A DNA stretch of 64,000 nucleotides, from positions 1 through 64,000 of the forward strand of contig JAIBBJ010000194.1 of the NCBI GenBank assembly GCA_019694735.1. Reading direction: 5' to 3'. Below, piece by piece: positions 1 through 64,000 of the stretch (positions are counted from its first letter, which is position 1; each line of letters begins with the position of its first letter). This DNA comes from Gemmatimonadaceae bacterium (GTDB lineage: Bacteria; Gemmatimonadota; Gemmatimonadetes; Gemmatimonadales; Gemmatimonadaceae). Position numbers and translations under genes: made by a program. Below the pieces are notes generated by a model. That model was not told the origin of the DNA and did no database searches. It was given only the letters and a program-made list of their open reading frames with translations.

Positions 1-1800
1 TGGTGTGCCGCCCGTGCGGATCGCGTACTCGCTCTCGATGCCGGTCCCGGTCGCATTGGCCGTGCCGACCCGCGCCTGGAACGCCGAGTTGGGCGACAAC
101 GAGGTCGTGGTCGTGGGTATCGACAGGAGGTCAACGGCGAGGGTGCGCACGACCACGGTCGCGGTGGCCGACGTGAAGCCGGGGGCCGTGAGCGTGATGG
201 TCCCCGTCCCCGTCACGCCCTCGAGGGCCTGGATCACGTACGGCACGCTCGTGCTCGGCGCGGTCATCGCGACGTCGATGAACGCGCTGCCGACCGTCGC
301 CGCGTTCGGCGCGACGAGGAAGCGGGTCGGGTCGGAGCTCTCCACGCGCACGGTGACGGCGCCGTAGTTCGAGGCACCCAGGGAGCCGCCCGTCGGCACC
401 TGCAGGCCGGCGCCGAGCGTTGCGCCGCCGGCGGACGTGGTCGGGGCGCTGACCGTCACGCTCACCGACGCGTTGGCGGTGCTCACGGTGCCCGGCGCCG
501 TGACGCTCACCGTGGTCGCGCCCGCGCCGAACGGATCGAGCTCCACGCCGCCGCTGGCCGCGCCGGAGGGAGAGCGCGCACTCCCGACCGGGACGGTGAC
601 CGTACGCACCTGCGCGGTGCCCGCGCTGGTCAGGAGCTGGGCGACGGCTGCGTTCCCGTTCGTCACGGTCGCCACGATGGGCGCGCCGCCCGCGCGGATG
701 CCCAACTCCGACTCGATCGCCGTGCCCGCGGCGTTCAGGGTGCCGACGCGCACCTGGAACGCCGCATTGGGCGAGAAGGTGGTGGTCGTGGACGGCACCG
801 AGATGAGGTCGATGCCGACCGGACGCACGGTGACCGTCGCGGTGCCGTCCACGAATCCCGGCGCGGAGGCGGTGACCGTGCCCGTGCCCGTCACGCCCTC
901 CATCGCCTGGATGACGTAGCTGAACGAAGTGCTCGGCGTGACGAGCGGTACGTCGAGGAAGGCGCCGCCCGGGGTGCTCAGATTCGGCGCGATGCGGAAC
1001 AGCGTCGTATCGGAGCTCGCGATGCGGACGGTGGTGGTGAGGCCGTAGTTGGAGGCGCCGAGCGACCCGCCGGAGTTGACCTGCAGCCCGGCACCGATCG
1101 TGGCGCCGCCGGCGCTGATCCCGGGCGCGACGACGGTGACGAGGCGCGTCGCGCCGGCGGTCGTGGTGGCGCCGTCCACCGTCACGCTGATGCTCGCGGT
1201 GCCGGCGCCGACCGGATCGAGCTCCCAGCCACCGCTCGCCACACCGGATGCGGAGCGGGACGAGCCGACCGGGATGGTCACGGTGACCGTGGCCCCGGTG
1301 TCCGCGGCGCTGAGCAGCCGCGCGACGCCGACCGCGCTGGTGGTGATCACGGCCGTGCGCGGCACACCGCCTGCGCGGATGCCGTACTCGGCCTCGATCG
1401 CGTCACCAGCGGCGTTCAGCACGCCGATGCGCGCCTGCGGGAACGCGTTGCCGGAGAAGGAGGTGGTGCTCGTCGGGACCGAGATCAAGTCCACCCCGAC
1501 GCCGCGCACGACCACCGTGGCCGTGGTGCTCGTGAAGCCGGGCGCCGAGACCGTGAGCGTCGCGGTGCCCGTCGCGCCCTCGATCGCGGAGATGTAGTAG
1601 GAGACGCTGCTGCTCGGCGCCGTGATCGGGATGCTGATGCTCGCCGTGCCCGGCGTGCCGGCGGCGGGGGCGACGCGCACGAGCGCGGGATCCGAGCTCG
1701 TGACGGTCACGGTGGTGCTGCCGAAGTTCGAGGCGCCGAGGGCCGCCCCCGAGTTGACCTGGAGCCCGCTCGCGATCGTCGCGCCGCCGGCCGAGATGCC
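1..1800 (-). repeat. Tandem repeats of 678-681 bp inside the Ig-like giant gene
   Basis: Equivalent points (codon for Thr or Gly in the motif GLQVNSG / GLQVPTG) lie at 1757, 1079 and 398, giving in-frame periods of 678 and 681 bp (226 and 227 codons). Each unit contains, in order, a motif like SAGGATIGAGLQV, a motif like SLGASNYG, a motif like YVIQALEGVTGTG, and a motif like IESEYGIRAGG. Copies differ at many positions, so they are diverged rather than fresh duplications. At least two full units and parts of others are inside the window, and the array continues past the left edge. Confidence 0.85.
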
Positions 1801-4800
1801 GGGGGCCGCCGCGACGCTGACGGTCGTGCTGTCGGCGAGGAGGTCCGTGCCCGTCGCGCGGATCCGCGTGGCGCAGGGCAGCACCGCCGAGCCGCCGTAG
1901 CTCACCGCGGCGGTGACGGCGTTCTGCCCCGTGGGGATCGTCACGAATGCGGGGACGTCGGCGCACGCCGCGTTGAGGCTCGTGAGCTCGATAGTCACGC
2001 CGGGCGCCGGCGCCGCGAGCGGCGACCCGCCGCTCAGGAGGCGGAGCGTCATCGTCGTGCCGAAGGTCGCGTTGAGCGAGAGGCCGGTCTCGACGATGTC
2101 GATCTGCGCGGTCGTCGACGCGAGGGTCGTGTCGGCGATCCAGCCGGGCGCCGTCGCCACGACGGTGGCCGAGCCCGTGGCGACCCCGCGCAGCGTGCCG
2201 CTGGCGAGCGTGGCGCCCGCGGGCACGCTCACCGTGCCCGTGACGACCTGCACGCGCGACGGGTCGCTGGAGGAGAGCGTGACGGAGAGGCCGCCCGCGG
2301 GCGCGGGCGCGGCGAGCTGGATCGGGATCGTCGTCGTGAGCCCGAGCGGCACGTTCTGCGACGTCGGCAGGCTCAGGATCTGGTTGGTGACGGTGACGGA
2401 GAAGGTCGCATCCGGCAGTCCGGCGGCGCTGGCGCGCACGGTCGCGGTCCCGATGCTCAGCCCCTGGACGTCGAAGTCCACGCTGAGCTGCCCGGCCGGC
2501 ACCGTGCGCGTCGCCGGCGCCGTGACCGAGAGGCGGCCCGGCGTCTCGCTCACCAGCGTCACCGCGGTACCGCCGACCGGCGCGGGCAGCGGCAGCGTGG
2601 CGCGCACCAGCGCAGGGAGGTTCACGCCGACGATCGTATCGCCGACGAGCGAGATGTTGAAGTCGGGCGGCGTCGTGACCGTGAGCGTGAAGGTGGCCGG
2701 CGTGAAGCCGTTCCGGCTCGCGACGACCTCGTACGTGCCGGGGAGCAGGCCCGCCGTCCAGGCGGTCGCGACGTACCCATCGTTGTCCGTGGTGTTGGCG
2801 GGCGGCGTGAGGGTGCCGCCGCCGGCCGAGATCGTGAAGTCGACGAATGCGTCGTCCAGGGGGGTCCCGTTGGCGCGCAGCACACGCACGCGGAGCGAGT
2901 CCGGCGCCGGGCGCGCCGCCGGGACGGACTGGCCGTCGCCGCCGACGATGACGATGCGGTTCACGCCCGTGACGACGATCGCCACCGACAGCGTGTCCGG
3001 CACCGCACCCGGGGTCGTCGCGGTCACGATCACCGATGCGGTCCATGTCCCCGGGGGGAGGAACTCCGGCGTCGCGACGAGGTCGAATGCCGTCGGCGCC
3101 GTCGTGGAGTCGAACGCGACGCCCAGCCAGTCGCTCGCGCCGGCGTCGTACTGGATCTCGGCGGCCAGGCCGGCGAGGGAGCCGGTCGCCGGCGCCGGGA
3201 CCGTGACGGTCCGGTGCAGCGAGGTCTGGCTCCCCACCGCGGCCGCGAACATCACGGAGTCCGGCGAGAGCACGATGCGCGGCACGACCACGGCCAGGCT
3301 CGGGTCGGGCCCGTACTGGGTCCATCCCGCCGGGCGGACCATCGAGGCGACCGCGACGCCGCCGGCGCCGGCGCGCGCGAACGCGAGGGTCGAGACCACG
3401 CCACCCACGGTGTCCGGCGGAACGGTGGCGCCGAACCGGTCGCGGAGGTCGAACGTCACCTCCGCCGCGAGCTGCGCGAGGGTGAACGATTCCCCGTTCG
3501 GAGTGAACCGGATGCGCGCCACGCTGCTGTCCGACGACGCGACCACGAAGGTGGCGCCGGGGCCGCCGCGCCGCAGCGCCATCGGCAGGAAGACGCCGGC
3601 GCTGTCCGCGCCCACGGTGAGCTGAAGCGCCGGGTCGGTCCCACCCACGGCTGGGACACTCGCGGGACCGAGCAGCGCGAGCCGCGCGGCTGGTGCACCG
3701 ATGGTCACGCGGATGGTGTCGGGGCGGTATCCGGCGGCCGAGACGACGAGATCGGCCACGCCAGTGGAGCCTTCGAGCGCCTGGACCCAGTAGCTCACGG
3801 CCGTGTCGCCGGCGTCCGCGAGTCGGACGATGGAGTCGCGGCCGATCGTCTCGCCGTCGAGGCCGAGCAGCACCTGCGTCGAATCGAGGGAGCGGATGGA
3901 GACCGGCAGCTCCGCGGGGGTCGATCCCGCGAGCCGTGCGAGCTGCCGGACCTGCAGGCCCGAGGCGAGCGCGAAGTCCGGCGCCGCGGCGAACTCGAGC
4001 AGCGGCACGCCCGCCGGCCAATCGGTGATGGTCGCCGGCGCGATCGCCTCGGCGAAGCCGCCGTGGGTCGCCGGCGTCGCGCCCTGCACGGCGACCGTGA
4101 AGGCACCGTTGGTCGCCCCGTCCGGGTCCGAGACGCGGAGGTAGCGGCCGCTGCCCGTCGGCGCCGTCTCGAACACGGGCGCCGAGAACACCGCGGCGCC
4201 GCTCGAGCGGATGAGCTCGAGCTGCACTGCGGCCGGATCGAAGTCGGTGAAGGTGGGGCCGAACGAGAGGTCGATGGGCGCGCCGTCGGTGATGCGGAAC
4301 GCGACGTTGCGCACGGTGACCGCGCCGCCGAAGTCGATGCCGCGCGCCGCGATGGTGCGCGTGCCGCCGGCGCCGAGCACCTCGGAGCGGACGGTGACGT
4401 TGTTCAGGTCGTAGCGCACGAGCCCGCGGACCTGCACGTCGCTGCGCAGCGTGCGCGTGAGGTTGCCCCAGTGCTCGACGTTCGACAGCCACGATGAATC
4501 GGGCCTGGCGAAGTCGACCGCACCGCTGCCGATGAGATAGAGCGTGAAGTTCGAGGTCGCGCGCAGGCTCGCTGGCGAGGTGGTCGCACGCTGGACGAGG
4601 TCGCCGCGCAGCTCGATGTCGCCGTTGGCGAGCTCGGCGCCCATCGCGCGGCCGTCGAAGAGCGCGTTCCCCTCGACCCGGAGCGAGCTGTACGTCCCGC
4701 CGAGGCGTAGGATGCCGCTCCCCGTGACGCGCAGCGACCCCGAGACGCCCATCGCGGCGACGAACGGCTGCGCGAGCGAGAAGTCGCCGTCGATCACGAG

Positions 4801-7365
4801 GTCGCCGCCGATGAAGCGGCGCTGGTTGGGCAGCACGCGCGCGCTGGCGGTGCCGGAGACACGGACCGAGCGGAGTCCGCTGACGGACCCGTCGAGCGGC
4901 AGCACCTGGCCGGTGCCGACGAGCGCGAGGGTGTCCACGGCGAGGACCGGCGCCGCGACCGCGCCCCCGACCTCGACGAGCGTGAGTCCCGCGGTCGCGC
5001 CGTCCGCGAGGGCGAGGTCGCCGCCGACGCGCAGCCGCCGCGGCTGGGCGAACGTCGGCGTGGCGACCTGCACGAGCGCGCCGGTGGCCTCGACGGTGAG
5101 GTTCCGCGAGAGTGCGAACGCGCCATCGATCCGCGTCGGGCCGCGGACGATGAGGTCGCGGAGGGTGGTGCCGTCCGCCGTGAGCAGCGTCGCGGTATCG
5201 CCGGCCGCAGGTTCGATGACGACCCGGTGCGTACCGGTCGCGGTGAAGCCGGCGCCGCCGAGCGTGACCGAGAGACCGCCCGCGACATGCAGCTCGCCCG
5301 CGGCGAACATGTCGCCCTGCCCGAACGCCTGCAGGCTGGCGAACCCGGCGTGGACCCGGTCGGCCGGGTCGAGCATCTCGAGGCGCGCGTTGCCCTGGAC
5401 GAAGAGCTGCTCCCCATCGAGGCGGACGACGTGGCCGCCCAGCGTGAGCACGCCGCTCCCGCCGAGTCCCAGCGACTTGCCGACGAGCACGAGCGAGTCG
5501 GTCAGGATCCGCCGTCCGTCCTCGATGGTCATCGGACACGCGAGGCGGCCGGCGACGGGGTGCGGCCCGTCGGTCGTCGGCGCGCCGAGCTGGAAGCCGC
5601 CGGCGACGCCGCAGCTCGCGGCGAGGACGTCGGTGCGCAGCACGAGCGCGTCGGCAACGCGGAGGACGCCGTCCCCGGTGAAGCCGACGGCACCGGCGTT
5701 GAGGCTGACGAACGCGCGGACACGCGACGCCTCGACGAGCGGCAGGTTGGTCACGCCGGTCGCCGGGATCACGACGGAGTCAGCGTCGGACGGCGCGCTC
5801 CCCTCCTGCCAGTTGCCGGCCAGCGTCCATGCGCTGCTCACCGCGCCGGTCCAGTGCCGCACGCCGGAGCCGCCGCCGGGCTGCACCGTCACGAGGACGG
5901 AATCGCGGCCGTCGTCGAGGGCGGCGCCGATCCAGGCGGTGCCGGCGGTGACGCCGACGACGCGGCCGGCGGCGTCCACGGATGCCACGGCCGGCGCGCT
6001 GGACGTCCAGGCGACCGCGCGCCCCGTGATGAGCGAGTCCGCCACGTTGTAGGTCTCGGCCGCCAGCGACTCCGCGTCCCCTGGGCCCGTCAGCGTGGTC
6101 CGCGCCGCGACCACGCGGATCCGCGTGATGCGCGTGCCGGCGACCGCGGTGCCCTGGAAGACGGCGTTCTGGAAGCCGGCACGCGACGCCGTCACCGTAT
6201 GGGCGCCGAGCGGCGAGCCGATGCGCCACTGCGTGGCCGCGTATCCGTTCGCGTCGGACGGTGCGCTGGCGGGCGAGACGGTACCGCCGCCGAGTGAGAC
6301 CGTGAAGTCCACGCTCACGCCGCCGACCGGCGCCCCGGTCGCGTCGAGCACGCGCACCTTCAGCGAATCGGGGGCGATCGCGCCCCAGTCGATCCGCTGG
6401 CCGTCCCCGGCGACGATCGCGAGGCGCGGCGTCCCCTGGACGACGATGGGGAGCGAATCGGAGATGCTCCCGCTGCTGGCGGTGATCACGGTCGTGCCGA
6501 GCGCGACCGCGGTGACGAGCCCGGTGGCGCTGACCCGCGCCACGGTCGTGTCGGTCGCCCGCCACGTGATGGGGGCCGCGGGCAGGGTGTCGTCGGCGAC
6601 GTTGAACGCCGCGGCGCGGAAGCGGACCGTGTCGCCGGCACCGGTGAGCAGCAGCCGGGGCGCGTCCACCGTGACCCGGACGACCCGCGTACCAGCGGTG
6701 GCCGTCGCGGAAACGCTCACGCTGTCGAAGCCCGGCGAGCGCGCGACGAGGCGCTGCGCGCCGACGGGGAGCCCGAGCACCCAGCGGGTCGTCGCGAGGC
6801 CAGCCGCATCGGTGCGCACGTTCGCGGCCGTGACGTCGCCGGCGCCGGCGCGGACCGTGAACTGCACGACGGTATCCGCGACGGGCTGCCCGAGCGGCCC
6901 GAGCGCGCGGACGACGATCGGCTGGAGCAGCGTGTCGCGCTGCTCCGCCGACTGCGCGTCGCCGCTGACGAGCACGAGCCGCGCGCGGCCGAGGACGGCG
7001 ACCGGGATGTCGAGCCCGAGCGCGCCGTAGGCGGCACGCACGGTCGCCGTGCCGTCACCGACGCCGCGCACGAGGCCGGTGGCGTCGACGCGGGCGACGG
7101 TCGTGTCCGTCGAGGAGTAGACGAGGGCACGCCCGGGTTCGACGGTCACGGCATTCCCCGTCGCGTCGAAGAGCGACGCGGCGAGGCGCGCCGTGTCGCC
7201 GACGGCGAGGTCGAGCCGCGCCGGCGCGACCGCGATGCGGCGCGGCGCGGTGGAGGGGCCGGCGTCAGGGCCCGTGATGATCCCGCTGCACGCGAACGCA
7301 CCCGCGAGGGCGACGAGCCCTGCGGTCGCGGACCGCCAGCGACGGGACCACCGGCGGGCCGACAT
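1..7365 (-). CDS. Giant Ig-like (Big_1/Big_2) surface protein, partial (runs off left edge)
   Basis: Not recognised as a named protein. The frame is open from the ATG at 7363-7365 to base 1 (at least 2455 codons, no stop found where I translated it), so the C-terminus lies outside the window. The N-terminus is an Arg-rich stretch, a hydrophobic segment and Cys26, a signal peptide or weak lipobox (AFAC). Visible order: alternating Big_2-like (motif TDTTVARVDATGLV near residue 95) and Big_1-like domains to about residue 500; a WTGAVSSAWTLAGNW motif near 504 that often opens passenger or beta-helix regions; a long beta-rich stretch to about 1075; a BACON-like domain around 1355-1455; another Big_1 domain around 1455-1560; then 226-227-residue tandem repeats from about 1820. 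Its ATG overlaps the stop of the upstream barrel gene (TGATG), so translation is probably coupled. Inference: exported surface adhesin or stalk. The high-Arg antisense frames here are shadows. Confidence 0.85.
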   Translation of the reverse strand, partial: MSARRWSRRWRSATAGLVALAGAFACSGIITGPDAGPSTAPRRIAVAPARLDLAVGDTARLAASLFDATGNAVTVEPGRALVYSSTDTTVARVDATGLVRGVGDGTATVRAAYGALGLDIPVAVLGRARLVLVSGDAQSAEQRDTLLQPIVVRALGPLGQPVADTVVQFTVRAGAGDVTAANVRTDAAGLATTRWVLGLPVGAQRLVARSPGFDSVSVSATATAGTRVVRVTVDAPRLLLTGAGDTVRFRAAAFNVADDTLPAAPITWRATDTTVARVSATGLVTAVALGTTVITASSGSISDSLPIVVQGTPRLAIVAGDGQRIDWGAIAPDSLKVRVLDATGAPVGGVSVDFTVSLGGGTVSPASAPSDANGYAATQWRIGSPLGAHTVTASRAGFQNAVFQGTAVAGTRITRIRVVAARTTLTGPGDAESLAAETYNVADSLITGRAVAWTSSAPAVASVDAAGRVVGVTAGTAWIGAALDDGRDSVLVTVQPGGGSGVRHWTGAVSSAWTLAGNWQEGSAPSDADSVVIPATGVTNLPLVEASRVRAFVSLNAGAVGFTGDGVLRVADALVLRTDVLAASCGVAGGFQLGAPTTDGPHPVAGRLACPMTIEDGRRILTDSLVLVGKSLGLGGSGVLTLGGHVVRLDGEQLFVQGNARLEMLDPADRVHAGFASLQAFGQGDMFAAGELHVAGGLSVTLGGAGFTATGTHRVVIEPAAGDTATLLTADGTTLRDLIVRGPTRIDGAFALSRNLTVEATGALVQVATPTFAQPRRLRVGGDLALADGATAGLTLVEVGGAVAAPVLAVDTLALVGTGQVLPLDGSVSGLRSVRVSGTASARVLPNQRRFIGGDLVIDGDFSLAQPFVAAMGVSGSLRVTGSGILRLGGTYSSLRVEGNALFDGRAMGAELANGDIELRGDLVQRATTSPASLRATSNFTLYLIGSGAVDFARPDSSWLSNVEHWGNLTRTLRSDVQVRGLVRYDLNNVTVRSEVLGAGGTRTIAARGIDFGGAVTVRNVAFRITDGAPIDLSFGPTFTDFDPAAVQLELIRSSGAAVFSAPVFETAPTGSGRYLRVSDPDGATNGAFTVAVQGATPATHGGFAEAIAPATITDWPAGVPLLEFAAAPDFALASGLQVRQLARLAGSTPAELPVSIRSLDSTQVLLGLDGETIGRDSIVRLADAGDTAVSYWVQALEGSTGVADLVVSAAGYRPDTIRVTIGAPAARLALLGPASVPAVGGTDPALQLTVGADSAGVFLPMALRRGGPGATFVVASSDSSVARIRFTPNGESFTLAQLAAEVTFDLRDRFGATVPPDTVGGVVSTLAFARAGAGGVAVASMVRPAGWTQYGPDPSLAVVVPRIVLSPDSVMFAAAVGSQTSLHRTVTVPAPATGSLAGLAAEIQYDAGASDWLGVAFDSTTAPTAFDLVATPEFLPPGTWTASVIVTATTPGAVPDTLSVAIVVTGVNRIVIVGGDGQSVPAARPAPDSLRVRVLRANGTPLDDAFVDFTISAGGGTLTPPANTTDNDGYVATAWTAGLLPGTYEVVASRNGFTPATFTLTVTTPPDFNISLVGDTIVGVNLPALVRATLPLPAPVGGTAVTLVSETPGRLSVTAPATRTVPAGQLSVDFDVQGLSIGTATVRASAAGLPDATFSVTVTNQILSLPTSQNVPLGLTTTIPIQLAAPAPAGGLSVTLSSSDPSRVQVVTGTVSVPAGATLASGTLRGVATGSATVVATAPGWIADTTLASTTAQIDIVETGLSLNATFGTTMTLRLLSGGSPLAAPAPGVTIELTSLNAACADVPAFVTIPTGQNAVTAAVSYGGSAVLPCATRIRATGTDLLADSTTVSVAAAPGISAGGATIASGLQVNSGAALGASNFGSTTVTVTSSDPALVRVAPAAGTPGTASISIPITAPSSSVSYYISAIEGATGTATLTVSAPGFTSTTATVVVRGVGVDLISVPTSTTSFSGNAFPQARIGVLNAAGDAIEAEYGIRAGGVPRTAVITTSAVGVARLLSAADTGATVTVTIPVGSSRSASGVASGGWELDPVGAGTASISVTVDGATTTAGATRLVTVVAPGISAGGATIGAGLQVNSGGSLGASNYGLTTTVRIASSDTTLFRIAPNLSTPGGAFLDVPLVTPSTSFSYVIQAMEGVTGTGTVTASAPGFVDGTATVTVRPVGIDLISVPSTTTTFSPNAAFQVRVGTLNAAGTAIESELGIRAGGAPIVATVTNGNAAVAQLLTSAGTAQVRTVTVPVGSARSPSGAASGGVELDPFGAGATTVSVTAPGTVSTANASVSVTVSAPTTSAGGATLGAGLQVPTGGSLGASNYGAVTVRVESSDPTRFLVAPNAATVGSAFIDVAMTAPSTSVPYVIQALEGVTGTGTITLTAPGFTSATATVVVRTLAVDLLSIPTTTTSLSPNSAFQARVGTANATGTGIESEYAIRTGGTP

Positions 7366-9038
7366 CAGAAGCTCCGCCCGAGCGTCGTCGTGAGGAAGCG
7401 CTCGCTGAATGCCGGGCGCGTGCCCTGCGCGCCGAACCGCAGCATCCGCGCCTGCAGGCTGAACGCGATGTCGCCGGGCAGCGTCCAGCCGAACTGCGCA
7501 CCGGCCGTGGTGACGGCGCGGGCGGAGACGAACGTCTGCGTGAAGTTCGCGGACGCGTTGACCGCGCGGAGGCCCGTCGCGCTCAGTCGCAGGCTCCCGA
7601 GCACGTTCTCGTTGTCGCCGCTCCCGTCGGGCAGGACTGCCGCGACCGAGGGGGCGACGAGCAACCACCGCGAGAGCGGCAGGGAGACCGCGAGGTTCGC
7701 GGTCTGCACGGTCACCGCCGGGGTGAGGCGCACGGGGTTGCGATCCTCATTCGACTGCCGCGCGTACGCGACGCTGACGCTCGCGCTCCGGGCACCGACC
7801 CGGAACGGCATCGCAAGGGCGGCATTGAACGTCGCGGCCCGGTTGTCGACGAGGAGCGTGTCGTTCGTGGCGTCATTGCCGGCCGCGGCGAGGAGGGCGA
7901 CCAGCGAGACCGTCAGGTTCGCGGGGAGCCGCACCGTCGCCGTGCCGGTCATGACGTCGCGGGTGGTCGTCGCGAGGCGCTGCGACGTGAGGTTGTTCTC
8001 CTGTCGCTGGAAGCGGCCCTGCAGGCCGAGCCGACCGCCCACGAGCCGCAGGTCGCCACCGAGGTTCCAGCCGCGGCGGTCGTTCACGAGGTACGCGAGC
8101 CCCAGCGAGGTGAAGCCGGCGCCGATGGACTCGTAGCCGCCACGAAGGCCGTAGCTGCGTCCCTGCCACTGCGCATCGAGGTTCCAGGCCGCGTCGCCGG
8201 AGCTCGACGTGCGCAGCGTACCGAGCCCCGGCGGCGCGCTGACGCTGTCGCCGGCGATCGCGCTGCTGGTGAGGTCGCGGGTGAGCAGCGCCCCCGCGAC
8301 CTCGCCCTTGAGCGCGAGCTTCCGCTGGAACAGCCGCAGCGAGCCGCCCAGCGCGGCGACGACGTTCTCCTGCGGCCGCGTACGCTGCTCGGGCCGGAGG
8401 TCCGCTGGCAGGGTGTCGAGGCCGAGCGTGTCGAACACGGTCTGCTCGTCCGGGATGAGGGCGTCCTGCGCGCGGACGATGCGGAGATCGAGCGAACGCT
8501 CCCCCGCGCGTCCGAGGCCGACCGCGCCCGCGATGACGCTTCGGCGGTACTGGGGCCCATCCGCCGTGGTGATGAGCGCAGCGCTCCGCCCGCCCTGCAC
8601 CGACGCGCGCCACCGCGTACGGTCCACGTCGAGGCCGAACCCGCGGATGCGGAGGCCCTGCATGGTGTACGGCGAATAGTCGCGCGCGAAGTCGCCGAGG
8701 TGGAGCTGGCCCCAGCCCCAGGTGGGCTCGAATGCGAACTGGTTGATGGACTGGCGCGCCGAATTGCCCTCGCTCGAGAGGAGCAGGTCGAACCCGACCT
8801 CGGTGGAGCCCACGAGCGCGAGGCGCGGCGTCGCCATGAGACGCCAGGTGCTGCCCGGACGGCGGCGCTCCAGTCCGTCGACCCCGTACATCTCGCTGAA
8901 CGCCTGCGCCTGGCCTCCGAGTCGACGGGTGAGCCAGTTGGCGCGCCCGGTGTCGGCGGCCGACGCCCCCACGGCCTGCGCCGCGAGCGGCGCGGCGAGG
9001 AACGACAGGACGCACGCCGCCAGATGCACGCGTCTCAC
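7365..9038 (-). CDS. Putative outer-membrane beta-barrel protein
   Basis: 557 aa, GTG start at 9036-9038 that overlaps the preceding stop as GTGA. A clean signal peptide (MRRVHLAACVLSFLAAPLAAQA) is followed by many amphipathic alternating strands rich in Gly, Arg, Ala and Leu with short turns (for example GLRIRGFGLDVD near residue 130). The chain ends in a terminal Phe (TLGRSF), the usual end of an outer-membrane barrel strand recognised by BamA. I do not recognise a family. It is the fourth gene of the five-gene operon and sits between a periplasmic helical protein and the Ig-like giant, so it is the natural candidate for an outer-membrane anchor or export pore. That role is inferred from position and fold only. 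Confidence 0.8.
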   Translation of the reverse strand: MRRVHLAACVLSFLAAPLAAQAVGASAADTGRANWLTRRLGGQAQAFSEMYGVDGLERRRPGSTWRLMATPRLALVGSTEVGFDLLLSSEGNSARQSINQFAFEPTWGWGQLHLGDFARDYSPYTMQGLRIRGFGLDVDRTRWRASVQGGRSAALITTADGPQYRRSVIAGAVGLGRAGERSLDLRIVRAQDALIPDEQTVFDTLGLDTLPADLRPEQRTRPQENVVAALGGSLRLFQRKLALKGEVAGALLTRDLTSSAIAGDSVSAPPGLGTLRTSSSGDAAWNLDAQWQGRSYGLRGGYESIGAGFTSLGLAYLVNDRRGWNLGGDLRLVGGRLGLQGRFQRQENNLTSQRLATTTRDVMTGTATVRLPANLTVSLVALLAAAGNDATNDTLLVDNRAATFNAALAMPFRVGARSASVSVAYARQSNEDRNPVRLTPAVTVQTANLAVSLPLSRWLLVAPSVAAVLPDGSGDNENVLGSLRLSATGLRAVNASANFTQTFVSARAVTTAGAQFGWTLPGDIAFSLQARMLRFGAQGTRPAFSERFLTTTLGRSF

Positions 9039-9811
9039 CGCATCCTCCCCGTGGTATCGGCCGCGAGGCGTGCCGCCTCGTCACGGCGCCCCAAGCGGTG
9101 GAGCACCTCGATCTCGTGCTCGCGGATGGCGGCGCTGGCGGGGTACACGAGCCGGAGCCGCGCGAGGTGCTCGCGCAGCCGCGGCAGCGAACCGTTGGCC
9201 TCGTGCGCACGCAACAGGGCCTCCCAGCCCGCCTCGTCGCCCGGCGCGAGCTCGAATCGTGCCTGCCGCGTCCGCAAGGCATCGGCCGGGCGGCCGAGTG
9301 CGTCGAGCGCGTCGGCGCGCCAGCGGAGGAACTGCGTGTCGCGCGGCGCGGTGAGCGCGAGGCGATCCACCAGTGCCAGTGCATCCCCGTGGTCGGCGGC
9401 GAGGATCGCCGCGCGCACCTCGGCGCGCTGGACCGGATCGTTCCCCGTCCATTCCGCGGCGAGGAAGCGGATGGCGGTGCGGCCGCGCGGGCCGGCGGCG
9501 AGCAGCTCGTCGAGTCCGGCCATCACGCGGGCGCGGGCGCGGGCCCGCTGGTCGAGGACCGCGTCATCGGCCGCGCGCAGCGTGCCGAGCCCGTCGGCGG
9601 GCATGAGCTCGCGGTCCGTGCGCGCGACCTCGCCGAGCGCGACGCGCAGCCGGTCCACGGCGGGGCGCACGAGCGGGTCGAGATCCTCGTAGCGCAACAC
9701 CGGCTGCGGCCGCGGCGCCGGAGGACGCACGGATGGCGCCGCCTGCGCGGCCGCGGGGTTCGCGGCGAGCAGCACGGCAGCGGCCGCGACGAGGGCGAGG
9801 ACCCGCCTCAC
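9035..9811 (-). CDS. Secreted alpha-helical (TPR-like) protein
   Basis: 258 aa with a signal peptide ending near AAAQA (about residue 24), then a Pro-rich linker (PSVRPPAPRPQPV) and an all-helical body. Segments such as LRWRADALDALGRPADALRTR (about 165-185) and WEALLRAHEANG (about 195) have the spacing of TPR-like helix pairs. GTG start at 9809-9811 overlaps the upstream stop (GTGA), and its own stop overlaps the next GTG. No catalytic motif is visible. Third gene of the giant-protein operon. A periplasmic adaptor or chaperone role is inferred from size, export signal and neighbours. The exact family is unknown. Confidence 0.75.
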   Translation of the reverse strand: MRRVLALVAAAAVLLAANPAAAQAAPSVRPPAPRPQPVLRYEDLDPLVRPAVDRLRVALGEVARTDRELMPADGLGTLRAADDAVLDQRARARARVMAGLDELLAAGPRGRTAIRFLAAEWTGNDPVQRAEVRAAILAADHGDALALVDRLALTAPRDTQFLRWRADALDALGRPADALRTRQARFELAPGDEAGWEALLRAHEANGSLPRLREHLARLRLVYPASAAIREHEIEVLHRLGRRDEAARLAADTTGRMR

Positions 9812-11811
9812 GGGCGCCGCTCCACCGTCACTGCGACCGGACTCTCATCGGACTCGTTCCCCGACGCATCCACCGCGCGGATCACGTAGCGCGAGGTCGC
9901 CGTACCGGCGCGGTCGATGAACTCGAGCGTCGTCACGGGCTGCGCGGTGAGCCGCGTGCGCAGGCCGTCGGTGCGCTCCGCCCGGTAGACGACGTACCCG
10001 CGGAGATCCCGGCTGACGACGCGCTCCCAGCGGACCGTCGTGGTGCCCGCGGCGCGCACCGCGGTGACCCGGCGCGGGGCCGGGGGCTTGGCGAGATCCC
10101 GGAAGGTCAGCGTGTCGGCGAGTGGCGTGGCGCGGTTGCCGGCGGAATCGACGGCGATCACGCTCCAGCGCGTCGTCCGGCCGCGGACCGCCGTGGTGTC
10201 GCGCCACGCGAGGTCGGCGTCGCGCGGCAGCGTCGCGACCGCCACCACGGCGGCACCGGGGCTGCTGCGTTCGATCACGTAGCGGGCCACGTCCTGCGAC
10301 GGGCTGGCGGTCCACGACAGCTCGACCCAGCGCCCGAGCTGGTTGCGCACGAGGAGCGAGCGCGCCGGCTCCGGCGCCTCGTCATCCGGGATGCGCAGCG
10401 CGACCTCGGCCGGTGCCGAGACATTGCCGGAGCTGTCGACGGCCACGACCCGCCAGGTGTACGTGCGACCGGGCTCGAGCCGCGCACCGTCGTACCCCGA
10501 GTCCGCGTACGCGAGCGCGCGGAGCGGCGTGCCGGTGAGGCGTGCGAACGCGGTGTCGGCCGGCTCGCGGCGGCTCACCTCGTAGCCCCGCACGTCGCGG
10601 TCGGGCACGGCGCGCCACGAGAGGCGCGCCGTGTGACCCGCCGTCTGTACCACGGCCAGCGCCGCCGGCACGGCGGGGGCGCGGGTGTCCACGCCTCGCG
10701 TCGTCGCGGGGTTCGACGGCGGCCCGATGCGCCCGGCGTCGTCGAGCACACGGACGCGGTAGGCGTAGATCTCGCGTCCCCGCACGAGCGTGTCCACGAA
10801 CTCCGGCGTGTCGTACGGGATCGGCGAGCGGGTGATGCGGGCGTAGGAGGAATCCCCGCCGACCGATCGCTCCACGACGTAGCGCCGCGCCTGCGGCTCC
10901 GGCGGGAACGTCCAGACCACGCGGATGCGCCCATCGGCCGCCTCGGCGCCGACCCCGATGGGCGGCAGCGGACCGCGCGTCCCTGGGGCACGGATGCCCA
11001 CCTCCGGGCTCGGCGCGGAGAGGCGGCCGAGGAGATCCGCGGCCCGGATCCGGTAGCGGTGCCAACGTCCGGCGTCCGCGGTCTCGTCCGTGAATCCGGT
11101 CGAACGATCGGCAAGGCGCATGACCGGCCGCTGCGTGATGCGGACGAAGGCGCCGGTCGAGTCGGCGCGCTCGACGACGTAGGCAACGATGGGATCATCG
11201 GCCGAGGCCGTGAAGGCCGGGGCCTCCCAGGTGAGCGCCACGCGCCCATCGGTCACGCGCGCACGCGGGACGGCCGGGGCGGCGAGGACCGTGGGAACGA
11301 CGCGGACCAGGGCAGCCGCGCGGCGGCGCACGCTGTCGGGGCGCGCGAGGCGGACGAGCGACGCCTCGTAGCGGTAGGTCGCGCCGGCGACGGCGGTCGA
11401 GTCCACGAGGAGCGCGCCGAGGGCGAGCGCCGCGCGCGGCGACAGGACCTGGGCGAGACCCGCAGCGGTGCCGCCGGCGCGCAGGCGCCGCCAGACGGCG
11501 AACGCACCCTCTGCATCGGCGATCGTCTCGAGGAACGCGAGGTCCGGGCCGACGATCGTCGCGAACTCGGCGGGGCCCTGCGCGCCGACGAGCGGCGATG
11601 CCGTGAGGCTGCGACCGTCACGCGTGATGATCCACCCTTCGCCCTCGAGCGGGGGACGGCTCGGATACACATAGACGCGCCCGTCGGCGACGACGATCGC
11701 CAGCCGTGAGGGTTCCGCCGCGCCGGACGGGGCACCGACCGCGGGAGTCTGGGCGGTCGCGGGCCGCGCGACGGCCAGCGCGCCGAGGACGAGGAGGCGG
11801 AGGATGCGCAT
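9808..11811 (-). CDS. Secreted protein with about five fibronectin type III domains
   Basis: 667 aa with a signal peptide (MRILRLLVLGALAVARPATAQ). After an N-terminal beta-rich domain (about 35-175) come repeated FN3-like modules starting near residues 183, 280, 385, 480 and 573. Each has the pattern Trp (LTWEAP, VVWTFP, LSWRAV, LSWTAS, VRWERV), then a YVVERS-type strand, then a YRIRAAD- or YVIRAVDASGN-type strand. The last domain ends close to the stop (VAVTVERRP), so there is no obvious sorting tail. ATG at 9809-11811 end overlaps the stop of the 4029-aa gene as TGATG. Known: FN3 arrays are extracellular binding or spacer modules. Inferred: linker or partner of the two giant proteins of the same operon. 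Confidence 0.82.
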   Translation of the reverse strand: MRILRLLVLGALAVARPATAQTPAVGAPSGAAEPSRLAIVVADGRVYVYPSRPPLEGEGWIITRDGRSLTASPLVGAQGPAEFATIVGPDLAFLETIADAEGAFAVWRRLRAGGTAAGLAQVLSPRAALALGALLVDSTAVAGATYRYEASLVRLARPDSVRRRAAALVRVVPTVLAAPAVPRARVTDGRVALTWEAPAFTASADDPIVAYVVERADSTGAFVRITQRPVMRLADRSTGFTDETADAGRWHRYRIRAADLLGRLSAPSPEVGIRAPGTRGPLPPIGVGAEAADGRIRVVWTFPPEPQARRYVVERSVGGDSSYARITRSPIPYDTPEFVDTLVRGREIYAYRVRVLDDAGRIGPPSNPATTRGVDTRAPAVPAALAVVQTAGHTARLSWRAVPDRDVRGYEVSRREPADTAFARLTGTPLRALAYADSGYDGARLEPGRTYTWRVVAVDSSGNVSAPAEVALRIPDDEAPEPARSLLVRNQLGRWVELSWTASPSQDVARYVIERSSPGAAVVAVATLPRDADLAWRDTTAVRGRTTRWSVIAVDSAGNRATPLADTLTFRDLAKPPAPRRVTAVRAAGTTTVRWERVVSRDLRGYVVYRAERTDGLRTRLTAQPVTTLEFIDRAGTATSRYVIRAVDASGNESDESPVAVTVERRP

Positions 11812-14800
11812 CAGTGGACCATCACGATGGCCGAGGTACTCAGCACACCCGCGCCATTGCGTGCGCGCACGTACGCATAGAGCGGCGTGCCGGTCGCGAT
11901 GCTCGCCGGCAGGGTGATCATGATCGTGTTCGCGCCCGCCACCCCGGCGTACGCGCCATAGGGGACATAGACCGTGGTCTGCGACTTGGGGGCGAGCGGA
12001 TCCTGGGCCGTGCTGCCGATGGCGACCTCGAAGCCGGTGATGTGCGTCTCGGGATCATCGGCCGCGTTGACCTGCACGCGGACGACCTGCAGCTGCCGTG
12101 TGGCCTGCACCGCGGGGACCGGCGGCGGCGTGACGTCCACCGTGAGGTCGCCGCTCACGGTGCGGTCGCCGCCCACCCCGCCGCCGTTCACGGCCCGGAG
12201 GTCCACGCGATAGCTGCCGCCCGCGAGCCCCGCGACCGGGATGCGCACCGCGCGCCCGACCGCGGCCTGGCTCGCGGGCCAGTCGACCGCACCACCCGCC
12301 GGGAAGTCGCGCACGAGCGCGCCGGCGGCCGTCCGTACGCGCAACTGATAGCCGCGGACGCCGCTCTCGGGGTCGGTGGAGAGCGCCGTGAGGTAGGCGA
12401 CGAAGCCCGCGCTCGTCCAGTCGGCGCAGAAGCCGGGGGCGCTCGGGCCGGTGTTGTCACTGAACGTGACCGGACCGTACGTGAGGGGGCCGATCGCGCC
12501 GACGCCATTGATCGCACCGAAGGTGATCCAGAGCGGCCGCCCGTAGACCATCGCCGGCGACGAGGCGCGGAAGGAACTCATCAGCGCCGGGAGATCGTAC
12601 CAGCCGGTCGTGGACACGGGCCCCGTGGGGGCGATGGTGTCGACGCGCCATCCATAGCCGTAGATGCCGGACTCATCGTCCGTCGCCTGCGGGAACGTGA
12701 GCGTGATGCCGGGCACGACGGTGGGCCCGACGACCGCGTTGTCGGGTGTGACCGCCACGAGCTTGCCGTCCCACACCTTCACGCTCACGGTGCCGACGCC
12801 CTTCTGCATCACGGACGTCACGCCGCACGTCGGCACCAGGGGCTCGGTGTAGCCGGCCACGGTGAAGGTCGGCAGGACCGTGCCGAAGCTGCGCGTCGTG
12901 AGGCCGGCGATGCCGCCCGTGACCGGCGGCGTGGTGAGCACGGTGCCCGCGGGGAAGACCGGCGGCGTGAGGTCGAGCCGGAACACGGCGGAGCTGCCCA
13001 CCGGTCCGAGGATGCCCGCACCGTTCCGCGCCCGGACCTCCACGCGGAGGTCCGCGCCGCCAGGGAGGCCGAGGCCGGCGAGGGTGAGACCGGTGCGACC
13101 GCCGGCGGTGGTCCACGGCACGAGCTCCGTCACCGCGATCGGGCGCAGGGTGGCCACGCTCAGCCCGCCGAAGAGGCCGCCGGCGTTCCCGCTGCGCGTC
13201 GTGAGCTGCATGTAGTCATTGCGGACGACGCGATACGTGTACTCCTGGATGCCGCTCTCGGGATCGGTCGCGCTCCAGCTCACGAGCACGCGGTCCGGAT
13301 CCCCAGCCCAGTAGACCGGATTGCCGAGCGAGTCCGGCCGGTTGACGAGGCCGGGGAGACCGACGGTCGCGATGGACGGCGCGGACAGGTCCACGGGCGG
13401 GGTCGCGACGGAGGCGACGGGATTCGCCGCGGAGCCACGCCGGAACGTGACGGTGAAGGGCGTGTTGGTCTGGGCGGTCTCGCCGGCCCCGCCGCGCACG
13501 AGGAGCCGCTGATTCTGCGGCAGGGAGGCGCCGTTCACGTCCGTCGTGTAGACCCAGCGCCGCGCGGTGCCCTGGGCGCCGACGGTGAAGAGGGAGTCGG
13601 CGCCCTCCTGCATGAGGTACTCGTAGACGCCGTTGGGATGCGAACCGGTCCAGGTGCTCTGCACCGACGAGAGGAACCCGAAGTCGGTGACGGCGACCGT
13701 GGACGAGACGACGCGCGGGGTCTGCAGGAGTTGCGCGAGCTGTGCCTTGCGCGCGGCGAACGCGCTCGCGGCGCTGTCCGCGGGTCCGTAGACGCGGAGG
13801 TATCCGTCGTACAGGTCGAAGAGCGTGCCGACGAGCTGATACTGGCGGCGGTTGAGCGAGTCGAGCTGGGCGGTGATGCGGGCGTGCATGTCGCGCATCG
13901 CGCGGATCGTCGGGCGGGCCGCCGCATCGGCCTGCTGCACGAGCGTGCCCGCGCCGGCGCTGGCCGCGGTGAGCCCCGCGTTGGCGACGCCCCACCACGC
14001 CTGGAGGCCGAAGTTCGTGGCCTGCGTGCGGAACCAGGTCGTCTCGATGTCGAGGAAGCCCATCGCGGCCCCGTCCCCCGGATCCTGTGCCAGCCGCGTG
14101 ACGTTCGCATTCACCGTCGCCCAGTGCGTCGCGGCCTCGCTCTGGTACGCGGCGAGGATCGACTGGTCCGCGCTCCAGTACGTGAGGAGCCGCGCGCGGT
14201 GCAGCGCGATGGTATCGAGGGTCATCACCACGCGGAGCCGCTGGATCCGGTCCTCGGGATGCGAGGCGCGGGCCGCGGCGACGGCGGCGTCGATGCGGTC
14301 GTTGAGCTGCTGCACGACGGCCGCGCGCTGCGTGGCGAGCGTGTCGAGCTTCCCCTGCACCCAGGTGCGGCGCCGCATGCGGAAGTCGACGTCGGCCGCG
14401 AACTGGTGCTCGATCGCCTCGACGAGGTCGCTGTGGACCCGCGCGTAGCTCGCGAAGGACGACGGGTCCGTCGCGGTCGTCGCCGCGAGCACGGTGGCGA
14501 GGCCGGCCTCGACGTCGGCGATCTGCGTCCGCAGACGCGCCGCGCGCGCCTGCGTCGTCGCCGCCGCCGCGGTCGCCGCGGTGCGCGCCGCGGCCGCCGC
14601 CTGGTCATCGAGGTCGAACTGCGGTGGGTTCGCGACGATCATGGTCGGATTGCCCTTGGCGTCGGGCGGGCCGCTCACGAGGACCGGCGCGCCGAACTCG
14701 TAGCGTCGCACCGGGTCCGCCGGTGGGACGTACGCCGCCACCTGCTCGGCGGCGTCGAGCTCGACCCGGAGCGCGCGGATCCGTTCCTCGACCGCGGCCC

Positions 14801-17800
14801 GCCGGTCGTTGATGAGGGCGAGCTTCTGCTGCGCCTCCGCGCGGCGCTGCCGCACGATCGCGGTATCGTTCGCCGCGCTGTTGTCCATCAGCGCGCCCCG
14901 GTACCACGCGGGATAGGGGTCCGTGGAGGTCAGCGGATAGAGCCCCGCCCCGTAGGTCCCCTCGCCCGCGACGAAGGTGCCCCAGAAGACCAGCACCTCC
15001 ACCGGGTTCCACCGCTGGAAGTTCTGGTAGGCCTGGATCAGGCTCTGCTCCGAGACCGCGATCGGCGTCGCCGCGCGCTGCTGCGCCGCGGCGTCGATGC
15101 CGGCCAGGATCCGGTTCGCCTCCGCCTCGAGGTCGGCCGCGATCTGCTCGGCGTTCGCCAGCACCGCAGCGAGCTCGTCGCTCTTGCCGATGCCGCCGGA
15201 GAACCCGGCGTCGGTCACCTTCACCCACGCCTCGAACGAGAGGGCGTCGATGCCGACGACGCGGGCCGCGCCCTGCGCGTAGAGCGCGAATGCGGGATTG
15301 ACGACGAGGGCGCCGATGAGCTCGATCTGCCCCGTGATGCCCAGCGCCGTGACGTTGCCGTAGAGGCGCATGTAGGCACCGAGGTCGTTCGTGCTGGGCC
15401 GGTACCAGATGCGCATGTTCGCTCCGACATCCACGCTCAGCACGCTGACCTCGCGCTGGATCCGGAATCCCAGGTTCGCCGTGAAGCCGCTCGGCACGAC
15501 GATCACCTCGGCGTAGGACTGGATCGTCGACAGGATGACGAGATCGACGTTGCCCTTGACCGCGAACAGGTTGTTGCCGGCGAAGAACTCGATGCTGGCC
15601 GTGCCGGCGACCGTCTTCTTGATGTCGAGGACGACCGCGACCATGCCGCGCACGTACGGCGCGGGGACCCAGCCGACCTGCAGCGCGAGGTCGCCCGAGA
15701 GCTGGTCGTTCATCTTGAAGAACGTCGCCATCGCGTTGATCTGGAACGCCTGGTCGGTGATCGTCACGAGGGCGCGGCCGGCGGCGGCCGAGACGCCGTT
15801 GGTGCCGGCGACCTCGAAGCCCGCGTACAGCATGACGGCGAACTTGCCGGCCGGCGGCATCCCGATCCGGTCCGACGCCGGGCCGTTCATGCCCGCGACC
15901 GCCTTGACCATCGCGAGGTCGCTCGCCCGGGGATTCACGAACAGCCCGCCGCCGACCTCGGTGAGCGTGACGATGCCCGGGATGATGGGGACCGTGACGC
16001 TGGTCCGCAGGAAGAGGCCGGCGCGGAAGAGCTCCCCGCGCTTCCCCATCACGCCGACCAGCCCGATGCGGTAGGCCCCCATCAGCGTCCCCTCGGTCGA
16101 CAGGGCCATGTCGAAGCCGTCGGGGAACTCATCGTAGCTCATGTTCGCGGAGAACTGGATCACGCCGGGGATCTCGACGTGGAGGTTCTCCATCAGGAAG
16201 TGGTTCGTGGCGTCGTCCGACTTCACGTACACGAGCACGCGATCCACGCCGCCCGAGAAGGTCCCGGCGACGTCCACCGAGGCGCCGAGGTCCACGAAGG
16301 TCGACACCCCGACGAGCACCGAGTCGCGCACGATCTCGCCATTCGCCCCCGGTGGCCGCGCGACCGGCACGTAGATGCTCGTGTCCTGGTCACTCCACGC
16401 GATGCGCCCGACGACGATCTTCACGGTGTTCTGCACCGTGAACGTGCCGCCGTCGAACGCCGCCGACCCCACCCGCACCTCACCCTCGGAGGTGAAGCCG
16501 ACGTGGCGGAACCTCAGGGACCCGCCCGTCCCGCTGAGGTCCAGTCCCAGCTCGCCCGAGATGTCCACCGCAAATCCCGTATTGGTGCTGGTCGCGGTCA
16601 CCTGCGTGAACGTCAGCTTCACCGGCGAGAGGTCGAGCGCGATCGGGTTCGGCATCTCCAGCCCGCCGAAGGTCACCTGCCCCGCCGCGCTGATGCGCAG
16701 CCCCGGTGTCACGACGTTGCCGACGACCTTCCCGAACTGCAGGACGTTCGTCGGCTTGTTCTGGATGTAGACGTCCGCGACCACCGAGACCGCGGTGTTC
16801 GCCGCGCTCGCGAAGTCGACCTCGAGGTCGAGCCGGCGCAGGTGGAACGTGGCGATCCCGACATCGAGCTTGGTCTGCGCGCTGGCGAGGCCCGCCGGTT
16901 CGTTCAGGATGACGATGCGCCCACCGCCGGTCACCGTGCCGTCCGGGCTGATCCGCACGAAGAGCTCCTGCGGCGCCCCCTGCGCGAACGGCGCCGGGAG
17001 CTGCACGTCCCCCCGCAGCTCGAGCGCGTTCTGTACGATCGCCACGCGCGTCAGCCGCGCGACGCTGTCGACGATCACGATCGGCTTCGAGATGAAGTCG
17101 GCGCCCTGCAGGCCGACCTGCCCGTCGGTGCCGATCCGGAGGCCGATGAAGCGCGTCGTGTTCTCCAGCATCGTCACGTAGCCGGAGAGCGTGAACCGGA
17201 AGATGCCGCGGTCGAACTGCACCCCGATCGCCGGGGCGACCTGCTGCGTCCCGACGGTCGAGTCCCGGAGCGCGAACCGCGCACCGAAGAGTTCGAACTC
17301 CCGGGTGTTGGCCGGCGCGGTCACGGAGATGCTCGGCACCTGGATGCCGGCCGTGCCGATCGAGAGGTCCTCGACGCCGAGCGAGAAGCCCGGGGCGAGA
17401 GACGGCAGGCGCACCGACCCGCCGAGCACGACCGAGAACGCCTGGGCGGACGCGTTCACCGCGAGCGCCGGCGCGGCCCCGTTCTCGAGCCGCAGCTCCG
17501 CCATCCCGATCGGGATCGGCGTCTCGGGGTCGCTGATGTCGGCCGTGCCCCGGAAGCCGTTCTGGTCGATGGATGCCGCGAGGTGGATCACCCGGCCGCT
17601 GCCATCCGGCTTCCTGAGGAGCGAGGACCGGATCCCGCCCGAGATCCGGACGATGTTGGCGTTGGGTGCCAGGGTGAGCTCGGCGCCGGTGAACGCGAGC
17701 GACAGCGTGTCACCGAGCAGCGTCGCCTCGGCGATGGGCGTGCGCGTCGGGTCGAAGGTCTCGCTGTAGTCGCCCAGCTCCACCGTGCCGGTGATGCCGG

Positions 17801-20800
17801 CGCCGGTGATGACCAGGTCGCGGAAGTCCAGGTCGATGTCGGCAAGGGGCCCCGGCAGCTTGGCGTGCGCGCCCGCCTTGAGCCGGAAGCCGCCGGTGTC
17901 GGCGGCGAAGCCGAGCTGCGTGATCGCGACCGGGAGGCCCTCGAGCGGGATCAGCGACTGGCCCTCGGCCGCCGTCAGGGCGAGGCCGCCCGACACCGGT
18001 CGCATCGTGCGCGAGTTCAGCACCAGGTCGAACTCGGCCTGTACCTGCGGCACCGTCCCGTTCTGCTGGGCGAGCCCGGGGATCGCGAGCGTGACGCGCT
18101 CGTTCGGCCGCGTCCGGACCCGCACGGTCTGGCCGCTGAAGGTCGTCTCGACGAGGAGGCGCGTCGTGTCGGCCGGGTCCCGGAGCTGCAGGTACGCCGT
18201 CTCGACGCTCGGTACGCCGAGGCGCGCCGGCACCGGGAGCACCGCGAACACGTTGCCCGGCCAGAAGCCGCTCGAGTCCGCGTACGCGATGAGGTCGTTG
18301 CCCGCATTGCGCAGTTCGATGCGGCCGCGCGTGATGCCGATGCGGCCCGCGGTGCTGATCGTGAAGCCGTCCAGGAAGGCGCCGGCGAGCGATGCGTACT
18401 CCGTGCCGTTGAACCCGAGCGAGGCCGTGGCAGTCCCGCTGACGTGGAACCCCAGCGAGTCGATGACCGCGCCCTGCGGCAGGACGAGCCGAGCCGAGGC
18501 TGCGCCGCCGCGGGGCGTCGACACCGGGTACACGCCGAAGAGGAGGGACCCGTCATCCGGGAGCTCGAACCCGACGGCCGCGTCCGCCGTGAGCCGCACG
18601 CGGCCGCTCCGCAGCCTGAGCGTGTTGAGGTCGAAGGCGACGTTCTCGAACGCGACGTCGACCCCGGCGCCCTCGTTGGTGCGCAGTTCGCCCGTCGCGC
18701 CGAACGCGAGCTCGTCGCGTGTCAACGACGCGGTGTCCACCACGAGGCGCAGGAAGGGATTGTTCGGGTCGGGCGCCCAGAAGAAGGGCCGGTCGATCGC
18801 GATCGCGGCGTCGAGCACGCGGCCCTCGTCCACGTCGAGCCGCAGGCGTCCGGTCGCCGAGACCGTCTGCCCGGCGGCCGCACCCGGCACCGTGAGCGTC
18901 GCGGCGGCGTCGAGCGCGACGTCCACGCGCTGGCGCGCCGCGTCCCAGCCGAACGAGACCGTGCTGGTGCCGAACGTCAGGTCGAACGGCCCGAGGTCCA
19001 TCGGACAGCGGGGCAGCACGTTCCGCACGGACCCGCGGATGGTGCCATTGCTGGCGAGGAACAGCGTGTCCGCCCCCGGGACCAGCGGCAGCATCCGCTG
19101 CGCCGGGTCGCAGGCCATCAGGTCCGGGAGGCGCAGGTCGGCGAGCACGCCGATGCGCACGTCGGGCGCCGCGCCGTCCACGACGCGGAACGAGCCGAAC
19201 GCGCCGCGGATGTCGGCGACCGGCGTACGGATCGGGACGGGGATCTCGATGGGCTCGAAGCGGCCGCTGAGCTGGCCGCCCTGCACCCCCACATCGAGCG
19301 CCCGCAGCACGAGTCGCGCCGCCTGACCCTCCACCGCTGACGGGAGGTCCTCCACCGAGAACTCGAGGTCCACCCCGAAGTCGAGGCTCGGCGGCGCCGC
19401 GCCGGCGAACCAGTCCCAGCGGAACTCGCTGACCCGGTAGGCGAGCGCGCGCACGCCGAACCCGCCGACCCGGAGCCCGGGCCCCGACGGGGCGAACGGA
19501 TTCGTCGCGTCCACTTGCGTGGGGAACGACGTGACCTCCACCGCGGGGATCACCAGTCCGCGCGGCGTGATGCGGATGTCGCGCACCTCCGGCAGCGCGA
19601 GACTGTCGAGCGCCGGCACCATGAGGCCGAGGTCGAACAGGAGTTCGAAGTCGAACTGCCGCCGGGCGAAGTCCCACCGGAAGGTCGGCGCGCGCGCACG
19701 GCCGAGGCGCAGATCCACGCCGGGCAGACGCAGGGTCGTCAGCGAGTCCGTCGCCGCGAAGTCCACGAGGGCGGCCTCCGTCGGCGACAGGCGGAAGGTC
19801 GCCGCGGCGACGGTGCGCTCGGCTTGGGTCGCGATGTCCTGCATCCCGAGCCGGCCGGGGAGCCGTACCTCCCACCGGAAGTCGCTCCCGATCCGGCCCG
19901 ACGCCTCGAACCGCAGCGTGTCGAGATGGAAGCGGACGGCCGATGACCCCTCGACCAGCGGCAGCGCGCCGGTGAACGGCTGCGACACGCTCGCCTCGAT
20001 CGCGCCGTCCCCCACCACGCCGAGGGCGAGGCGCATCGGCGCCTGCCCGGGGAACAGGTCGAGGCGGCCCGTCGCGGTGAAGCGGACGGGCACGTCGGGT
20101 CGCGCCCGCAGCATTAGCGAGTCGAGGACGAACGGGAAGCCGGGGATCGCGAAGTCGTCCGCAGCCGCGCCGGCATTGGTGGCGATGATCTCGCCGGCGA
20201 TGGGCCGCCACGTCCCCTGCTGCAGCGTGAGGTCCATCGCGATCGCGGCACTCGGCGCTGCCGTGCGGCTCCCCTGCAGCGCGGGGACCGCGATGCGCAG
20301 CGGTGTCCCGGGCTTGGTGCGGATCCGCGGCCCGTCGTTCGTCTCGCTCATCTCGACGAGCAGGTTCCGCTGGGCGTCGCGCAGCACGATGTACGCGGTG
20401 CGCCGGTCCGGCAGGAAGAGCGTGTCGGGCAGCACCGTCTGCACGAGTTCGCCGAGCGCGATGTGCCATCCCCCGGCGTCCAGGTACGCGATCGGGTACT
20501 GCCGCACCTTGAAGAGCGCCCGGCCCTCGGCGACGCGGGCCTGGGCGGGCTTCATCGCGAAGTTCTCGAACGAGACGCTCGCCGAATCGAAGCGCGACTT
20601 CGCGAACGCCGCCTGCGCAGGTGCCACGCCGTTGATGCGCATGCCCGTCGCATCGAGCGTCGGGGTCGTCGGCAACTGCAGGCGGATGTTCCCGAACGTG
20701 CTGGTGGGATCGAACGGCGCGGTCGCGTCGACGAGCGTGAAGCCCAGGATGTTCGTGCCCGAGGCCGTGCGGCCGGCGGCATTCAGCGCCCCGGTGCCCC

Positions 20801-23800
20801 CGGAGTCCACCGCCCCGCCGATCGTCGCGGCGCCCAGGGCGAGCGCCGAGCTGAAGGGCGAGGACTCGAGCGCGAGCCGCCCGTCGAACGTCACCGTCCC
20901 CGCCGCGACATCCCCGGTCACCGGGTCGAGTCGCACCCGGTTGAAGGTGACGCCCGTCGTGTCGGTGTGGCTGAGGTACGTCGTGTCCTTCGCGGTGCCC
21001 GTCGGGAGCTGCCGTTCGCTGCGGGAGACGAGCGTGCGTTGCCGCCCGTCGATCGTGAGGCCCGTGGTATCGAGGACGGCGCTGGCGACGATGAACTTCA
21101 GGAACCCGACCTCGAGCTTGAACGGCCCCTTGAGCTCGATCCGCCCGCTCAGCAGCCGCGAGCCGATCCAGTCGAGCCGCGCCTGCGCCCGCGCCGTGTC
21201 CGATGCACCGCCCAGCAGGCCGCTGCCGGCCGAGGTCGCGGCGGAGCCGGCCTGCCCGACGAGGCTCGAGTCCTTCTTGGTGGAATCGGCCTTCGCAGTC
21301 GTGTCCTTCTTCTCGTCCACGCGGCTGAAGTCGACCTTGACGGCGCCGTCGTAGATCGCGGTCTGCGCACCGGTGGTGTCGATGCCGAGCGTGAAGGTGC
21401 CGCCCGCCAGCTCCAGCTTCGCGAACTTCAGGTCGAAGTTGCGGAAGCTCTCGGCGAAGGCGCTCGCCCGCCCGATCAGGCGCCCGGTCTGCGTGAGCCG
21501 GATGTCCCCCTCGAGCGCCGCGCGCGGGGGCCCGCCGATGCATCCGAGTATCGGGATGCCGCAGTCCAGCTTCTCGTGCGTGACCACGGCGTCGACCGAC
21601 GGCAGTGACGTCGCGTGGGGGACGCTGTCGAGCGCGACCGCGACCTGGCCGTTCACGCGCAGGATGAGCGCGTGGAGGTTCTCGGCGGCGTACAGCCGGC
21701 ACCCGGACTCACCGAAGTCGTTGCCCTTCAGGTTCGCGGTCAGCGCGCCGGCACGCAGGATCAGGGTGTCGACCTCGAACGTCGTCCCGGTCAGGCACTC
21801 GGAGTTCGCGGGCGCGATGCGCGGCAGCCGGATCCAGCTGTCCTTCGAGCCCCACTCGAAGCCGGGGTCGAGGCGGCCGAGCCATCGCCGGTACGTCATC
21901 AGGCCGCCACGGAATCCCATGGTCCGGGGCACGATCCCGATGCCGGCCGCCTCGGCATAGCCGTTCACCGACGCGCCTGGGGATCCCGAACCCCAGCTCG
22001 GCAGCGTCACACCATTCTCGTCGAGCCGCACGTCGGCGATCGTCGAGAGCCCGAGCGTCTCGATGCCGCGCACGGCCGGCTGCAGGTCCACGAGCGCACG
22101 CCAGGTGAACGTGCCACCGGGCTGGTACTCGAGCCGGTCCACGCGGAGGTTCGAGAGCCCCATCCGCACCCAGCCGAAGTCGGCTACCGCTTCGCCGGCG
22201 GAGCAGGCCGCCCGCTCGTCCTCGCGCGCGATGCCGTCGCGCGAGAACACCATCGTGAAGTGCAGGGTGCAGTCCTGCCGCTCGGACCCGAACACGCTGA
22301 AGGTCGCCGGGGCGCGCAGGTCGGTACCGAGCGTGTCCGTGAGGAAGTCCGCGCCCAACGCTCCGGCGACCGTCCCGAAGCTGAGCAGCGACGCGCTGAT
22401 CGTGGTGTCGGGCCGGAAGCCGCGCGTCGGGTCGCAGAAGACCGGCAACCGCACCACGCCCTGTTCCATCGCCCCGGCCGCCGGGCAGCCGACCTCCTGC
22501 TCGAAGAGCATCACCTGACCGGTGAACTCGAGCCGCCCCTCGGGGAGCGAGAGGCGAGCGCCCGTCGCCGCGTACTGCACCGGCGCCCGCCCCACGCGGA
22601 CGACCGGCGCGGCGACGGTGCCCGTGCCTTCGAGACGGCCGACGAGCCCGCCAGGCGTCAGCTGCGCGCTGCCGGCGAGCGGCACCGCCGACTGCCCCGG
22701 CACCTTCAGGGTCGCGGTCGCCCGGAATCCCGCGGTCGCGTCGAACACGAGCGGCCCGAGCGTGACGAGTTGCGCGACGTCGCGCGCGAGCAACCCGGCC
22801 GGGGCGGCGAGCTCGAGCCGCCCGTCCAACACCGCGAACACACCGCCGCGCAGCCCGACGCGCAGGTCCTGCAGCATCACCTGCTGTGGCGCGAACCCGA
22901 GCGCGGGCGCGAACTCGACGACCGCGGGGCCCGAGAGCCCGAGATCGAGGTCCCCGCGGTCCACCTTCAGGGCCGCGAGCTTGGTCAGCCGCGCGACGCC
23001 CGGCACGAGGTCGATCGCCTCCGGCAGCTCGAGCCCCTTCCGCAGCGGCTGCAGCAGCTCGTCGGCCATCGCGAACGACCAGATCTCGGAGGCGATGCCG
23101 TCGCGGAACAGCTGTCGGCCGTCCGCGTCGACCGCCCGCACCTGCCAGGCATACCGCTTCGTTCGCTCCAGCTGCAGGGCATCCAGGGGATAGAGCAGGA
23201 ACGGCGTGTTCGTCACCGTCCGGAGCACCGGGATGTTCGCCTCGAGCGCCGCGCGCGGCACCTGCGTGCCGAGCAGCTCGACCACCGTCACTTCATAGGA
23301 GACGGGGACCGTGGGCGGCGCCAGCACCGGTGTCCACTGCAGGAACGGCTGGGTCGCGATCACGGTCTCGCCGTCCTGCGGCGACAACAGCTGCGGCGGG
23401 TCAGGCTGGAGGATCGAGAAGTCGGCGCAGGCCTCGGTGGCGACGGTCCCGGCGGTCCCGATCAGCACGCGGGCGCAGGCGCGGTAGTTCCCCTCCGGGA
23501 GCTGGCCCGTCTTCTGCACCGCATCGGTGATCGCGATGTTCCGCGAGACGGTCGTCCACTCGGTCACCGCGTCACGGACCGAGTAGAGGAATGAGGTCGG
23601 GCCCCCCGGCACCGTGACACTGGGGCTCTCCGTCACCCCGACCTGGCCGCGCTCAAGGCTCGTCAGGGTGACCCTGACGCGGAAGTCCGTGGCTCCGGTT
23701 CCGGTATAGGTAAGTGCCAGGAGCGCCGTGGACGGGACCTGCTCCCAATCCGACACGTACGGGCTGGGCGTCGGGCTGATCGTCAGCGCTCCGGTCCAGT

Positions 23801-23900
23801 TCGCGGACTGGCCGCGCACCCCGGCGGGCAGCAACAACGCCCCTGCCGCGAGGACAGGTGCCAGTGACCGGAGACCGAGGGCGCGTCGGGTGGGGAGCAA
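11811..23900 (-). CDS. 4029-residue secreted giant protein, first gene of the operon
   Basis: Not recognised as a named family. The start is a TTG at 23898-23900, the farthest in-frame start, with GAGGT just upstream, followed by a signal peptide (LAPVLAAGALLLPAGVRGQ). Layout: an N-terminal beta domain; an Ig/FN3-like segment with LLSPQDGETV near residue 167; about 2600 residues (290-2900) of repeating beta-strand sequence with recurring phrases (DLRLPGVDL, GTVELGDYS, ISVTAPANT), weakly reminiscent of AsmA/TamB-like repeats; a helical, Ala/Gln-rich probable coiled-coil region (about 2910-3350); and four C-terminal FN3-like modules carrying DPESGIQEYTYRV-type motifs near 3545, 3740, 3845 and 3950. 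A low-complexity Lys/Asp/Ser patch lies near residue 880. Inference: periplasm- or surface-spanning scaffold. The TGATG overlap with the FN3 gene implies coupled synthesis. Confidence 0.85.
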   Translation of the reverse strand: MLPTRRALGLRSLAPVLAAGALLLPAGVRGQSANWTGALTISPTPSPYVSDWEQVPSTALLALTYTGTGATDFRVRVTLTSLERGQVGVTESPSVTVPGGPTSFLYSVRDAVTEWTTVSRNIAITDAVQKTGQLPEGNYRACARVLIGTAGTVATEACADFSILQPDPPQLLSPQDGETVIATQPFLQWTPVLAPPTVPVSYEVTVVELLGTQVPRAALEANIPVLRTVTNTPFLLYPLDALQLERTKRYAWQVRAVDADGRQLFRDGIASEIWSFAMADELLQPLRKGLELPEAIDLVPGVARLTKLAALKVDRGDLDLGLSGPAVVEFAPALGFAPQQVMLQDLRVGLRGGVFAVLDGRLELAAPAGLLARDVAQLVTLGPLVFDATAGFRATATLKVPGQSAVPLAGSAQLTPGGLVGRLEGTGTVAAPVVRVGRAPVQYAATGARLSLPEGRLEFTGQVMLFEQEVGCPAAGAMEQGVVRLPVFCDPTRGFRPDTTISASLLSFGTVAGALGADFLTDTLGTDLRAPATFSVFGSERQDCTLHFTMVFSRDGIAREDERAACSAGEAVADFGWVRMGLSNLRVDRLEYQPGGTFTWRALVDLQPAVRGIETLGLSTIADVRLDENGVTLPSWGSGSPGASVNGYAEAAGIGIVPRTMGFRGGLMTYRRWLGRLDPGFEWGSKDSWIRLPRIAPANSECLTGTTFEVDTLILRAGALTANLKGNDFGESGCRLYAAENLHALILRVNGQVAVALDSVPHATSLPSVDAVVTHEKLDCGIPILGCIGGPPRAALEGDIRLTQTGRLIGRASAFAESFRNFDLKFAKLELAGGTFTLGIDTTGAQTAIYDGAVKVDFSRVDEKKDTTAKADSTKKDSSLVGQAGSAATSAGSGLLGGASDTARAQARLDWIGSRLLSGRIELKGPFKLEVGFLKFIVASAVLDTTGLTIDGRQRTLVSRSERQLPTGTAKDTTYLSHTDTTGVTFNRVRLDPVTGDVAAGTVTFDGRLALESSPFSSALALGAATIGGAVDSGGTGALNAAGRTASGTNILGFTLVDATAPFDPTSTFGNIRLQLPTTPTLDATGMRINGVAPAQAAFAKSRFDSASVSFENFAMKPAQARVAEGRALFKVRQYPIAYLDAGGWHIALGELVQTVLPDTLFLPDRRTAYIVLRDAQRNLLVEMSETNDGPRIRTKPGTPLRIAVPALQGSRTAAPSAAIAMDLTLQQGTWRPIAGEIIATNAGAAADDFAIPGFPFVLDSLMLRARPDVPVRFTATGRLDLFPGQAPMRLALGVVGDGAIEASVSQPFTGALPLVEGSSAVRFHLDTLRFEASGRIGSDFRWEVRLPGRLGMQDIATQAERTVAAATFRLSPTEAALVDFAATDSLTTLRLPGVDLRLGRARAPTFRWDFARRQFDFELLFDLGLMVPALDSLALPEVRDIRITPRGLVIPAVEVTSFPTQVDATNPFAPSGPGLRVGGFGVRALAYRVSEFRWDWFAGAAPPSLDFGVDLEFSVEDLPSAVEGQAARLVLRALDVGVQGGQLSGRFEPIEIPVPIRTPVADIRGAFGSFRVVDGAAPDVRIGVLADLRLPDLMACDPAQRMLPLVPGADTLFLASNGTIRGSVRNVLPRCPMDLGPFDLTFGTSTVSFGWDAARQRVDVALDAAATLTVPGAAAGQTVSATGRLRLDVDEGRVLDAAIAIDRPFFWAPDPNNPFLRLVVDTASLTRDELAFGATGELRTNEGAGVDVAFENVAFDLNTLRLRSGRVRLTADAAVGFELPDDGSLLFGVYPVSTPRGGAASARLVLPQGAVIDSLGFHVSGTATASLGFNGTEYASLAGAFLDGFTISTAGRIGITRGRIELRNAGNDLIAYADSSGFWPGNVFAVLPVPARLGVPSVETAYLQLRDPADTTRLLVETTFSGQTVRVRTRPNERVTLAIPGLAQQNGTVPQVQAEFDLVLNSRTMRPVSGGLALTAAEGQSLIPLEGLPVAITQLGFAADTGGFRLKAGAHAKLPGPLADIDLDFRDLVITGAGITGTVELGDYSETFDPTRTPIAEATLLGDTLSLAFTGAELTLAPNANIVRISGGIRSSLLRKPDGSGRVIHLAASIDQNGFRGTADISDPETPIPIGMAELRLENGAAPALAVNASAQAFSVVLGGSVRLPSLAPGFSLGVEDLSIGTAGIQVPSISVTAPANTREFELFGARFALRDSTVGTQQVAPAIGVQFDRGIFRFTLSGYVTMLENTTRFIGLRIGTDGQVGLQGADFISKPIVIVDSVARLTRVAIVQNALELRGDVQLPAPFAQGAPQELFVRISPDGTVTGGGRIVILNEPAGLASAQTKLDVGIATFHLRRLDLEVDFASAANTAVSVVADVYIQNKPTNVLQFGKVVGNVVTPGLRISAAGQVTFGGLEMPNPIALDLSPVKLTFTQVTATSTNTGFAVDISGELGLDLSGTGGSLRFRHVGFTSEGEVRVGSAAFDGGTFTVQNTVKIVVGRIAWSDQDTSIYVPVARPPGANGEIVRDSVLVGVSTFVDLGASVDVAGTFSGGVDRVLVYVKSDDATNHFLMENLHVEIPGVIQFSANMSYDEFPDGFDMALSTEGTLMGAYRIGLVGVMGKRGELFRAGLFLRTSVTVPIIPGIVTLTEVGGGLFVNPRASDLAMVKAVAGMNGPASDRIGMPPAGKFAVMLYAGFEVAGTNGVSAAAGRALVTITDQAFQINAMATFFKMNDQLSGDLALQVGWVPAPYVRGMVAVVLDIKKTVAGTASIEFFAGNNLFAVKGNVDLVILSTIQSYAEVIVVPSGFTANLGFRIQREVSVLSVDVGANMRIWYRPSTNDLGAYMRLYGNVTALGITGQIELIGALVVNPAFALYAQGAARVVGIDALSFEAWVKVTDAGFSGGIGKSDELAAVLANAEQIAADLEAEANRILAGIDAAAQQRAATPIAVSEQSLIQAYQNFQRWNPVEVLVFWGTFVAGEGTYGAGLYPLTSTDPYPAWYRGALMDNSAANDTAIVRQRRAEAQQKLALINDRRAAVEERIRALRVELDAAEQVAAYVPPADPVRRYEFGAPVLVSGPPDAKGNPTMIVANPPQFDLDDQAAAAARTAATAAAATTQARAARLRTQIADVEAGLATVLAATTATDPSSFASYARVHSDLVEAIEHQFAADVDFRMRRRTWVQGKLDTLATQRAAVVQQLNDRIDAAVAAARASHPEDRIQRLRVVMTLDTIALHRARLLTYWSADQSILAAYQSEAATHWATVNANVTRLAQDPGDGAAMGFLDIETTWFRTQATNFGLQAWWGVANAGLTAASAGAGTLVQQADAAARPTIRAMRDMHARITAQLDSLNRRQYQLVGTLFDLYDGYLRVYGPADSAASAFAARKAQLAQLLQTPRVVSSTVAVTDFGFLSSVQSTWTGSHPNGVYEYLMQEGADSLFTVGAQGTARRWVYTTDVNGASLPQNQRLLVRGGAGETAQTNTPFTVTFRRGSAANPVASVATPPVDLSAPSIATVGLPGLVNRPDSLGNPVYWAGDPDRVLVSWSATDPESGIQEYTYRVVRNDYMQLTTRSGNAGGLFGGLSVATLRPIAVTELVPWTTAGGRTGLTLAGLGLPGGADLRVEVRARNGAGILGPVGSSAVFRLDLTPPVFPAGTVLTTPPVTGGIAGLTTRSFGTVLPTFTVAGYTEPLVPTCGVTSVMQKGVGTVSVKVWDGKLVAVTPDNAVVGPTVVPGITLTFPQATDDESGIYGYGWRVDTIAPTGPVSTTGWYDLPALMSSFRASSPAMVYGRPLWITFGAINGVGAIGPLTYGPVTFSDNTGPSAPGFCADWTSAGFVAYLTALSTDPESGVRGYQLRVRTAAGALVRDFPAGGAVDWPASQAAVGRAVRIPVAGLAGGSYRVDLRAVNGGGVGGDRTVSGDLTVDVTPPPVPAVQATRQLQVVRVQVNAADDPETHITGFEVAIGSTAQDPLAPKSQTTVYVPYGAYAGVAGANTIMITLPASIATGTPLYAYVRARNGAGVLSTSAIVMVH

Positions 23901-24104
23901 CCGACCTCAGGGGGGTGGGAGTCCGGACCGCGTCCGACCACGGGACCGGCCCGGGGCGTCAGCGGAACGCGGCGAACCTAGTCCACCCCTCTCACGCGTC
24001 CATCATTCTCGTATCATCTTACCAGTGCATTGCGAGACAACGGCTTAGCGCCGCTCGATCGCCGCATTCCATCGCGTTGACCCAACCGAATCCCAGCGCT
24101 TCGC
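23901..24104. promoter_or_regulatory. Divergent intergenic region between giant operon and BTAD regulator
   Basis: 204 bp separate two divergent starts. On the minus strand, TAGGTT (complement of 23975-23980) fits the TAnnTT -10 pattern seen at other starts here and lies 75 bp upstream of the TTG. On the plus strand, TATCAT (24012-24017) is one base off TATAAT and about 90 bp upstream of the ATG at 24105. Neither has a convincing -35 box. A local AT-rich patch at 24001-24030 stands out in the GC-rich background. The exact promoters are uncertain, but the region must serve both transcripts. Confidence 0.4.
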
Positions 24105-26933
24105 ATGTTCCGCATCCGGTTGCTCGGCACCCCGCACCTCGCTGGTCCCAAGGGGGGCGTTCCGCAGGGGCCCCGCCGACTCGCGATCCTCGCGTGCCTG
24201 GCCGCTGCCGGACCCGCGGGCCTCACGCGCGACAAGCTCATCGCGCGGCTCTGGCCCGAGACCGACGAGGAGCGGGCACGCCGGAACCTGTCCCAACTGC
24301 TCTACGCGATGCGTACTGAGCTCGGGGTCGATCTCGTCGAGGGGACCGGCACCGTCCGACTCGCGGCCGGGCAGTGTACCTGCGACGTCCTCGAGTTCGA
24401 TGCGGCGATCACCGCGCGCGACGACGTCGCCGCCCTGCAGGCGTACGGTGGACCGTTCCTCGATGGATTCCACCTCACGGAGTCGAGCGAGTTCTCCCAG
24501 TGGGCAGACACCGAGCGCGAGCGGCGGGCGGACCTCGCGCGCATGGCGGCCGTCCGGCTCGCCGAGTCCGCGGCGGGCGAGGATCGGATCGCGGCGTGGC
24601 AGCGCGTGGTGGCACTCGACCCTCTCAGCGCGCCGCCCACGTTGCGACTGATGGAGGCGTTCGCCGCGCGGGGTGACCGCACGGCGGCCGTCCGCGTCGC
24701 GGAGAAGCACGCGGCGCTCCTCAAGGCCGAACTCGATACCGCCGCGGATCCGGCCATCCTCCGGCGCGCCGCCGAGTTGCGCGCGGCTCCCGTCGACGCG
24801 GCCGCCGATGCACCCTCCGCGGCGCACCCCGAGGCGAACGCGGCATCCACGTCCCACGCGGCGGCGGCCGTGGCCGCTCCCGGCGGAGCGCCCCGCGAGG
24901 CGGCCGTCGGCGAACGGGTGGCCGCGGAGACTCGCGCGGGAGAGGCGCGACCCGCCGGGTCGACGACGGCGCGCGAACGCCCGCTGGCGCTCGTGGCCGG
25001 TCTCGTCGGGCTCACCGTGCTCGGGCTCCTCGCGTGGTCGCAGCGCGCCCCCGCGCGCCTCCTTCCCGATGAGTACGTCATCATCGCCGAGTTCGTGAAC
25101 CGGTCCGGCGACTCGCTCCTCACGCACTCGGTCGGCGCCGCGGCGAAGGCGGCGCTCCAGCAATCCGCGCACGTGGTGCCCCTGCCCCGTGCGCGCGTGC
25201 GTCGCGCGCTGGCGCGCATGCAGCTTCAGGACAGCACGGATCGGCTCGACCCGACGCTCGCCCTCGAGGTCGCGCAGCGGGAAGGTGTGCGATTCGTCCT
25301 GTCGGGCGAGGTGCTCGCCGTCGGCGATCGCCGGCAGGTGGTCTCGCACATCATCGAGGCGTCCACGGGCCGCGAGGTCGTCACCCGCAGCTTCGACGCC
25401 CAGAACGACGACGCGATCCTCGAGGCCGTGGACCGGCTCGCGGCGGCGATGCGTCGCGATCTCGGTGAGGCCCGCGCCACCGTCGCGACCGCCCGCCCGC
25501 TCCCGGATGTGACCACGCGATCGCTCCCGGCCTTGCAGGCCTACGCGATGGCCATCGACGCGGACGTGCGGGAGGACGCGGACGCGTATCCGAATCTCCT
25601 CCTGCGTGCGGTCGCACTCGATTCGAACTTCGCGAGCGCCCACGCGAAGCTCGGTGAGCTGTACGCGTTCAACAACGATGTGCCGAATTCCGCCCGTCAC
25701 TTCCGCCGCGCTCTCGAGCTCGCGGAGGGACTGCCGATCGAGGAGGCGCTCCGCATCCGCATCTCCGCCGCGTGGGCGCGCGGCGACCGCAACACGACCG
25801 TGCAGCTCAGCCGCACCTACCTCTCCTTGCGGCCCCGCGACAGCGGGGCATGGGCGCGGCTGGGCTACGCGTACTTCTCCGCCGGGCAGTCCGCGGAGGC
25901 GCGCGCGGCGTACCGGGTCGCGGATTCGCTGCAGCCGCTGACCGCGGGGAGCGTCCTGAACGTCGGGACGAGCTGGCTGACCACCGCGCGGATGTCCGGT
26001 GACCGTGCCCACTTCGATTCCGCCCGTGCCTGGTACGGCCGCGCGTTCGCCGAGATCCCCGACCAGCAGTACGCGATCTTCTACAACCAGCAGTATGGCA
26101 CCATCCTGATCGGTGCTGGATTCCCGGACTCGGCTCGCGCGACCTTCGAACGGATGGCCCGTCGCGGCCCGCTCGATCGCGCCCGCGGCCTGCGCTCGCT
26201 GGCGTTCCTCGACCTGCTCGAAGGACACTGGCGTGACGCGGCCGGGAACTTCGCGACGGCGGGGGAGCTGTCGCAGCAGCAGCGCCAACCGACGTCGGTG
26301 GTGCGCAACGACGCCCTCCTCGCCGAGGCGTACCTCTTCACCGGGGATCGCGACCGCGCGCTCGCCGCGCTCCGGCGCCCTGCCGCGGTCGTCCTCCGGG
26401 AGCCGATCGAGGCGCGCGCGATCGCCTTCGTCGCGCTCGCACAAGTGCGCGCGGGAGACCTCACCGGCGCCAGGCGGCTCCTCGGGCGCATGCGAGCGAT
26501 CTCACGGCCGGAGCATGACGGCGAGCAGGCGGCCCTCGGCGGTGTCGAAGGGGCCATCGCCCTCGCCGAGGGACGCGCGGACGAGGCGTTCCGGCTCCTC
26601 GATGCCGCGTTCGTCCGTGACTCGGCGAACGTCCAGCTGCGGATGCTGCGCGCCAGGACGCTCGAAGCGGTCGGCCGCGACGGCGACGCCGAGCAGGCGT
26701 GGAAGCGCAACGCGGAGCACTTCGAGTTCGGCCTCGAGGGCCAGCTCGACTGGCAGTTCTCCCTGTACGAGCGCGCGCGGCTGCTGGAGCGGCTCGGACG
26801 TCCCGAGGAAGCGGCGGCCGCCCTGCGCGCCCTCGTGGCGCGGTTCCCCTCCTCGGCCGAGCCCGACCCGCCGACGCTCGCTGACGCCCGCGCGCGGCTG
26901 CGGAGACTCGAGGCGGGGCCGGGCGCGCGCTGA
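24105..26933 (+). CDS. Membrane-tethered BTAD transcriptional regulator with TolB-like and TPR regions
   Basis: 942 aa. Residues 1-240 match the SARP/BTAD architecture: a winged-helix part (MFRIRLLGTPHLAG, then LTRDKLIARLWPETDEERARRNLSQLL) and a helical BTAD domain. An Ala-rich linker leads to one transmembrane segment (about 293-313, LVAGLVGLTVLGLLAW). The distal half has a TolB-like segment (VIIAEFVNRSGD near 328) and a long TPR array (about 480-930). Known: such proteins bind DNA with the N-terminal domain and sense through the distal part. Here the membrane helix would put the TPR region outside the cytoplasm. It is transcribed divergently from the giant-protein operon, so that operon is the likely target (inference). 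The start is the ATG at 24105. No strong ribosome site is visible. Confidence 0.82.
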   Translation: MFRIRLLGTPHLAGPKGGVPQGPRRLAILACLAAAGPAGLTRDKLIARLWPETDEERARRNLSQLLYAMRTELGVDLVEGTGTVRLAAGQCTCDVLEFDAAITARDDVAALQAYGGPFLDGFHLTESSEFSQWADTERERRADLARMAAVRLAESAAGEDRIAAWQRVVALDPLSAPPTLRLMEAFAARGDRTAAVRVAEKHAALLKAELDTAADPAILRRAAELRAAPVDAAADAPSAAHPEANAASTSHAAAAVAAPGGAPREAAVGERVAAETRAGEARPAGSTTARERPLALVAGLVGLTVLGLLAWSQRAPARLLPDEYVIIAEFVNRSGDSLLTHSVGAAAKAALQQSAHVVPLPRARVRRALARMQLQDSTDRLDPTLALEVAQREGVRFVLSGEVLAVGDRRQVVSHIIEASTGREVVTRSFDAQNDDAILEAVDRLAAAMRRDLGEARATVATARPLPDVTTRSLPALQAYAMAIDADVREDADAYPNLLLRAVALDSNFASAHAKLGELYAFNNDVPNSARHFRRALELAEGLPIEEALRIRISAAWARGDRNTTVQLSRTYLSLRPRDSGAWARLGYAYFSAGQSAEARAAYRVADSLQPLTAGSVLNVGTSWLTTARMSGDRAHFDSARAWYGRAFAEIPDQQYAIFYNQQYGTILIGAGFPDSARATFERMARRGPLDRARGLRSLAFLDLLEGHWRDAAGNFATAGELSQQQRQPTSVVRNDALLAEAYLFTGDRDRALAALRRPAAVVLREPIEARAIAFVALAQVRAGDLTGARRLLGRMRAISRPEHDGEQAALGGVEGAIALAEGRADEAFRLLDAAFVRDSANVQLRMLRARTLEAVGRDGDAEQAWKRNAEHFEFGLEGQLDWQFSLYERARLLERLGRPEEAAAALRALVARFPSSAEPDPPTLADARARLRRLEAGPGAR

Positions 26934-26962
26934 GCGAGGCGCCTCGGCGCGCCGGCGCGATG

Positions 26963-26999
26963 CACGACGGGGCGCGTCCGCCGTGGACGCGCCCCGTCG
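26963..26999. terminator. Perfect 16-bp hairpin between convergent genes
   Basis: ACGACGGGGCGCGTCC (26963-26978) and its exact reverse complement (26984-26999) enclose a 5-nt loop (GCCGT). It lies 30 bp after the stop of the BTAD gene and 20 bp after the stop of the opposing ompA-like gene, so it can end both transcripts. There is no U-tract on either side, as is common in very GC-rich genomes, so intrinsic function is probable rather than proven. Confidence 0.75.
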
Positions 27000-27019
27000 T
27001 CGTCACCGAGTTGCTGCGC

Positions 27020-28342
27020 TCAGTTGGTCCGCTTGAGCTCCACACGCCGATTCTGCGCTCGGCCGGCCGGAGTCGCGTTGTCCGCGACCGGCACCGTGGG
27101 ACCGTAGCCCTTCGCCGAGAGGCGCGCCGCGGCGACGCCCTTCGAGACGAGGTACGCACGCACCGCCTCCGCGCGCGCACCCGACAGCCGCGTGTTCGCG
27201 GCCGCCGACCCGGTGTTGTCGGTGTGGCCCTGCACCTCGACGTTCACATCCGGCGCGCCGTTCAGCATGTCCGCCATCTTGTCGAGGACCACCTTCGCGC
27301 CCTCGGTGAGGACCGCGCTGCCGGTGTTGAACGTGACCCCTTCGAGGACGATGTTGGCCTTGCCTTCCTCGAAGATCCGGGCGCAGCCGCGCGCGTCCAC
27401 CGGGGTGCCGCGCGCCGTGTTCGGGCAGGCGTCCGCATTCTCGGCGACACCGTCACCGTCGGTGTCGAGCGTGCAACCGTTGGCATCCACGCGGGTTCCC
27501 GCCGGCGTGCTGGCGCAACGATCGGCGTTGTCGAGCACGCCGTCGCCGTCGGTGTCGACCGGCACCGGGCAGCCGTTCGCGTCCACGCGCGTACCGGCCG
27601 GCGTGTTCGCGCAGCGGTCCGCGTTGTCCATCACGCCGTCGCGGTCGGAGTCCACCGGCACCGCACAGCCGCTCGCGTCCACGCGCGTCCCGGCCGGCGT
27701 GTTGGCACAGGCGTCGTTCGGGTCGAGCACGCCGTCACGGTCCGAGTCCGCCGGCGGCGGGGGGGCCGGCGCGGGCGCCGGTGCCGCCTCGGCCGGCGCA
27801 TCGCCGTCGCGGTACCGCCAGACCAGGCCGGCCTGCAAGCCGAGGTTCGTGTGCTTGGCCTCGTTCGCGGGACCGTAGTTGATCGGCGTGAGGTGATGCT
27901 CGGCCACGATGTCCATGCGGAGCGACATCCGTCCGCGGAGGGACCGCTGGATCCCGAGGATCGCGGACCAGCCGTCGTCAGCCCAGAGCTCCCCGGTGCC
28001 CGGGGGGTCGATGTAGTCGCGCGTCCAACCGGCGCCGATGATCCCCGTCCACTTGGACGTCAGGTGGCGGTGGTAGGCGAGCCGCGCCGACCACGGCACG
28101 AGCATCACATAGGAGTCCTTCCCCGACTCGGTCCGATTCGCCTCGAGTTCGAGGGCGAAATCGCGCTTGAGGAAGATGTTGAGCCGGGCGCCCGCGCCGA
28201 GGGCGACCTGGTCGCTCAGCTTGTCGTCGGGGATGGTGGTGCGGCCGTAGAGGCCGACATCGACCGCGCCTTCCTGCTGCGCGAGGATGGGGGAGGCGAC
28301 GCCGAGCGAGAGCGCGACGCCGAGGGTGAGGAACGGACGCAT
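27020..28342 (-). CDS. OmpA-family outer-membrane protein with TSP type-3 repeats
   Basis: 440 aa. I chose the ATG at 28340-28342 over a farther in-frame start because it opens a signal peptide (MRPFLTLGVALSLGVASPILAQ) and has GGGAGAG about 8 nt upstream. Residues 25-190 look like an 8-strand barrel. A Pro/Ala linker leads to four calcium-binding thrombospondin type-3 repeats (about 199-320; motifs such as DSDRDGVLDPNDAC and DTDGDGVAENADAC, each with NTPAGTRVDANGC). The C-terminal OmpA domain (about 330-440) has the peptidoglycan-binding signature GHTDNTGSAAANTRLSGARA. Role: links outer membrane to cell wall. It faces the BTAD gene and lies downstream of rpoC with its own promoter. Confidence 0.93.
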   Translation of the reverse strand: MRPFLTLGVALSLGVASPILAQQEGAVDVGLYGRTTIPDDKLSDQVALGAGARLNIFLKRDFALELEANRTESGKDSYVMLVPWSARLAYHRHLTSKWTGIIGAGWTRDYIDPPGTGELWADDGWSAILGIQRSLRGRMSLRMDIVAEHHLTPINYGPANEAKHTNLGLQAGLVWRYRDGDAPAEAAPAPAPAPPPPADSDRDGVLDPNDACANTPAGTRVDASGCAVPVDSDRDGVMDNADRCANTPAGTRVDANGCPVPVDTDGDGVLDNADRCASTPAGTRVDANGCTLDTDGDGVAENADACPNTARGTPVDARGCARIFEEGKANIVLEGVTFNTGSAVLTEGAKVVLDKMADMLNGAPDVNVEVQGHTDNTGSAAANTRLSGARAEAVRAYLVSKGVAAARLSAKGYGPTVPVADNATPAGRAQNRRVELKRTN

Positions 28343-28416
28343 CAGTGGACTCTCCCGAAAGTGAGCTGTGGGGTTCGGGGCGCAGGGGTGGCGGAAGGGC
28401 GCACCACCGCATCGGC

Positions 28417-28422
28417 AATATA
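28417..28422 (-). promoter_or_regulatory. Candidate -10 box (TATATT) of the ompA-like gene
   Basis: On the minus strand TATATTG stands in a GC-rich intergenic region, 74 bp upstream of the chosen start. It is one base off TATAAT and also fits TAnnTT. No good -35 is present at 16-18 bp. Part of the 265-bp gap between ompA and rpoC. Confidence 0.5.
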
Positions 28423-28544
28423 TGGCGCGGACCACGCGGGTGACGTGACATCGCTCACTGTCGCGCGACGAGACGGCGGTCGGCCAGACCACCTCCGGAG
28501 AGCACCTGAGGAGGAACGTGCCCACCCGCACCGGGCGGAAGCGC

Positions 28545-28577
28545 GACGGCGCCCCGAGCAGGGCTCGGGGCGCCGTC
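28545..28577 (-). terminator. rpoC transcription terminator hairpin
   Basis: A perfect 15-bp stem (GACGGCGCCCCGAGC, 28545-28559, with its reverse complement at 28563-28577) and a 3-nt loop, starting 30 nt after the rpoC stop. It should end the long tRNA-independent rpmG-to-rpoC transcript. No clear U-run follows. Confidence 0.8.
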
Positions 28578-28607
28578 ACTTCACATCGCCTCCGGGGCGA
28601 CCGGGGG

Positions 28608-32930
<4,323 letters not shown>

Positions 32931-32933
32931 CGG

Positions 32934-35900
32934 TTAATCCTCGCTGCCAGAGAAGGTCGGACCGGCGGTCGGCACCCCGTCCGCGTGCGCGTCCATCGTC
33001 ACGTGGATGCCGAGGGCCTGCAGCTCCTTCACGAGCACGTTGAAGGACTCGGGGGTGCCGGGCTCCGGCAGGTTCTGCCCCTTCACGATCGCCTCGTACA
33101 CGCGCGACCGGCCGTTCACGTCGTCCGACTTGACGGTCAGGATCTCCTGGAGCGTGTGCGCCGCGCCGTACGCCTCGAGCGCCCACACCTCCATCTCGCC
33201 GAAGCGCTGGCCACCGAACTGCGCCTTGCCCGCCAGCGGCTGCTGCGTGACGAGCGAGTACGGGCCGATGCTCCGGGCGTGGATCTTGTCGTCGACCAGA
33301 TGGCTCAGCTTCAGCATGTACACCTGGCCCACGGTGACCGGGTTGGAGAACCCTTCGCCGGTGCGGCCGTCGCGCAGGCGGATCTTCCCGCCCGGCAGCA
33401 GCCCGCCGGCCTTGATGAGCTCCACCGCCGCCGCGTCGACGTCGGCCTCGCTCTTCTTCCCGAGCATGCCCGCGAGCGCCGGCAGCCCGAGCGCCTCGAG
33501 CAGCCCCGCCGGTTCCAGCTCGGCGCGCTTCTCGAGCTCCTTCAGCGCCTTCTTGTACTCGGCCTTCTGCGCCGCCGTCGTCGTCTCGGCGTCGAGTTCC
33601 GCCTTGTGGAACGCGATCGCGTGGGTCGTCGCCTCCGCCTCGCGCGCCGCCAGCTCCTTCGCCGCCGCCACGAGGTAGTCGCGCACCCGCCCGAACACGT
33701 CCTTCGCCGCCTCGCCCATGCCACGCGCGCCCAGGTCGTTCAGCGAGGCGTCGTGCAGCAGCTCCACCTTCTCCGCGTCCTCGACCGCCGGGCGCAGGTC
33801 CGTCAGCACCGCGCGGATCTCCTCGGCGGACGGCGTCGGCGTCGGCGCCGACAGGCGCAGCGACCGCTGCACCCAATCCAGGTTCGCGAGGCGCAGGCAG
33901 AGCCCGATCTCGCGCTCATTGGCGCCCTGGAAGACCGGCGTCTTCGCGTAGAACCCGAGGATCTTCGCCGCCCACCCGAGGTGGGTCTCGAGGATCTGGC
34001 CCACGTTCATGCGCGACGGCACGCCGAGCGGGTTGAGCACGATGTCCACCGGACGCCCGTCCGGCAGGAACGGCATGTCCTCCTCGGGGACGATGCGCGC
34101 CACGATGCCCTTGTTGCCGTGGCGGCCGGCCATCTTGTCGCCCACCGAGATCTTGCGCTTCTCGGCGAGATAGACCTTCACCAGCTGGATGACGCCCGGG
34201 GGCAGCTCATCCGGCTGGAGGATGCGGTCGATCCGCTCCTCGGCCTTCTCCTCGATCTTCGCCTTCACCGCGTCGGCCGCGTCGATGATCTCGCGGACCT
34301 GCGCGTTCACCTTCTTGTCCTCGACCCGGAACGTCTTGAGATCGAGCGTGATGAGCCGCAGGTCGGCCAGCAGCGCCTCGGTGAGCACCGTGCCCGCCGC
34401 GATCGCCTCCTCCACCGTCCCGTTCTGCAGCGCGAGGGCGACCTTCTGGCCGACCAGCAGCGCCTTGATCTCGTCGTCGCGGACATCGTTGACGCGCACC
34501 TTCTCCTCGCCCTCGAGGCGGCGCACCTCGCCGATCCGCTCGCCGCGATCCTTCTCGACGACCTGATCCTCGACGCGCGAGAAGATCTTCACGTCGATGA
34601 CCACGCCCTCGACGCCCGGCGGCACCTTGAGCGACGAGTCCTTCACGTCCTTCGCCTTCTCGCCGAAGATGGCGGTCAGCAGCTTCTCCTCAGGGGAGAG
34701 CTCCGTCTCGCCCTTCGGCGTGATCTTGCCGACGAGGATGTCGCCCGGGCGCACATGGGCGCCGATGCGCACGATGCCGCGCTCGTCGAGGTCCACGAGG
34801 GACTCCTCCGAGACGTTCGGGATCTCGCGCGTGATCTCCTCCTGCCCGCGCTTCGTGTCGCGCACGTGCAGCTCGTGCTCCTGGATGTGGATCGACGAGT
34901 AGACGTCATCCTTCACCAGGCGCTCCGACAGGACGATGGCATCCTCGAAGTTGTGGCCGTACCACGGCATGAACGCGACGGTCACGTTCGAGCCGAGCGC
35001 GAGCTGGCCGAACTGCGTGCCGGCGCCGTCCGCCAGGACATCGCCCGCCTTGACCTTCTGGCCCTGGGCGACGAGCGGGCGCTGGTTGAGCGCCGTGTCC
35101 TGGTTGGTGCGGCGGTACTTCTTGAGCCGGTAGCGGTCCTGCTGCGTGAGCCGGGCGAGCGGCGCATCGGCGGCGCGGTCCTTCTTGGAGCCGCCGCCTG
35201 CATCCACGACGATCTCGTCCGCCGTCACGCGGGTCACGATGCCGGCCCGCTTGGCGATCACCACCGCACCGGAGTCCACCGCCACCTTCTCCTCGAGCCC
35301 GGTGCCGACGAACGGCGTCTGCGGGTTGAGGAGCGGCACCGCCTGGCGCTGCATGTTCGAGCCCATCAGCGCGCGGTTCGCGTCGTCGTGCTCGAGGAAG
35401 GGGATCAGCGCCGCGGCGATCGACACCAGCTGCTCGGGCGCCACGTCCATGTAGTCGACGCGGCTCGGCGGCAGGAGCGGCACGTCCGCCTGCTGGCGGC
35501 AGAGCACCATCTCGTCGATGAACGAACCGTCCGGGTTGAGGCGCGCGTTCGCCTGCGCGATGACCGCCTCCTCCTCGCGGTTCGCGTCGAGCCAGGCGAT
35601 CTCGTTCGTCACCTTGCCGTTCTTCACCACGCGGTACGGCGTCTCGACGAAGCCGAGGTCGTTGACCCGCGCGAAGCACGCGAGCGACGTGATGAGACCG
35701 ATGTTCGGGCCTTCCGGCGTCTCGATCGGGCACATCCGGCCATACTGCGAGTAGTGCACGTCGCGGACCTCGAAGCCCGCGCGCTCGCGCGTCAGACCGC
35801 CGGGGCCGAGCGCCGAGAGGCGCCGCTTGTGGGTGAGCTCCGCGAGCGGGTTCGTCTGGTCCATGAACTGCGACAGCTGCGACGAGCCGAAGAACGCCTG

Positions 35901-37514
35901 GATCACCGCCGAGACGGTGCGCGCGTTCACGAGGTCGTCGAGCGAGATCTTCTCGCTGTCCTGATTGATGCTCATCCGCTCCTTGACCAGGCGCGCCATG
36001 CGCGAGAGGCCGACGGAGAACTGGTTGGCGATGAGCTCGCCGACCGAGCGGATGCGGCGATTGCCGAGGTGGTCGATGTCGTCGACGTGGCCGCGGCCCT
36101 GGTGCAGCTCGACCAGGTAGCGGATGATCGCGACGAAATCCTCGGTCGTCAGCACCGTGTGGCCGGCCGGCGTGGCGAGGCCGAGGCGCTGGTTGATCTT
36201 GTAGCGGCCGACGCGGCCGAGATCGTACCGCTTGGGCGAGAAGAAGAGTCGCTCGAGCGCCTGCTTCGCGGTCTCCTTGTTGGGGGCGTCGCCCGGCCGG
36301 AGCAGCGAGTAGATCTGCTTGAGCGCCTCGTCCTCCGACTTGGTCGGGTCCTTGACGAGCGTGTTCTTGACCAGCATCGACTCGGCACGACCCGACGCCA
36401 CGAAGCACGAGACCCGGTGGATCTCCGCCTTCCGGAGCCGCTTGACCAGCGAGACGTTGAGCGCCTGGCCGGCCTCGGCGAGGATCTCGCCGTCCTCCGG
36501 ATTGACGACGTCCATCGCGAGCGTGCGCGCCTGCGGGCGCTCGTCGCGCTCGAAGGCGTCGAGCTCGTCACGCAGGTCGACGCTCTGGTACGACGCGAAG
36601 ACCTTGATCGTGTCGATCTTCTGGCGGCGGAGGCGGTTGTACACCTCCTCGGTCAGCTCGTCGCCCTCCTTCACCAGAAGGTTCGCCTCGGCGCGTTCGC
36701 GCTCGGCGCGGGCCTTCTTGGTCTTCGCCTTCGGGGCGTCCTCAGCGGTCGCCTCGCCCGGCAGCTCGACCGCCTCGGCGATGATCGCGCCGATGACCTC
36801 GCGGTCGCGGCCTTCCTTGCGCTTGGTGAGGTCGAGCTCGCGGACGCCGAAGAAGAGACGGTAGATGTCGGCGTTCTGCCCGTAGCCGAAGGCGCGGAGC
36901 AGTGCCGTGGCCGGGAACTTCTTCTTCTTGTCGATGTGGACGTACACGACATCGTGGATGTCGACGGTGAACTCGACCCACGAGCCGCGGAAGGGGATGA
37001 TGCGCGCGGAGATCAGGCGCTGCCCGTTCGGGTGCGTCGACTCCTCGAACACCACACCCGGGGAGCGATGCAGCTGGCTGACGATCACGCGCTCGGCACC
37101 GTTGATCACGAAGGTGCCGAGGTTCGTGAGCAGCGGCAACTCGCCGAGGTAGACCTCCTTCTCGATCTGGTTCTTGACGCGCTTCTTCTTCTCGTCGGCC
37201 GGGTTCTCCTCGAACACGGTGAGGACGAGGGTCGCCTTGAGGGGCGCCGAGAACGTCATGTCGCGCTCGATGCACTCCTCGACCGAGTACTTCGGCTCGC
37301 CGAGGGTGTAGCGCTTGAAGTCCAGCGAGAAGTTCTCGTGGACGTCGGTGATCGGGAACAGGTCCTTGAAGACGCGCTCGAGGCCGACGTCCTCGCGGTC
37401 ATGCGCGGCGGCGTCGAGCTGGAGCAGCGACTCGAAGGCGCGGGTCTGGATGTCGAGCAGGTGCGGCATCTGCATGCCGTGCTCGAGCTTTCCGAAGGAG
37501 ATCTGCGTGATCAT
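32934..37514 (-). CDS. rpoB: DNA-directed RNA polymerase subunit beta
   Basis: 1526 aa, long for the family. The rifampicin pocket (about residues 540-575) reads [20 protein letters not shown] then [11 protein letters not shown], so the positions equal to E. coli Asp516, His526 and Ser531 are wild-type. Also clear are [12 protein letters not shown] and the C-terminal stretch [20 protein letters not shown]. Two departures from short RpoB proteins: a Lys/Glu-rich insert near residues 245-278, and an insertion of about 150 residues (about 1222-1370) between [13 protein letters not shown] and [13 protein letters not shown]. The second is predicted helical ([17 protein letters not shown]). GGAAGG precedes the ATG. 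The 187-bp spacer upstream carries two hairpins. Confidence 0.98.
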
Positions 37515-37550
37515 GGCCTTCCGGGGTGCACCGGTGAACAGGCGAAGAAC

Positions 37551-37590
37551 GCCTCACCGTCCGGGCGGCAGGGGCCGCCGGACGGGAGGC
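37551..37590 (-). other. Hairpin in the rpoB leader
   Basis: Interrupted stem-loop: GCCTC (37551-37555) with GAGGC (37586-37590), CCGTCCGG (37557-37564) with CCGGACGG (37578-37585), and CGGC with GCCG around loop AGGG. Single-base bulges at 37556 and 37565. It ends 36 nt before the rpoB start. It may stabilise or process the rplL-rpoB mRNA, as spacer hairpins do in other bacteria. Confidence 0.6.
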
Positions 37591-37662
37591 GAGAGGAGCT
37601 TCAGTGTTGCGGGAGGAGCGGGAGCCGCATCGAGGGACCAAGTGAGGGTGGCTGGCGACGGG

Positions 37663-37684
37663 GGGCGCGCGGGACCGCGCGCCC
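37663..37684 (-). terminator. Attenuator-like hairpin just after rplL
   Basis: GGGCGCGCG (37663-37671) pairs perfectly with CGCGCGCCC (37676-37684) over a 4-nt loop, starting 17 nt after the rplL stop. Known in E. coli: a partial terminator in the rplL-rpoB spacer keeps polymerase subunits below ribosomal protein levels. The same role is inferred here from position. No U-tract. Confidence 0.6.
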
Positions 37685-37701
37685 ACCCGACCGCAGCGCC
37701 C

Positions 37702-38094
37702 TTACTTGATCTCGACGACGGCGCCTTCGGCCTCGAGCTTGGCCTTGATCTGGGCCGACTCGTCCTTCGAGACGCCCGCCTTCAGCGTCTGCGGCGCGCC
37801 GTCGACCATGTCCTTCGCCTCCTTGAGGCCGAGGCCGGTGAGCTCGCGGACGACCTTGATGACCTGGATCTTCTTGGCGCCGGCCTCCTTGAGGATGACG
37901 TCGAACTCCGTCTTCTCCTCAGCGGCCGCGGCGCCGCCACCCGCGCCGCCGGCGGCCGGGGCGCCCGCGGCGACGGCCGCGATGGTCACGTTGAACTTCG
38001 CCTTGAAGGCCTCGATGAGCTCCGTGAGCTCGATGACCGACATGTTGCCGATCGCCTCGAGGATCTCGTCCTTCGAAAGGGTCGCGTTAGCCAT
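37702..38094 (-). CDS. rplL: Ribosomal protein bL12 (L7/L12)
   Basis: 130 aa. The N-terminal dimerisation domain ([20 protein letters not shown]), a flexible Ala/Gly hinge (about 42-58) and the C-terminal factor-binding domain ([20 protein letters not shown], then [17 protein letters not shown]) are all present. Forms the stalk that recruits translational GTPases. Ribosome site GGAGAAG lies 9 nt before the ATG. It follows rplJ after 69 bp and precedes rpoB, the usual order. Confidence 0.97.
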
Positions 38095-38117
38095 TGTAGT
38101 TCTTCTCCGAGTGGGTC

Positions 38118-38135
38118 CCCCAGGGCATCCTGGGG
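38118..38135 (-). other. Hairpin in the rplJ-rplL spacer
   Basis: CCCCAGG (38118-38124) pairs with CCTGGGG (38129-38135) over loop GCAT. A second, shorter stem (CAGGC/GCCTG, 38144-38157) lies next to it. They fill most of the 69-bp gap before rplL and may help set separate rplJ and rplL translation. Confidence 0.5.
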
Positions 38136-38163
38136 CGTGTGATCAGGCGGACGCCTGGGGGTG

Positions 38164-38652
38164 TCAGTTCGCGGAACCTTCGAGCTGCGTCTTCCGGCCA
38201 TCGAGCGCCAGGGCGAACATCATCAGCACGCTGTTGAACGTGCCGACGAGGATCGACAGCGCCTCTTCGCGCGTCGGGAGCGACGCGAGCTTCTTCACGG
38301 TGGCCTCGTCGATGACGGCGCCCTCGTAGAGGCCGCCCTTCACCGCCGGCTTCGCGTCATTCTCCTTCGCGAAGTCCGTGAGGACCTTCGCGGCGGTGAT
38401 CGCGTCCTTCGCGACCACGACGCCCGTCGGGCCCTTGAGCTTCTGGCCGGTCAGGCCGGCCGCGTTCACCGCCCGCAGCGCGAGGGTGTTCTTGATGACC
38501 ACGTACTCGACGCCGGCCTTGCGGAACCGGCGGCGGAGGTCGGTCACCTTCTTCACGTTGAGTCCGGTGAAGTCGGTATAGATGACCCCGGCGGCGCCAT
38601 CGAGCTTCGCCTTCAGCTCGGCGACGAGCTGGTCCTTGTCGGAACGCTTCAT
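38164..38652 (-). CDS. rplJ: Ribosomal protein uL10
   Basis: 162 aa, usual length. Shows the N-terminal RNA-binding part (KDQLVAELKAKLDGAAGVIY, GLNVKKVTDLRRRFRKAGVEY, VIKNTLALRA) and the C-terminal helix that carries L12 dimers. Base of the ribosomal stalk. Only 6 bp separate it from rplA, so there is no room for the separate L10 leader found upstream of rplJ in E. coli. L10 autoregulation, if present, must act elsewhere. Confidence 0.97.
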   Translation of the reverse strand: MKRSDKDQLVAELKAKLDGAAGVIYTDFTGLNVKKVTDLRRRFRKAGVEYVVIKNTLALRAVNAAGLTGQKLKGPTGVVVAKDAITAAKVLTDFAKENDAKPAVKGGLYEGAVIDEATVKKLASLPTREEALSILVGTFNSVLMMFALALDGRKTQLEGSAN

Positions 38653-38658
38653 CGTCGG

Positions 38659-39348
38659 TTACCGGTAGGGGTTGGTGTCGATGCGGACGCCCGGGCCCAT
38701 CGTGCTGGACACCGCGACCGTCTTGACGTACACGCCCTTCGCCGCGGCCGGCTTGGAGCGGATGATCTGGTCCATGAACGCCGAGAAGTTCGTCTCGAGC
38801 GCGTCGGCCGAGAACGAGACCTTGCCGATCGGCGCCTGGACGTTGCCGGCCTTGTCCACGCGGAACTCGATCTTGCCGGCCTTGGTCTCCTTGACCGCGC
38901 GCGCGACATCGAAGGTCACCGTGCCGGCCTTCGGATTCGGCATCAGGCCGCGGGGGCCGAGCACACGCCCCAGCTGGCCGACCTGGCCCATCTGGTCCGG
39001 GGTGGCGATCATCACGTCGAACTCGGTCCAGCCGTCCTTGATCTTCTGCACGAACTCGGTGCCGACGAAGTCGGCACCCGCCGCCTCGGCCTCCTTCGCC
39101 TTGTCGCCGACGGCGATGACGAGGACGCGGACCGGCTTGCCGGTGCCGGCGGGGAGGACGACGGTGCCGCGGACGACCTGGTCCGCGTGCCGGGGGTCGA
39201 CACCGAGGCGGACCGCGATCTCGACCGTCTCGTCGAACTTGGCGAACGCCGCGTTCTTGACGAGCTCGAGGGCGGCCTTCGGCGCGTATTGCATGTCCGC
39301 GGCGACCTTGCCGGCTGCGGCGCGGAACTTCTTGCCGTGGGTCTTCAT
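38659..39348 (-). CDS. rplA: Ribosomal protein uL1
   Basis: 229 aa from the ATG at 39346-39348 ([15 protein letters not shown]), chosen over a longer in-frame start because it matches the family length and overlaps the rplK stop as ATGA. Core motifs are [11 protein letters not shown], the [11 protein letters not shown] loop and the C-terminal [12 protein letters not shown]1 stalk protein. In many bacteria it also represses rplK-rplA translation. The overlap makes such coupling plausible. Confidence 0.96.
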
Positions 39349-39767
39349 CCCTTCACCTCCACGCCCATCGAGCGGGCCGCGCCGGCGATCATCGCCATGG
39401 CGGACTCGAGCGAGTCGCAGTTGAGGTCGGGCATCTTGAGTTCGGCGATCTTCCGGACCTGCGCCTTCGAGATCGAGCCGACCTTGTTGCGGTTCGGCTG
39501 ACCCGAGCCCTTCTCGATACCAGCTTCCTTCTTCACGAGGAACGCCGCGGGCGGCGTCTTCAGGATGAAGGAGAAGGACTTGTCGGCATAGATCGTGATC
39601 TCGACCGGGAGCACCGCATCCTGACCCTGCGTCCGAGCGTTGAACTCTTTGCAGAACGCCATGATGTTGATGCCCTGCGGACCGAGCGCGGTGCCGACGG
39701 GCGGGGCCGGATTCGCCTTGCCTGCAGGGATCTGCAGCTTGACGAAACCGGTGACCTTCTTGGCCAT
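39345..39767 (-). CDS. rplK: Ribosomal protein uL11
   Basis: 140 aa, typical. N-terminal [20 protein letters not shown] (the thiostrepton-region domain) and C-terminal rRNA-binding domain ([25 protein letters not shown]). Ribosome site AGAGGA 5 nt before the ATG. The 242-bp spacer upstream separates it from nusG. It forms the GTPase-associated centre with L10/L12. Confidence 0.97.
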
Positions 39768-40009
39768 CTGTTCCTCTGGAACGTTGAGCGGGCCCGGGCG
39801 CTCCCCAACGGGGCGCTGGCGGACACTCGCTGACTCCCACGGTGTGTTGTTACGACGTCGTGGTATCCGTCGGGGCGCTCCTCGGTGGGGACTGTGACCT
39901 CACCCACCTGCCTCGCGCAAAGGCCTCTGCCGACCGCTCGATGCCGCCGGAGGACGCGCGGGTCACGGCCGTCCGGCCGCTGCCCCGTGCCCCCCGGTGC
40001 CTCGTCCCG
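39768..40009 (-). other. nusG-rplK intergenic spacer
   Basis: 242 bp without a gene. A small stem (CGGCC/GGCCG, 39966-39979, loop GTCC) lies about 31 nt after the nusG stop, and an imperfect GC-rich stem (about 39798-39816) lies near rplK. I see no convincing TAnnTT or -35 box. The spacer could hold the rplKA leader or a processing site. The sequence alone does not decide. Confidence 0.4.
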
Positions 40010-40561
40010 CTAGTGCGCCTTGAGCTGGAGGTAGTCCAGCTCGACCGACGTCGGCCGGCCGAACAGGCTCACGCTCACGCGCACCTTCCCCTTGTCCGCC
40101 ATCACGTCCTCGACCGTACCATTGAAGTCGGTGAACGGCCCATCCGTGATCGCGACGGCCTGACCGACGAGGAACGGGATCTCCTCCTTCGGCGCGGCCA
40201 CCTCCTCCTCGACCGCGATGCCGAGGAGGCGCTTCACCTCATCATCCCGCAGCGGCTGCGGGTCACGGTCCTTCCCGACGAACTTGATGACGCCCTGGAT
40301 CGCGTTGATCGTGTGGAGCGTCTCCTCCGAGACGGCCATCTCCACGAGCACGTAGCCCGGGAAGACCTTCCGCTCGACGGTCACCTTCTTGCCGTTCTTG
40401 ATCTCGACCACCTGCTCGGTCGGGACCAGCGCCTGCCGGATGGCCCGCGCCTCGGCCGGCTGCGGATCCGCGTCGATCTTGCGCTGGATCAGCGTCCGGA
40501 CCTTGTTCTCGTGCCCAGACGTGGTCTGGATGGCGTACCAGCGGTGCGTCACGCGCGTCAC
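40010..40561 (-). CDS. nusG: Transcription elongation/antitermination factor NusG
   Basis: 183 aa. NGN domain (RWYAIQTTSGHENKVRTLIQ, then KVFPGYVLVEM) and C-terminal KOW domain (FLVGQAVAITDGPFTDFNGT). A loop of about 20 residues in the middle of the NGN domain (EEEVAAPKEEI region) is longer than in E. coli. GTG start at 40559-40561 overlaps the secE stop (GTGA). Binds RNA polymerase, Rho and ribosomal protein S10. Confidence 0.96.
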   Translation of the reverse strand: MTRVTHRWYAIQTTSGHENKVRTLIQRKIDADPQPAEARAIRQALVPTEQVVEIKNGKKVTVERKVFPGYVLVEMAVSEETLHTINAIQGVIKFVGKDRDPQPLRDDEVKRLLGIAVEEEVAAPKEEIPFLVGQAVAITDGPFTDFNGTVEDVMADKGKVRVSVSLFGRPTSVELDYLQLKAH

Positions 40562-40794
40562 CCGAGCAGCGAGGCCGGGAGCCGCACCAGGACACCCTGG
40601 AGGATGAGGTCGAGCACCCAGATGAGCGCGCCGATCGCCAGCGAGAGGAGGATCACGCCGATCGACAGCTGCCGCACCTGGGGACGGTCCGGCCAGGTCA
40701 CCTTCTTCATCTCCGCGACCACGTCGTGATAGAACGCCACGGCGCGCTGCGGAAGGCTCCTGGACTCGACGGCCACGACCTCGGTCGTCGCCAT
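40558..40794 (-). CDS. secE: Preprotein translocase subunit SecE
   Basis: 78 aa from the ATG at 40792-40794, the short single-spanning form. It has the conserved cytoplasmic helix (VVAEMKKVTWPDRPQVRQ) and one transmembrane segment (LSIGVILLSLAIGALIWVLD). SecYEG channel clamp. An AAGGAG inside the end of rpmG serves as ribosome site, and the stop overlaps the nusG start. Confidence 0.95.
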   Translation of the reverse strand: MATTEVVAVESRSLPQRAVAFYHDVVAEMKKVTWPDRPQVRQLSIGVILLSLAIGALIWVLDLILQGVLVRLPASLLG

Positions 40795-40795
40795 G

Positions 40796-40948
40796 TTACT
40801 TCGTCTCCTTGTGGACGACGTGCTTGTTGCACCGCGGGCAGTACTTCTTCCACTCGACGCGCTCGGGGTGCAGGCGCTTGTTCTTCGTGGTGAAGTAGTT
40901 GCGGTTCTTGCAGTCGCTGCACGCGAGGATGATCTTGTCGCGCGGCAT
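40796..40948 (-). CDS. rpmG: Ribosomal protein bL33 (zinc-binding form)
   Basis: 50 aa. Two Cys pairs (C10-x2-C13 and C37-x2-C40) bind zinc, so this is the C+ form. Typical core [25 protein letters not shown] precedes the ATG by 7 nt. The stop lies 1 nt before the secE start. First gene of the polymerase/ribosomal operon, downstream of a promoter at 41045-41073. Confidence 0.95.
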
Positions 40949-40999
40949 GGCAGTCTCTCAGGCAACAGGTTCGCAGGCGGCCCACCGGGGACGCGCCGG

Positions 41000-41035
41000 G
41001 CCCCCCTGATGCCCACGAGGGGGGCGCAGGGGGGC
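41000..41035 (-). other. Leader hairpin upstream of rpmG
   Basis: GCCCCCCTG (41000-41008) and CAGGGGGGC (41027-41035) form a perfect 9-bp stem with an 18-nt loop in the roughly 90-nt untranslated leader between the promoter and rpmG. It could be a regulatory leader element. No family recognised. Confidence 0.5.
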
Positions 41036-41044
41036 GAGCCTTTA

Positions 41045-41073
41045 AACGTAGAGGGCCCGGCGACCAGTTGCAA
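41045..41073 (-). promoter_or_regulatory. Promoter of the rpmG-secE-nusG-rpl-rpoBC operon
   Basis: Minus strand: -35 TTGCAA (41068-41073), 17-bp spacer, -10 TACGTT (41045-41050) followed by TAAA. The -10 is of the TAnnTT type. It sits between the tRNA terminator hairpin and the rpmG leader, the place tufB occupies in many bacteria. Confidence 0.75.
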
Positions 41074-41180
41074 GTCCCGCCCCCATCATCATTTCCGCAG
41101 CCGGCGCACTCATTCTCGCTCGCGAGACCCGGTGGCCTGGAACGTCGGGGAAATCCCGACTCCGCCGCTGGAATGCACAA

Positions 41181-41210
41181 GCGGGACACCCGGTCCACCG
41201 GATGCCCCGC
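41181..41210 (-). terminator. Terminator-like hairpin after the tRNA cluster
   Basis: An imperfect 13-position stem (GCGGG...CCCGC outer part, CCGG/CCGG inner part, loop TCCA, two mismatches) starting 11 nt after the 3' end of tRNA-Thr(GGT). It separates the tRNA transcript from the rpmG operon promoter. A short TTGTG follows on the transcribed strand. Confidence 0.6.
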
Positions 41211-41221
41211 TCGACCTGCCA

Positions 41222-41294
41222 AGCACGCGACCGGGATTGAACCGGTGACCTCGCCCTTACCAAGGGCGTGCTCTACCAACTGAGCTACGCGTGC
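41222..41294 (-). tRNA. thrT: tRNA-Thr (anticodon GGT)
   Basis: 73 nt, full cloverleaf: acceptor GCACGCG/CGCGTGC, D-arm GCTC/GAGC, anticodon loop TTGGTAA, T-arm ACCGG TTCAATC CCGGT, discriminator T. No encoded CCA. Last of four tRNAs. Confidence 0.95.
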
Positions 41295-41335
41295 GACCCT
41301 TCCCGGACACGTGTTGCCGTCCGGATCCATCGCAG

Positions 41336-41408
41336 AGCGGGAGACGGGGCTCGAACCCGCGACATCAAGCTTGGAAGGCTTGCGCTCTACCAGCTGAGCT
41401 ACTCCCGC
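41336..41408 (-). tRNA. glyT: tRNA-Gly (anticodon TCC)
   Basis: 73 nt: acceptor GCGGGAG/CTCCCGC, anticodon stem CAAGC/GCTTG with loop CTTCCAA, T-loop TTCGAGC. No encoded CCA. Confidence 0.95.
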
Positions 41409-41445
41409 AGACCCCACAGCCTGCCGCGGTCCGACTCCTGCGCAA

Positions 41446-41528
41446 TGGTGGGGGAAGGATTCGAACCTTCGAAGGCATAAGCCGGCAGATTTACAGTCTG
41501 CTCCCGTTGGCCACTTGGGTACCCCACC
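41446..41528 (-). tRNA. tyrU: tRNA-Tyr (anticodon GTA)
   Basis: 83 nt class II tRNA with a long variable arm: acceptor GGTGGGG/CCCCACC, anticodon stem GCAGA/TCTGC with loop CTGTAAA, T-arm GAAGG TTCGAAT CCTTC, discriminator A. Confidence 0.95.
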
Positions 41529-41566
41529 CGCTTCCCGCGCCCGAGCCGCCGACGATGCCTCCGAAG

Positions 41567-41639
41567 AGCCGACGGCGAGGATCGAACTCGCGACCGCCCG
41601 ATTACAAATCGGGTGCTCTACCAGCTGAGCTACGTCGGC
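41567..41639 (-). tRNA. thrU: tRNA-Thr (anticodon TGT)
   Basis: 73 nt: acceptor GCCGACG/CGTCGGC, D-arm GCTC/GAGC, anticodon stem CCCGA/TCGGG with loop TTTGTAA, T-loop TTCGATC. First of the four tRNAs, about 20 nt downstream of the predicted transcription start. Confidence 0.95.
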
Positions 41640-41666
41640 GAAACCGATGTCCTGCGCGAGCTTCGG

Positions 41667-41695
41667 AAGATAGTCGGGGTCCCAGAGGGGGTCAA
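41667..41695 (-). promoter_or_regulatory. Promoter of the tRNA cluster
   Basis: Minus strand: -35 TTGACC (41690-41695), exactly 17 bp, -10 TATCTT (41667-41672). It is the best-looking promoter of the window. The -10 box ends 28 bp before the first tRNA, and the cysS stop is 12 bp upstream. Confidence 0.85.
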
Positions 41696-41706
41696 TCCGG
41701 CGACGA

Positions 41707-43119
41707 TCAGCGCACCTGCTTCCAGCGCGTCCCGCCCGGCGTGTCCTCGATCACGATCCCCTTCTCGTCGAGCGCCCGGCGGATCTCGTCGGCAGTCCCG
41801 AAGTCCCGCCGGGCACGCGCCTCGGCACGCGCCGACAACTGCGCCTCCACCCAGACCGCGAGCCCGCCGTCCACCCGGTCGCGCTCGGGCACGAGGTCGA
41901 GGATCGCGTCCACCATCCGGAACACCTCCCGCGCGCGGCTCAGCGGGCCCGGCTCCGTACCGCCCGCATCGAGTTCCTTGTTGGCGGCCCGGATGAACTC
42001 GAAGAGGGCGGCCATCGCGTTCGGCGCGTTCAGGTCGTCGAAGAGCGCGGCGCGGACTTCATTCTCGAGGCGGTCGGCGGCGTCCTCGAGCGCGCGCGTG
42101 CCGCCCTTGGCCGAGGCGAGCCGATCGGCGAAGTCGCCGACGCGACGCACCGCCTCCATCGATCCCTCGAGCGCCTCGCCCGCGAGGTTGAGCTGCTTGC
42201 GGTAGTGGGTGCTGAACACGAAGTGCCGCACGGCCGCCCCGCTGACGCCGTTCGCCCGGAGGTCGGCGACGTTCTGCACGTTGCCGACCCGCTTCGCCAT
42301 CTTCGCGCCGTCGGTGAGGAGGAACTCCCCGTGGCACCAGCATCGCGCGAACGGCTTCCCCGACGCGGCCTCGCTCTGCGCGATCTCGTCCTCGTGGTGC
42401 GGGAACACGAGGTCGATCCCGCCCGCGTGCAGGTCGAGCGTCTCGCCGAGGAGCGCCATCGCCATCGCCGAGCACTCGAGGTGCCACCCGGGCCGCCCGC
42501 GGCCCCAGGGCGAATCCCACGCGGCACCGCAGGCCTCGTCCTCGGGCTTGGCCGCCTTCCAGAGGGCGAAGTCCTGCGCGTTCTCCTTCGAATAGTCGTC
42601 CTGCGCGACGCGCGCGCCGCTCTGGATCTCGCGCGTATCGAGCCGCGAGAGCCGGCCGTACGTCGGGAACTTCGCGATCGCGAAGTAGACGGATCCGTCC
42701 TCCGCGAGGTAGGCGACCCCGTTGGCGATGAGGCGCTCCACGAGCGCGATCATCTCGGGGATGTACGCGGTCGCCCGCGGATAGTGCTCCGCGTCCTCGA
42801 TCCGCAGGTACTTCCGGTCGGCGTGGAAGATGGTGACGATCGGGTCGGTCACCTGCTGGATCGTCTTCCCCTGCTCGGCCGCGCGGCGGATGATCTTGTC
42901 GTCGACGTCGGTGAGGTTCATCACCTGGACGACCTGCCACCCGCGCAGGCGCAGGACGCGCCGCATCAGATCCTCGAAGAGGAAGGTGCGGAAATTCCCG
43001 AGGTGCGCCGGGTTGTAGACCGTCGGGCCGCAGGTGTAGAGCTTGACGGTCTCACCGTCGATCGGAGCGAAGGGCTCGACGGCGCGCGAGAGCGTGTTGT
43101 AGAGGCGGAACTCGGGCAT
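41707..43119 (-). CDS. cysS: Cysteinyl-tRNA synthetase
   Basis: 470 aa from the ATG at 43117-43119 (MPEFRLYNTLSRAVEPF). The HIGH-equivalent is HLGN (39-42), with zinc ligands Cys30 (YTCGPTVYNP), the Cys of GWHLECSAMAM, and the HHEDE motif. The second catalytic signature reads KMAKRVGN (about 271) instead of the usual KMSKSLGN. Both lysine-flanking positions are changed, yet the rest of the enzyme is intact. C-terminal anticodon-binding region present. It lies 8 bp after the ABC-ATPase gene, probably co-transcribed with it. Confidence 0.95.
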   Translation of the reverse strand: MPEFRLYNTLSRAVEPFAPIDGETVKLYTCGPTVYNPAHLGNFRTFLFEDLMRRVLRLRGWQVVQVMNLTDVDDKIIRRAAEQGKTIQQVTDPIVTIFHADRKYLRIEDAEHYPRATAYIPEMIALVERLIANGVAYLAEDGSVYFAIAKFPTYGRLSRLDTREIQSGARVAQDDYSKENAQDFALWKAAKPEDEACGAAWDSPWGRGRPGWHLECSAMAMALLGETLDLHAGGIDLVFPHHEDEIAQSEAASGKPFARCWCHGEFLLTDGAKMAKRVGNVQNVADLRANGVSGAAVRHFVFSTHYRKQLNLAGEALEGSMEAVRRVGDFADRLASAKGGTRALEDAADRLENEVRAALFDDLNAPNAMAALFEFIRAANKELDAGGTEPGPLSRAREVFRMVDAILDLVPERDRVDGGLAVWVEAQLSARAEARARRDFGTADEIRRALDEKGIVIEDTPGGTRWKQVR

Positions 43120-43127
43120 GCCGAAAG

Positions 43128-44039
43128 CTACGGGTCCGGCGAAGGGCCCGGCAACGGCGCGGCCTCCTCGGCGACCCGCGAGGCCCGCACCTCGACCCCG
43201 GCCTCTCGGCAGAGCGCGAGGATGGCCTCGGGGCTCTGCCCCGCGAGCGGGACGCGGAGCCGACGCCCGCGCCGCGCAAGACTCGGCAGCCGCCGGACGA
43301 GCCGGCGCATCGCTTCCTCGGGGCGTGGCACCGCGAGTTCCAGCACGGACCGACGCGCCGCCGCCGGTATCCGTTCCGTCAGTCGGCCCCGGACGAGCGT
43401 GAAGTGCCGGTCCACGCCCGCCAGCACCTCGAGCGGCCGCACGTCGCGGACCGCGACCAGCACGGCCACGCCGCGCGCCGCCACGTCGCGCAGGAGGTCC
43501 ATCGCCTGCGCGCGCTCCTCCGGACCGCAGAAGGCGAACGGCTCCTCGCAACAGAGCAGGCGGGGGGCGGCGAGGAGCGCCTGCGCGACGACGACGCGGA
43601 ATCGGTCGAGGGCGGCCAGCTGACCGAGCCGCACGCGCGACAGGCCGCGCAGACCGACCCGTGCCATCAGCGGCACGAAGCGCGCGGGGGCCGGCAATGC
43701 GGCATCGGCGAGGGCGAGCTGGTCGGCGTGGAACGCGAGCGCCTGCCGCACGGTCAGGAAGCTGTACTCCCACGGACGCGCGCCGATGAGTTGCGGTCGC
43801 GCCTCGGCGGGATCGTGCCGGCCGAGCCAACGGACCGTGCCGGCGGTCGGAGCGGCCTGCCCGGTGGCAACGAGGAGGAGGGTGCTCTTGCCGGCCCCGG
43901 CGCCACCGGACACGAGGGCGACCTCGCCGACGCGGAGCGCGAAGGAGACCCGGTCGAGGGCGCAGCTCTCGGCGGCGCCGCCAAGGATGCCGGCGCGCCA
44001 TCGCCGAGTCACGTCATGGAGTTCCAGGGCGGGAAGCAT
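43128..44039 (-). CDS. Degenerate ABC-type ATP-binding protein
   Basis: 303 aa. Walker A is intact (GGAGAGKST, 45-53). Three other nucleotide-binding elements are altered. The signature region reads VRLGQLAALDR (about 136-146) instead of LSGGQ. Walker B reads LLCCEEP (161-167), with Glu where the Mg-binding Asp should be. The switch-His region reads VAVRDV with no His. A C-terminal extension (about 215-303) rich in Arg and Leu follows. No permease lies beside it, while cysS follows after 8 bp. It may bind but not efficiently hydrolyse ATP, or act in a non-transport role. Function unknown. Start ATG at 44037-44039, no clear ribosome site. Confidence 0.75.
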   Translation of the reverse strand: MLPALELHDVTRRWRAGILGGAAESCALDRVSFALRVGEVALVSGGAGAGKSTLLLVATGQAAPTAGTVRWLGRHDPAEARPQLIGARPWEYSFLTVRQALAFHADQLALADAALPAPARFVPLMARVGLRGLSRVRLGQLAALDRFRVVVAQALLAAPRLLCCEEPFAFCGPEERAQAMDLLRDVAARGVAVLVAVRDVRPLEVLAGVDRHFTLVRGRLTERIPAAARRSVLELAVPRPEEAMRRLVRRLPSLARRGRRLRVPLAGQSPEAILALCREAGVEVRASRVAEEAAPLPGPSPDP

Positions 44040-44137
44040 GGCGCGACGATCGCGTCGATCCGCGTCGGCTCCGTCATCGCGATGCTGCGCCGAGGTGCGG
44101 AACGTTCACGCACCCGACGCTCCCCGACGGTGGCGCC

Positions 44138-45388
44138 TCAGGCGCGGTCCGGGCGGTCGTCGCGCGTGGTCGGCGGCGCCGCCGGCACGACCGGCGGCGT
44201 GTCGTCGGCGGACGGCGTCATCCGCCGTGTCCCGCCGCCGGGCGTCGTGCGCCATGTCCCGGTGTCGACGCCATCGCTCTCGAGCGAACGCCGCTCCCTG
44301 CGGGTGAGGACCTTCTTCACGACCGGGAGCGCGTACTCCTCGTCCTGATAGATGCGCCCGATCAGCACGCGCCGGACCAGCACCATGACCACGGCGAGCA
44401 GCGGGACCGCGACCACGAGGCCGAAGGGCCCGAGCAGCTTGCCGCTGATCAACACGCTCATGATGGTCAGCACCGGCGGCAGGTCCACCTTCTTGTGCAT
44501 CAGGAGCGGCACGACGAGCTGGTTCTCCGCGACGTGGATGATGGTGCCGAGGAGTACGACGAGCAGCGCCTGGGTGCCGCCGCCGTCGCCGGGGAGCACG
44601 AAGAGCGCCGGCAGCAGCGTCGAGACGAAGGTGCCGAAGAAGGGCACGACCGCGACGAGGCCGGTGAAGATGCCGAATGCGAGCCAGTACGGGACATCGA
44701 GGAGCCAGAGGCCGAACGCGGTCAGTGCCGCGAGGGTGACCATCGCGAGGAGCTGGGCGATGGTCCAGGCGCGGAGCGTCTCCGAGACGGCCGCGATGAC
44801 CTCCTCGGCGACCTCGCGATGCCGCGGCGGCGTGACGGAGATCGCGAGGTCCCGGTAGAGGTCGGGGCGCAGGGCGAAGTAGATCGCCATGACCAGCACC
44901 GCGACCAGGTCGATCGCGAGATGCAGCGTGCCGAACAGGCGCGGCACGAGCGCGCCGAGGAGCTGCTCGGCCTCCTGCAGCGCGACGCCGAGGATGCGGT
45001 GCTCGCCGGCCGCGACCCGGTCCGCCATCCCCGGCACGCGGAGGAGGAGCCGCTCGAGTCCGGCCTCCCATTTGGTCACCAGGTCGGGAAGGACGGCGAC
45101 GAGACCGCGGGTCTGCTCGATGACCGGGGGCACGAGCAGGAAGCCGATGCCCACGACCGCCGCGACCGAGCATGTGAGCGCGACGGCGAACGCGGCCCCG
45201 CGCGGCAATCGCGTCCGCGCGACGAGCAGATCCGTCACCGCCGACAGGTAGACGGCGAGGAGGACGCCGAGGAAGAGCAGGAGCAGCAGGTCGGCGACGG
45301 CGCCGGCCAGCCAGAGCAGCAGGACCGTGACGAGGATGGCGGTGAATCCGGGGAGGATCCAGACCCGCCGCACCGAGGTGTCGTTCAC
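44138..45388 (-). CDS. AI-2E family transporter (multi-spanning membrane protein)
   Basis: 416 aa from a GTG (45386-45388) with GGGAG upstream. A far upstream ATG would add an Arg/Ser-rich extension that overlaps pspA and looks like non-coding frame. About eight hydrophobic segments in the AI-2E arrangement: two near the N-terminus (ILPGFTAILVTVLLLWL, LLLLLFLGVLLAVYLSAV), the amphipathic middle domain, then a C-terminal cluster with VPYWLAFGIFTGLVAVVPFFG and NQLVVPLLMHKKVDLPPVLT. Family members export autoinducer-2 or act as Na/H exchangers, and the substrate cannot be told here. A cytoplasmic Thr/Pro tail ends the protein. Located 31 bp after pspA. Confidence 0.88.
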   Translation of the reverse strand: MNDTSVRRVWILPGFTAILVTVLLLWLAGAVADLLLLLFLGVLLAVYLSAVTDLLVARTRLPRGAAFAVALTCSVAAVVGIGFLLVPPVIEQTRGLVAVLPDLVTKWEAGLERLLLRVPGMADRVAAGEHRILGVALQEAEQLLGALVPRLFGTLHLAIDLVAVLVMAIYFALRPDLYRDLAISVTPPRHREVAEEVIAAVSETLRAWTIAQLLAMVTLAALTAFGLWLLDVPYWLAFGIFTGLVAVVPFFGTFVSTLLPALFVLPGDGGGTQALLVVLLGTIIHVAENQLVVPLLMHKKVDLPPVLTIMSVLISGKLLGPFGLVVAVPLLAVVMVLVRRVLIGRIYQDEEYALPVVKKVLTRRERRSLESDGVDTGTWRTTPGGGTRRMTPSADDTPPVVPAAPPTTRDDRPDRA

Positions 45389-45419
45389 CGCGTCACGCTC
45401 CCGCCCGCGCGCGCGCCGT

Positions 45420-46184
45420 TCAGGGCTTCTTGTCCTCGACGTGCGCGTCCACCGTCTCCTCACCGGCGCCGAGGCGCTTCGGCGGTGCCGCAGCGCCGGA
45501 CGGGAGGAGCCCCATCTTCTGCTTGAGCGCGAGCAGCTGCTGGTCGGCGCTGGCGGCGCCCGCCACCTTCTCGAGTCGCTTGAAGTCCGACGCGAGCCGG
45601 TCGCCCGAGAACTCCTCATCGATCTCGGTGCTCGCCTTGATCATGCGCTCGTTGCTCGAGATCTTCTCCTCCATCCGGGCGAAGGCCTCGAACGCCGACT
45701 TCTCGGACATCGACGACATCGTCTCGGAGATCTTCTGCTGTGCCTGCGCGCGGCGCTGGCGGGCGAGGAGGAGGTTCTTCTTGCGCTTCGCCTCCTCGAT
45801 CTTGTCGTTGAGGTCGCGGAGCGAGTTCTTGAGCTTCTCCGTCTCCAGCTGGTGCGCCTGCCAGGTGGTGAACAGCGCATTGGCGTGCTCGGCGTGCTCG
45901 GCCTGCCGGACGAGCGCCTGCTTCGCGAGGTCGTCGCGCCCCTCCTTCACGGCGAGCATGGCCTTCGCCTCCCAGTCGGCGGCGGCCTTCTCCTCGGCCT
46001 CCGCCTGGTCCTTGAGGCGTTTCTCGTCGGCGATCGCCGCGGCCACCTGCTGCTTGGCGCGCGCGAGCTGGTTGCGCATGTCGACCACGATCTGGTCCAG
46101 CATCTTCTCCGGATCCTCGGCGCGCGAGATCAGGTCGTTGATGTTGGACTTCAGCAGGGTGGCCAGGCGGTCGAAGATGCCCAT
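45420..46184 (-). CDS. pspA: Phage-shock protein A family (PspA/IM30, ESCRT-III-like)
   Basis: 254 aa from ATG at 46182-46184 (MGIFDRLATLLKSNINDLIS), the standard N-terminal amphipathic helix. The rest is coiled coil (LDQIVVDMRNQLARAKQQVA, then KNSLRDLNDKIEEAKRKKNL), followed by a Pro/Ala linker and a short acidic tail (EETVDAHVEDKKP). Protects the inner membrane and polymerises on damaged bilayer. It lies 2 bp after the YbjN-like gene and 31 bp before the AI-2E gene, forming a small envelope-stress operon. The usual PspF/PspBC partners are not nearby. Confidence 0.94.
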   Translation of the reverse strand: MGIFDRLATLLKSNINDLISRAEDPEKMLDQIVVDMRNQLARAKQQVAAAIADEKRLKDQAEAEEKAAADWEAKAMLAVKEGRDDLAKQALVRQAEHAEHANALFTTWQAHQLETEKLKNSLRDLNDKIEEAKRKKNLLLARQRRAQAQQKISETMSSMSEKSAFEAFARMEEKISSNERMIKASTEIDEEFSGDRLASDFKRLEKVAGAASADQQLLALKQKMGLLPSGAAAPPKRLGAGEETVDAHVEDKKP

Positions 46185-46186
46185 CG

Positions 46187-46588
46187 TCAGCGGGCCTCGC
46201 GGTAGTGAGCCAGCTCGCGCAGGTGGGAGGCGAGCGACAGGGTGATGCTCTCGTAGGCCGCCAGGAACTCCTCGTAGTCGAGGTGGGCGAGCTCGAGCGC
46301 TTCGGTGAGCACGACCTCGCCCTGCTGGATCCCGTAGGAGCCATGCAGGAGGTCGGTGGCATTCAGTTCGAGGAGCCGGCGGCAGAGCCGATCGGCGGCG
46401 CCGTTCGCCGGCAGTGCCATCACCTTCACACGGAGCACGACCACCGGCGGCGAGTGGTGCACGACGACGGTCATGTCGAAGTCGCCCCCGGGCTGCACGG
46501 CCCAGAGTCCCGGCTCGATCTCCGTGTAGGTGGAGCCCTCGGCGGCGAGTCGGCCGAGGAAGCCTTCGATCTGTTCGCGCGAGACCAT
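46187..46588 (-). CDS. YbjN-like (CesT/type III chaperone-fold) small protein
   Basis: 133 aa. Pattern of a YbjN domain: N-terminal helix (REQIEGFLGRLAAEG), a strand with EPGLWAVQPGGDF, a strand VVVLRVKVMALP, then a helix LCRRLLELNATDLLHGSYGI and the final helix with LAHLDYEEFLAAYESITLSL. Such domains bind partner proteins. Its stop lies 2 bp before pspA, so a partnership with PspA is likely (inference). The 102 bp upstream to the neighbouring stop contain a G-run and a possible GGAGGG but no convincing promoter. Confidence 0.78.
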   Translation of the reverse strand: MVSREQIEGFLGRLAAEGSTYTEIEPGLWAVQPGGDFDMTVVVHHSPPVVVLRVKVMALPANGAADRLCRRLLELNATDLLHGSYGIQQGEVVLTEALELAHLDYEEFLAAYESITLSLASHLRELAHYREAR

Positions 46589-46690
46589 ATCGGGCCTGGG
46601 TGAAGGGACACCCTCCTACCGGGGGGGTGTGTCGGAAAGTTTCACCCGGGCAAGGGCTTACGCCAGTCGGGCGCGCGGGCGGCGCGGGTC

Positions 46691-48034
46691 CTACCGCGTC
46701 CAGACCACGACGACCCCGCACCCATCGAAATCATTGAACGGCGGGGGCGCCATGTTGGCGTCGTAGACCTCGATGCGCTTGGCCCGCTGCATCAGGCCCT
46801 GTTCCTCGATGACATCGATGTCGCGGTTGTCGTATCCGTCGATGAACCACCGCGGGCGGCAGAACCCCGATCCGCGACGGAGCATGAGCATCGGCCCCTG
46901 TCGCGTCTGCTGGACCGCGGCCCGCGGCACGAACGATGCCACGGCCGTGCTGGTGATGACGGGGAGCCTCGCGAGCGCGGTGTCGCTCACGAACCAGCCG
47001 CGGCCGAGCGACTTGCGGTGCTCGAACTGGAGCTGGCCAGCGGTCATGGGCTCTCCGGTGACGGTGACCGCCGCGAGTTCCTGCACGCGCTCGAGGCGGA
47101 GGGTATCGAGGTCGACCTCGGGCTCGAGGAGGTCGCGCTCGACGAACCGTGGCACGAGGCCGATCGCGCGCGCGATGAACTGCGTGGTGCGGCGCGGCAC
47201 GCCCTCAAGGACGAACCGCCCGTCGGCGGCCGTGCGCGCCGTGCGGCCGGTGTCGCCAGCGATGCCGACGGTCGCGCCGGCGACCGGCGCGCCGTCCGCC
47301 CCGACGAGCCGGCCCGTGACCCGCGCCGTGACGTCCCACGGACCGGCCACGAGGTCACGCCGGAGCACGGGGGCGCCATGGAGTCCGAGGACCACCTGCC
47401 CCGACGCGACGGTCTCACTGCCGGCGACCAGCGCGACCTCGGCGTCCGTCGGGATGCCGCAGAGCACGTACAGCCCGGTCGCGTCGACGGTGTCGAGTGC
47501 GGCGCGCTGGCGCCCCTCGAGCACGCCGCGCGCGATGAGGGTCTCGTGCCAGCGCGCCCCGACCGCCACGCCGGCCTGCGGCGCGCCATCCGGACCGCGC
47601 ACCTCGCCGACGAGGATGCCCTCGTTCTCGCCGAGCGCGGTCCCGCACGCCCTCCGCTGGAAGGACGCGATGGAGGGGGTCGCGAGCCGCACGTCCACCA
47701 CGGCCGCGTTGGCGACGTTCACGCGCGCGCGAAGCGGCGGCAGGCCGAGCGAGTCGAGCGACGGGCTGCCCCACGCGACCTCGGCGGCCCCGGCCGGAAC
47801 GTCGAGGAACTCGAAGCGTCCGCGGCCGTCGGTGGTCGCGCGCCGTCCGGCCCCCAGCAGCACGACCTCGACCCCGGGTATGCCGGCGCGGGTGCGCAGC
47901 GAATCGAACAGCACGCCGCGGATGGTCCCCTGCGCGCGCAGCGGCGCCGCGGCGAGGAGCGCCAGTACGACGGGCGCCACCCGGCGCAGGGTGGCACCGA
48001 GCCGACCGGAACTGGACCGGGAGAGCGATCGCAT
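46691..48034 (-). CDS. Secreted carboxypeptidase-regulatory-like protein with a plug-like C-terminus
   Basis: 447 aa from the ATG at 48032-48034, chosen over a farther in-frame start because it has GAGGT 8 nt upstream and opens a signal peptide (VAPVVLALLAAAPLRAQG). Three carboxypeptidase regulatory-like repeats are visible: TIRGVLFDSLRTRAGIPGVE (about 37), ILVGEVRGPDGAPQAGV (about 140), RVTGRLVGADGAPVAGATVG (about 238). The C-terminal quarter (PMLMLRRGSGFCRPRWFIDG, then IEVYDANMAPPPFNDFDGCG) resembles a TonB-receptor plug, but no barrel follows. Likely an envelope protein or a shortened SusC-type receptor. Monocistronic. Confidence 0.82.
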   Translation of the reverse strand: MRSLSRSSSGRLGATLRRVAPVVLALLAAAPLRAQGTIRGVLFDSLRTRAGIPGVEVVLLGAGRRATTDGRGRFEFLDVPAGAAEVAWGSPSLDSLGLPPLRARVNVANAAVVDVRLATPSIASFQRRACGTALGENEGILVGEVRGPDGAPQAGVAVGARWHETLIARGVLEGRQRAALDTVDATGLYVLCGIPTDAEVALVAGSETVASGQVVLGLHGAPVLRRDLVAGPWDVTARVTGRLVGADGAPVAGATVGIAGDTGRTARTAADGRFVLEGVPRRTTQFIARAIGLVPRFVERDLLEPEVDLDTLRLERVQELAAVTVTGEPMTAGQLQFEHRKSLGRGWFVSDTALARLPVITSTAVASFVPRAAVQQTRQGPMLMLRRGSGFCRPRWFIDGYDNRDIDVIEEQGLMQRAKRIEVYDANMAPPPFNDFDGCGVVVVWTR

Positions 48035-48068
48035 GGCAGGGACCTCGCGGAGAACGTGCGCGGCGCGC

Positions 48069-48113
48069 ACGGCGCGGCGCCGCGCCGTCGGCGGTGTGCG
48101 GTCGGCGGTGTGC
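48069..48113. repeat. Palindrome and short tandem repeat upstream of 46691-48034
   Basis: A perfect 20-bp palindrome (48069-48088, ACGGCGCGGC and its mirror) is directly followed by two copies of GTCGGCGGTGTGC (48087-48099 and 48101-48113, period 14). In the 135-bp gap between this gene and sdaAA. Could be a regulatory site. In GC-rich DNA chance is also possible. Confidence 0.45.
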
Positions 48114-48169
48114 CGCGTCATGCGTCGTACCCGGGGGCCGCGACGGCGTTCGCCGCGGCCGGCCCGGAC

Positions 48170-49048
48170 TCAGGTCCGCTTGATCTGGACGAGTCGTTCC
48201 TTCGCGAGCCGACGACCGGTGGGGGTCGCCGCGAGGCCACCGCCGGCCGTCTCGCGGTAGCGGACGTCCATCTCGCGGCCGATGTCGCCCATCGTGTCGA
48301 TGACCTCGTCGGCGGGGATGGCGAACGTGATGCCGGCCATCGCCATCTCGACGGCGGCCAGCGCGATCGCCGCACCGGTCGCGTTGCGGAACACGCACGG
48401 CAGTTCCACGAGCCCGCCGAGGGGATCGCAGACGAGCCCGAGGGTGCCCTGCTGCGCCAGCGCGGTGGCGTGCCCGACCATCGCCGGCGTGCCGCCCAGC
48501 ATCTCCGTGGCAGCGCCAGCGGCCATGCCCGCGGCCGCCCCGGTCTCCGCCTGGCAGCCGCCTTCGGCGCCGGAGAGCGACGCACGCTGCGCGACGACCG
48601 CTCCGATGAGGCCGGCGGTCGCGAGCGCGTCGATGAGGTGCTCGTCGTCGATGCCGCGCTGCTCGGCGAGGCCGAGGAGCACGGCCGGGAGCACGCCAGC
48701 GCCACCGGCGGTCGGCGCGGCGACGATCACGCCCATCGCGGCGTTGACCTCCTGCACCGCGAGCGCCTTCATGAGCACATCACGGAAGACGGTGCCGGCG
48801 AGCGGCCCGGCCGGACCGCTGCGCAGCTTCGCCGCATCGCCGCCGACCAGCCCGGAGTTGGAGCGGAGGTCGCCGGTGACGCCCTGCGCGACCGCGTGAC
48901 GCATCACCGCGAGCGCGCGCCCGAGCGCCGCACGGATCTCCTCGACCGGGCGACCCTGGTCGCGCGACTCGATCTCCAGTGCGCACCGGGCGAGCGTCGT
49001 CCCCTTCCGCTCGGCGTCCGCGATCGCGTCGTGCAGGGAGTGGTACAT
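48170..49048 (-). CDS. sdaAA: L-serine dehydratase, alpha subunit (iron-sulfur)
   Basis: 292 aa. Catalytic subunit that deaminates L-serine to pyruvate and ammonia using a 4Fe-4S cluster. Three Cys in the expected setting: EGGCQAE, GLVCDPLGG and ELPCVFRN. Also NSGLVGGDAAKL and APTAGGAGVLPAVL. ATG overlaps the sdaAB stop as TGATG, so the two subunits are made together. Full length for the split, Gram-positive-type enzyme. Confidence 0.94.
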   Translation of the reverse strand: MYHSLHDAIADAERKGTTLARCALEIESRDQGRPVEEIRAALGRALAVMRHAVAQGVTGDLRSNSGLVGGDAAKLRSGPAGPLAGTVFRDVLMKALAVQEVNAAMGVIVAAPTAGGAGVLPAVLLGLAEQRGIDDEHLIDALATAGLIGAVVAQRASLSGAEGGCQAETGAAAGMAAGAATEMLGGTPAMVGHATALAQQGTLGLVCDPLGGLVELPCVFRNATGAAIALAAVEMAMAGITFAIPADEVIDTMGDIGREMDVRYRETAGGGLAATPTGRRLAKERLVQIKRT

Positions 49049-49722
49049 CAGCCGCCCACCTTGTCGATGCGGTGCGTCCAGCGCACCCAGGGCAGCCCCT
49101 TGAGCGCGGCACCGACGGCGTCCTCGGGGCGCTCGTCCACCTCGATGACCATGAAGGCATCACCGCCACGGTGCTTCCGGGACAGGCGGAGGGTCGCGAT
49201 GTTGACGCCCGCGTCGCTGAGGATGCCGGCGATCCGCGCGATCGAGCCCTTGATGTCCTCGGCGACCATCACGATGGTGTGGTGCGATCCGTCGACCTCG
49301 ACGGGATAGCCATCGATCTGGGACACCCGGATGCGCCCGGCACCGAGCGACGCCCCGAGCATCACGTGCTGCCGGTGCTGGCGCTTGACGCTGATGCGGA
49401 CGGTGTTCGGATGCACCTCCGGTTCCTCGCCGAGGGTGGTCTTCTCGAAGCGCCAGTCGAGCCCTTCGCGTTCCACGATGCCGAGCGCATCGCGCAGGCG
49501 TTCGTCATCGGGCCGGAAGCCGAGCAGGCCGCCGACGATCGCCTTGTCGGTGCCATGCCCCTCACCGGTGCGGGCGAACGAGCCGTGCAGCTCGATGAGC
49601 GCGGTCTCCGGCGTGCCGGCGACGAGATCGCGCGCGATGAGGCCGAGGCGGCAGGCGCCGGCCGTGTGACTCGAACTGGGGCCGACCATCACGGGCCCGA
49701 TGATGTCGAGGATGGAGACCAT
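49048..49722 (-). CDS. sdaAB: L-serine dehydratase, beta subunit (with ACT domain)
   Basis: 224 aa from ATG at 49720-49722 (MVSILDIIGPVMVGPSSSHT). The N-terminal beta domain carries the GPSSSHTAGA signature and HGSFARTGEGHGTDKA. The C-terminal ACT domain (HHTIVMVAEDIKGSIARIAG, then AGVNIATLRLSRKH) usually senses an amino acid. No ribosome site is visible. Instead a TAnnTT box ends 6 nt before the ATG, so the mRNA is probably leaderless. First of the two-gene sda operon. Confidence 0.94.
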   Translation of the reverse strand: MVSILDIIGPVMVGPSSSHTAGACRLGLIARDLVAGTPETALIELHGSFARTGEGHGTDKAIVGGLLGFRPDDERLRDALGIVEREGLDWRFEKTTLGEEPEVHPNTVRISVKRQHRQHVMLGASLGAGRIRVSQIDGYPVEVDGSHHTIVMVAEDIKGSIARIAGILSDAGVNIATLRLSRKHRGGDAFMVIEVDERPEDAVGAALKGLPWVRWTHRIDKVGG

Positions 49723-49728
49723 GACCGG

Positions 49729-49734
49729 AAGGTA
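49729..49734 (-). promoter_or_regulatory. -10 box (TACCTT) placing sdaAB start as leaderless
   Basis: TACCTT on the minus strand, then six bases (CCGGTC), then ATG. Transcription would begin at or within one base of the start codon. -35 is weak (CTTTCC at about 17 bp). Confidence 0.55.
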
Positions 49735-49779
49735 AGGAGCGGTGGGCGTGGGGAAAGGGCGCCGCCACCGGCGGTCCGC

Positions 49780-49785
49780 TATGTT
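49780..49785 (+). promoter_or_regulatory. -10 box (TATGTT) of the 93-aa gene, leaderless
   Basis: TATGTT, six bases (CGGTCC), then ATG at 49792. Same geometry as the divergent sdaAB box 46 bp away. No clear -35. Confidence 0.55.
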
Positions 49786-49791
49786 CGGTCC

Positions 49792-50073
49792 ATGTCCCGC
49801 GCCTTCGTGAAGGAGGACCACGAGCCCCCGCGCCGCACCGGCCGATACGAGCTGCCCGCCCGCGACGCCGCGGAGTTCGCGGCGGCGGCGGCCCGCGTGC
49901 TGCTCGAGGCGGCGCGCGTCTCGGAGATCGACGACGCCGAGAAGGCGACCGGCCTCCGCTGGGGCGATCCGGCGTTCATCCCCGAGGTCGAGGCGATCCT
50001 CGCACGGGCCGAGGCGGACGGCGATGACCGGCTCGAGACGGTGGCGCGCCGCTACCTGCGCGCGTCGCGCTGA
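49792..50073 (+). CDS. Small protein with GreB-like N-terminal tail
   Basis: 93 aa, function unknown. It opens with MSRAFVKEDHEPPRRTGRYE. The phrase MSRGFVKEDD is familiar as the N-terminal extension of some GreA/GreB-family factors, but no Gre coiled-coil or C-terminal domain follows. Residues 28-60 are an Ala/Glu-rich helix, and the tail is acidic then Arg-rich (ETVARRYLRASR). Codon pattern is consistent with a gene, and a TAnnTT box lies 6 nt before the ATG. It converges with the DUF5107 gene with a 7-bp gap. The same frame is open farther upstream across sdaA, which is antisense noise. Confidence 0.7.
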   Translation: MSRAFVKEDHEPPRRTGRYELPARDAAEFAAAAARVLLEAARVSEIDDAEKATGLRWGDPAFIPEVEAILARAEADGDDRLETVARRYLRASR

Positions 50074-50080
50074 CGCGCCG

Positions 50081-53065
50081 TCAGGGCAGCGCGCGCCACG
50101 CCGCGAGCACGCGCGCGTCCGCACCGGTGGTCGCCTGCCCCCACGTGGCGAGGCGCCGTCGCGTGGCGACCGCCGCATCGCCGTCCCGCCCTCGGCGCCG
50201 CGCCAGGTCGGCCTCGAGGAGGTCCTCGGTGCGCTCATCCACGTTCTCGGGGTAGGGCTTCCCCGCCCCGAGGCGCTCGGGCCACTCGCGCGCCTCTGCG
50301 ACCAGGCGGGCGGCATCGTCCCAGCGGCTCTCGCGCATCGCCGCGACGGCGAGCAGCAGCTTCGCCTCGCGGTAGAGGGCTCGGCCTTCGGCCGATCCCT
50401 CGAACGGTATGACCCGCAGCGTGGAGAGGATCGCGTCCGCATCGGCGGCGCGCCCGTCGGCCATGAACGCGCGGGCGGCGGCCATCGCGATGATGTAGTG
50501 CCGCGGAAAGGACGCCAGATAGCGTTGCGCCACCGCGACCGCCGCGCGTGACTCGCCGGCGCCGATGAGGTGCTCGACGAGGAGCCTGCCGTAACGCCAT
50601 TCGTGCGGGTCGAGGGCACCGGCGCGCTCGAGGTCGGCCCGGCGCTGGGCGGCCGTGCGCCCGGGCAGGGCGGCGCGGGCCGCGTACAGCGGCGCGAAGT
50701 CGGGCCGGTCGCCGACCGACTCGAGCAGCGTCCGCGCCTCGTCCACCTGGCCGAGATGCCACGCGCCGAGCGCGAGGTAGTACGTCGGTTGCCAGGCCGT
50801 GGGCATCGCTGCGTGGGCGGCCGCGATCGCCGCGATCGCCTCGGGGCGGAAGGGCAGCACGCGAACCGGCGAGAGCTGGTTCGCGCGGACCCGGAGCGCG
50901 GTCGCATTCGTGGAGTCGAGCATCGCACGCCAGTAGAGCGCCTCGGGATGCTGCCCCACGCCCTCGAGCAGCCGCTGGGCCTGCGGGCGCTCGCCGACGG
51001 CGAGGTACCACGCCGCGAGTTCGAAGAGCTGCTGTTCCGGCATCTCGCCCCGCAGCGTGGCGAGCAGCGCCATCCCCGGATTGGGGACGCCGTCGCGCAG
51101 GAACTGCTCGTAGCGCGCCTGCGCGTTCAGCGGGTCGGCGGCGTCGATCGCCCGGAGCGCCGCGGTGCGCAGCCCCGCATCGCCGCGGCGCCGCGCGAGG
51201 ACCAGCCGGACCCCGAGACCGTCGAGGTCATTGGGCTCGTCGGCGAGGAGCTTGGCGGCGTAGTCGGCGGCGCGGCGCTCATCGCCCTCGGCGAGCGCCA
51301 TCCGCGCGAGTTCCGCGTAGGCGGCCGCGCGCCACTCGTGCGTCTGCGTGGCGATCTCGAGGCCGTCGCGCGCATCGGCCGGGCGGCCGAGCCGCCGGCT
51401 CGCGAGACCGTAGTAGTAGTTCGCCGCGCCGTCGTAGGTGTCGACGGCGAGCGCGCGCCGCGCGAACGCGCGCGCGTCGGCATCGCGCATCGCCCGGTAG
51501 GCGAGGGCCGCGCGGTCCGTGAGCGCGGGCACGTAGTGCGGATCGCGGTCGAGGGCGCTGTCGAGCGCGGCGATCGCGCGGTCGTACTCACGCTGCCGCA
51601 TCAGCTCCTTGCCCTTCGTCCACAGGCCGTACGCGGACCCCCAGTCGAACCCGGCCGGCAGGGTCAGCGGGCGGTCGAGCGCGGTGCGGCCGGGATCGCC
51701 GTCCCACACGAGCCGCTCGTCGCCGAGGACGATGCGGAGGTCGCGCGCCTCGACGCCCGGCGCCGCCACGGTGTCGTGCCAGGTCGCGAGCGGCGCGCGC
51801 TCGATGCGCCGCGCGGCGAGCCGGCGCCCGCGCGCGGTGATGACCAGCGAGTCGGCGATCGCCTCGGCGGGCGAGAGCGCGAGCGCGAGACGCCCCCCGG
51901 CCAGCGTGACGTTGAGCGCGCCGGCGGCGCTCGCCACGACGAACCCGCCGGTGCCCACCACGGGCATCCACCGCTCCGTCCAACGGTCGGTCCGATGCGG
52001 GGTGAAGCCCCGATGCTTGAACGGGGTGAACGCGCTCCCTTCCGCCGACTGGTTGAAGAGGCGCCCGGACTGCAGTTCCGTGTACTGGCCGTCGCGGTCG
52101 GTCAGCAGGTCCTCCCAGATCATGCCCTGCCGCGAGAGGCCCCAGATCCAGATCTTCTGCCCGGGCTTCTCGTCCCGGGGCGCGACGCGCGCCATGCCGA
52201 AGTCGAGCGCGTGCCAGAACCCGCCGAAGAAGTCCCCGGCGCCGTTGAGCACGTGATACGACTTGTACGGCCCGAAGTCGTTCCGTTCGTACCAGCGGAT
52301 GTCCCGCCCGCGCTGGACGTTGACCGGCCACTCCCCCGGCTCGCCGTCGTGGCCGATGAAGGCGGTGCCGGGGAACACGTACTCGAGGTCACCCTGCGTC
52401 GGGATGCCGGCCGTCATCCACGTGTAATAGGGCTGCTCGATCGAGGAGCCGTTGCGCCAGGTGGAGCTCGTCGTGAAGTACGCCTGGTCGGGGGCGAGGC
52501 GCGTCTCGAGCCGCCACGTCGTCATCGTGAGCAGGTCGAGCGCCCCGGTGATCGCGCTGACGCTGCCGTCGGCATTGCGCCGGATCGCGTACTCGACCGG
52601 GGTGGAGACGTTGGGCGTGTGCCCGATGATCCCGTAGTTCGCCTCGATGCCGCCGCTCGTCCACGGGCCGCGCATCGCGATGTCGCGGAACTTCACGACA
52701 TGGTTGAGATAGATGAACGGCCGCCCGGTGCCCTTCTCCACCGCGCCCCAGACCTTGCCGCCGATCTCGGGGAGGATGAGCACGCGGATGTAGTCATTCT
52801 CAAGCTCGATGACCTTCCACGCCTGGCGCCGAGCGACGTCGGTGAAGCCGTCGAACCGGAAATACGGATAGATGCGCCCGACCACCGGGATGGGATTGGG
52901 GTCGGAGAACGGGTACGTGGTGAACGTGTCCACATACTCGCGAATACGGGCGGTGCGCGACGACGCCTGCGCGCCGATCGGCGCGACGGACGGACCGGAG
53001 AGCCCGGCCGAGACGAGGAGCGCGACGAGCGGCACGAGCTGCCGCACCCGCGGGTGGCGGCGCAT
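50081..53065 (-). CDS. Secreted DUF5107-TPR protein
   Basis: 994 aa from ATG at 53063-53065 with AGGTGA 6 nt upstream and a signal peptide (MRRHPRVRQLVPLVALLVSA). Residues about 40-400 match DUF5107 sequences (YPYFRFDGF, NDYIRVLILPEIGGKVWGAV, YLNHVVKFRDIAMRGPWTSG, GGFWHALDFGMARVA), a beta-sandwich fold thought to handle carbohydrate. Residues about 500-990 are TPR repeats (REYDRAIAALDSALDRDPHY, then ADAILSTLRVIPFEGSAEGR). It follows the DUF6067-like hydrolase by 5 bp, so the pair likely acts on the same polysaccharide. A farther in-frame start inside the upstream gene was not used. Confidence 0.85.
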   Translation of the reverse strand: MRRHPRVRQLVPLVALLVSAGLSGPSVAPIGAQASSRTARIREYVDTFTTYPFSDPNPIPVVGRIYPYFRFDGFTDVARRQAWKVIELENDYIRVLILPEIGGKVWGAVEKGTGRPFIYLNHVVKFRDIAMRGPWTSGGIEANYGIIGHTPNVSTPVEYAIRRNADGSVSAITGALDLLTMTTWRLETRLAPDQAYFTTSSTWRNGSSIEQPYYTWMTAGIPTQGDLEYVFPGTAFIGHDGEPGEWPVNVQRGRDIRWYERNDFGPYKSYHVLNGAGDFFGGFWHALDFGMARVAPRDEKPGQKIWIWGLSRQGMIWEDLLTDRDGQYTELQSGRLFNQSAEGSAFTPFKHRGFTPHRTDRWTERWMPVVGTGGFVVASAAGALNVTLAGGRLALALSPAEAIADSLVITARGRRLAARRIERAPLATWHDTVAAPGVEARDLRIVLGDERLVWDGDPGRTALDRPLTLPAGFDWGSAYGLWTKGKELMRQREYDRAIAALDSALDRDPHYVPALTDRAALAYRAMRDADARAFARRALAVDTYDGAANYYYGLASRRLGRPADARDGLEIATQTHEWRAAAYAELARMALAEGDERRAADYAAKLLADEPNDLDGLGVRLVLARRRGDAGLRTAALRAIDAADPLNAQARYEQFLRDGVPNPGMALLATLRGEMPEQQLFELAAWYLAVGERPQAQRLLEGVGQHPEALYWRAMLDSTNATALRVRANQLSPVRVLPFRPEAIAAIAAAHAAMPTAWQPTYYLALGAWHLGQVDEARTLLESVGDRPDFAPLYAARAALPGRTAAQRRADLERAGALDPHEWRYGRLLVEHLIGAGESRAAVAVAQRYLASFPRHYIIAMAAARAFMADGRAADADAILSTLRVIPFEGSAEGRALYREAKLLLAVAAMRESRWDDAARLVAEAREWPERLGAGKPYPENVDERTEDLLEADLARRRGRDGDAAVATRRRLATWGQATTGADARVLAAWRALP

Positions 53066-53070
53066 CGGGG

Positions 53071-56000
53071 TCACCTGAGGATGAGGATGACGCCCTTGCC
53101 GGGCGCGAGCGTGATGCCCTCGCCGACGGCAAAGGTCCGCGGCTCCTGCAGGCGCTCCATGGCCGGCGCGCTGATGGTCGCGCGGGCCGGATCGAGGCCG
53201 AGCCCGGCCCAGTCCACCTGCAGCGTGACGGTCACCGGCGTCGGCGCCCAGCTCGCGATGGCGACCATCGCGCGACCTTCCCGCCGGAAGACCGTCGCCT
53301 TCACGTCGTCCCGCCCGGTGCGCACCGGGACGCTCGGCGCCCACCAGCCAAGGAGGGTCGAGCCCGCGATGCCGAAGTCGTCCCAGAGCCGCCAGAACGG
53401 ACGGGGATCCGCGCCGTCGGACCACGGCATCCGGTTCGTCATCCCGAAGACCATCCCGCGCCAGGGATTGCCGCCCCCCTCGAGCATCTCGCCCATCAGG
53501 CCGAAGGGGATGCCGGCGACCTCGCTCATCCAGAAGTCGGCGTCATTCCGCTCGTAGTCGAAGTACTCGCCGAACCAGAGGCGGTCGAGGTACGGGAAGA
53601 GCTCCATGTACAGCATCGCGCTGTTGATGTAGCCGTCGCGCGGGTTGTACTGGTTGGCGGAGTGCAGGTCGAGGATGCCGGGATGGCCATCCTGCCGGAG
53701 CATGCGCCGCACCCGCTTCATCGTCGTGCGGTCGAACGCGACATCATCGAGGTAGAGGCCGTCGATGCCGACGTTGTGCACGAGCCAGTCGATCCCCTCG
53801 ACGTAGTAGTTGTGCCAGCGGCTCATGCCGCTGTTCACGACCGCCGCGTCCTTGAGCGCCGGGACGAACCAGGCGGCGATGTAGTCGTCCTGCAGGTGCT
53901 CCTGCAACCAGGAATAGCCGCCGCCGCGGCCGGGGGAGAACACCTCGTGGCCGAGCGCGCGCAGCGTGTAGAGCTCGTAGCTGCGGTTCGAGAGCTCGCG
54001 GACGGTGTTGTAGATCTTCACCTGCAGCCCGCGCCGGTGCGCCTCGTCGATGTACGCCTTCATCTCGCGATGCGCGATGAAGGGGTAGTTGATGTAGGGA
54101 TTGATGGCGTTGGCGTGGTGGATGTTGACCACGGTGGCGCCCGTGGCCACGACGCTGTCGACGGGCGAATAGCGGTGATAGAACCGCTCGCGCCACTGGG
54201 CCTCGGTGTCGAGGGCGTGGAACGGCGTGATCAGGAAGCGCGCATCGAAGCGGAGCGTGTCACCCGCCGTCATGGTGCGGGGGCCGGTGGCGGCGCGCAC
54301 GAGCACCGCGCCGGGCTGCTCGCGCAGCGTGATGCGGCCGGCGCCGCCGTTCCCCCACGACGCGGGCAACCGCAGCGGCTTCTGCAGGTAGAAGTTGGTG
54401 TTGAGCGGCCGCACGTACTGCTCGTCCCGCAGCGAGAACTGCAGGCCGGCGTTGATGCCGCCGAGCCAGGCGCCATCCTGGTTCTTCGTCGCGACATCCC
54501 ACCCCCAATCGAGGGTCGCGGGGCGCCGCTGGCCCTTGAGGCCGAGGCCGAGCGCCCAGGTCGCGGCCTGCGGGGCATACGGGAGCTCGAGCGCGACGTC
54601 CGCGAGCGCGAGGTCGCGCTTCGCCCGGAGCCGCATCTCGTAGCTCAGGTAGCCGTCGAACTCGAGGGTGCCGCGCACCTCGAGGTCGTACGCACCCGCG
54701 TCCGAGGTCGCGACCCAGGCGACCGTGCCGGATTCGCGGCGCACGAAGCGCAGGCCGGCGGCGCCGACCGCACGCGTCGCACCGCGCGGCCCCGGCGTGG
54801 CCCCGGGCCGGGCAGCGGGCGGAGACGCCGGTGCGGCGGACGGCACGGGAGGCAGCAGCACCTGCATCCGCATGGGGGCGGCGAGCACGGGCGTCGCCGT
54901 GGTCCCGATGCCGGTCATCTCCGGCGTGAAGAAGCTCTCGATCCGCACCGGGAGCCCGTCGTCTCCCAGCGTGATCGAGCGCCCGAGGATTCGCAGCGTG
55001 CGCCCCTCGACCACGATCGGGGTGTACGGGGCGATGACCTCGTTGCGGTGGCCGCGCGTCGAATTCAACCAGGCGAGGCGGGTGAGCTTCCATGGTTCGT
55101 CGGCACCGCCGTGCAGCACCGAGTCCCTGCCGACGACGACGGCGAGGCGCACCGCGACCGGCGCCGTGCCCACCGCGGTGATGGTCGCGGTCCCGGTGTA
55201 GGTGCCCGGGACCGTCCCCATCGGCACATCCACGGCGCACCACATCGCCTGTACCTGCCCGCTCGCGACATCCACCCGCGCGGTGAACGGCCGGCCGTCC
55301 CACCCGATGCCGCCGTTGTTGAGCGAGGTGAGCCGCGCCGCAGGGATGACGCGGCCGCCGCTCCGGAGGTCGCTGAACGCGACCTTCACGTCCGCGAGGT
55401 CGCGGCGGGCGAGGAGGCCGAGCTGGAACGCGAGGAACTCGCCGCGGCGCGCCGTGTCGCTGAAGGCCGTGGCCGGACCGCGCTCGACCCAGCGTTGCGG
55501 CAGCTGATCGCGCATCCGGATGGGGTGCATCCGGTCCTCGGGGAACACGAGGTACGGGGCGCCGGGACGTTCGGCCGCGAGCGCCGCCACCTCGCGCGCG
55601 GTCGCGATCACCTGCATCGGCGCGAAGCTGTTGAGCGAGTCGATCGCCTCGAAGCGCTCGACCGCGGCCTGCGGGGCGTTCGGCGTCTCGCGCAGCGCGC
55701 GGACCCACGCGCTGTCGGCCGTCGTCGTCACCGGGAGGTACGTGACATTGGGGTAGTTCGAGCGCCCACCCGACTTGTACGGCAGGTAGTAGACGAAGTA
55801 GCGCCCGGGGCCGGCGACCGGCTCGAACGCGAGCTCGCCCTGCTCCTGGGTCACCGAGCGCCGCAGCACGTTCGCGACGCGCCTGCCCTCCTGTTCGGCG
55901 ATGACGAACAGTTCCTTCGACTCCGGGACGCGGTCCGGCCGCCGCCAATGGAGGGTGACGAGCGCGAACCGACCGGGCGTGGTCACGCGGACGACGGCGC

Positions 56001-56115
56001 GGTGGTTCCCGAGCGTCTCCGAGTCCCAGGCGGAGTCGGCGACGGTGAACTGCTGCGCGCCGGCGGCAGCGCCGGCGCCGGCGACGAGCGCGACGAGGAG
56101 GAGGGGGCGGATCAT
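53071..56115 (-). CDS. Secreted DUF6067-like glycoside hydrolase
   Basis: 1014 aa from ATG at 56113-56115, which opens a signal peptide (MIRPLLLVALVAGAGAAAGA). An upstream ATG would add 12 residues before it. The N-terminal half is beta-rich. The C-terminal half has a TIM-barrel-like run: VNIHHANAINPYINYPF, AHRRGLQVKIYNTVRELSNR, DWLVHNVGIDGLYLDDVAFD, GHPGILDLHSANQYNPRDGY, RLWFGEYFDYERNDADFWMS. The Asp pair in GLYLDDVAFD and the Glu in FGEYFDYE are candidate catalytic residues. Family call (DUF6067/GH123-like) is moderate. A TAnnTT box 7 nt before the ATG suggests a leaderless message. Confidence 0.78.
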   Translation of the reverse strand: MIRPLLLVALVAGAGAAAGAQQFTVADSAWDSETLGNHRAVVRVTTPGRFALVTLHWRRPDRVPESKELFVIAEQEGRRVANVLRRSVTQEQGELAFEPVAGPGRYFVYYLPYKSGGRSNYPNVTYLPVTTTADSAWVRALRETPNAPQAAVERFEAIDSLNSFAPMQVIATAREVAALAAERPGAPYLVFPEDRMHPIRMRDQLPQRWVERGPATAFSDTARRGEFLAFQLGLLARRDLADVKVAFSDLRSGGRVIPAARLTSLNNGGIGWDGRPFTARVDVASGQVQAMWCAVDVPMGTVPGTYTGTATITAVGTAPVAVRLAVVVGRDSVLHGGADEPWKLTRLAWLNSTRGHRNEVIAPYTPIVVEGRTLRILGRSITLGDDGLPVRIESFFTPEMTGIGTTATPVLAAPMRMQVLLPPVPSAAPASPPAARPGATPGPRGATRAVGAAGLRFVRRESGTVAWVATSDAGAYDLEVRGTLEFDGYLSYEMRLRAKRDLALADVALELPYAPQAATWALGLGLKGQRRPATLDWGWDVATKNQDGAWLGGINAGLQFSLRDEQYVRPLNTNFYLQKPLRLPASWGNGGAGRITLREQPGAVLVRAATGPRTMTAGDTLRFDARFLITPFHALDTEAQWRERFYHRYSPVDSVVATGATVVNIHHANAINPYINYPFIAHREMKAYIDEAHRRGLQVKIYNTVRELSNRSYELYTLRALGHEVFSPGRGGGYSWLQEHLQDDYIAAWFVPALKDAAVVNSGMSRWHNYYVEGIDWLVHNVGIDGLYLDDVAFDRTTMKRVRRMLRQDGHPGILDLHSANQYNPRDGYINSAMLYMELFPYLDRLWFGEYFDYERNDADFWMSEVAGIPFGLMGEMLEGGGNPWRGMVFGMTNRMPWSDGADPRPFWRLWDDFGIAGSTLLGWWAPSVPVRTGRDDVKATVFRREGRAMVAIASWAPTPVTVTLQVDWAGLGLDPARATISAPAMERLQEPRTFAVGEGITLAPGKGVILILR

Positions 56116-56122
56116 CCCGGAG

Positions 56123-56128
56123 AAGCTA
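56123..56128 (-). promoter_or_regulatory. -10 box (TAGCTT) 7 nt before the hydrolase start
   Basis: TAGCTT on the minus strand, seven bases (CTCCGGG), then ATG at 56115. Lies in the 66-bp gap after uvrA, so the hydrolase pair can be transcribed separately. -35 not convincing. Confidence 0.5.
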
Positions 56129-56181
56129 CCCGCGCCGGCGAGGCTCGCCACCGCGAACGGCCCGGGCCCCGCGCGCCGCCG

Positions 56182-58992
56182 CTACTTGAGCAGGCGCGCC
56201 AGGTACCGTCCCGTGTGGGATGCCTTCACCCTCGCCACCTGCTCCGGCGTCCCCTCGGCGACGATGGTCCCGCCGCCCGACCCGCCTTCCGGCCCGAGGT
56301 CCACGATCCAATCCGCCGTCTTGATCACGTCGAGATTGTGCTCGATCACGAGCACGGTGTTCCCGCGGTCCACGAGCTTGTGCAGCACCTCGAGCAGGAC
56401 GCGCACGTCCTCGAAGTGGAGGCCGGTGGTCGGCTCATCGAGGATGTAGAGCGTGCGGCCGGTGTCCCGCTTGGAGAGTTCGGTCGCGAGCTTGACCCGC
56501 TGCGCCTCGCCGCCCGAGAGGGTGGTCGCACTCTGGCCAAGGTGGATGTAGCCGAGCCCGACGTCCATCAGCGTCTGCAGCTTGCCGTGGATGCGAGGCT
56601 GGTTCTCGAACACCCCGAGCGCATCCTCGACGGTGAGGTCGAGCACCTCGGTGATGCTCATCCCGCGGAACTTCACGTCGAGCGTCTCCCGGTTGTACCG
56701 CTTGCCGCGGCACGCCTCGCACGTGACGTAGACGTCGGGCAGGAAGTGCATCTCGATCTTGACGAGGCCGTCGCCCTGGCAGGCCTCGCAACGGCCGCCC
56801 TTCACGTTGAACGAGAAGCGGCCTGGGCCGTAGCCGCGGAGCTTCGCCTCGGGCATCTCGGCGAAGAGCTCGCGGATCGGCGTGAAGAGTCCGGTATACG
56901 TCGCCGGGTTCGAGCGCGGCGTGCGTCCGATCGGCGTCTGGTCGATGTCGATGACCTTGTCGATGTGCTCGAGGCCGGTGATGCGGTCGTGCGCCCCGGG
57001 CACGACGCGGGCGCGGAAGAAGTGCCGCGCGAGGCTGCGCTGGAGGATGTCCTCGACGAGGGTGGACTTGCCCGAGCCCGACACGCCCGTGACGGCGACG
57101 AAGAGGCCGAGCGGGAACGCCGCGTCCACCTGCTTGAGGTTGTGCTCGCGTGCGCCCTCGATGCGCAGCACCTGCTTGGGATCGCGCGGCCGGCGCGCGG
57201 CCGGCGTCGGGATGGTGCGCGCGCCGGTGAGGTACTGCCCCGTGATGCTCTTCCGGTGCTTCTTCACCTGCTCGACCGTGCCTTCGAAGATCACCTCACC
57301 ACCGTGCTTGCCGGCCCCGGGCCCGAGGTCGATCAGGTGGTCGGCCTCGAGGATGGTCTCCTCGTCGTGCTCGACGACCAGCACGGTGTTGCCGAGGTCG
57401 CGCAGCCGCTTGAGCGTGTCCAGCAACCGGGCGTTGTCGCGCTGGTGGAGCCCGATGCTCGGCTCGTCGAGGATGTAGAGCACGCCGACCAGCCGCGAGC
57501 CGATCTGGGTCGCGAGCCGGATCCGCTGCGCCTCGCCGCCGGAGAGCGACTCGGCGGACCGGTCGAGCGTGAGGTAATCGAGTCCGACGTCCACGAGGAA
57601 CCGGAGGCGCTCGCGCACTTCCTTGAGGATCGGTCCGGCGATCCCCTCGTCGAGCCCCGGCTTCCCCTTCGAGCGGATCGGGATGCTCTCGGCGAAGCGG
57701 TACGCGTCGATCGCCGAGCACTCGGTGAACTCGCCGATGGTGCGGCCGTGGATGGTGACGGCCAGCGACTCCTTCTTCAGCCGGCGGCCGCCGCAGTCCG
57801 GGCACGGCCCGACGACCATGTACTCCTCGAGTTCCTGCCGGATCGCATCCGAGGTGGTCTCGTTGTAGCGCCGCTGCACGTTGGCGAGGATGCCCTCCCA
57901 CCGCGCCTCGTCCTCGCCCTTCTTCCTCGCGCTGCCGAAGAGCAGCTCGAACTTGACGCGGTCGGGGAGCTGCCCCCACGGCGTGTTGAGCTCGAACTTG
58001 AGCTGCTTGGCCAGCGCGGGGAGGATGACGCGCCGCAGGTAGCCGTCGGGCTCGCCCCAGGGCAGGATCACGCCCTCGAGGATCGAGATGGACGGGTCGC
58101 CGAGGATGAGGTCGCCGCTCGCGGTCCGCTTGGTGCCGAGTCCCGAGCAGGTGGGACAGGCGCCGAACGGCGAGTTGAAGGAGAAGTGCCGCGGCTCCAG
58201 CTCCGGCATCGAGATGCCGCAGTCCGGGCAGCCGTACTTCTCGCTGAACAGCTGCGTCGCTGGCTTCGGGCCGTCGTGGCGCACGACCTCGACCAGCCCC
58301 TCGGCGAGTCGGAGTGCGGTCTCGAGGGAGTCGGTGAGCCGGCCGCGGTCCTCGGCGCGCACGACGAGGCGATCGACCACGATCGAGACGTCGTGGTTGA
58401 GCTTGCGGTTGAGCCTCGGGGGCTCTGCGAGGTCGATGAGGGCGCCGTCCACGAGGGCCCGCACGAAGCCCTGCTTCCGCGCGTCCTCGAAGAGGTCGCG
58501 GAACTCGCCCTTCCGGCCGCGCACGAGCGGCGCGAGGATCTCGAGCTTGGTGCCGCCGGGCCATCCGAGGACGATGTCGGCGATCTGGCCGGGGGACTGC
58601 TTTGCGACGGCGCGGCCGCAGTTCGGGCAGTGCGGGGTCCCCGCGCGCGCGTACAGAAGGCGCAGGTAGTCGTAGATCTCGGTCACCGTCCCGACCGTGG
58701 AGCGCGGGTTGGCCCCTGCCGTCTTCTGTTCGATCGAGATCGCCGGCGAGAGCCCTTCGATGGCGTCGACGTCGGGCTTCTCCATCAGGCCGAGGAACTG
58801 CCGGGCGTACGCCGAGAGCGACTCGACGTACCGGCGCTGGCCCTCGGCGAAGATCGTGTCGAACGCGAGGGAGGACTTGCCGCTCCCCGAGAGCCCGGTG
58901 ATCACCGTGAGGCGGTCCCGGGGGATGGTGACGTCGATGTTCTTGAGGTTGTGCTCGCGCGCGCCGCGGACTACGAGATGGTCGCCAGGCAT
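56182..58992 (-). CDS. uvrA: Excinuclease ABC subunit A
   Basis: 936 aa, full length. Two ABC ATPase modules: Walker [10 protein letters not shown] (33-41) and GVSGSGKST in the second half; signatures [18 protein letters not shown] and [17 protein letters not shown]; Walker [18 protein letters not shown] and [15 protein letters not shown]. Zinc-finger Cys sets CPNCGRA, CPDCG, CPTCSG, CEACQG and CEACRG. It recognises DNA lesions with UvrB in nucleotide excision repair. ATG at 58990-58992 is preceded closely by AGGA. Divergent from the TPR gene. Confidence 0.98.
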
Positions 58993-59064
58993 TCCTGTAA
59001 CTTCGGTGTTGTTTCGGTCGGATGGAAGGGTCGGCGGTCGGGGGGCGGGGACTGTTGCGGGCGC

Positions 59065-59070
59065 TACCTT
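59065..59070 (+). promoter_or_regulatory. Candidate -10 (TACCTT) for the TPR-transglutaminase-ABC operon
   Basis: TACCTT in the 131-bp divergent gap between uvrA and 59124. If used, transcription starts near 59077, which rules out the in-frame ATG at 59022 and supports the GTG at 59124. No clear -35. Confidence 0.4.
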
Positions 59071-59123
59071 CCATCAGTCTGCCCATCACCCGCGATGCGC
59101 CCCGCCCACGCCCGTTCCGCGCC

Positions 59124-60065
59124 GTGACCGACCCGCTGGACCGCCCTGAACTGACCTCCGCGCCCGATCCCGAGCAGTTGCCGCTCGGGATGTACGAGGG
59201 CGTCCCCCTTGTACCCGTCGAGACGGTCGGCCCGGACGACGAGGTCGTCATCATCCCGGTGCGGGAGCCGCCGGTCTGCGGCGAGTGGTCGTACGATGAT
59301 GCCGAGCTGGAGGAGCCGCGGTTCGTGGCCAAGCGGATCGACGGCGTGCCGGCGCCGACGATGAAGGCGACGCCCATCGCGCCGATCCGCACGGTCGTCG
59401 ACACGCGGCAGGTGACGAAGCCCGCACCGCGTCCCTCCGTTCCCCGGGTGGGGGTGGTCGTGACCGTCGCCGGAAGCGAGCCGGTGCCGGTCTCCCGGGC
59501 GCTGCGGCCGACGCTGGAGGCGCTCCGGCTCGCGTTCGAGCAGACGCCGGGCGACACCGCGCGCGTGCTCGCATACGTGAGCGCCCTCGAGAAGCGCAAC
59601 GACCCGACCGCGGCCCTCGCGGCCCTCGACCGCGCCGAGGGCGCCGGCGCGGACGCGTTCGCGGTGGCGTGCGCTCGTGCGAGCGCGCTCGGCGCCAAGC
59701 TCCGCTACGAGGACGCGGAGCGGATGATCCGGCAGGCCGCGAAGCTGCGGCCGGACGATGCCGACGTGCACCTCCAGACGGGGGTCCTCGCCTGCCGGCG
59801 CGCCCGCTGGAAGGACGCGATCGAGCCGCTGCGGCGCGCGGTGACGCTCGCCCCGGAGAACGCGGCCGCGCACTACCACATCGGCGAGGCGCTGAACCAC
59901 GTCGATGACAAGCCGGGCGCGCTGGCCGCCTACCAGCGCGCGGCCGAGCTGGAGCCGGACCATTGGCGGGCGCTGAAGGGCGTCGGGATCGTTCTCGACC
60001 GGATGGGGCGTTCACCCGAGGCGGCCGACTACTACCGCCGCGCCCGCGATGCCCAGCGCGCCTGA
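59124..60065 (+). CDS. TPR-repeat protein
   Basis: 313 aa if started at the GTG 59124-59126 ([20 protein letters not shown]). An ATG at 59022 would add 34 Arg/Pro-rich residues and lies only 30 bp from uvrA. Residues 1-115 are acidic and probably disordered ([20 protein letters not shown]). The rest holds four or more TPR units ([60 protein letters not shown]). No signal peptide, so probably cytoplasmic. It is followed after 6 bp by the transglutaminase gene. Partner-binding scaffold, exact role unknown. Confidence 0.75.
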
Positions 60066-60071
60066 CCTGAG

Positions 60072-61691
60072 ATGACCACCCCACTCCCCGTGCACCCCGA
60101 CCCGCGCCGCGGGCCGCGACGGACCGTGCTCGCGGTGCTGATCCTCGCCGCGTGGGCCACCGGCGTCGGGCTGCTGGTCCGGCGCGAGTTCTTCCGCGAA
60201 CAGGCGGCGATCCTCGCCGAGGCCGCGCTGCGGCTCGGTCCGAGCACGAGCTTCTTCGTCGTCGAGCAGTCGGGCCGGCAGATCGGCTACGCCTCGACGA
60301 CGATCGACACGTCGTCGGCGCAGTTCGAGGTGACCGATTTCTTCACCGCCGACCTGCCGGTGGGCGGCCGCGACTTCCGGGCGAGTGCGCGGAGCGTGAT
60401 CACGCTCTCGCGCGGGCTCGCGCTGCGGACGTTCGACGTCGCCGTGGAGAGTGCGGTCGCGCCCCTCCGGGTGACGGGGCGCGCCGAGGGCGACTCGGCG
60501 GTGGTCTACCGCATGGAGATGCCGGGGCAGCCGGCCGACTCACAGCGGCTCGCGGTGCGCGGGCCCATCCTGCTGCCGACGCTGATCCCCGCCGCCGCCG
60601 TGCTGGTGCAGCCGCCGGAGGTGGGCGGTACGGTGACGATCGCGAGCTTCGACCCGGCCACGATGGCGGCGAAGGACCTCACGCTGCGGATCGCGGCCGA
60701 GTCGCTCTTCTCGCTCGTGGACTCGGCGCGGTTCGACTCGACGGCGATGCGGTTCGTGCCGGCGCTGATCGACACGGTGCGCGCCTGGCAGCTGGTGCCG
60801 ACCGAAGGCCAGGGCTTCAGCGGCTGGGTGGACGCGCAGGGCCGGGTGGTGGAGGCGACGCAGCCGGGCGGGATCACACTCAAGCGGATCGCGTACGAGA
60901 TCGCCTTCGAGAACTGGCGGCGCGCGCAGATCGCGGCCGGGACGAACACGGCGGCGACGCGCGGGACGTCCGGCGGCGCCGGCACGCTGGGCGACCTGCT
61001 CGAGGGGACCGCCGTGGCCGCCGGAGCGCTGCCCGGGGTCGACGGACCGGATCGGCTGCGCGTCCGGCTGACGGGGACCTCGCTCGACGGCTTCGACCTC
61101 CAGGGCGGGCGGCAGCGGCGCGCGGGGGACGAGGTGACGATCGTTCGCGAGGACGCGGCGGCGCTCACGGCGGACTGGTCGCTGGCATCACGGACACCGG
61201 GATTCCGCCAGCGCTTCGCGGCCGAGCTCGCGAGCGAGCCGCTGCTCCAGGCGAACGACCCGGCGATCGTGGCCCTCGCGGTGCGGATCGCCGGCACGGC
61301 CCGCGACCCGCAGGAGGTCGCGCGACGGCTGAACCGCTGGGTGCACGACTCGCTGGCGAAGGAGATCACGATCTCCGTGCCGAACGCGCTGCAGGTGCTG
61401 CGCACGCGGCGCGGCGACTGCAACGAGCACACGCAGCTCTTCGCGGCGCTGGCGCGCGCGGTCGGGATCCCAACCCGGATCGCGACCGGGCTCGCGTACG
61501 TCAACGGCAAGTTCTACTACCACGCGTGGCCCGAGGTGCGGTTGCGCGACTGGGTCGCGGTCGACCCCACCTTCGGCCAGTTCCCCGCCGACGCGGCCCA
61601 CCTGCGCTTCGTGCGCGGGGGGCTGACGCGGCAGGGCGAACTGCTGCGCCTGGTGGGCACACTCCGAGTCGAGGTGCTGGACGCCCGATGA
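60072..61691 (+). CDS. Membrane-anchored transglutaminase-like protein
   Basis: 539 aa. A single N-terminal transmembrane anchor (TVLAVLILAAWATGVGLLVR, about 18-37) followed by a large extracytoplasmic part. The C-terminal domain has the transglutaminase-like triad: Cys450 (RRGDCNEHTQLF), His484 (YYHAWPEV) and Asp498 (VAVDPTFGQFPA). Such domains act as proteases, amidases or cross-linking enzymes. Residues 60-330 are beta-rich and of unknown family. Stop overlaps the next ATG (ATGA), tying it to the ABC exporter genes, so processing of an exported substrate is a fair inference. Confidence 0.85.
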   Translation: MTTPLPVHPDPRRGPRRTVLAVLILAAWATGVGLLVRREFFREQAAILAEAALRLGPSTSFFVVEQSGRQIGYASTTIDTSSAQFEVTDFFTADLPVGGRDFRASARSVITLSRGLALRTFDVAVESAVAPLRVTGRAEGDSAVVYRMEMPGQPADSQRLAVRGPILLPTLIPAAAVLVQPPEVGGTVTIASFDPATMAAKDLTLRIAAESLFSLVDSARFDSTAMRFVPALIDTVRAWQLVPTEGQGFSGWVDAQGRVVEATQPGGITLKRIAYEIAFENWRRAQIAAGTNTAATRGTSGGAGTLGDLLEGTAVAAGALPGVDGPDRLRVRLTGTSLDGFDLQGGRQRRAGDEVTIVREDAAALTADWSLASRTPGFRQRFAAELASEPLLQANDPAIVALAVRIAGTARDPQEVARRLNRWVHDSLAKEITISVPNALQVLRTRRGDCNEHTQLFAALARAVGIPTRIATGLAYVNGKFYYHAWPEVRLRDWVAVDPTFGQFPADAAHLRFVRGGLTRQGELLRLVGTLRVEVLDAR

Positions 61692-62446
61692 TCGAACTCC
61701 TGAAGCTCACCAAGCAGTACGGCGACTTCCTCGCCGTGAAGGGCATCGACCTCGTGGTCCCGCGGGGGGAGCTGTTCGGCTTCCTCGGGCCGAACGGCGC
61801 CGGCAAGACGACGACCCTCCGGATGATCGCCGGCATCCTCAAGCCGACGGGCGGGACGATCCGCATCGCCGGCGTGGACATGACCGCCGACCCGATCACG
61901 GCGAAGTCGAAGCTCGGGTTCATCCCCGACCGGCCGTTCATCTACGAGAAGCTCACCGGCGCGGAGTTCCTCCGCTTCGTGGCGGGGCTCTACGACCAGA
62001 AGGGCGACGAGGTCGAGCACCGGGCGCGCGAGCTGCTGGCACTCTTCGACCTCGAGGAGTGGCGCGACGAGCTCGTGGAGAGCTACTCGCACGGCATGCG
62101 GCAGAAGCTCATCATCTCGAGCGCATTCGTGCACCGGCCCGAGGTCATCGTGGTGGACGAGCCGATGGTCGGCCTCGACCCGAAGGCCGCGCGCATCCTC
62201 AAGGACCTCTTCCGCGAGTACACGCACCGCGGCCACACGATCATCTTCTCGACCCACACGCTCGAGGTCGCCGAGTCGCTCTGCGACCGGCTGGCGATCA
62301 TCGTGCAGGGCCAGATCAAGGCGTACGGCACGATGGCGGACCTGCGCCGGGACCTGCAGGGCGGCGAACGGGGGCTCGAGGAGATCTTCCTCCGCCTCAC
62401 CGGCGAGAACGCCGCCCGCAACCTGGTGGACGTGCTCGATGCCTGA
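61688..62446 (+). CDS. ABC exporter ATP-binding protein
   Basis: 252 aa from ATG at 61688-61690. Walker A GPNGAGKTT (34-42), signature YSHGMRQK (133-140, the SHGMRQK variant common in ABC-2 exporters), Walker B VIVVDEP (153-159), D-loop GLDP and switch His in STHTLEVAE. Closest in style to the EcsA/CcmA/NatA exporter ATPases. Overlaps both neighbours (4 nt with the transglutaminase, 8 nt with the permease), so one coupled operon. Complete and catalytically intact. Confidence 0.93.
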   Translation: MIELLKLTKQYGDFLAVKGIDLVVPRGELFGFLGPNGAGKTTTLRMIAGILKPTGGTIRIAGVDMTADPITAKSKLGFIPDRPFIYEKLTGAEFLRFVAGLYDQKGDEVEHRARELLALFDLEEWRDELVESYSHGMRQKLIISSAFVHRPEVIVVDEPMVGLDPKAARILKDLFREYTHRGHTIIFSTHTLEVAESLCDRLAIIVQGQIKAYGTMADLRRDLQGGERGLEEIFLRLTGENAARNLVDVLDA

Positions 62447-64000
62447 GCGGCTGTTGCGCCCGAGCGGCGGCCAGCGGGCGGTCGCGGTGCTCCCCGACCC
62501 ACCACTGCTGCACCTGCTCCTCCCCAAGTGGCTCACCGCGCGCGCGCGCACGACCGCCGGCGAGCGCGGCCGCGGGGCGCGCCTCGCGATCCTCGGTTTC
62601 GTCGGCGTGCTCTTCTGGTCGTTCATCTTCGTCGTCCTCGTGCGGCTGCTGACGTACTTCCGCGGCGCCCAGGAGATCGGGCAGCTGCTGGCGGGCAAGC
62701 TGCTCGGGCTGCTGCTGGTCGGGTTCTTCTCGATCCTCCTGCTCTCCAACGTGATCACCGCGCTCTCGAGCTTCTTCCTCGCGAAGGACCTCGACATGCT
62801 CGTCGCCGGCCCGGTGGACTGGCTGCGGCTCTACGGCGCGAAGCTCCTCGAGACGGTCATCGCCTCGAGCTGGATGGTGCTCCTCGTCTCGATCCCGATG
62901 TACTCGGCGTACGGCATCGTCTACGACGGCGGCTGGGCCTTCCCGCTGGTGGTGATCGCGGTGATGCTCCCGTTCTTCGTGATCCCGGCGGTCGTGGGGA
63001 GCGCGGTGACGCTGTCGCTGGTGAACATCTTCCCCGCGCGACGGACGCGGGACATCCTCTCGGTGATCGCGGTGCTGACCGCCGGGCTCATCGTGCTGCT
63101 CTTCCGGATGATCCGGCCGGAGCGGCTCGCGCGACCCGAGGGATTCCGTTCGCTGGTGGACTTCATCGCGGTGCTCCGGACGCCGACCTCCCCGCTGATG
63201 CCGAGCGAATGGGCGGCGAAGGCCACCATGGGCTTCCTCGGCGGCGAGCCGGACTGGCTCGCGCTCTACCTGCTGTGGACGACGGCGGCGGCGGCGGTGG
63301 TGCTCGGGGCCCTGCTGCACCGGCAGCTCTACCTCACCGGCTACAGCAAGGCGCAGGAGAGCGCGCAGCGCTTCGTGCGCGGCGGGGGGGTGCTCGCCCG
63401 CGTCGGCGACCGGCTGCTCGCGCCGTTCGGCACGCTGCGACGCGAGCTGCTGCTCAAGGAGCTCCGGCTCTTCTTCCGCGACACGACGCAATGGTCGCAG
63501 CTGATCCTGCTCGCGGTGCTGGTCGTCGTGTACGTGTTCAACATCAAGTACCTGCCGCTCAAGGGCGAGGGGATCACGTTCTTCCTCGTCAACGTGGTGC
63601 CGTTCCTCAACCTCGTGCTGGCCGGGTTCGTGCTCGCGTCGATCGCGGCGCGCTTCATCTTCCCCGGCGTCTCGCTGGAGGGCCGCACGCTGTGGCTGCT
63701 CCGTTCGAGCCCGATGCGCGTGCGCGACCTGCTCTGGGCGAAGTTCTGGGTGGGCACGCTGCCGCTGGTGCTCCTGGCGGTGGGCATCGTCGGCGTGACC
63801 GACTTCCTGCTGCAGGTCTCCGATTTCATGTTCTTCGTCTCGGTCGTCTCGATCGTGATGATGACCTTCGCCCTCTCCGGGCTGGCGATCGGCTTCGGGA
63901 CGATGTTCCCGCAGTTCGAGACCGAGAACGCGGCGCAGATCCCGACGAGCTTCGGCGGGCTGCTCTACATGATGGCATCGATCGTGGTCATCGGCGGCGT
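62439..64000 (+). CDS. ABC exporter permease, partial (runs off right edge)
   Basis: 520 codons to the window end, no stop. ATG at 62439-62441 lies 8 nt inside the ATPase gene. Many hydrophobic segments: AILGFVGVLFWSFIFVVLV (about 50), LLGLLLVGFFSILLLSNVI (about 88), VVIAVMLPFFVIPAVVGSAV (about 172), ILSVIAVLTAGLIVLLF (about 205), a segment after WLALYLLW (about 275), LILLAVLVVVYVF (about 355), and three more near the edge. The LLKELRLFFRDTTQWSQL motif (about 340) is the coupling type seen in large ABC-2 or EcsB-like permeases. Substrate unknown. It forms the transporter with the preceding ATPase. Confidence 0.85.
   Translation, partial: MPERLLRPSGGQRAVAVLPDPPLLHLLLPKWLTARARTTAGERGRGARLAILGFVGVLFWSFIFVVLVRLLTYFRGAQEIGQLLAGKLLGLLLVGFFSILLLSNVITALSSFFLAKDLDMLVAGPVDWLRLYGAKLLETVIASSWMVLLVSIPMYSAYGIVYDGGWAFPLVVIAVMLPFFVIPAVVGSAVTLSLVNIFPARRTRDILSVIAVLTAGLIVLLFRMIRPERLARPEGFRSLVDFIAVLRTPTSPLMPSEWAAKATMGFLGGEPDWLALYLLWTTAAAAVVLGALLHRQLYLTGYSKAQESAQRFVRGGGVLARVGDRLLAPFGTLRRELLLKELRLFFRDTTQWSQLILLAVLVVVYVFNIKYLPLKGEGITFFLVNVVPFLNLVLAGFVLASIAARFIFPGVSLEGRTLWLLRSSPMRVRDLLWAKFWVGTLPLVLLAVGIVGVTDFLLQVSDFMFFVSVVSIVMMTFALSGLAIGFGTMFPQFETENAAQIPTSFGGLLYMMASIVVIGG

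What the first reader, a model, noticed from the sequence alone, without database searches (positions are those of the whole stretch)
1..23900. Five-gene, nearly 24-kb operon for a giant cell-surface assembly with start/stop overlaps at every junction
Seen: all genes on the minus strand, junctions TGATG (11811), GTGA (9808-9811), GTGA (9035-9038) and TGATG (7365); every product has an export signal; two giants (4029 and more than 2455 aa), a five-FN3 protein, a helical-repeat protein and a barrel. Inference: the barrel anchors or exports the giants, the helical protein is a periplasmic helper, and the FN3 protein links them. I do not recognise this as a named secretion or adhesion system, and it is the best candidate for an undescribed system in the window.
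Basis: partly seen in the sequence, partly recalled or inferred. Interest (0 to 1): 0.85.

Follow-up and report, generated by a model that had tools for sequence, protein, structure and literature searches.

The report
TANFOR giant with outer-membrane barrel partner
The five genes are a real, conserved unit built around a giant protein whose first part is the 'TANFOR' domain known from Bacteroidetes toxins, and a previously unnamed outer-membrane barrel that accompanies TANFOR genes across several phyla and is sometimes fused to them, which suggests a dedicated partner for moving or holding these giants at the cell surface.

Summary
In detail: five minus-strand genes with 1- or 4-base start/stop overlaps. 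The last gene runs off the contig; in the closest complete relative it has 3,074 aa and ends the unit.

The five-gene order recurs in other Gemmatimonadota and, in tandem, in a KSB1-like genome. The core (giant, Fn3 protein, barrel) recurs in WOR-3, Ignavibacteria/Chlorobiota and Bacteroidota. The giant's N-terminus is a TANFOR domain, known as the head of Bacteroidetes polymorphic toxins with enriched Fn3 neighbours (Jana 2020).

New here: the barrel has no Pfam or NCBIfam family and no solved relative, yet sits beside TANFOR giants at 26 of 29 Bacteroidota loci picked by barrel alone; in two genomes TANFOR is fused to the barrel; the window's genus carries the operon but lacks the type IX translocon SprA, sortase PorU and CTD substrates; no toxin domain was found.

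Best explanation: TANFOR docks the exported giant on its own barrel, which anchors or exports it for surface display. Docking is moderately supported; export and display are inferred. Rated a new variant of a known kind.

The parts
11811..23900 (-). g1, giant of 4029 aa, TTG start: signal peptide, TANFOR domain (about aa 31-280), long repetitive beta body, helical stretch (about aa 2900-3400), Ig/Fn3-like C-terminus
   Evidence: TANFOR homology; relatives; body fold
23046..23810 (-). TANFOR domain plus adjoining Ig-like half of g1
   Evidence: NCBIfam TIGR02542 E 0.0094 here, 4.2e-6 in a relative; reciprocal HMM and hhalign 99.8%
9808..11811 (-). g2, exported protein of about five Fn3-like repeats (667 aa)
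   Evidence: Pfam fn3 1.1e-15; orthologues beside TANFOR giants across FCB phyla
9035..9811 (-). g3, exported TPR protein (258 aa)
   Evidence: TPR_14 5e-4; orthologues or TPR matches in the same place in Gemmatimonadota, KSB1, WOR-3 and some Bacteroidota
7365..9038 (-). g4, outer-membrane beta-barrel of an unnamed family (557 aa)
   Evidence: AlphaFold pLDDT 70.3, pTM 0.61, about 24 long strands; Foldseek matches to large outer-membrane barrels; no Pfam/NCBIfam family
1..7365 (-). g5, giant Ig-domain lipoprotein, cut by the contig end after 2455 aa
   Evidence: Big_1, Big_2, CarboxypepD_reg; lipobox and complete relatives; equivalent after the barrel in KSB1-like G221
24105..26933 (+). divergent BTAD/TPR transcriptional-regulator-like gene (942 aa), candidate regulator of the operon
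   Evidence: Pfam BTAD 8.1e-6 and TPRs; same place and orientation in all five same-genus genomes with the giant

Best explanation
This is a Gemmatimonadota example of a TANFOR-barrel cassette. Shown by sequence: the giant begins with a signal peptide and a TANFOR domain; g4 belongs to one barrel family that travels with TANFOR proteins and is sometimes fused to them; the window's genus lacks the type IX secretion (T9SS) translocon, sortase and sorting tails. Inferred steps: all five proteins cross the inner membrane by Sec, and g4 inserts in the outer membrane. In the fused genes TANFOR precedes the first strand, and the ends of outer-membrane barrels normally lie in the periplasm (general knowledge), so TANFOR probably sits at the periplasmic mouth of the barrel. 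There it docks the giant, and the long beta body with its C-terminal Ig domains is passed through, or held at, the barrel and displayed as a fibre. The Fn3 and TPR proteins would be assembly or stability helpers and the Ig lipoprotein g5 a second surface component. In lineages where TANFOR proteins carry C-terminal toxins, the same head and barrel could deliver them. Likelihoods: TANFOR homology 0.97; barrel plus TANFOR plus Fn3 as one functional unit 0.9; direct TANFOR-barrel contact 0.75; export or surface display by or on this barrel 0.5; independence from T9SS in this genome 0.8.
For: Order and overlaps conserved in Gemmatimonadota and KSB1. TANFOR homology. Barrel beside a TANFOR/giant ORF at 26 of 29 Bacteroidota loci chosen by barrel alone and in 12 of 16 genomes chosen by TANFOR alone. 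TANFOR fused to barrel in G465 and G496. Longer barrels also sit near TANFOR-like proteins. Barrel fold. No SprA, CTD or PorU in the window's genus. No toxin family in 32 giant C-termini.
Against: No direct evidence of contact, of export through the barrel, or of surface location. Linkage and correlated divergence also follow from co-inheritance. Outside this genus most module-bearing genomes do have SprA (33 of 39). Barrel and body models are of moderate quality. Three of 32 short-barrel loci show no TANFOR neighbour. Absence from draft genomes is weaker than from closed ones, though 11 genomes of the genus agree.
Confidence: 0.5

Rival explanations
1. The giant is a T9SS cargo and g4 plays a SprF/PorP-like part: a cognate outer-membrane accessory that presents one substrate to the T9SS translocon.
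For: The 2020 paper links TANFOR genes with T9SS (PMC7073777); SprA is in 33 of 39 module-bearing genomes tested. SprF-type partners encoded next to their cargo are known in Flavobacterium (own knowledge).
Against: No SprA in 11 genomes of the window's genus or in G213, even with a Gemmatimonadota-trained profile; no CTD proteins and no PorU in any Gemmatimonadota tested; g4 matches no PorP/SprF family.
Confidence: 0.2
2. The giant stays in the periplasm as a long envelope scaffold or lipid-bridge-like rod attached to the outer membrane by the barrel; nothing is secreted.
For: TANFOR would lie on the periplasmic side by the fusion argument; the body is nearly all beta and very long; related barrels also occur with FecR and a CHASE2 cyclase, a signalling context.
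Against: No fold match of the body to solved bridge proteins; no membrane segment after the signal peptide; Ig/Fn3 domains and an Ig lipoprotein are more usual outside; TANFOR toxins would have to leave the cell (PMC7073777).
Confidence: 0.2
3. A polymorphic toxin locus like the Bacteroidetes TANFOR toxins, with an unrecognised toxin tip.
For: TANFOR head; many TANFOR proteins have no recognised toxin domain (PMC7073777).
Against: The window giant's C-terminus has Ig/Fn3-like repeats and aligns to the last residues with same-genus relatives, not a swapped tip; no toxin family in 32 giant C-termini; the next gene is a 667-aa Fn3 protein, not a small immunity gene.
Confidence: 0.07

Closest known systems
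TANFOR-domain polymorphic toxins of Bacteroidetes (TIGR02542; Jana, Salomon and Bosis 2020, PMC7073777)
   Same: N-terminal TANFOR domain after a Sec signal on a very large protein, with Fn3 proteins as enriched neighbours.
   Different: No toxin or immunity gene recognised here; conserved Ig/Fn3-like C-terminus; outside Bacteroidota; no T9SS in the genus; a barrel partner that the paper does not mention.
Type IX secretion with SprF/PorP-type cognate outer-membrane partners
   Same: Sec-exported giant with its own outer-membrane protein encoded beside it.
   Different: No CTD, SprA or PorU in this genus; g4 is not in the PorP/SprF family.
Two-partner secretion, chaperone-usher and intimin/invasin systems
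   Same: A dedicated barrel for one large or Ig-rich surface protein; the best Foldseek neighbours of g4 include the PapC and FimD ushers.
   Different: No POTRA/ShlB, usher, TPS or LysM-intimin families; TANFOR, not a TPS domain, is the constant head; the fold similarity is generic.

Membership tests
TANFOR-containing proteins | N-terminal TANFOR domain | tested here: met
   Weak by the NCBIfam model itself (E 0.0094, below the 67-bit cut-off) but clear by reciprocal HMMs (9e-29; 2e-34 to 7e-23) and hhalign 99.8%.
TANFOR-containing proteins | Sec signal peptide | tested here: met
   Hydrophobic N-terminus; no SignalP run.
TANFOR polymorphic toxins | C-terminal toxin domain with immunity gene downstream | tested here: not met
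   No Pfam/NCBIfam toxin in g1; next gene is the Fn3 protein.
T9SS substrate | CTD sorting tail (TIGR04183) | tested here: not met
   None in the window genome or any Gemmatimonadota tested; only TIGR04183 was tested, not the type B tail TIGR04131, by genome search.
T9SS substrate | SprA translocon and PorU sortase in the genome | tested here: not met
   SprA absent; PorU absent.
PorP/SprF accessory proteins | Family sequence match of g4 | tested here: not met
   No Pfam or NCBIfam match.
Two-partner secretion (TpsA/TpsB) | POTRA/ShlB barrel and TPS domain | tested here: not met
   No such family in g1 or g4.
Chaperone-usher | Usher and chaperone families | tested here: not met
   No such family in the five genes; only a generic barrel resemblance.
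Surface-displayed protein | Exposure on the cell surface | not testable with these tools
   Needs proteomics or labelling.

The most novel reading that the evidence does not exclude
The TANFOR domain is a barrel-docking signal, and TANFOR plus its barrel form an undescribed two-partner outer-membrane export or display system, independent of T9SS, found from Gemmatimonadota to Bacteroidota and used for giant structural proteins, toxins and, with FecR and a CHASE2 cyclase, envelope sensing.
Probability: 0.35. Interest if true: 0.9.

Novelty: new variant of a known kind. Interest (0 to 1): 0.72.

Why it matters
How TANFOR toxins leave the cell is open; the 2020 paper could only hypothesise T9SS. 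A barrel family without a name or solved relative that sits next to TANFOR genes across phyla, is fused to TANFOR in two genomes, and occurs in genomes lacking the T9SS translocon gives a concrete candidate and makes the question directly testable by deleting one gene. It also suggests a role for a common uncharacterised outer-membrane protein (a match in 132 of 296 sampled genomes of the Bacteroidota phylum).

Tried and rejected
Whole-protein Pfam, NCBIfam and PHROGs scans of g1 gave nothing, and PHROGs tail-fibre hits of g2 and g5 are only shared Fn3/Ig domains. The first eight-row alignment was too diverse for the genome scan, so a four-row one was used. Solved-structure sequence searches with barrel, body and TANFOR profiles found nothing usable. 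The AlphaFold body model found no real fold match (TM at most 0.10), so a TamB-like reading got no support. One row of A4 and one of A3 had wrong coordinates; A4 was replaced by A5, and the A3 row (1 residue) was ignored by the family scan. The sigma-70 promoter scan was empty and uninformative at this GC. I considered a pure T9SS reading and rejected it for this genus only.

Full report
WHAT IS THERE. The five genes, their lengths and the four start/stop overlaps are exactly as described. The window is contig C198:1-64000 of a 3.5-Mb genome; its closest relatives in the named collection are Gemmatimonadetes MAGs. The contig begins inside g5, so the last gene is cut by assembly. In G087 the complete g5 has 3074 aa and is followed by a different gene on the same strand, a transporter by the look of its sequence, so the unit probably ends there. 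g5 is probably a lipoprotein: its signal ends LAGAFAC|S and relatives have clearer lipoboxes.

THE UNIT IS CONSERVED. tblastn of the five proteins finds g1-g2-g3-g4-g5 in this order in G126 and, across two contigs, in G087 (C38/C39). G213 and G093 (another family of the class) have all five too, with only weak g3 hits. G087:C7 (a second, divergent copy) and G211 have g1-g4 in order, G087:C7 with a different Ig-like gene after the barrel. G147 and G020 hold parts. g1 identity is 58% within the genus and 26-30% beyond. The TGATG junction between barrel and lipoprotein recurs in G126, G087:C39 and G213, and other junctions examined overlap too. A divergent BTAD/TPR regulator lies upstream in all five same-genus genomes with the giant. 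The barrel is patchy in the phylum: 11 of 298 genomes, 9 of 119 genera.

THE GIANT IS A TANFOR PROTEIN. The NCBIfam TANFOR model hits the N-terminus of g1 only weakly (E 0.0094), but it hits 14 of 24 members of the N-terminal alignment (best 4.2e-6), and no other family recurs. An HMM built from Gemmatimonadota alone finds all seven Bacteroidota-phylum proteins tested that the TANFOR model had flagged, at 2e-34 to 7e-23; the reverse HMM hits the window giant at 9e-29; hhalign gives 99.8% over 234 columns. A genome scan extends the family to WOR-3, KSB1, Ignavibacteria/Chlorobiota/Kapaibacteria and Bacteroidetes; three hits carry Desulfobulbaceae, Armatimonadetes and Bradyrhizobiaceae labels, which may be binning errors.

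THE BARREL GOES WITH TANFOR. A nine-row barrel profile finds the barrel in 12 of 16 genomes fetched only because they hold a TANFOR-like protein. Annotation of those loci shows giant-Fn3-TPR-barrel in WOR-3, and two tandem units in KSB1-like G221 in which an Ig-like lipoprotein follows the barrel as in the window; Ignavibacteria, Chlorobiota and Bacteroidota loci mostly have barrel-giant-Fn3. In the Bacteroidota phylum 132 of 296 sampled genomes have a match (this includes longer barrels of 800-950 aa). Of 32 short-barrel loci, 29 have a TANFOR/giant ORF beside or within two genes of the barrel; removing three already known as TANFOR loci leaves 26 of 29. In G465 and G496 signal peptide, TANFOR and barrel form one protein of 1027 or 949 aa. 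Longer barrels: at four loci they sit next to TANFOR proteins of 1931-2169 aa; of nine others, six have a 367-422-aa TANFOR-like protein upstream, and the three loci read closely run TANFOR-like, FecR-like, barrel, CHASE2-like (FecR, CHASE2 and cyclase confirmed by Pfam in L202). TANFOR and barrel divergence correlate over 47 loci (r 0.805), as co-inheritance would also give.

WHAT THE PARTS LOOK LIKE. AlphaFold gives g4 about 24 long strands (pLDDT 70.3, pTM 0.61); the best solved matches are ushers, MtrB and TonB-type barrels, i.e. large outer-membrane barrels in general. It has no Pfam or NCBIfam family and no solved relative by sequence. A 1021-aa piece of the giant's body is almost all beta with no known fold (pLDDT 73.8, pTM 0.41). 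In G213 the giant's open frame reaches 6807 aa by repeating a body module of about 650-700 aa.

TYPE IX SECRETION. The 2020 hypothesis is that TANFOR proteins are T9SS substrates (PMC7073777). SprA is in 33 of 39 module-bearing genomes. It is absent from all 11 genomes of the window's genus and from G213, also with a profile trained mainly on Gemmatimonadota SprA that scores its positives at E = 0. PorU and CTD substrates are absent from every Gemmatimonadota tested and present in every other genome tested (one WOR-3 genome only below the PorU cut-off). So in this genus the cassette persists without a recognisable T9SS; elsewhere both coexist, and a T9SS role there is open.

MECHANISM. Shown: homology, linkage, fusion, absence of recognisable T9SS parts, barrel-like prediction. 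Inferred: TANFOR docks at the periplasmic side of the barrel (in the fusion it precedes the first strand, and barrel ends are normally periplasmic), and the giant is then anchored at or passed through the barrel and displayed, with Fn3, TPR and Ig lipoprotein as accessory or surface parts. Rivals are a T9SS accessory role, a periplasmic scaffold, and a toxin with an unknown tip.

NOVELTY. TANFOR proteins and their Fn3 neighbours are known; the barrel partner, the fusion, the occurrence outside Bacteroidota without T9SS, and the five-gene unit were not found in the literature searched (open-access papers only). I rate it a new variant of a known kind, with a real chance of a new secretion or display system.

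Noticed in passing
G211:C10, G020:C41, G093:C186, G147:C430 (L196-L199): Gemmatimonadota with full-length SprA homologues over the family cut-off but no PorU sortase and no CTD proteins: a T9SS translocon relative without the rest of the system.
   Followed up: partly
L201, L202, L207 (Bacteroidota): Longer Ig-plus-barrel paralogues lie in an operon of a small TANFOR-like protein, a FecR protein, the barrel and a CHASE2 adenylate/guanylate cyclase.
   Followed up: partly
G226 and G230: Eight or nine barrel matches per genome, several beside TANFOR proteins: an expanded family.
   Followed up: no
G213:C10 (L035, L036): Giant open frame of 6807 aa with a body module of about 650-700 aa repeated about four times.
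   Followed up: partly
alignment A9: One of 32 TANFOR-giant C-termini matched the T4 gp19 tail-tube family at 4.1e-12; the member was not identified and was not among those re-scanned.
   Followed up: partly
window 24105-26933: Divergent BTAD/TPR regulator-like gene 204 bp from the operon, conserved in the genus.
   Followed up: yes
window 27020-37514: An OmpA/TSP3 protein and rpoC, rpoB lie upstream; rpoC is also beside the operon in G126, but the OmpA gene is not.
   Followed up: partly
G207:C165: The giant's frame carries one in-frame TAA, a broken gene or an assembly error.
   Followed up: no
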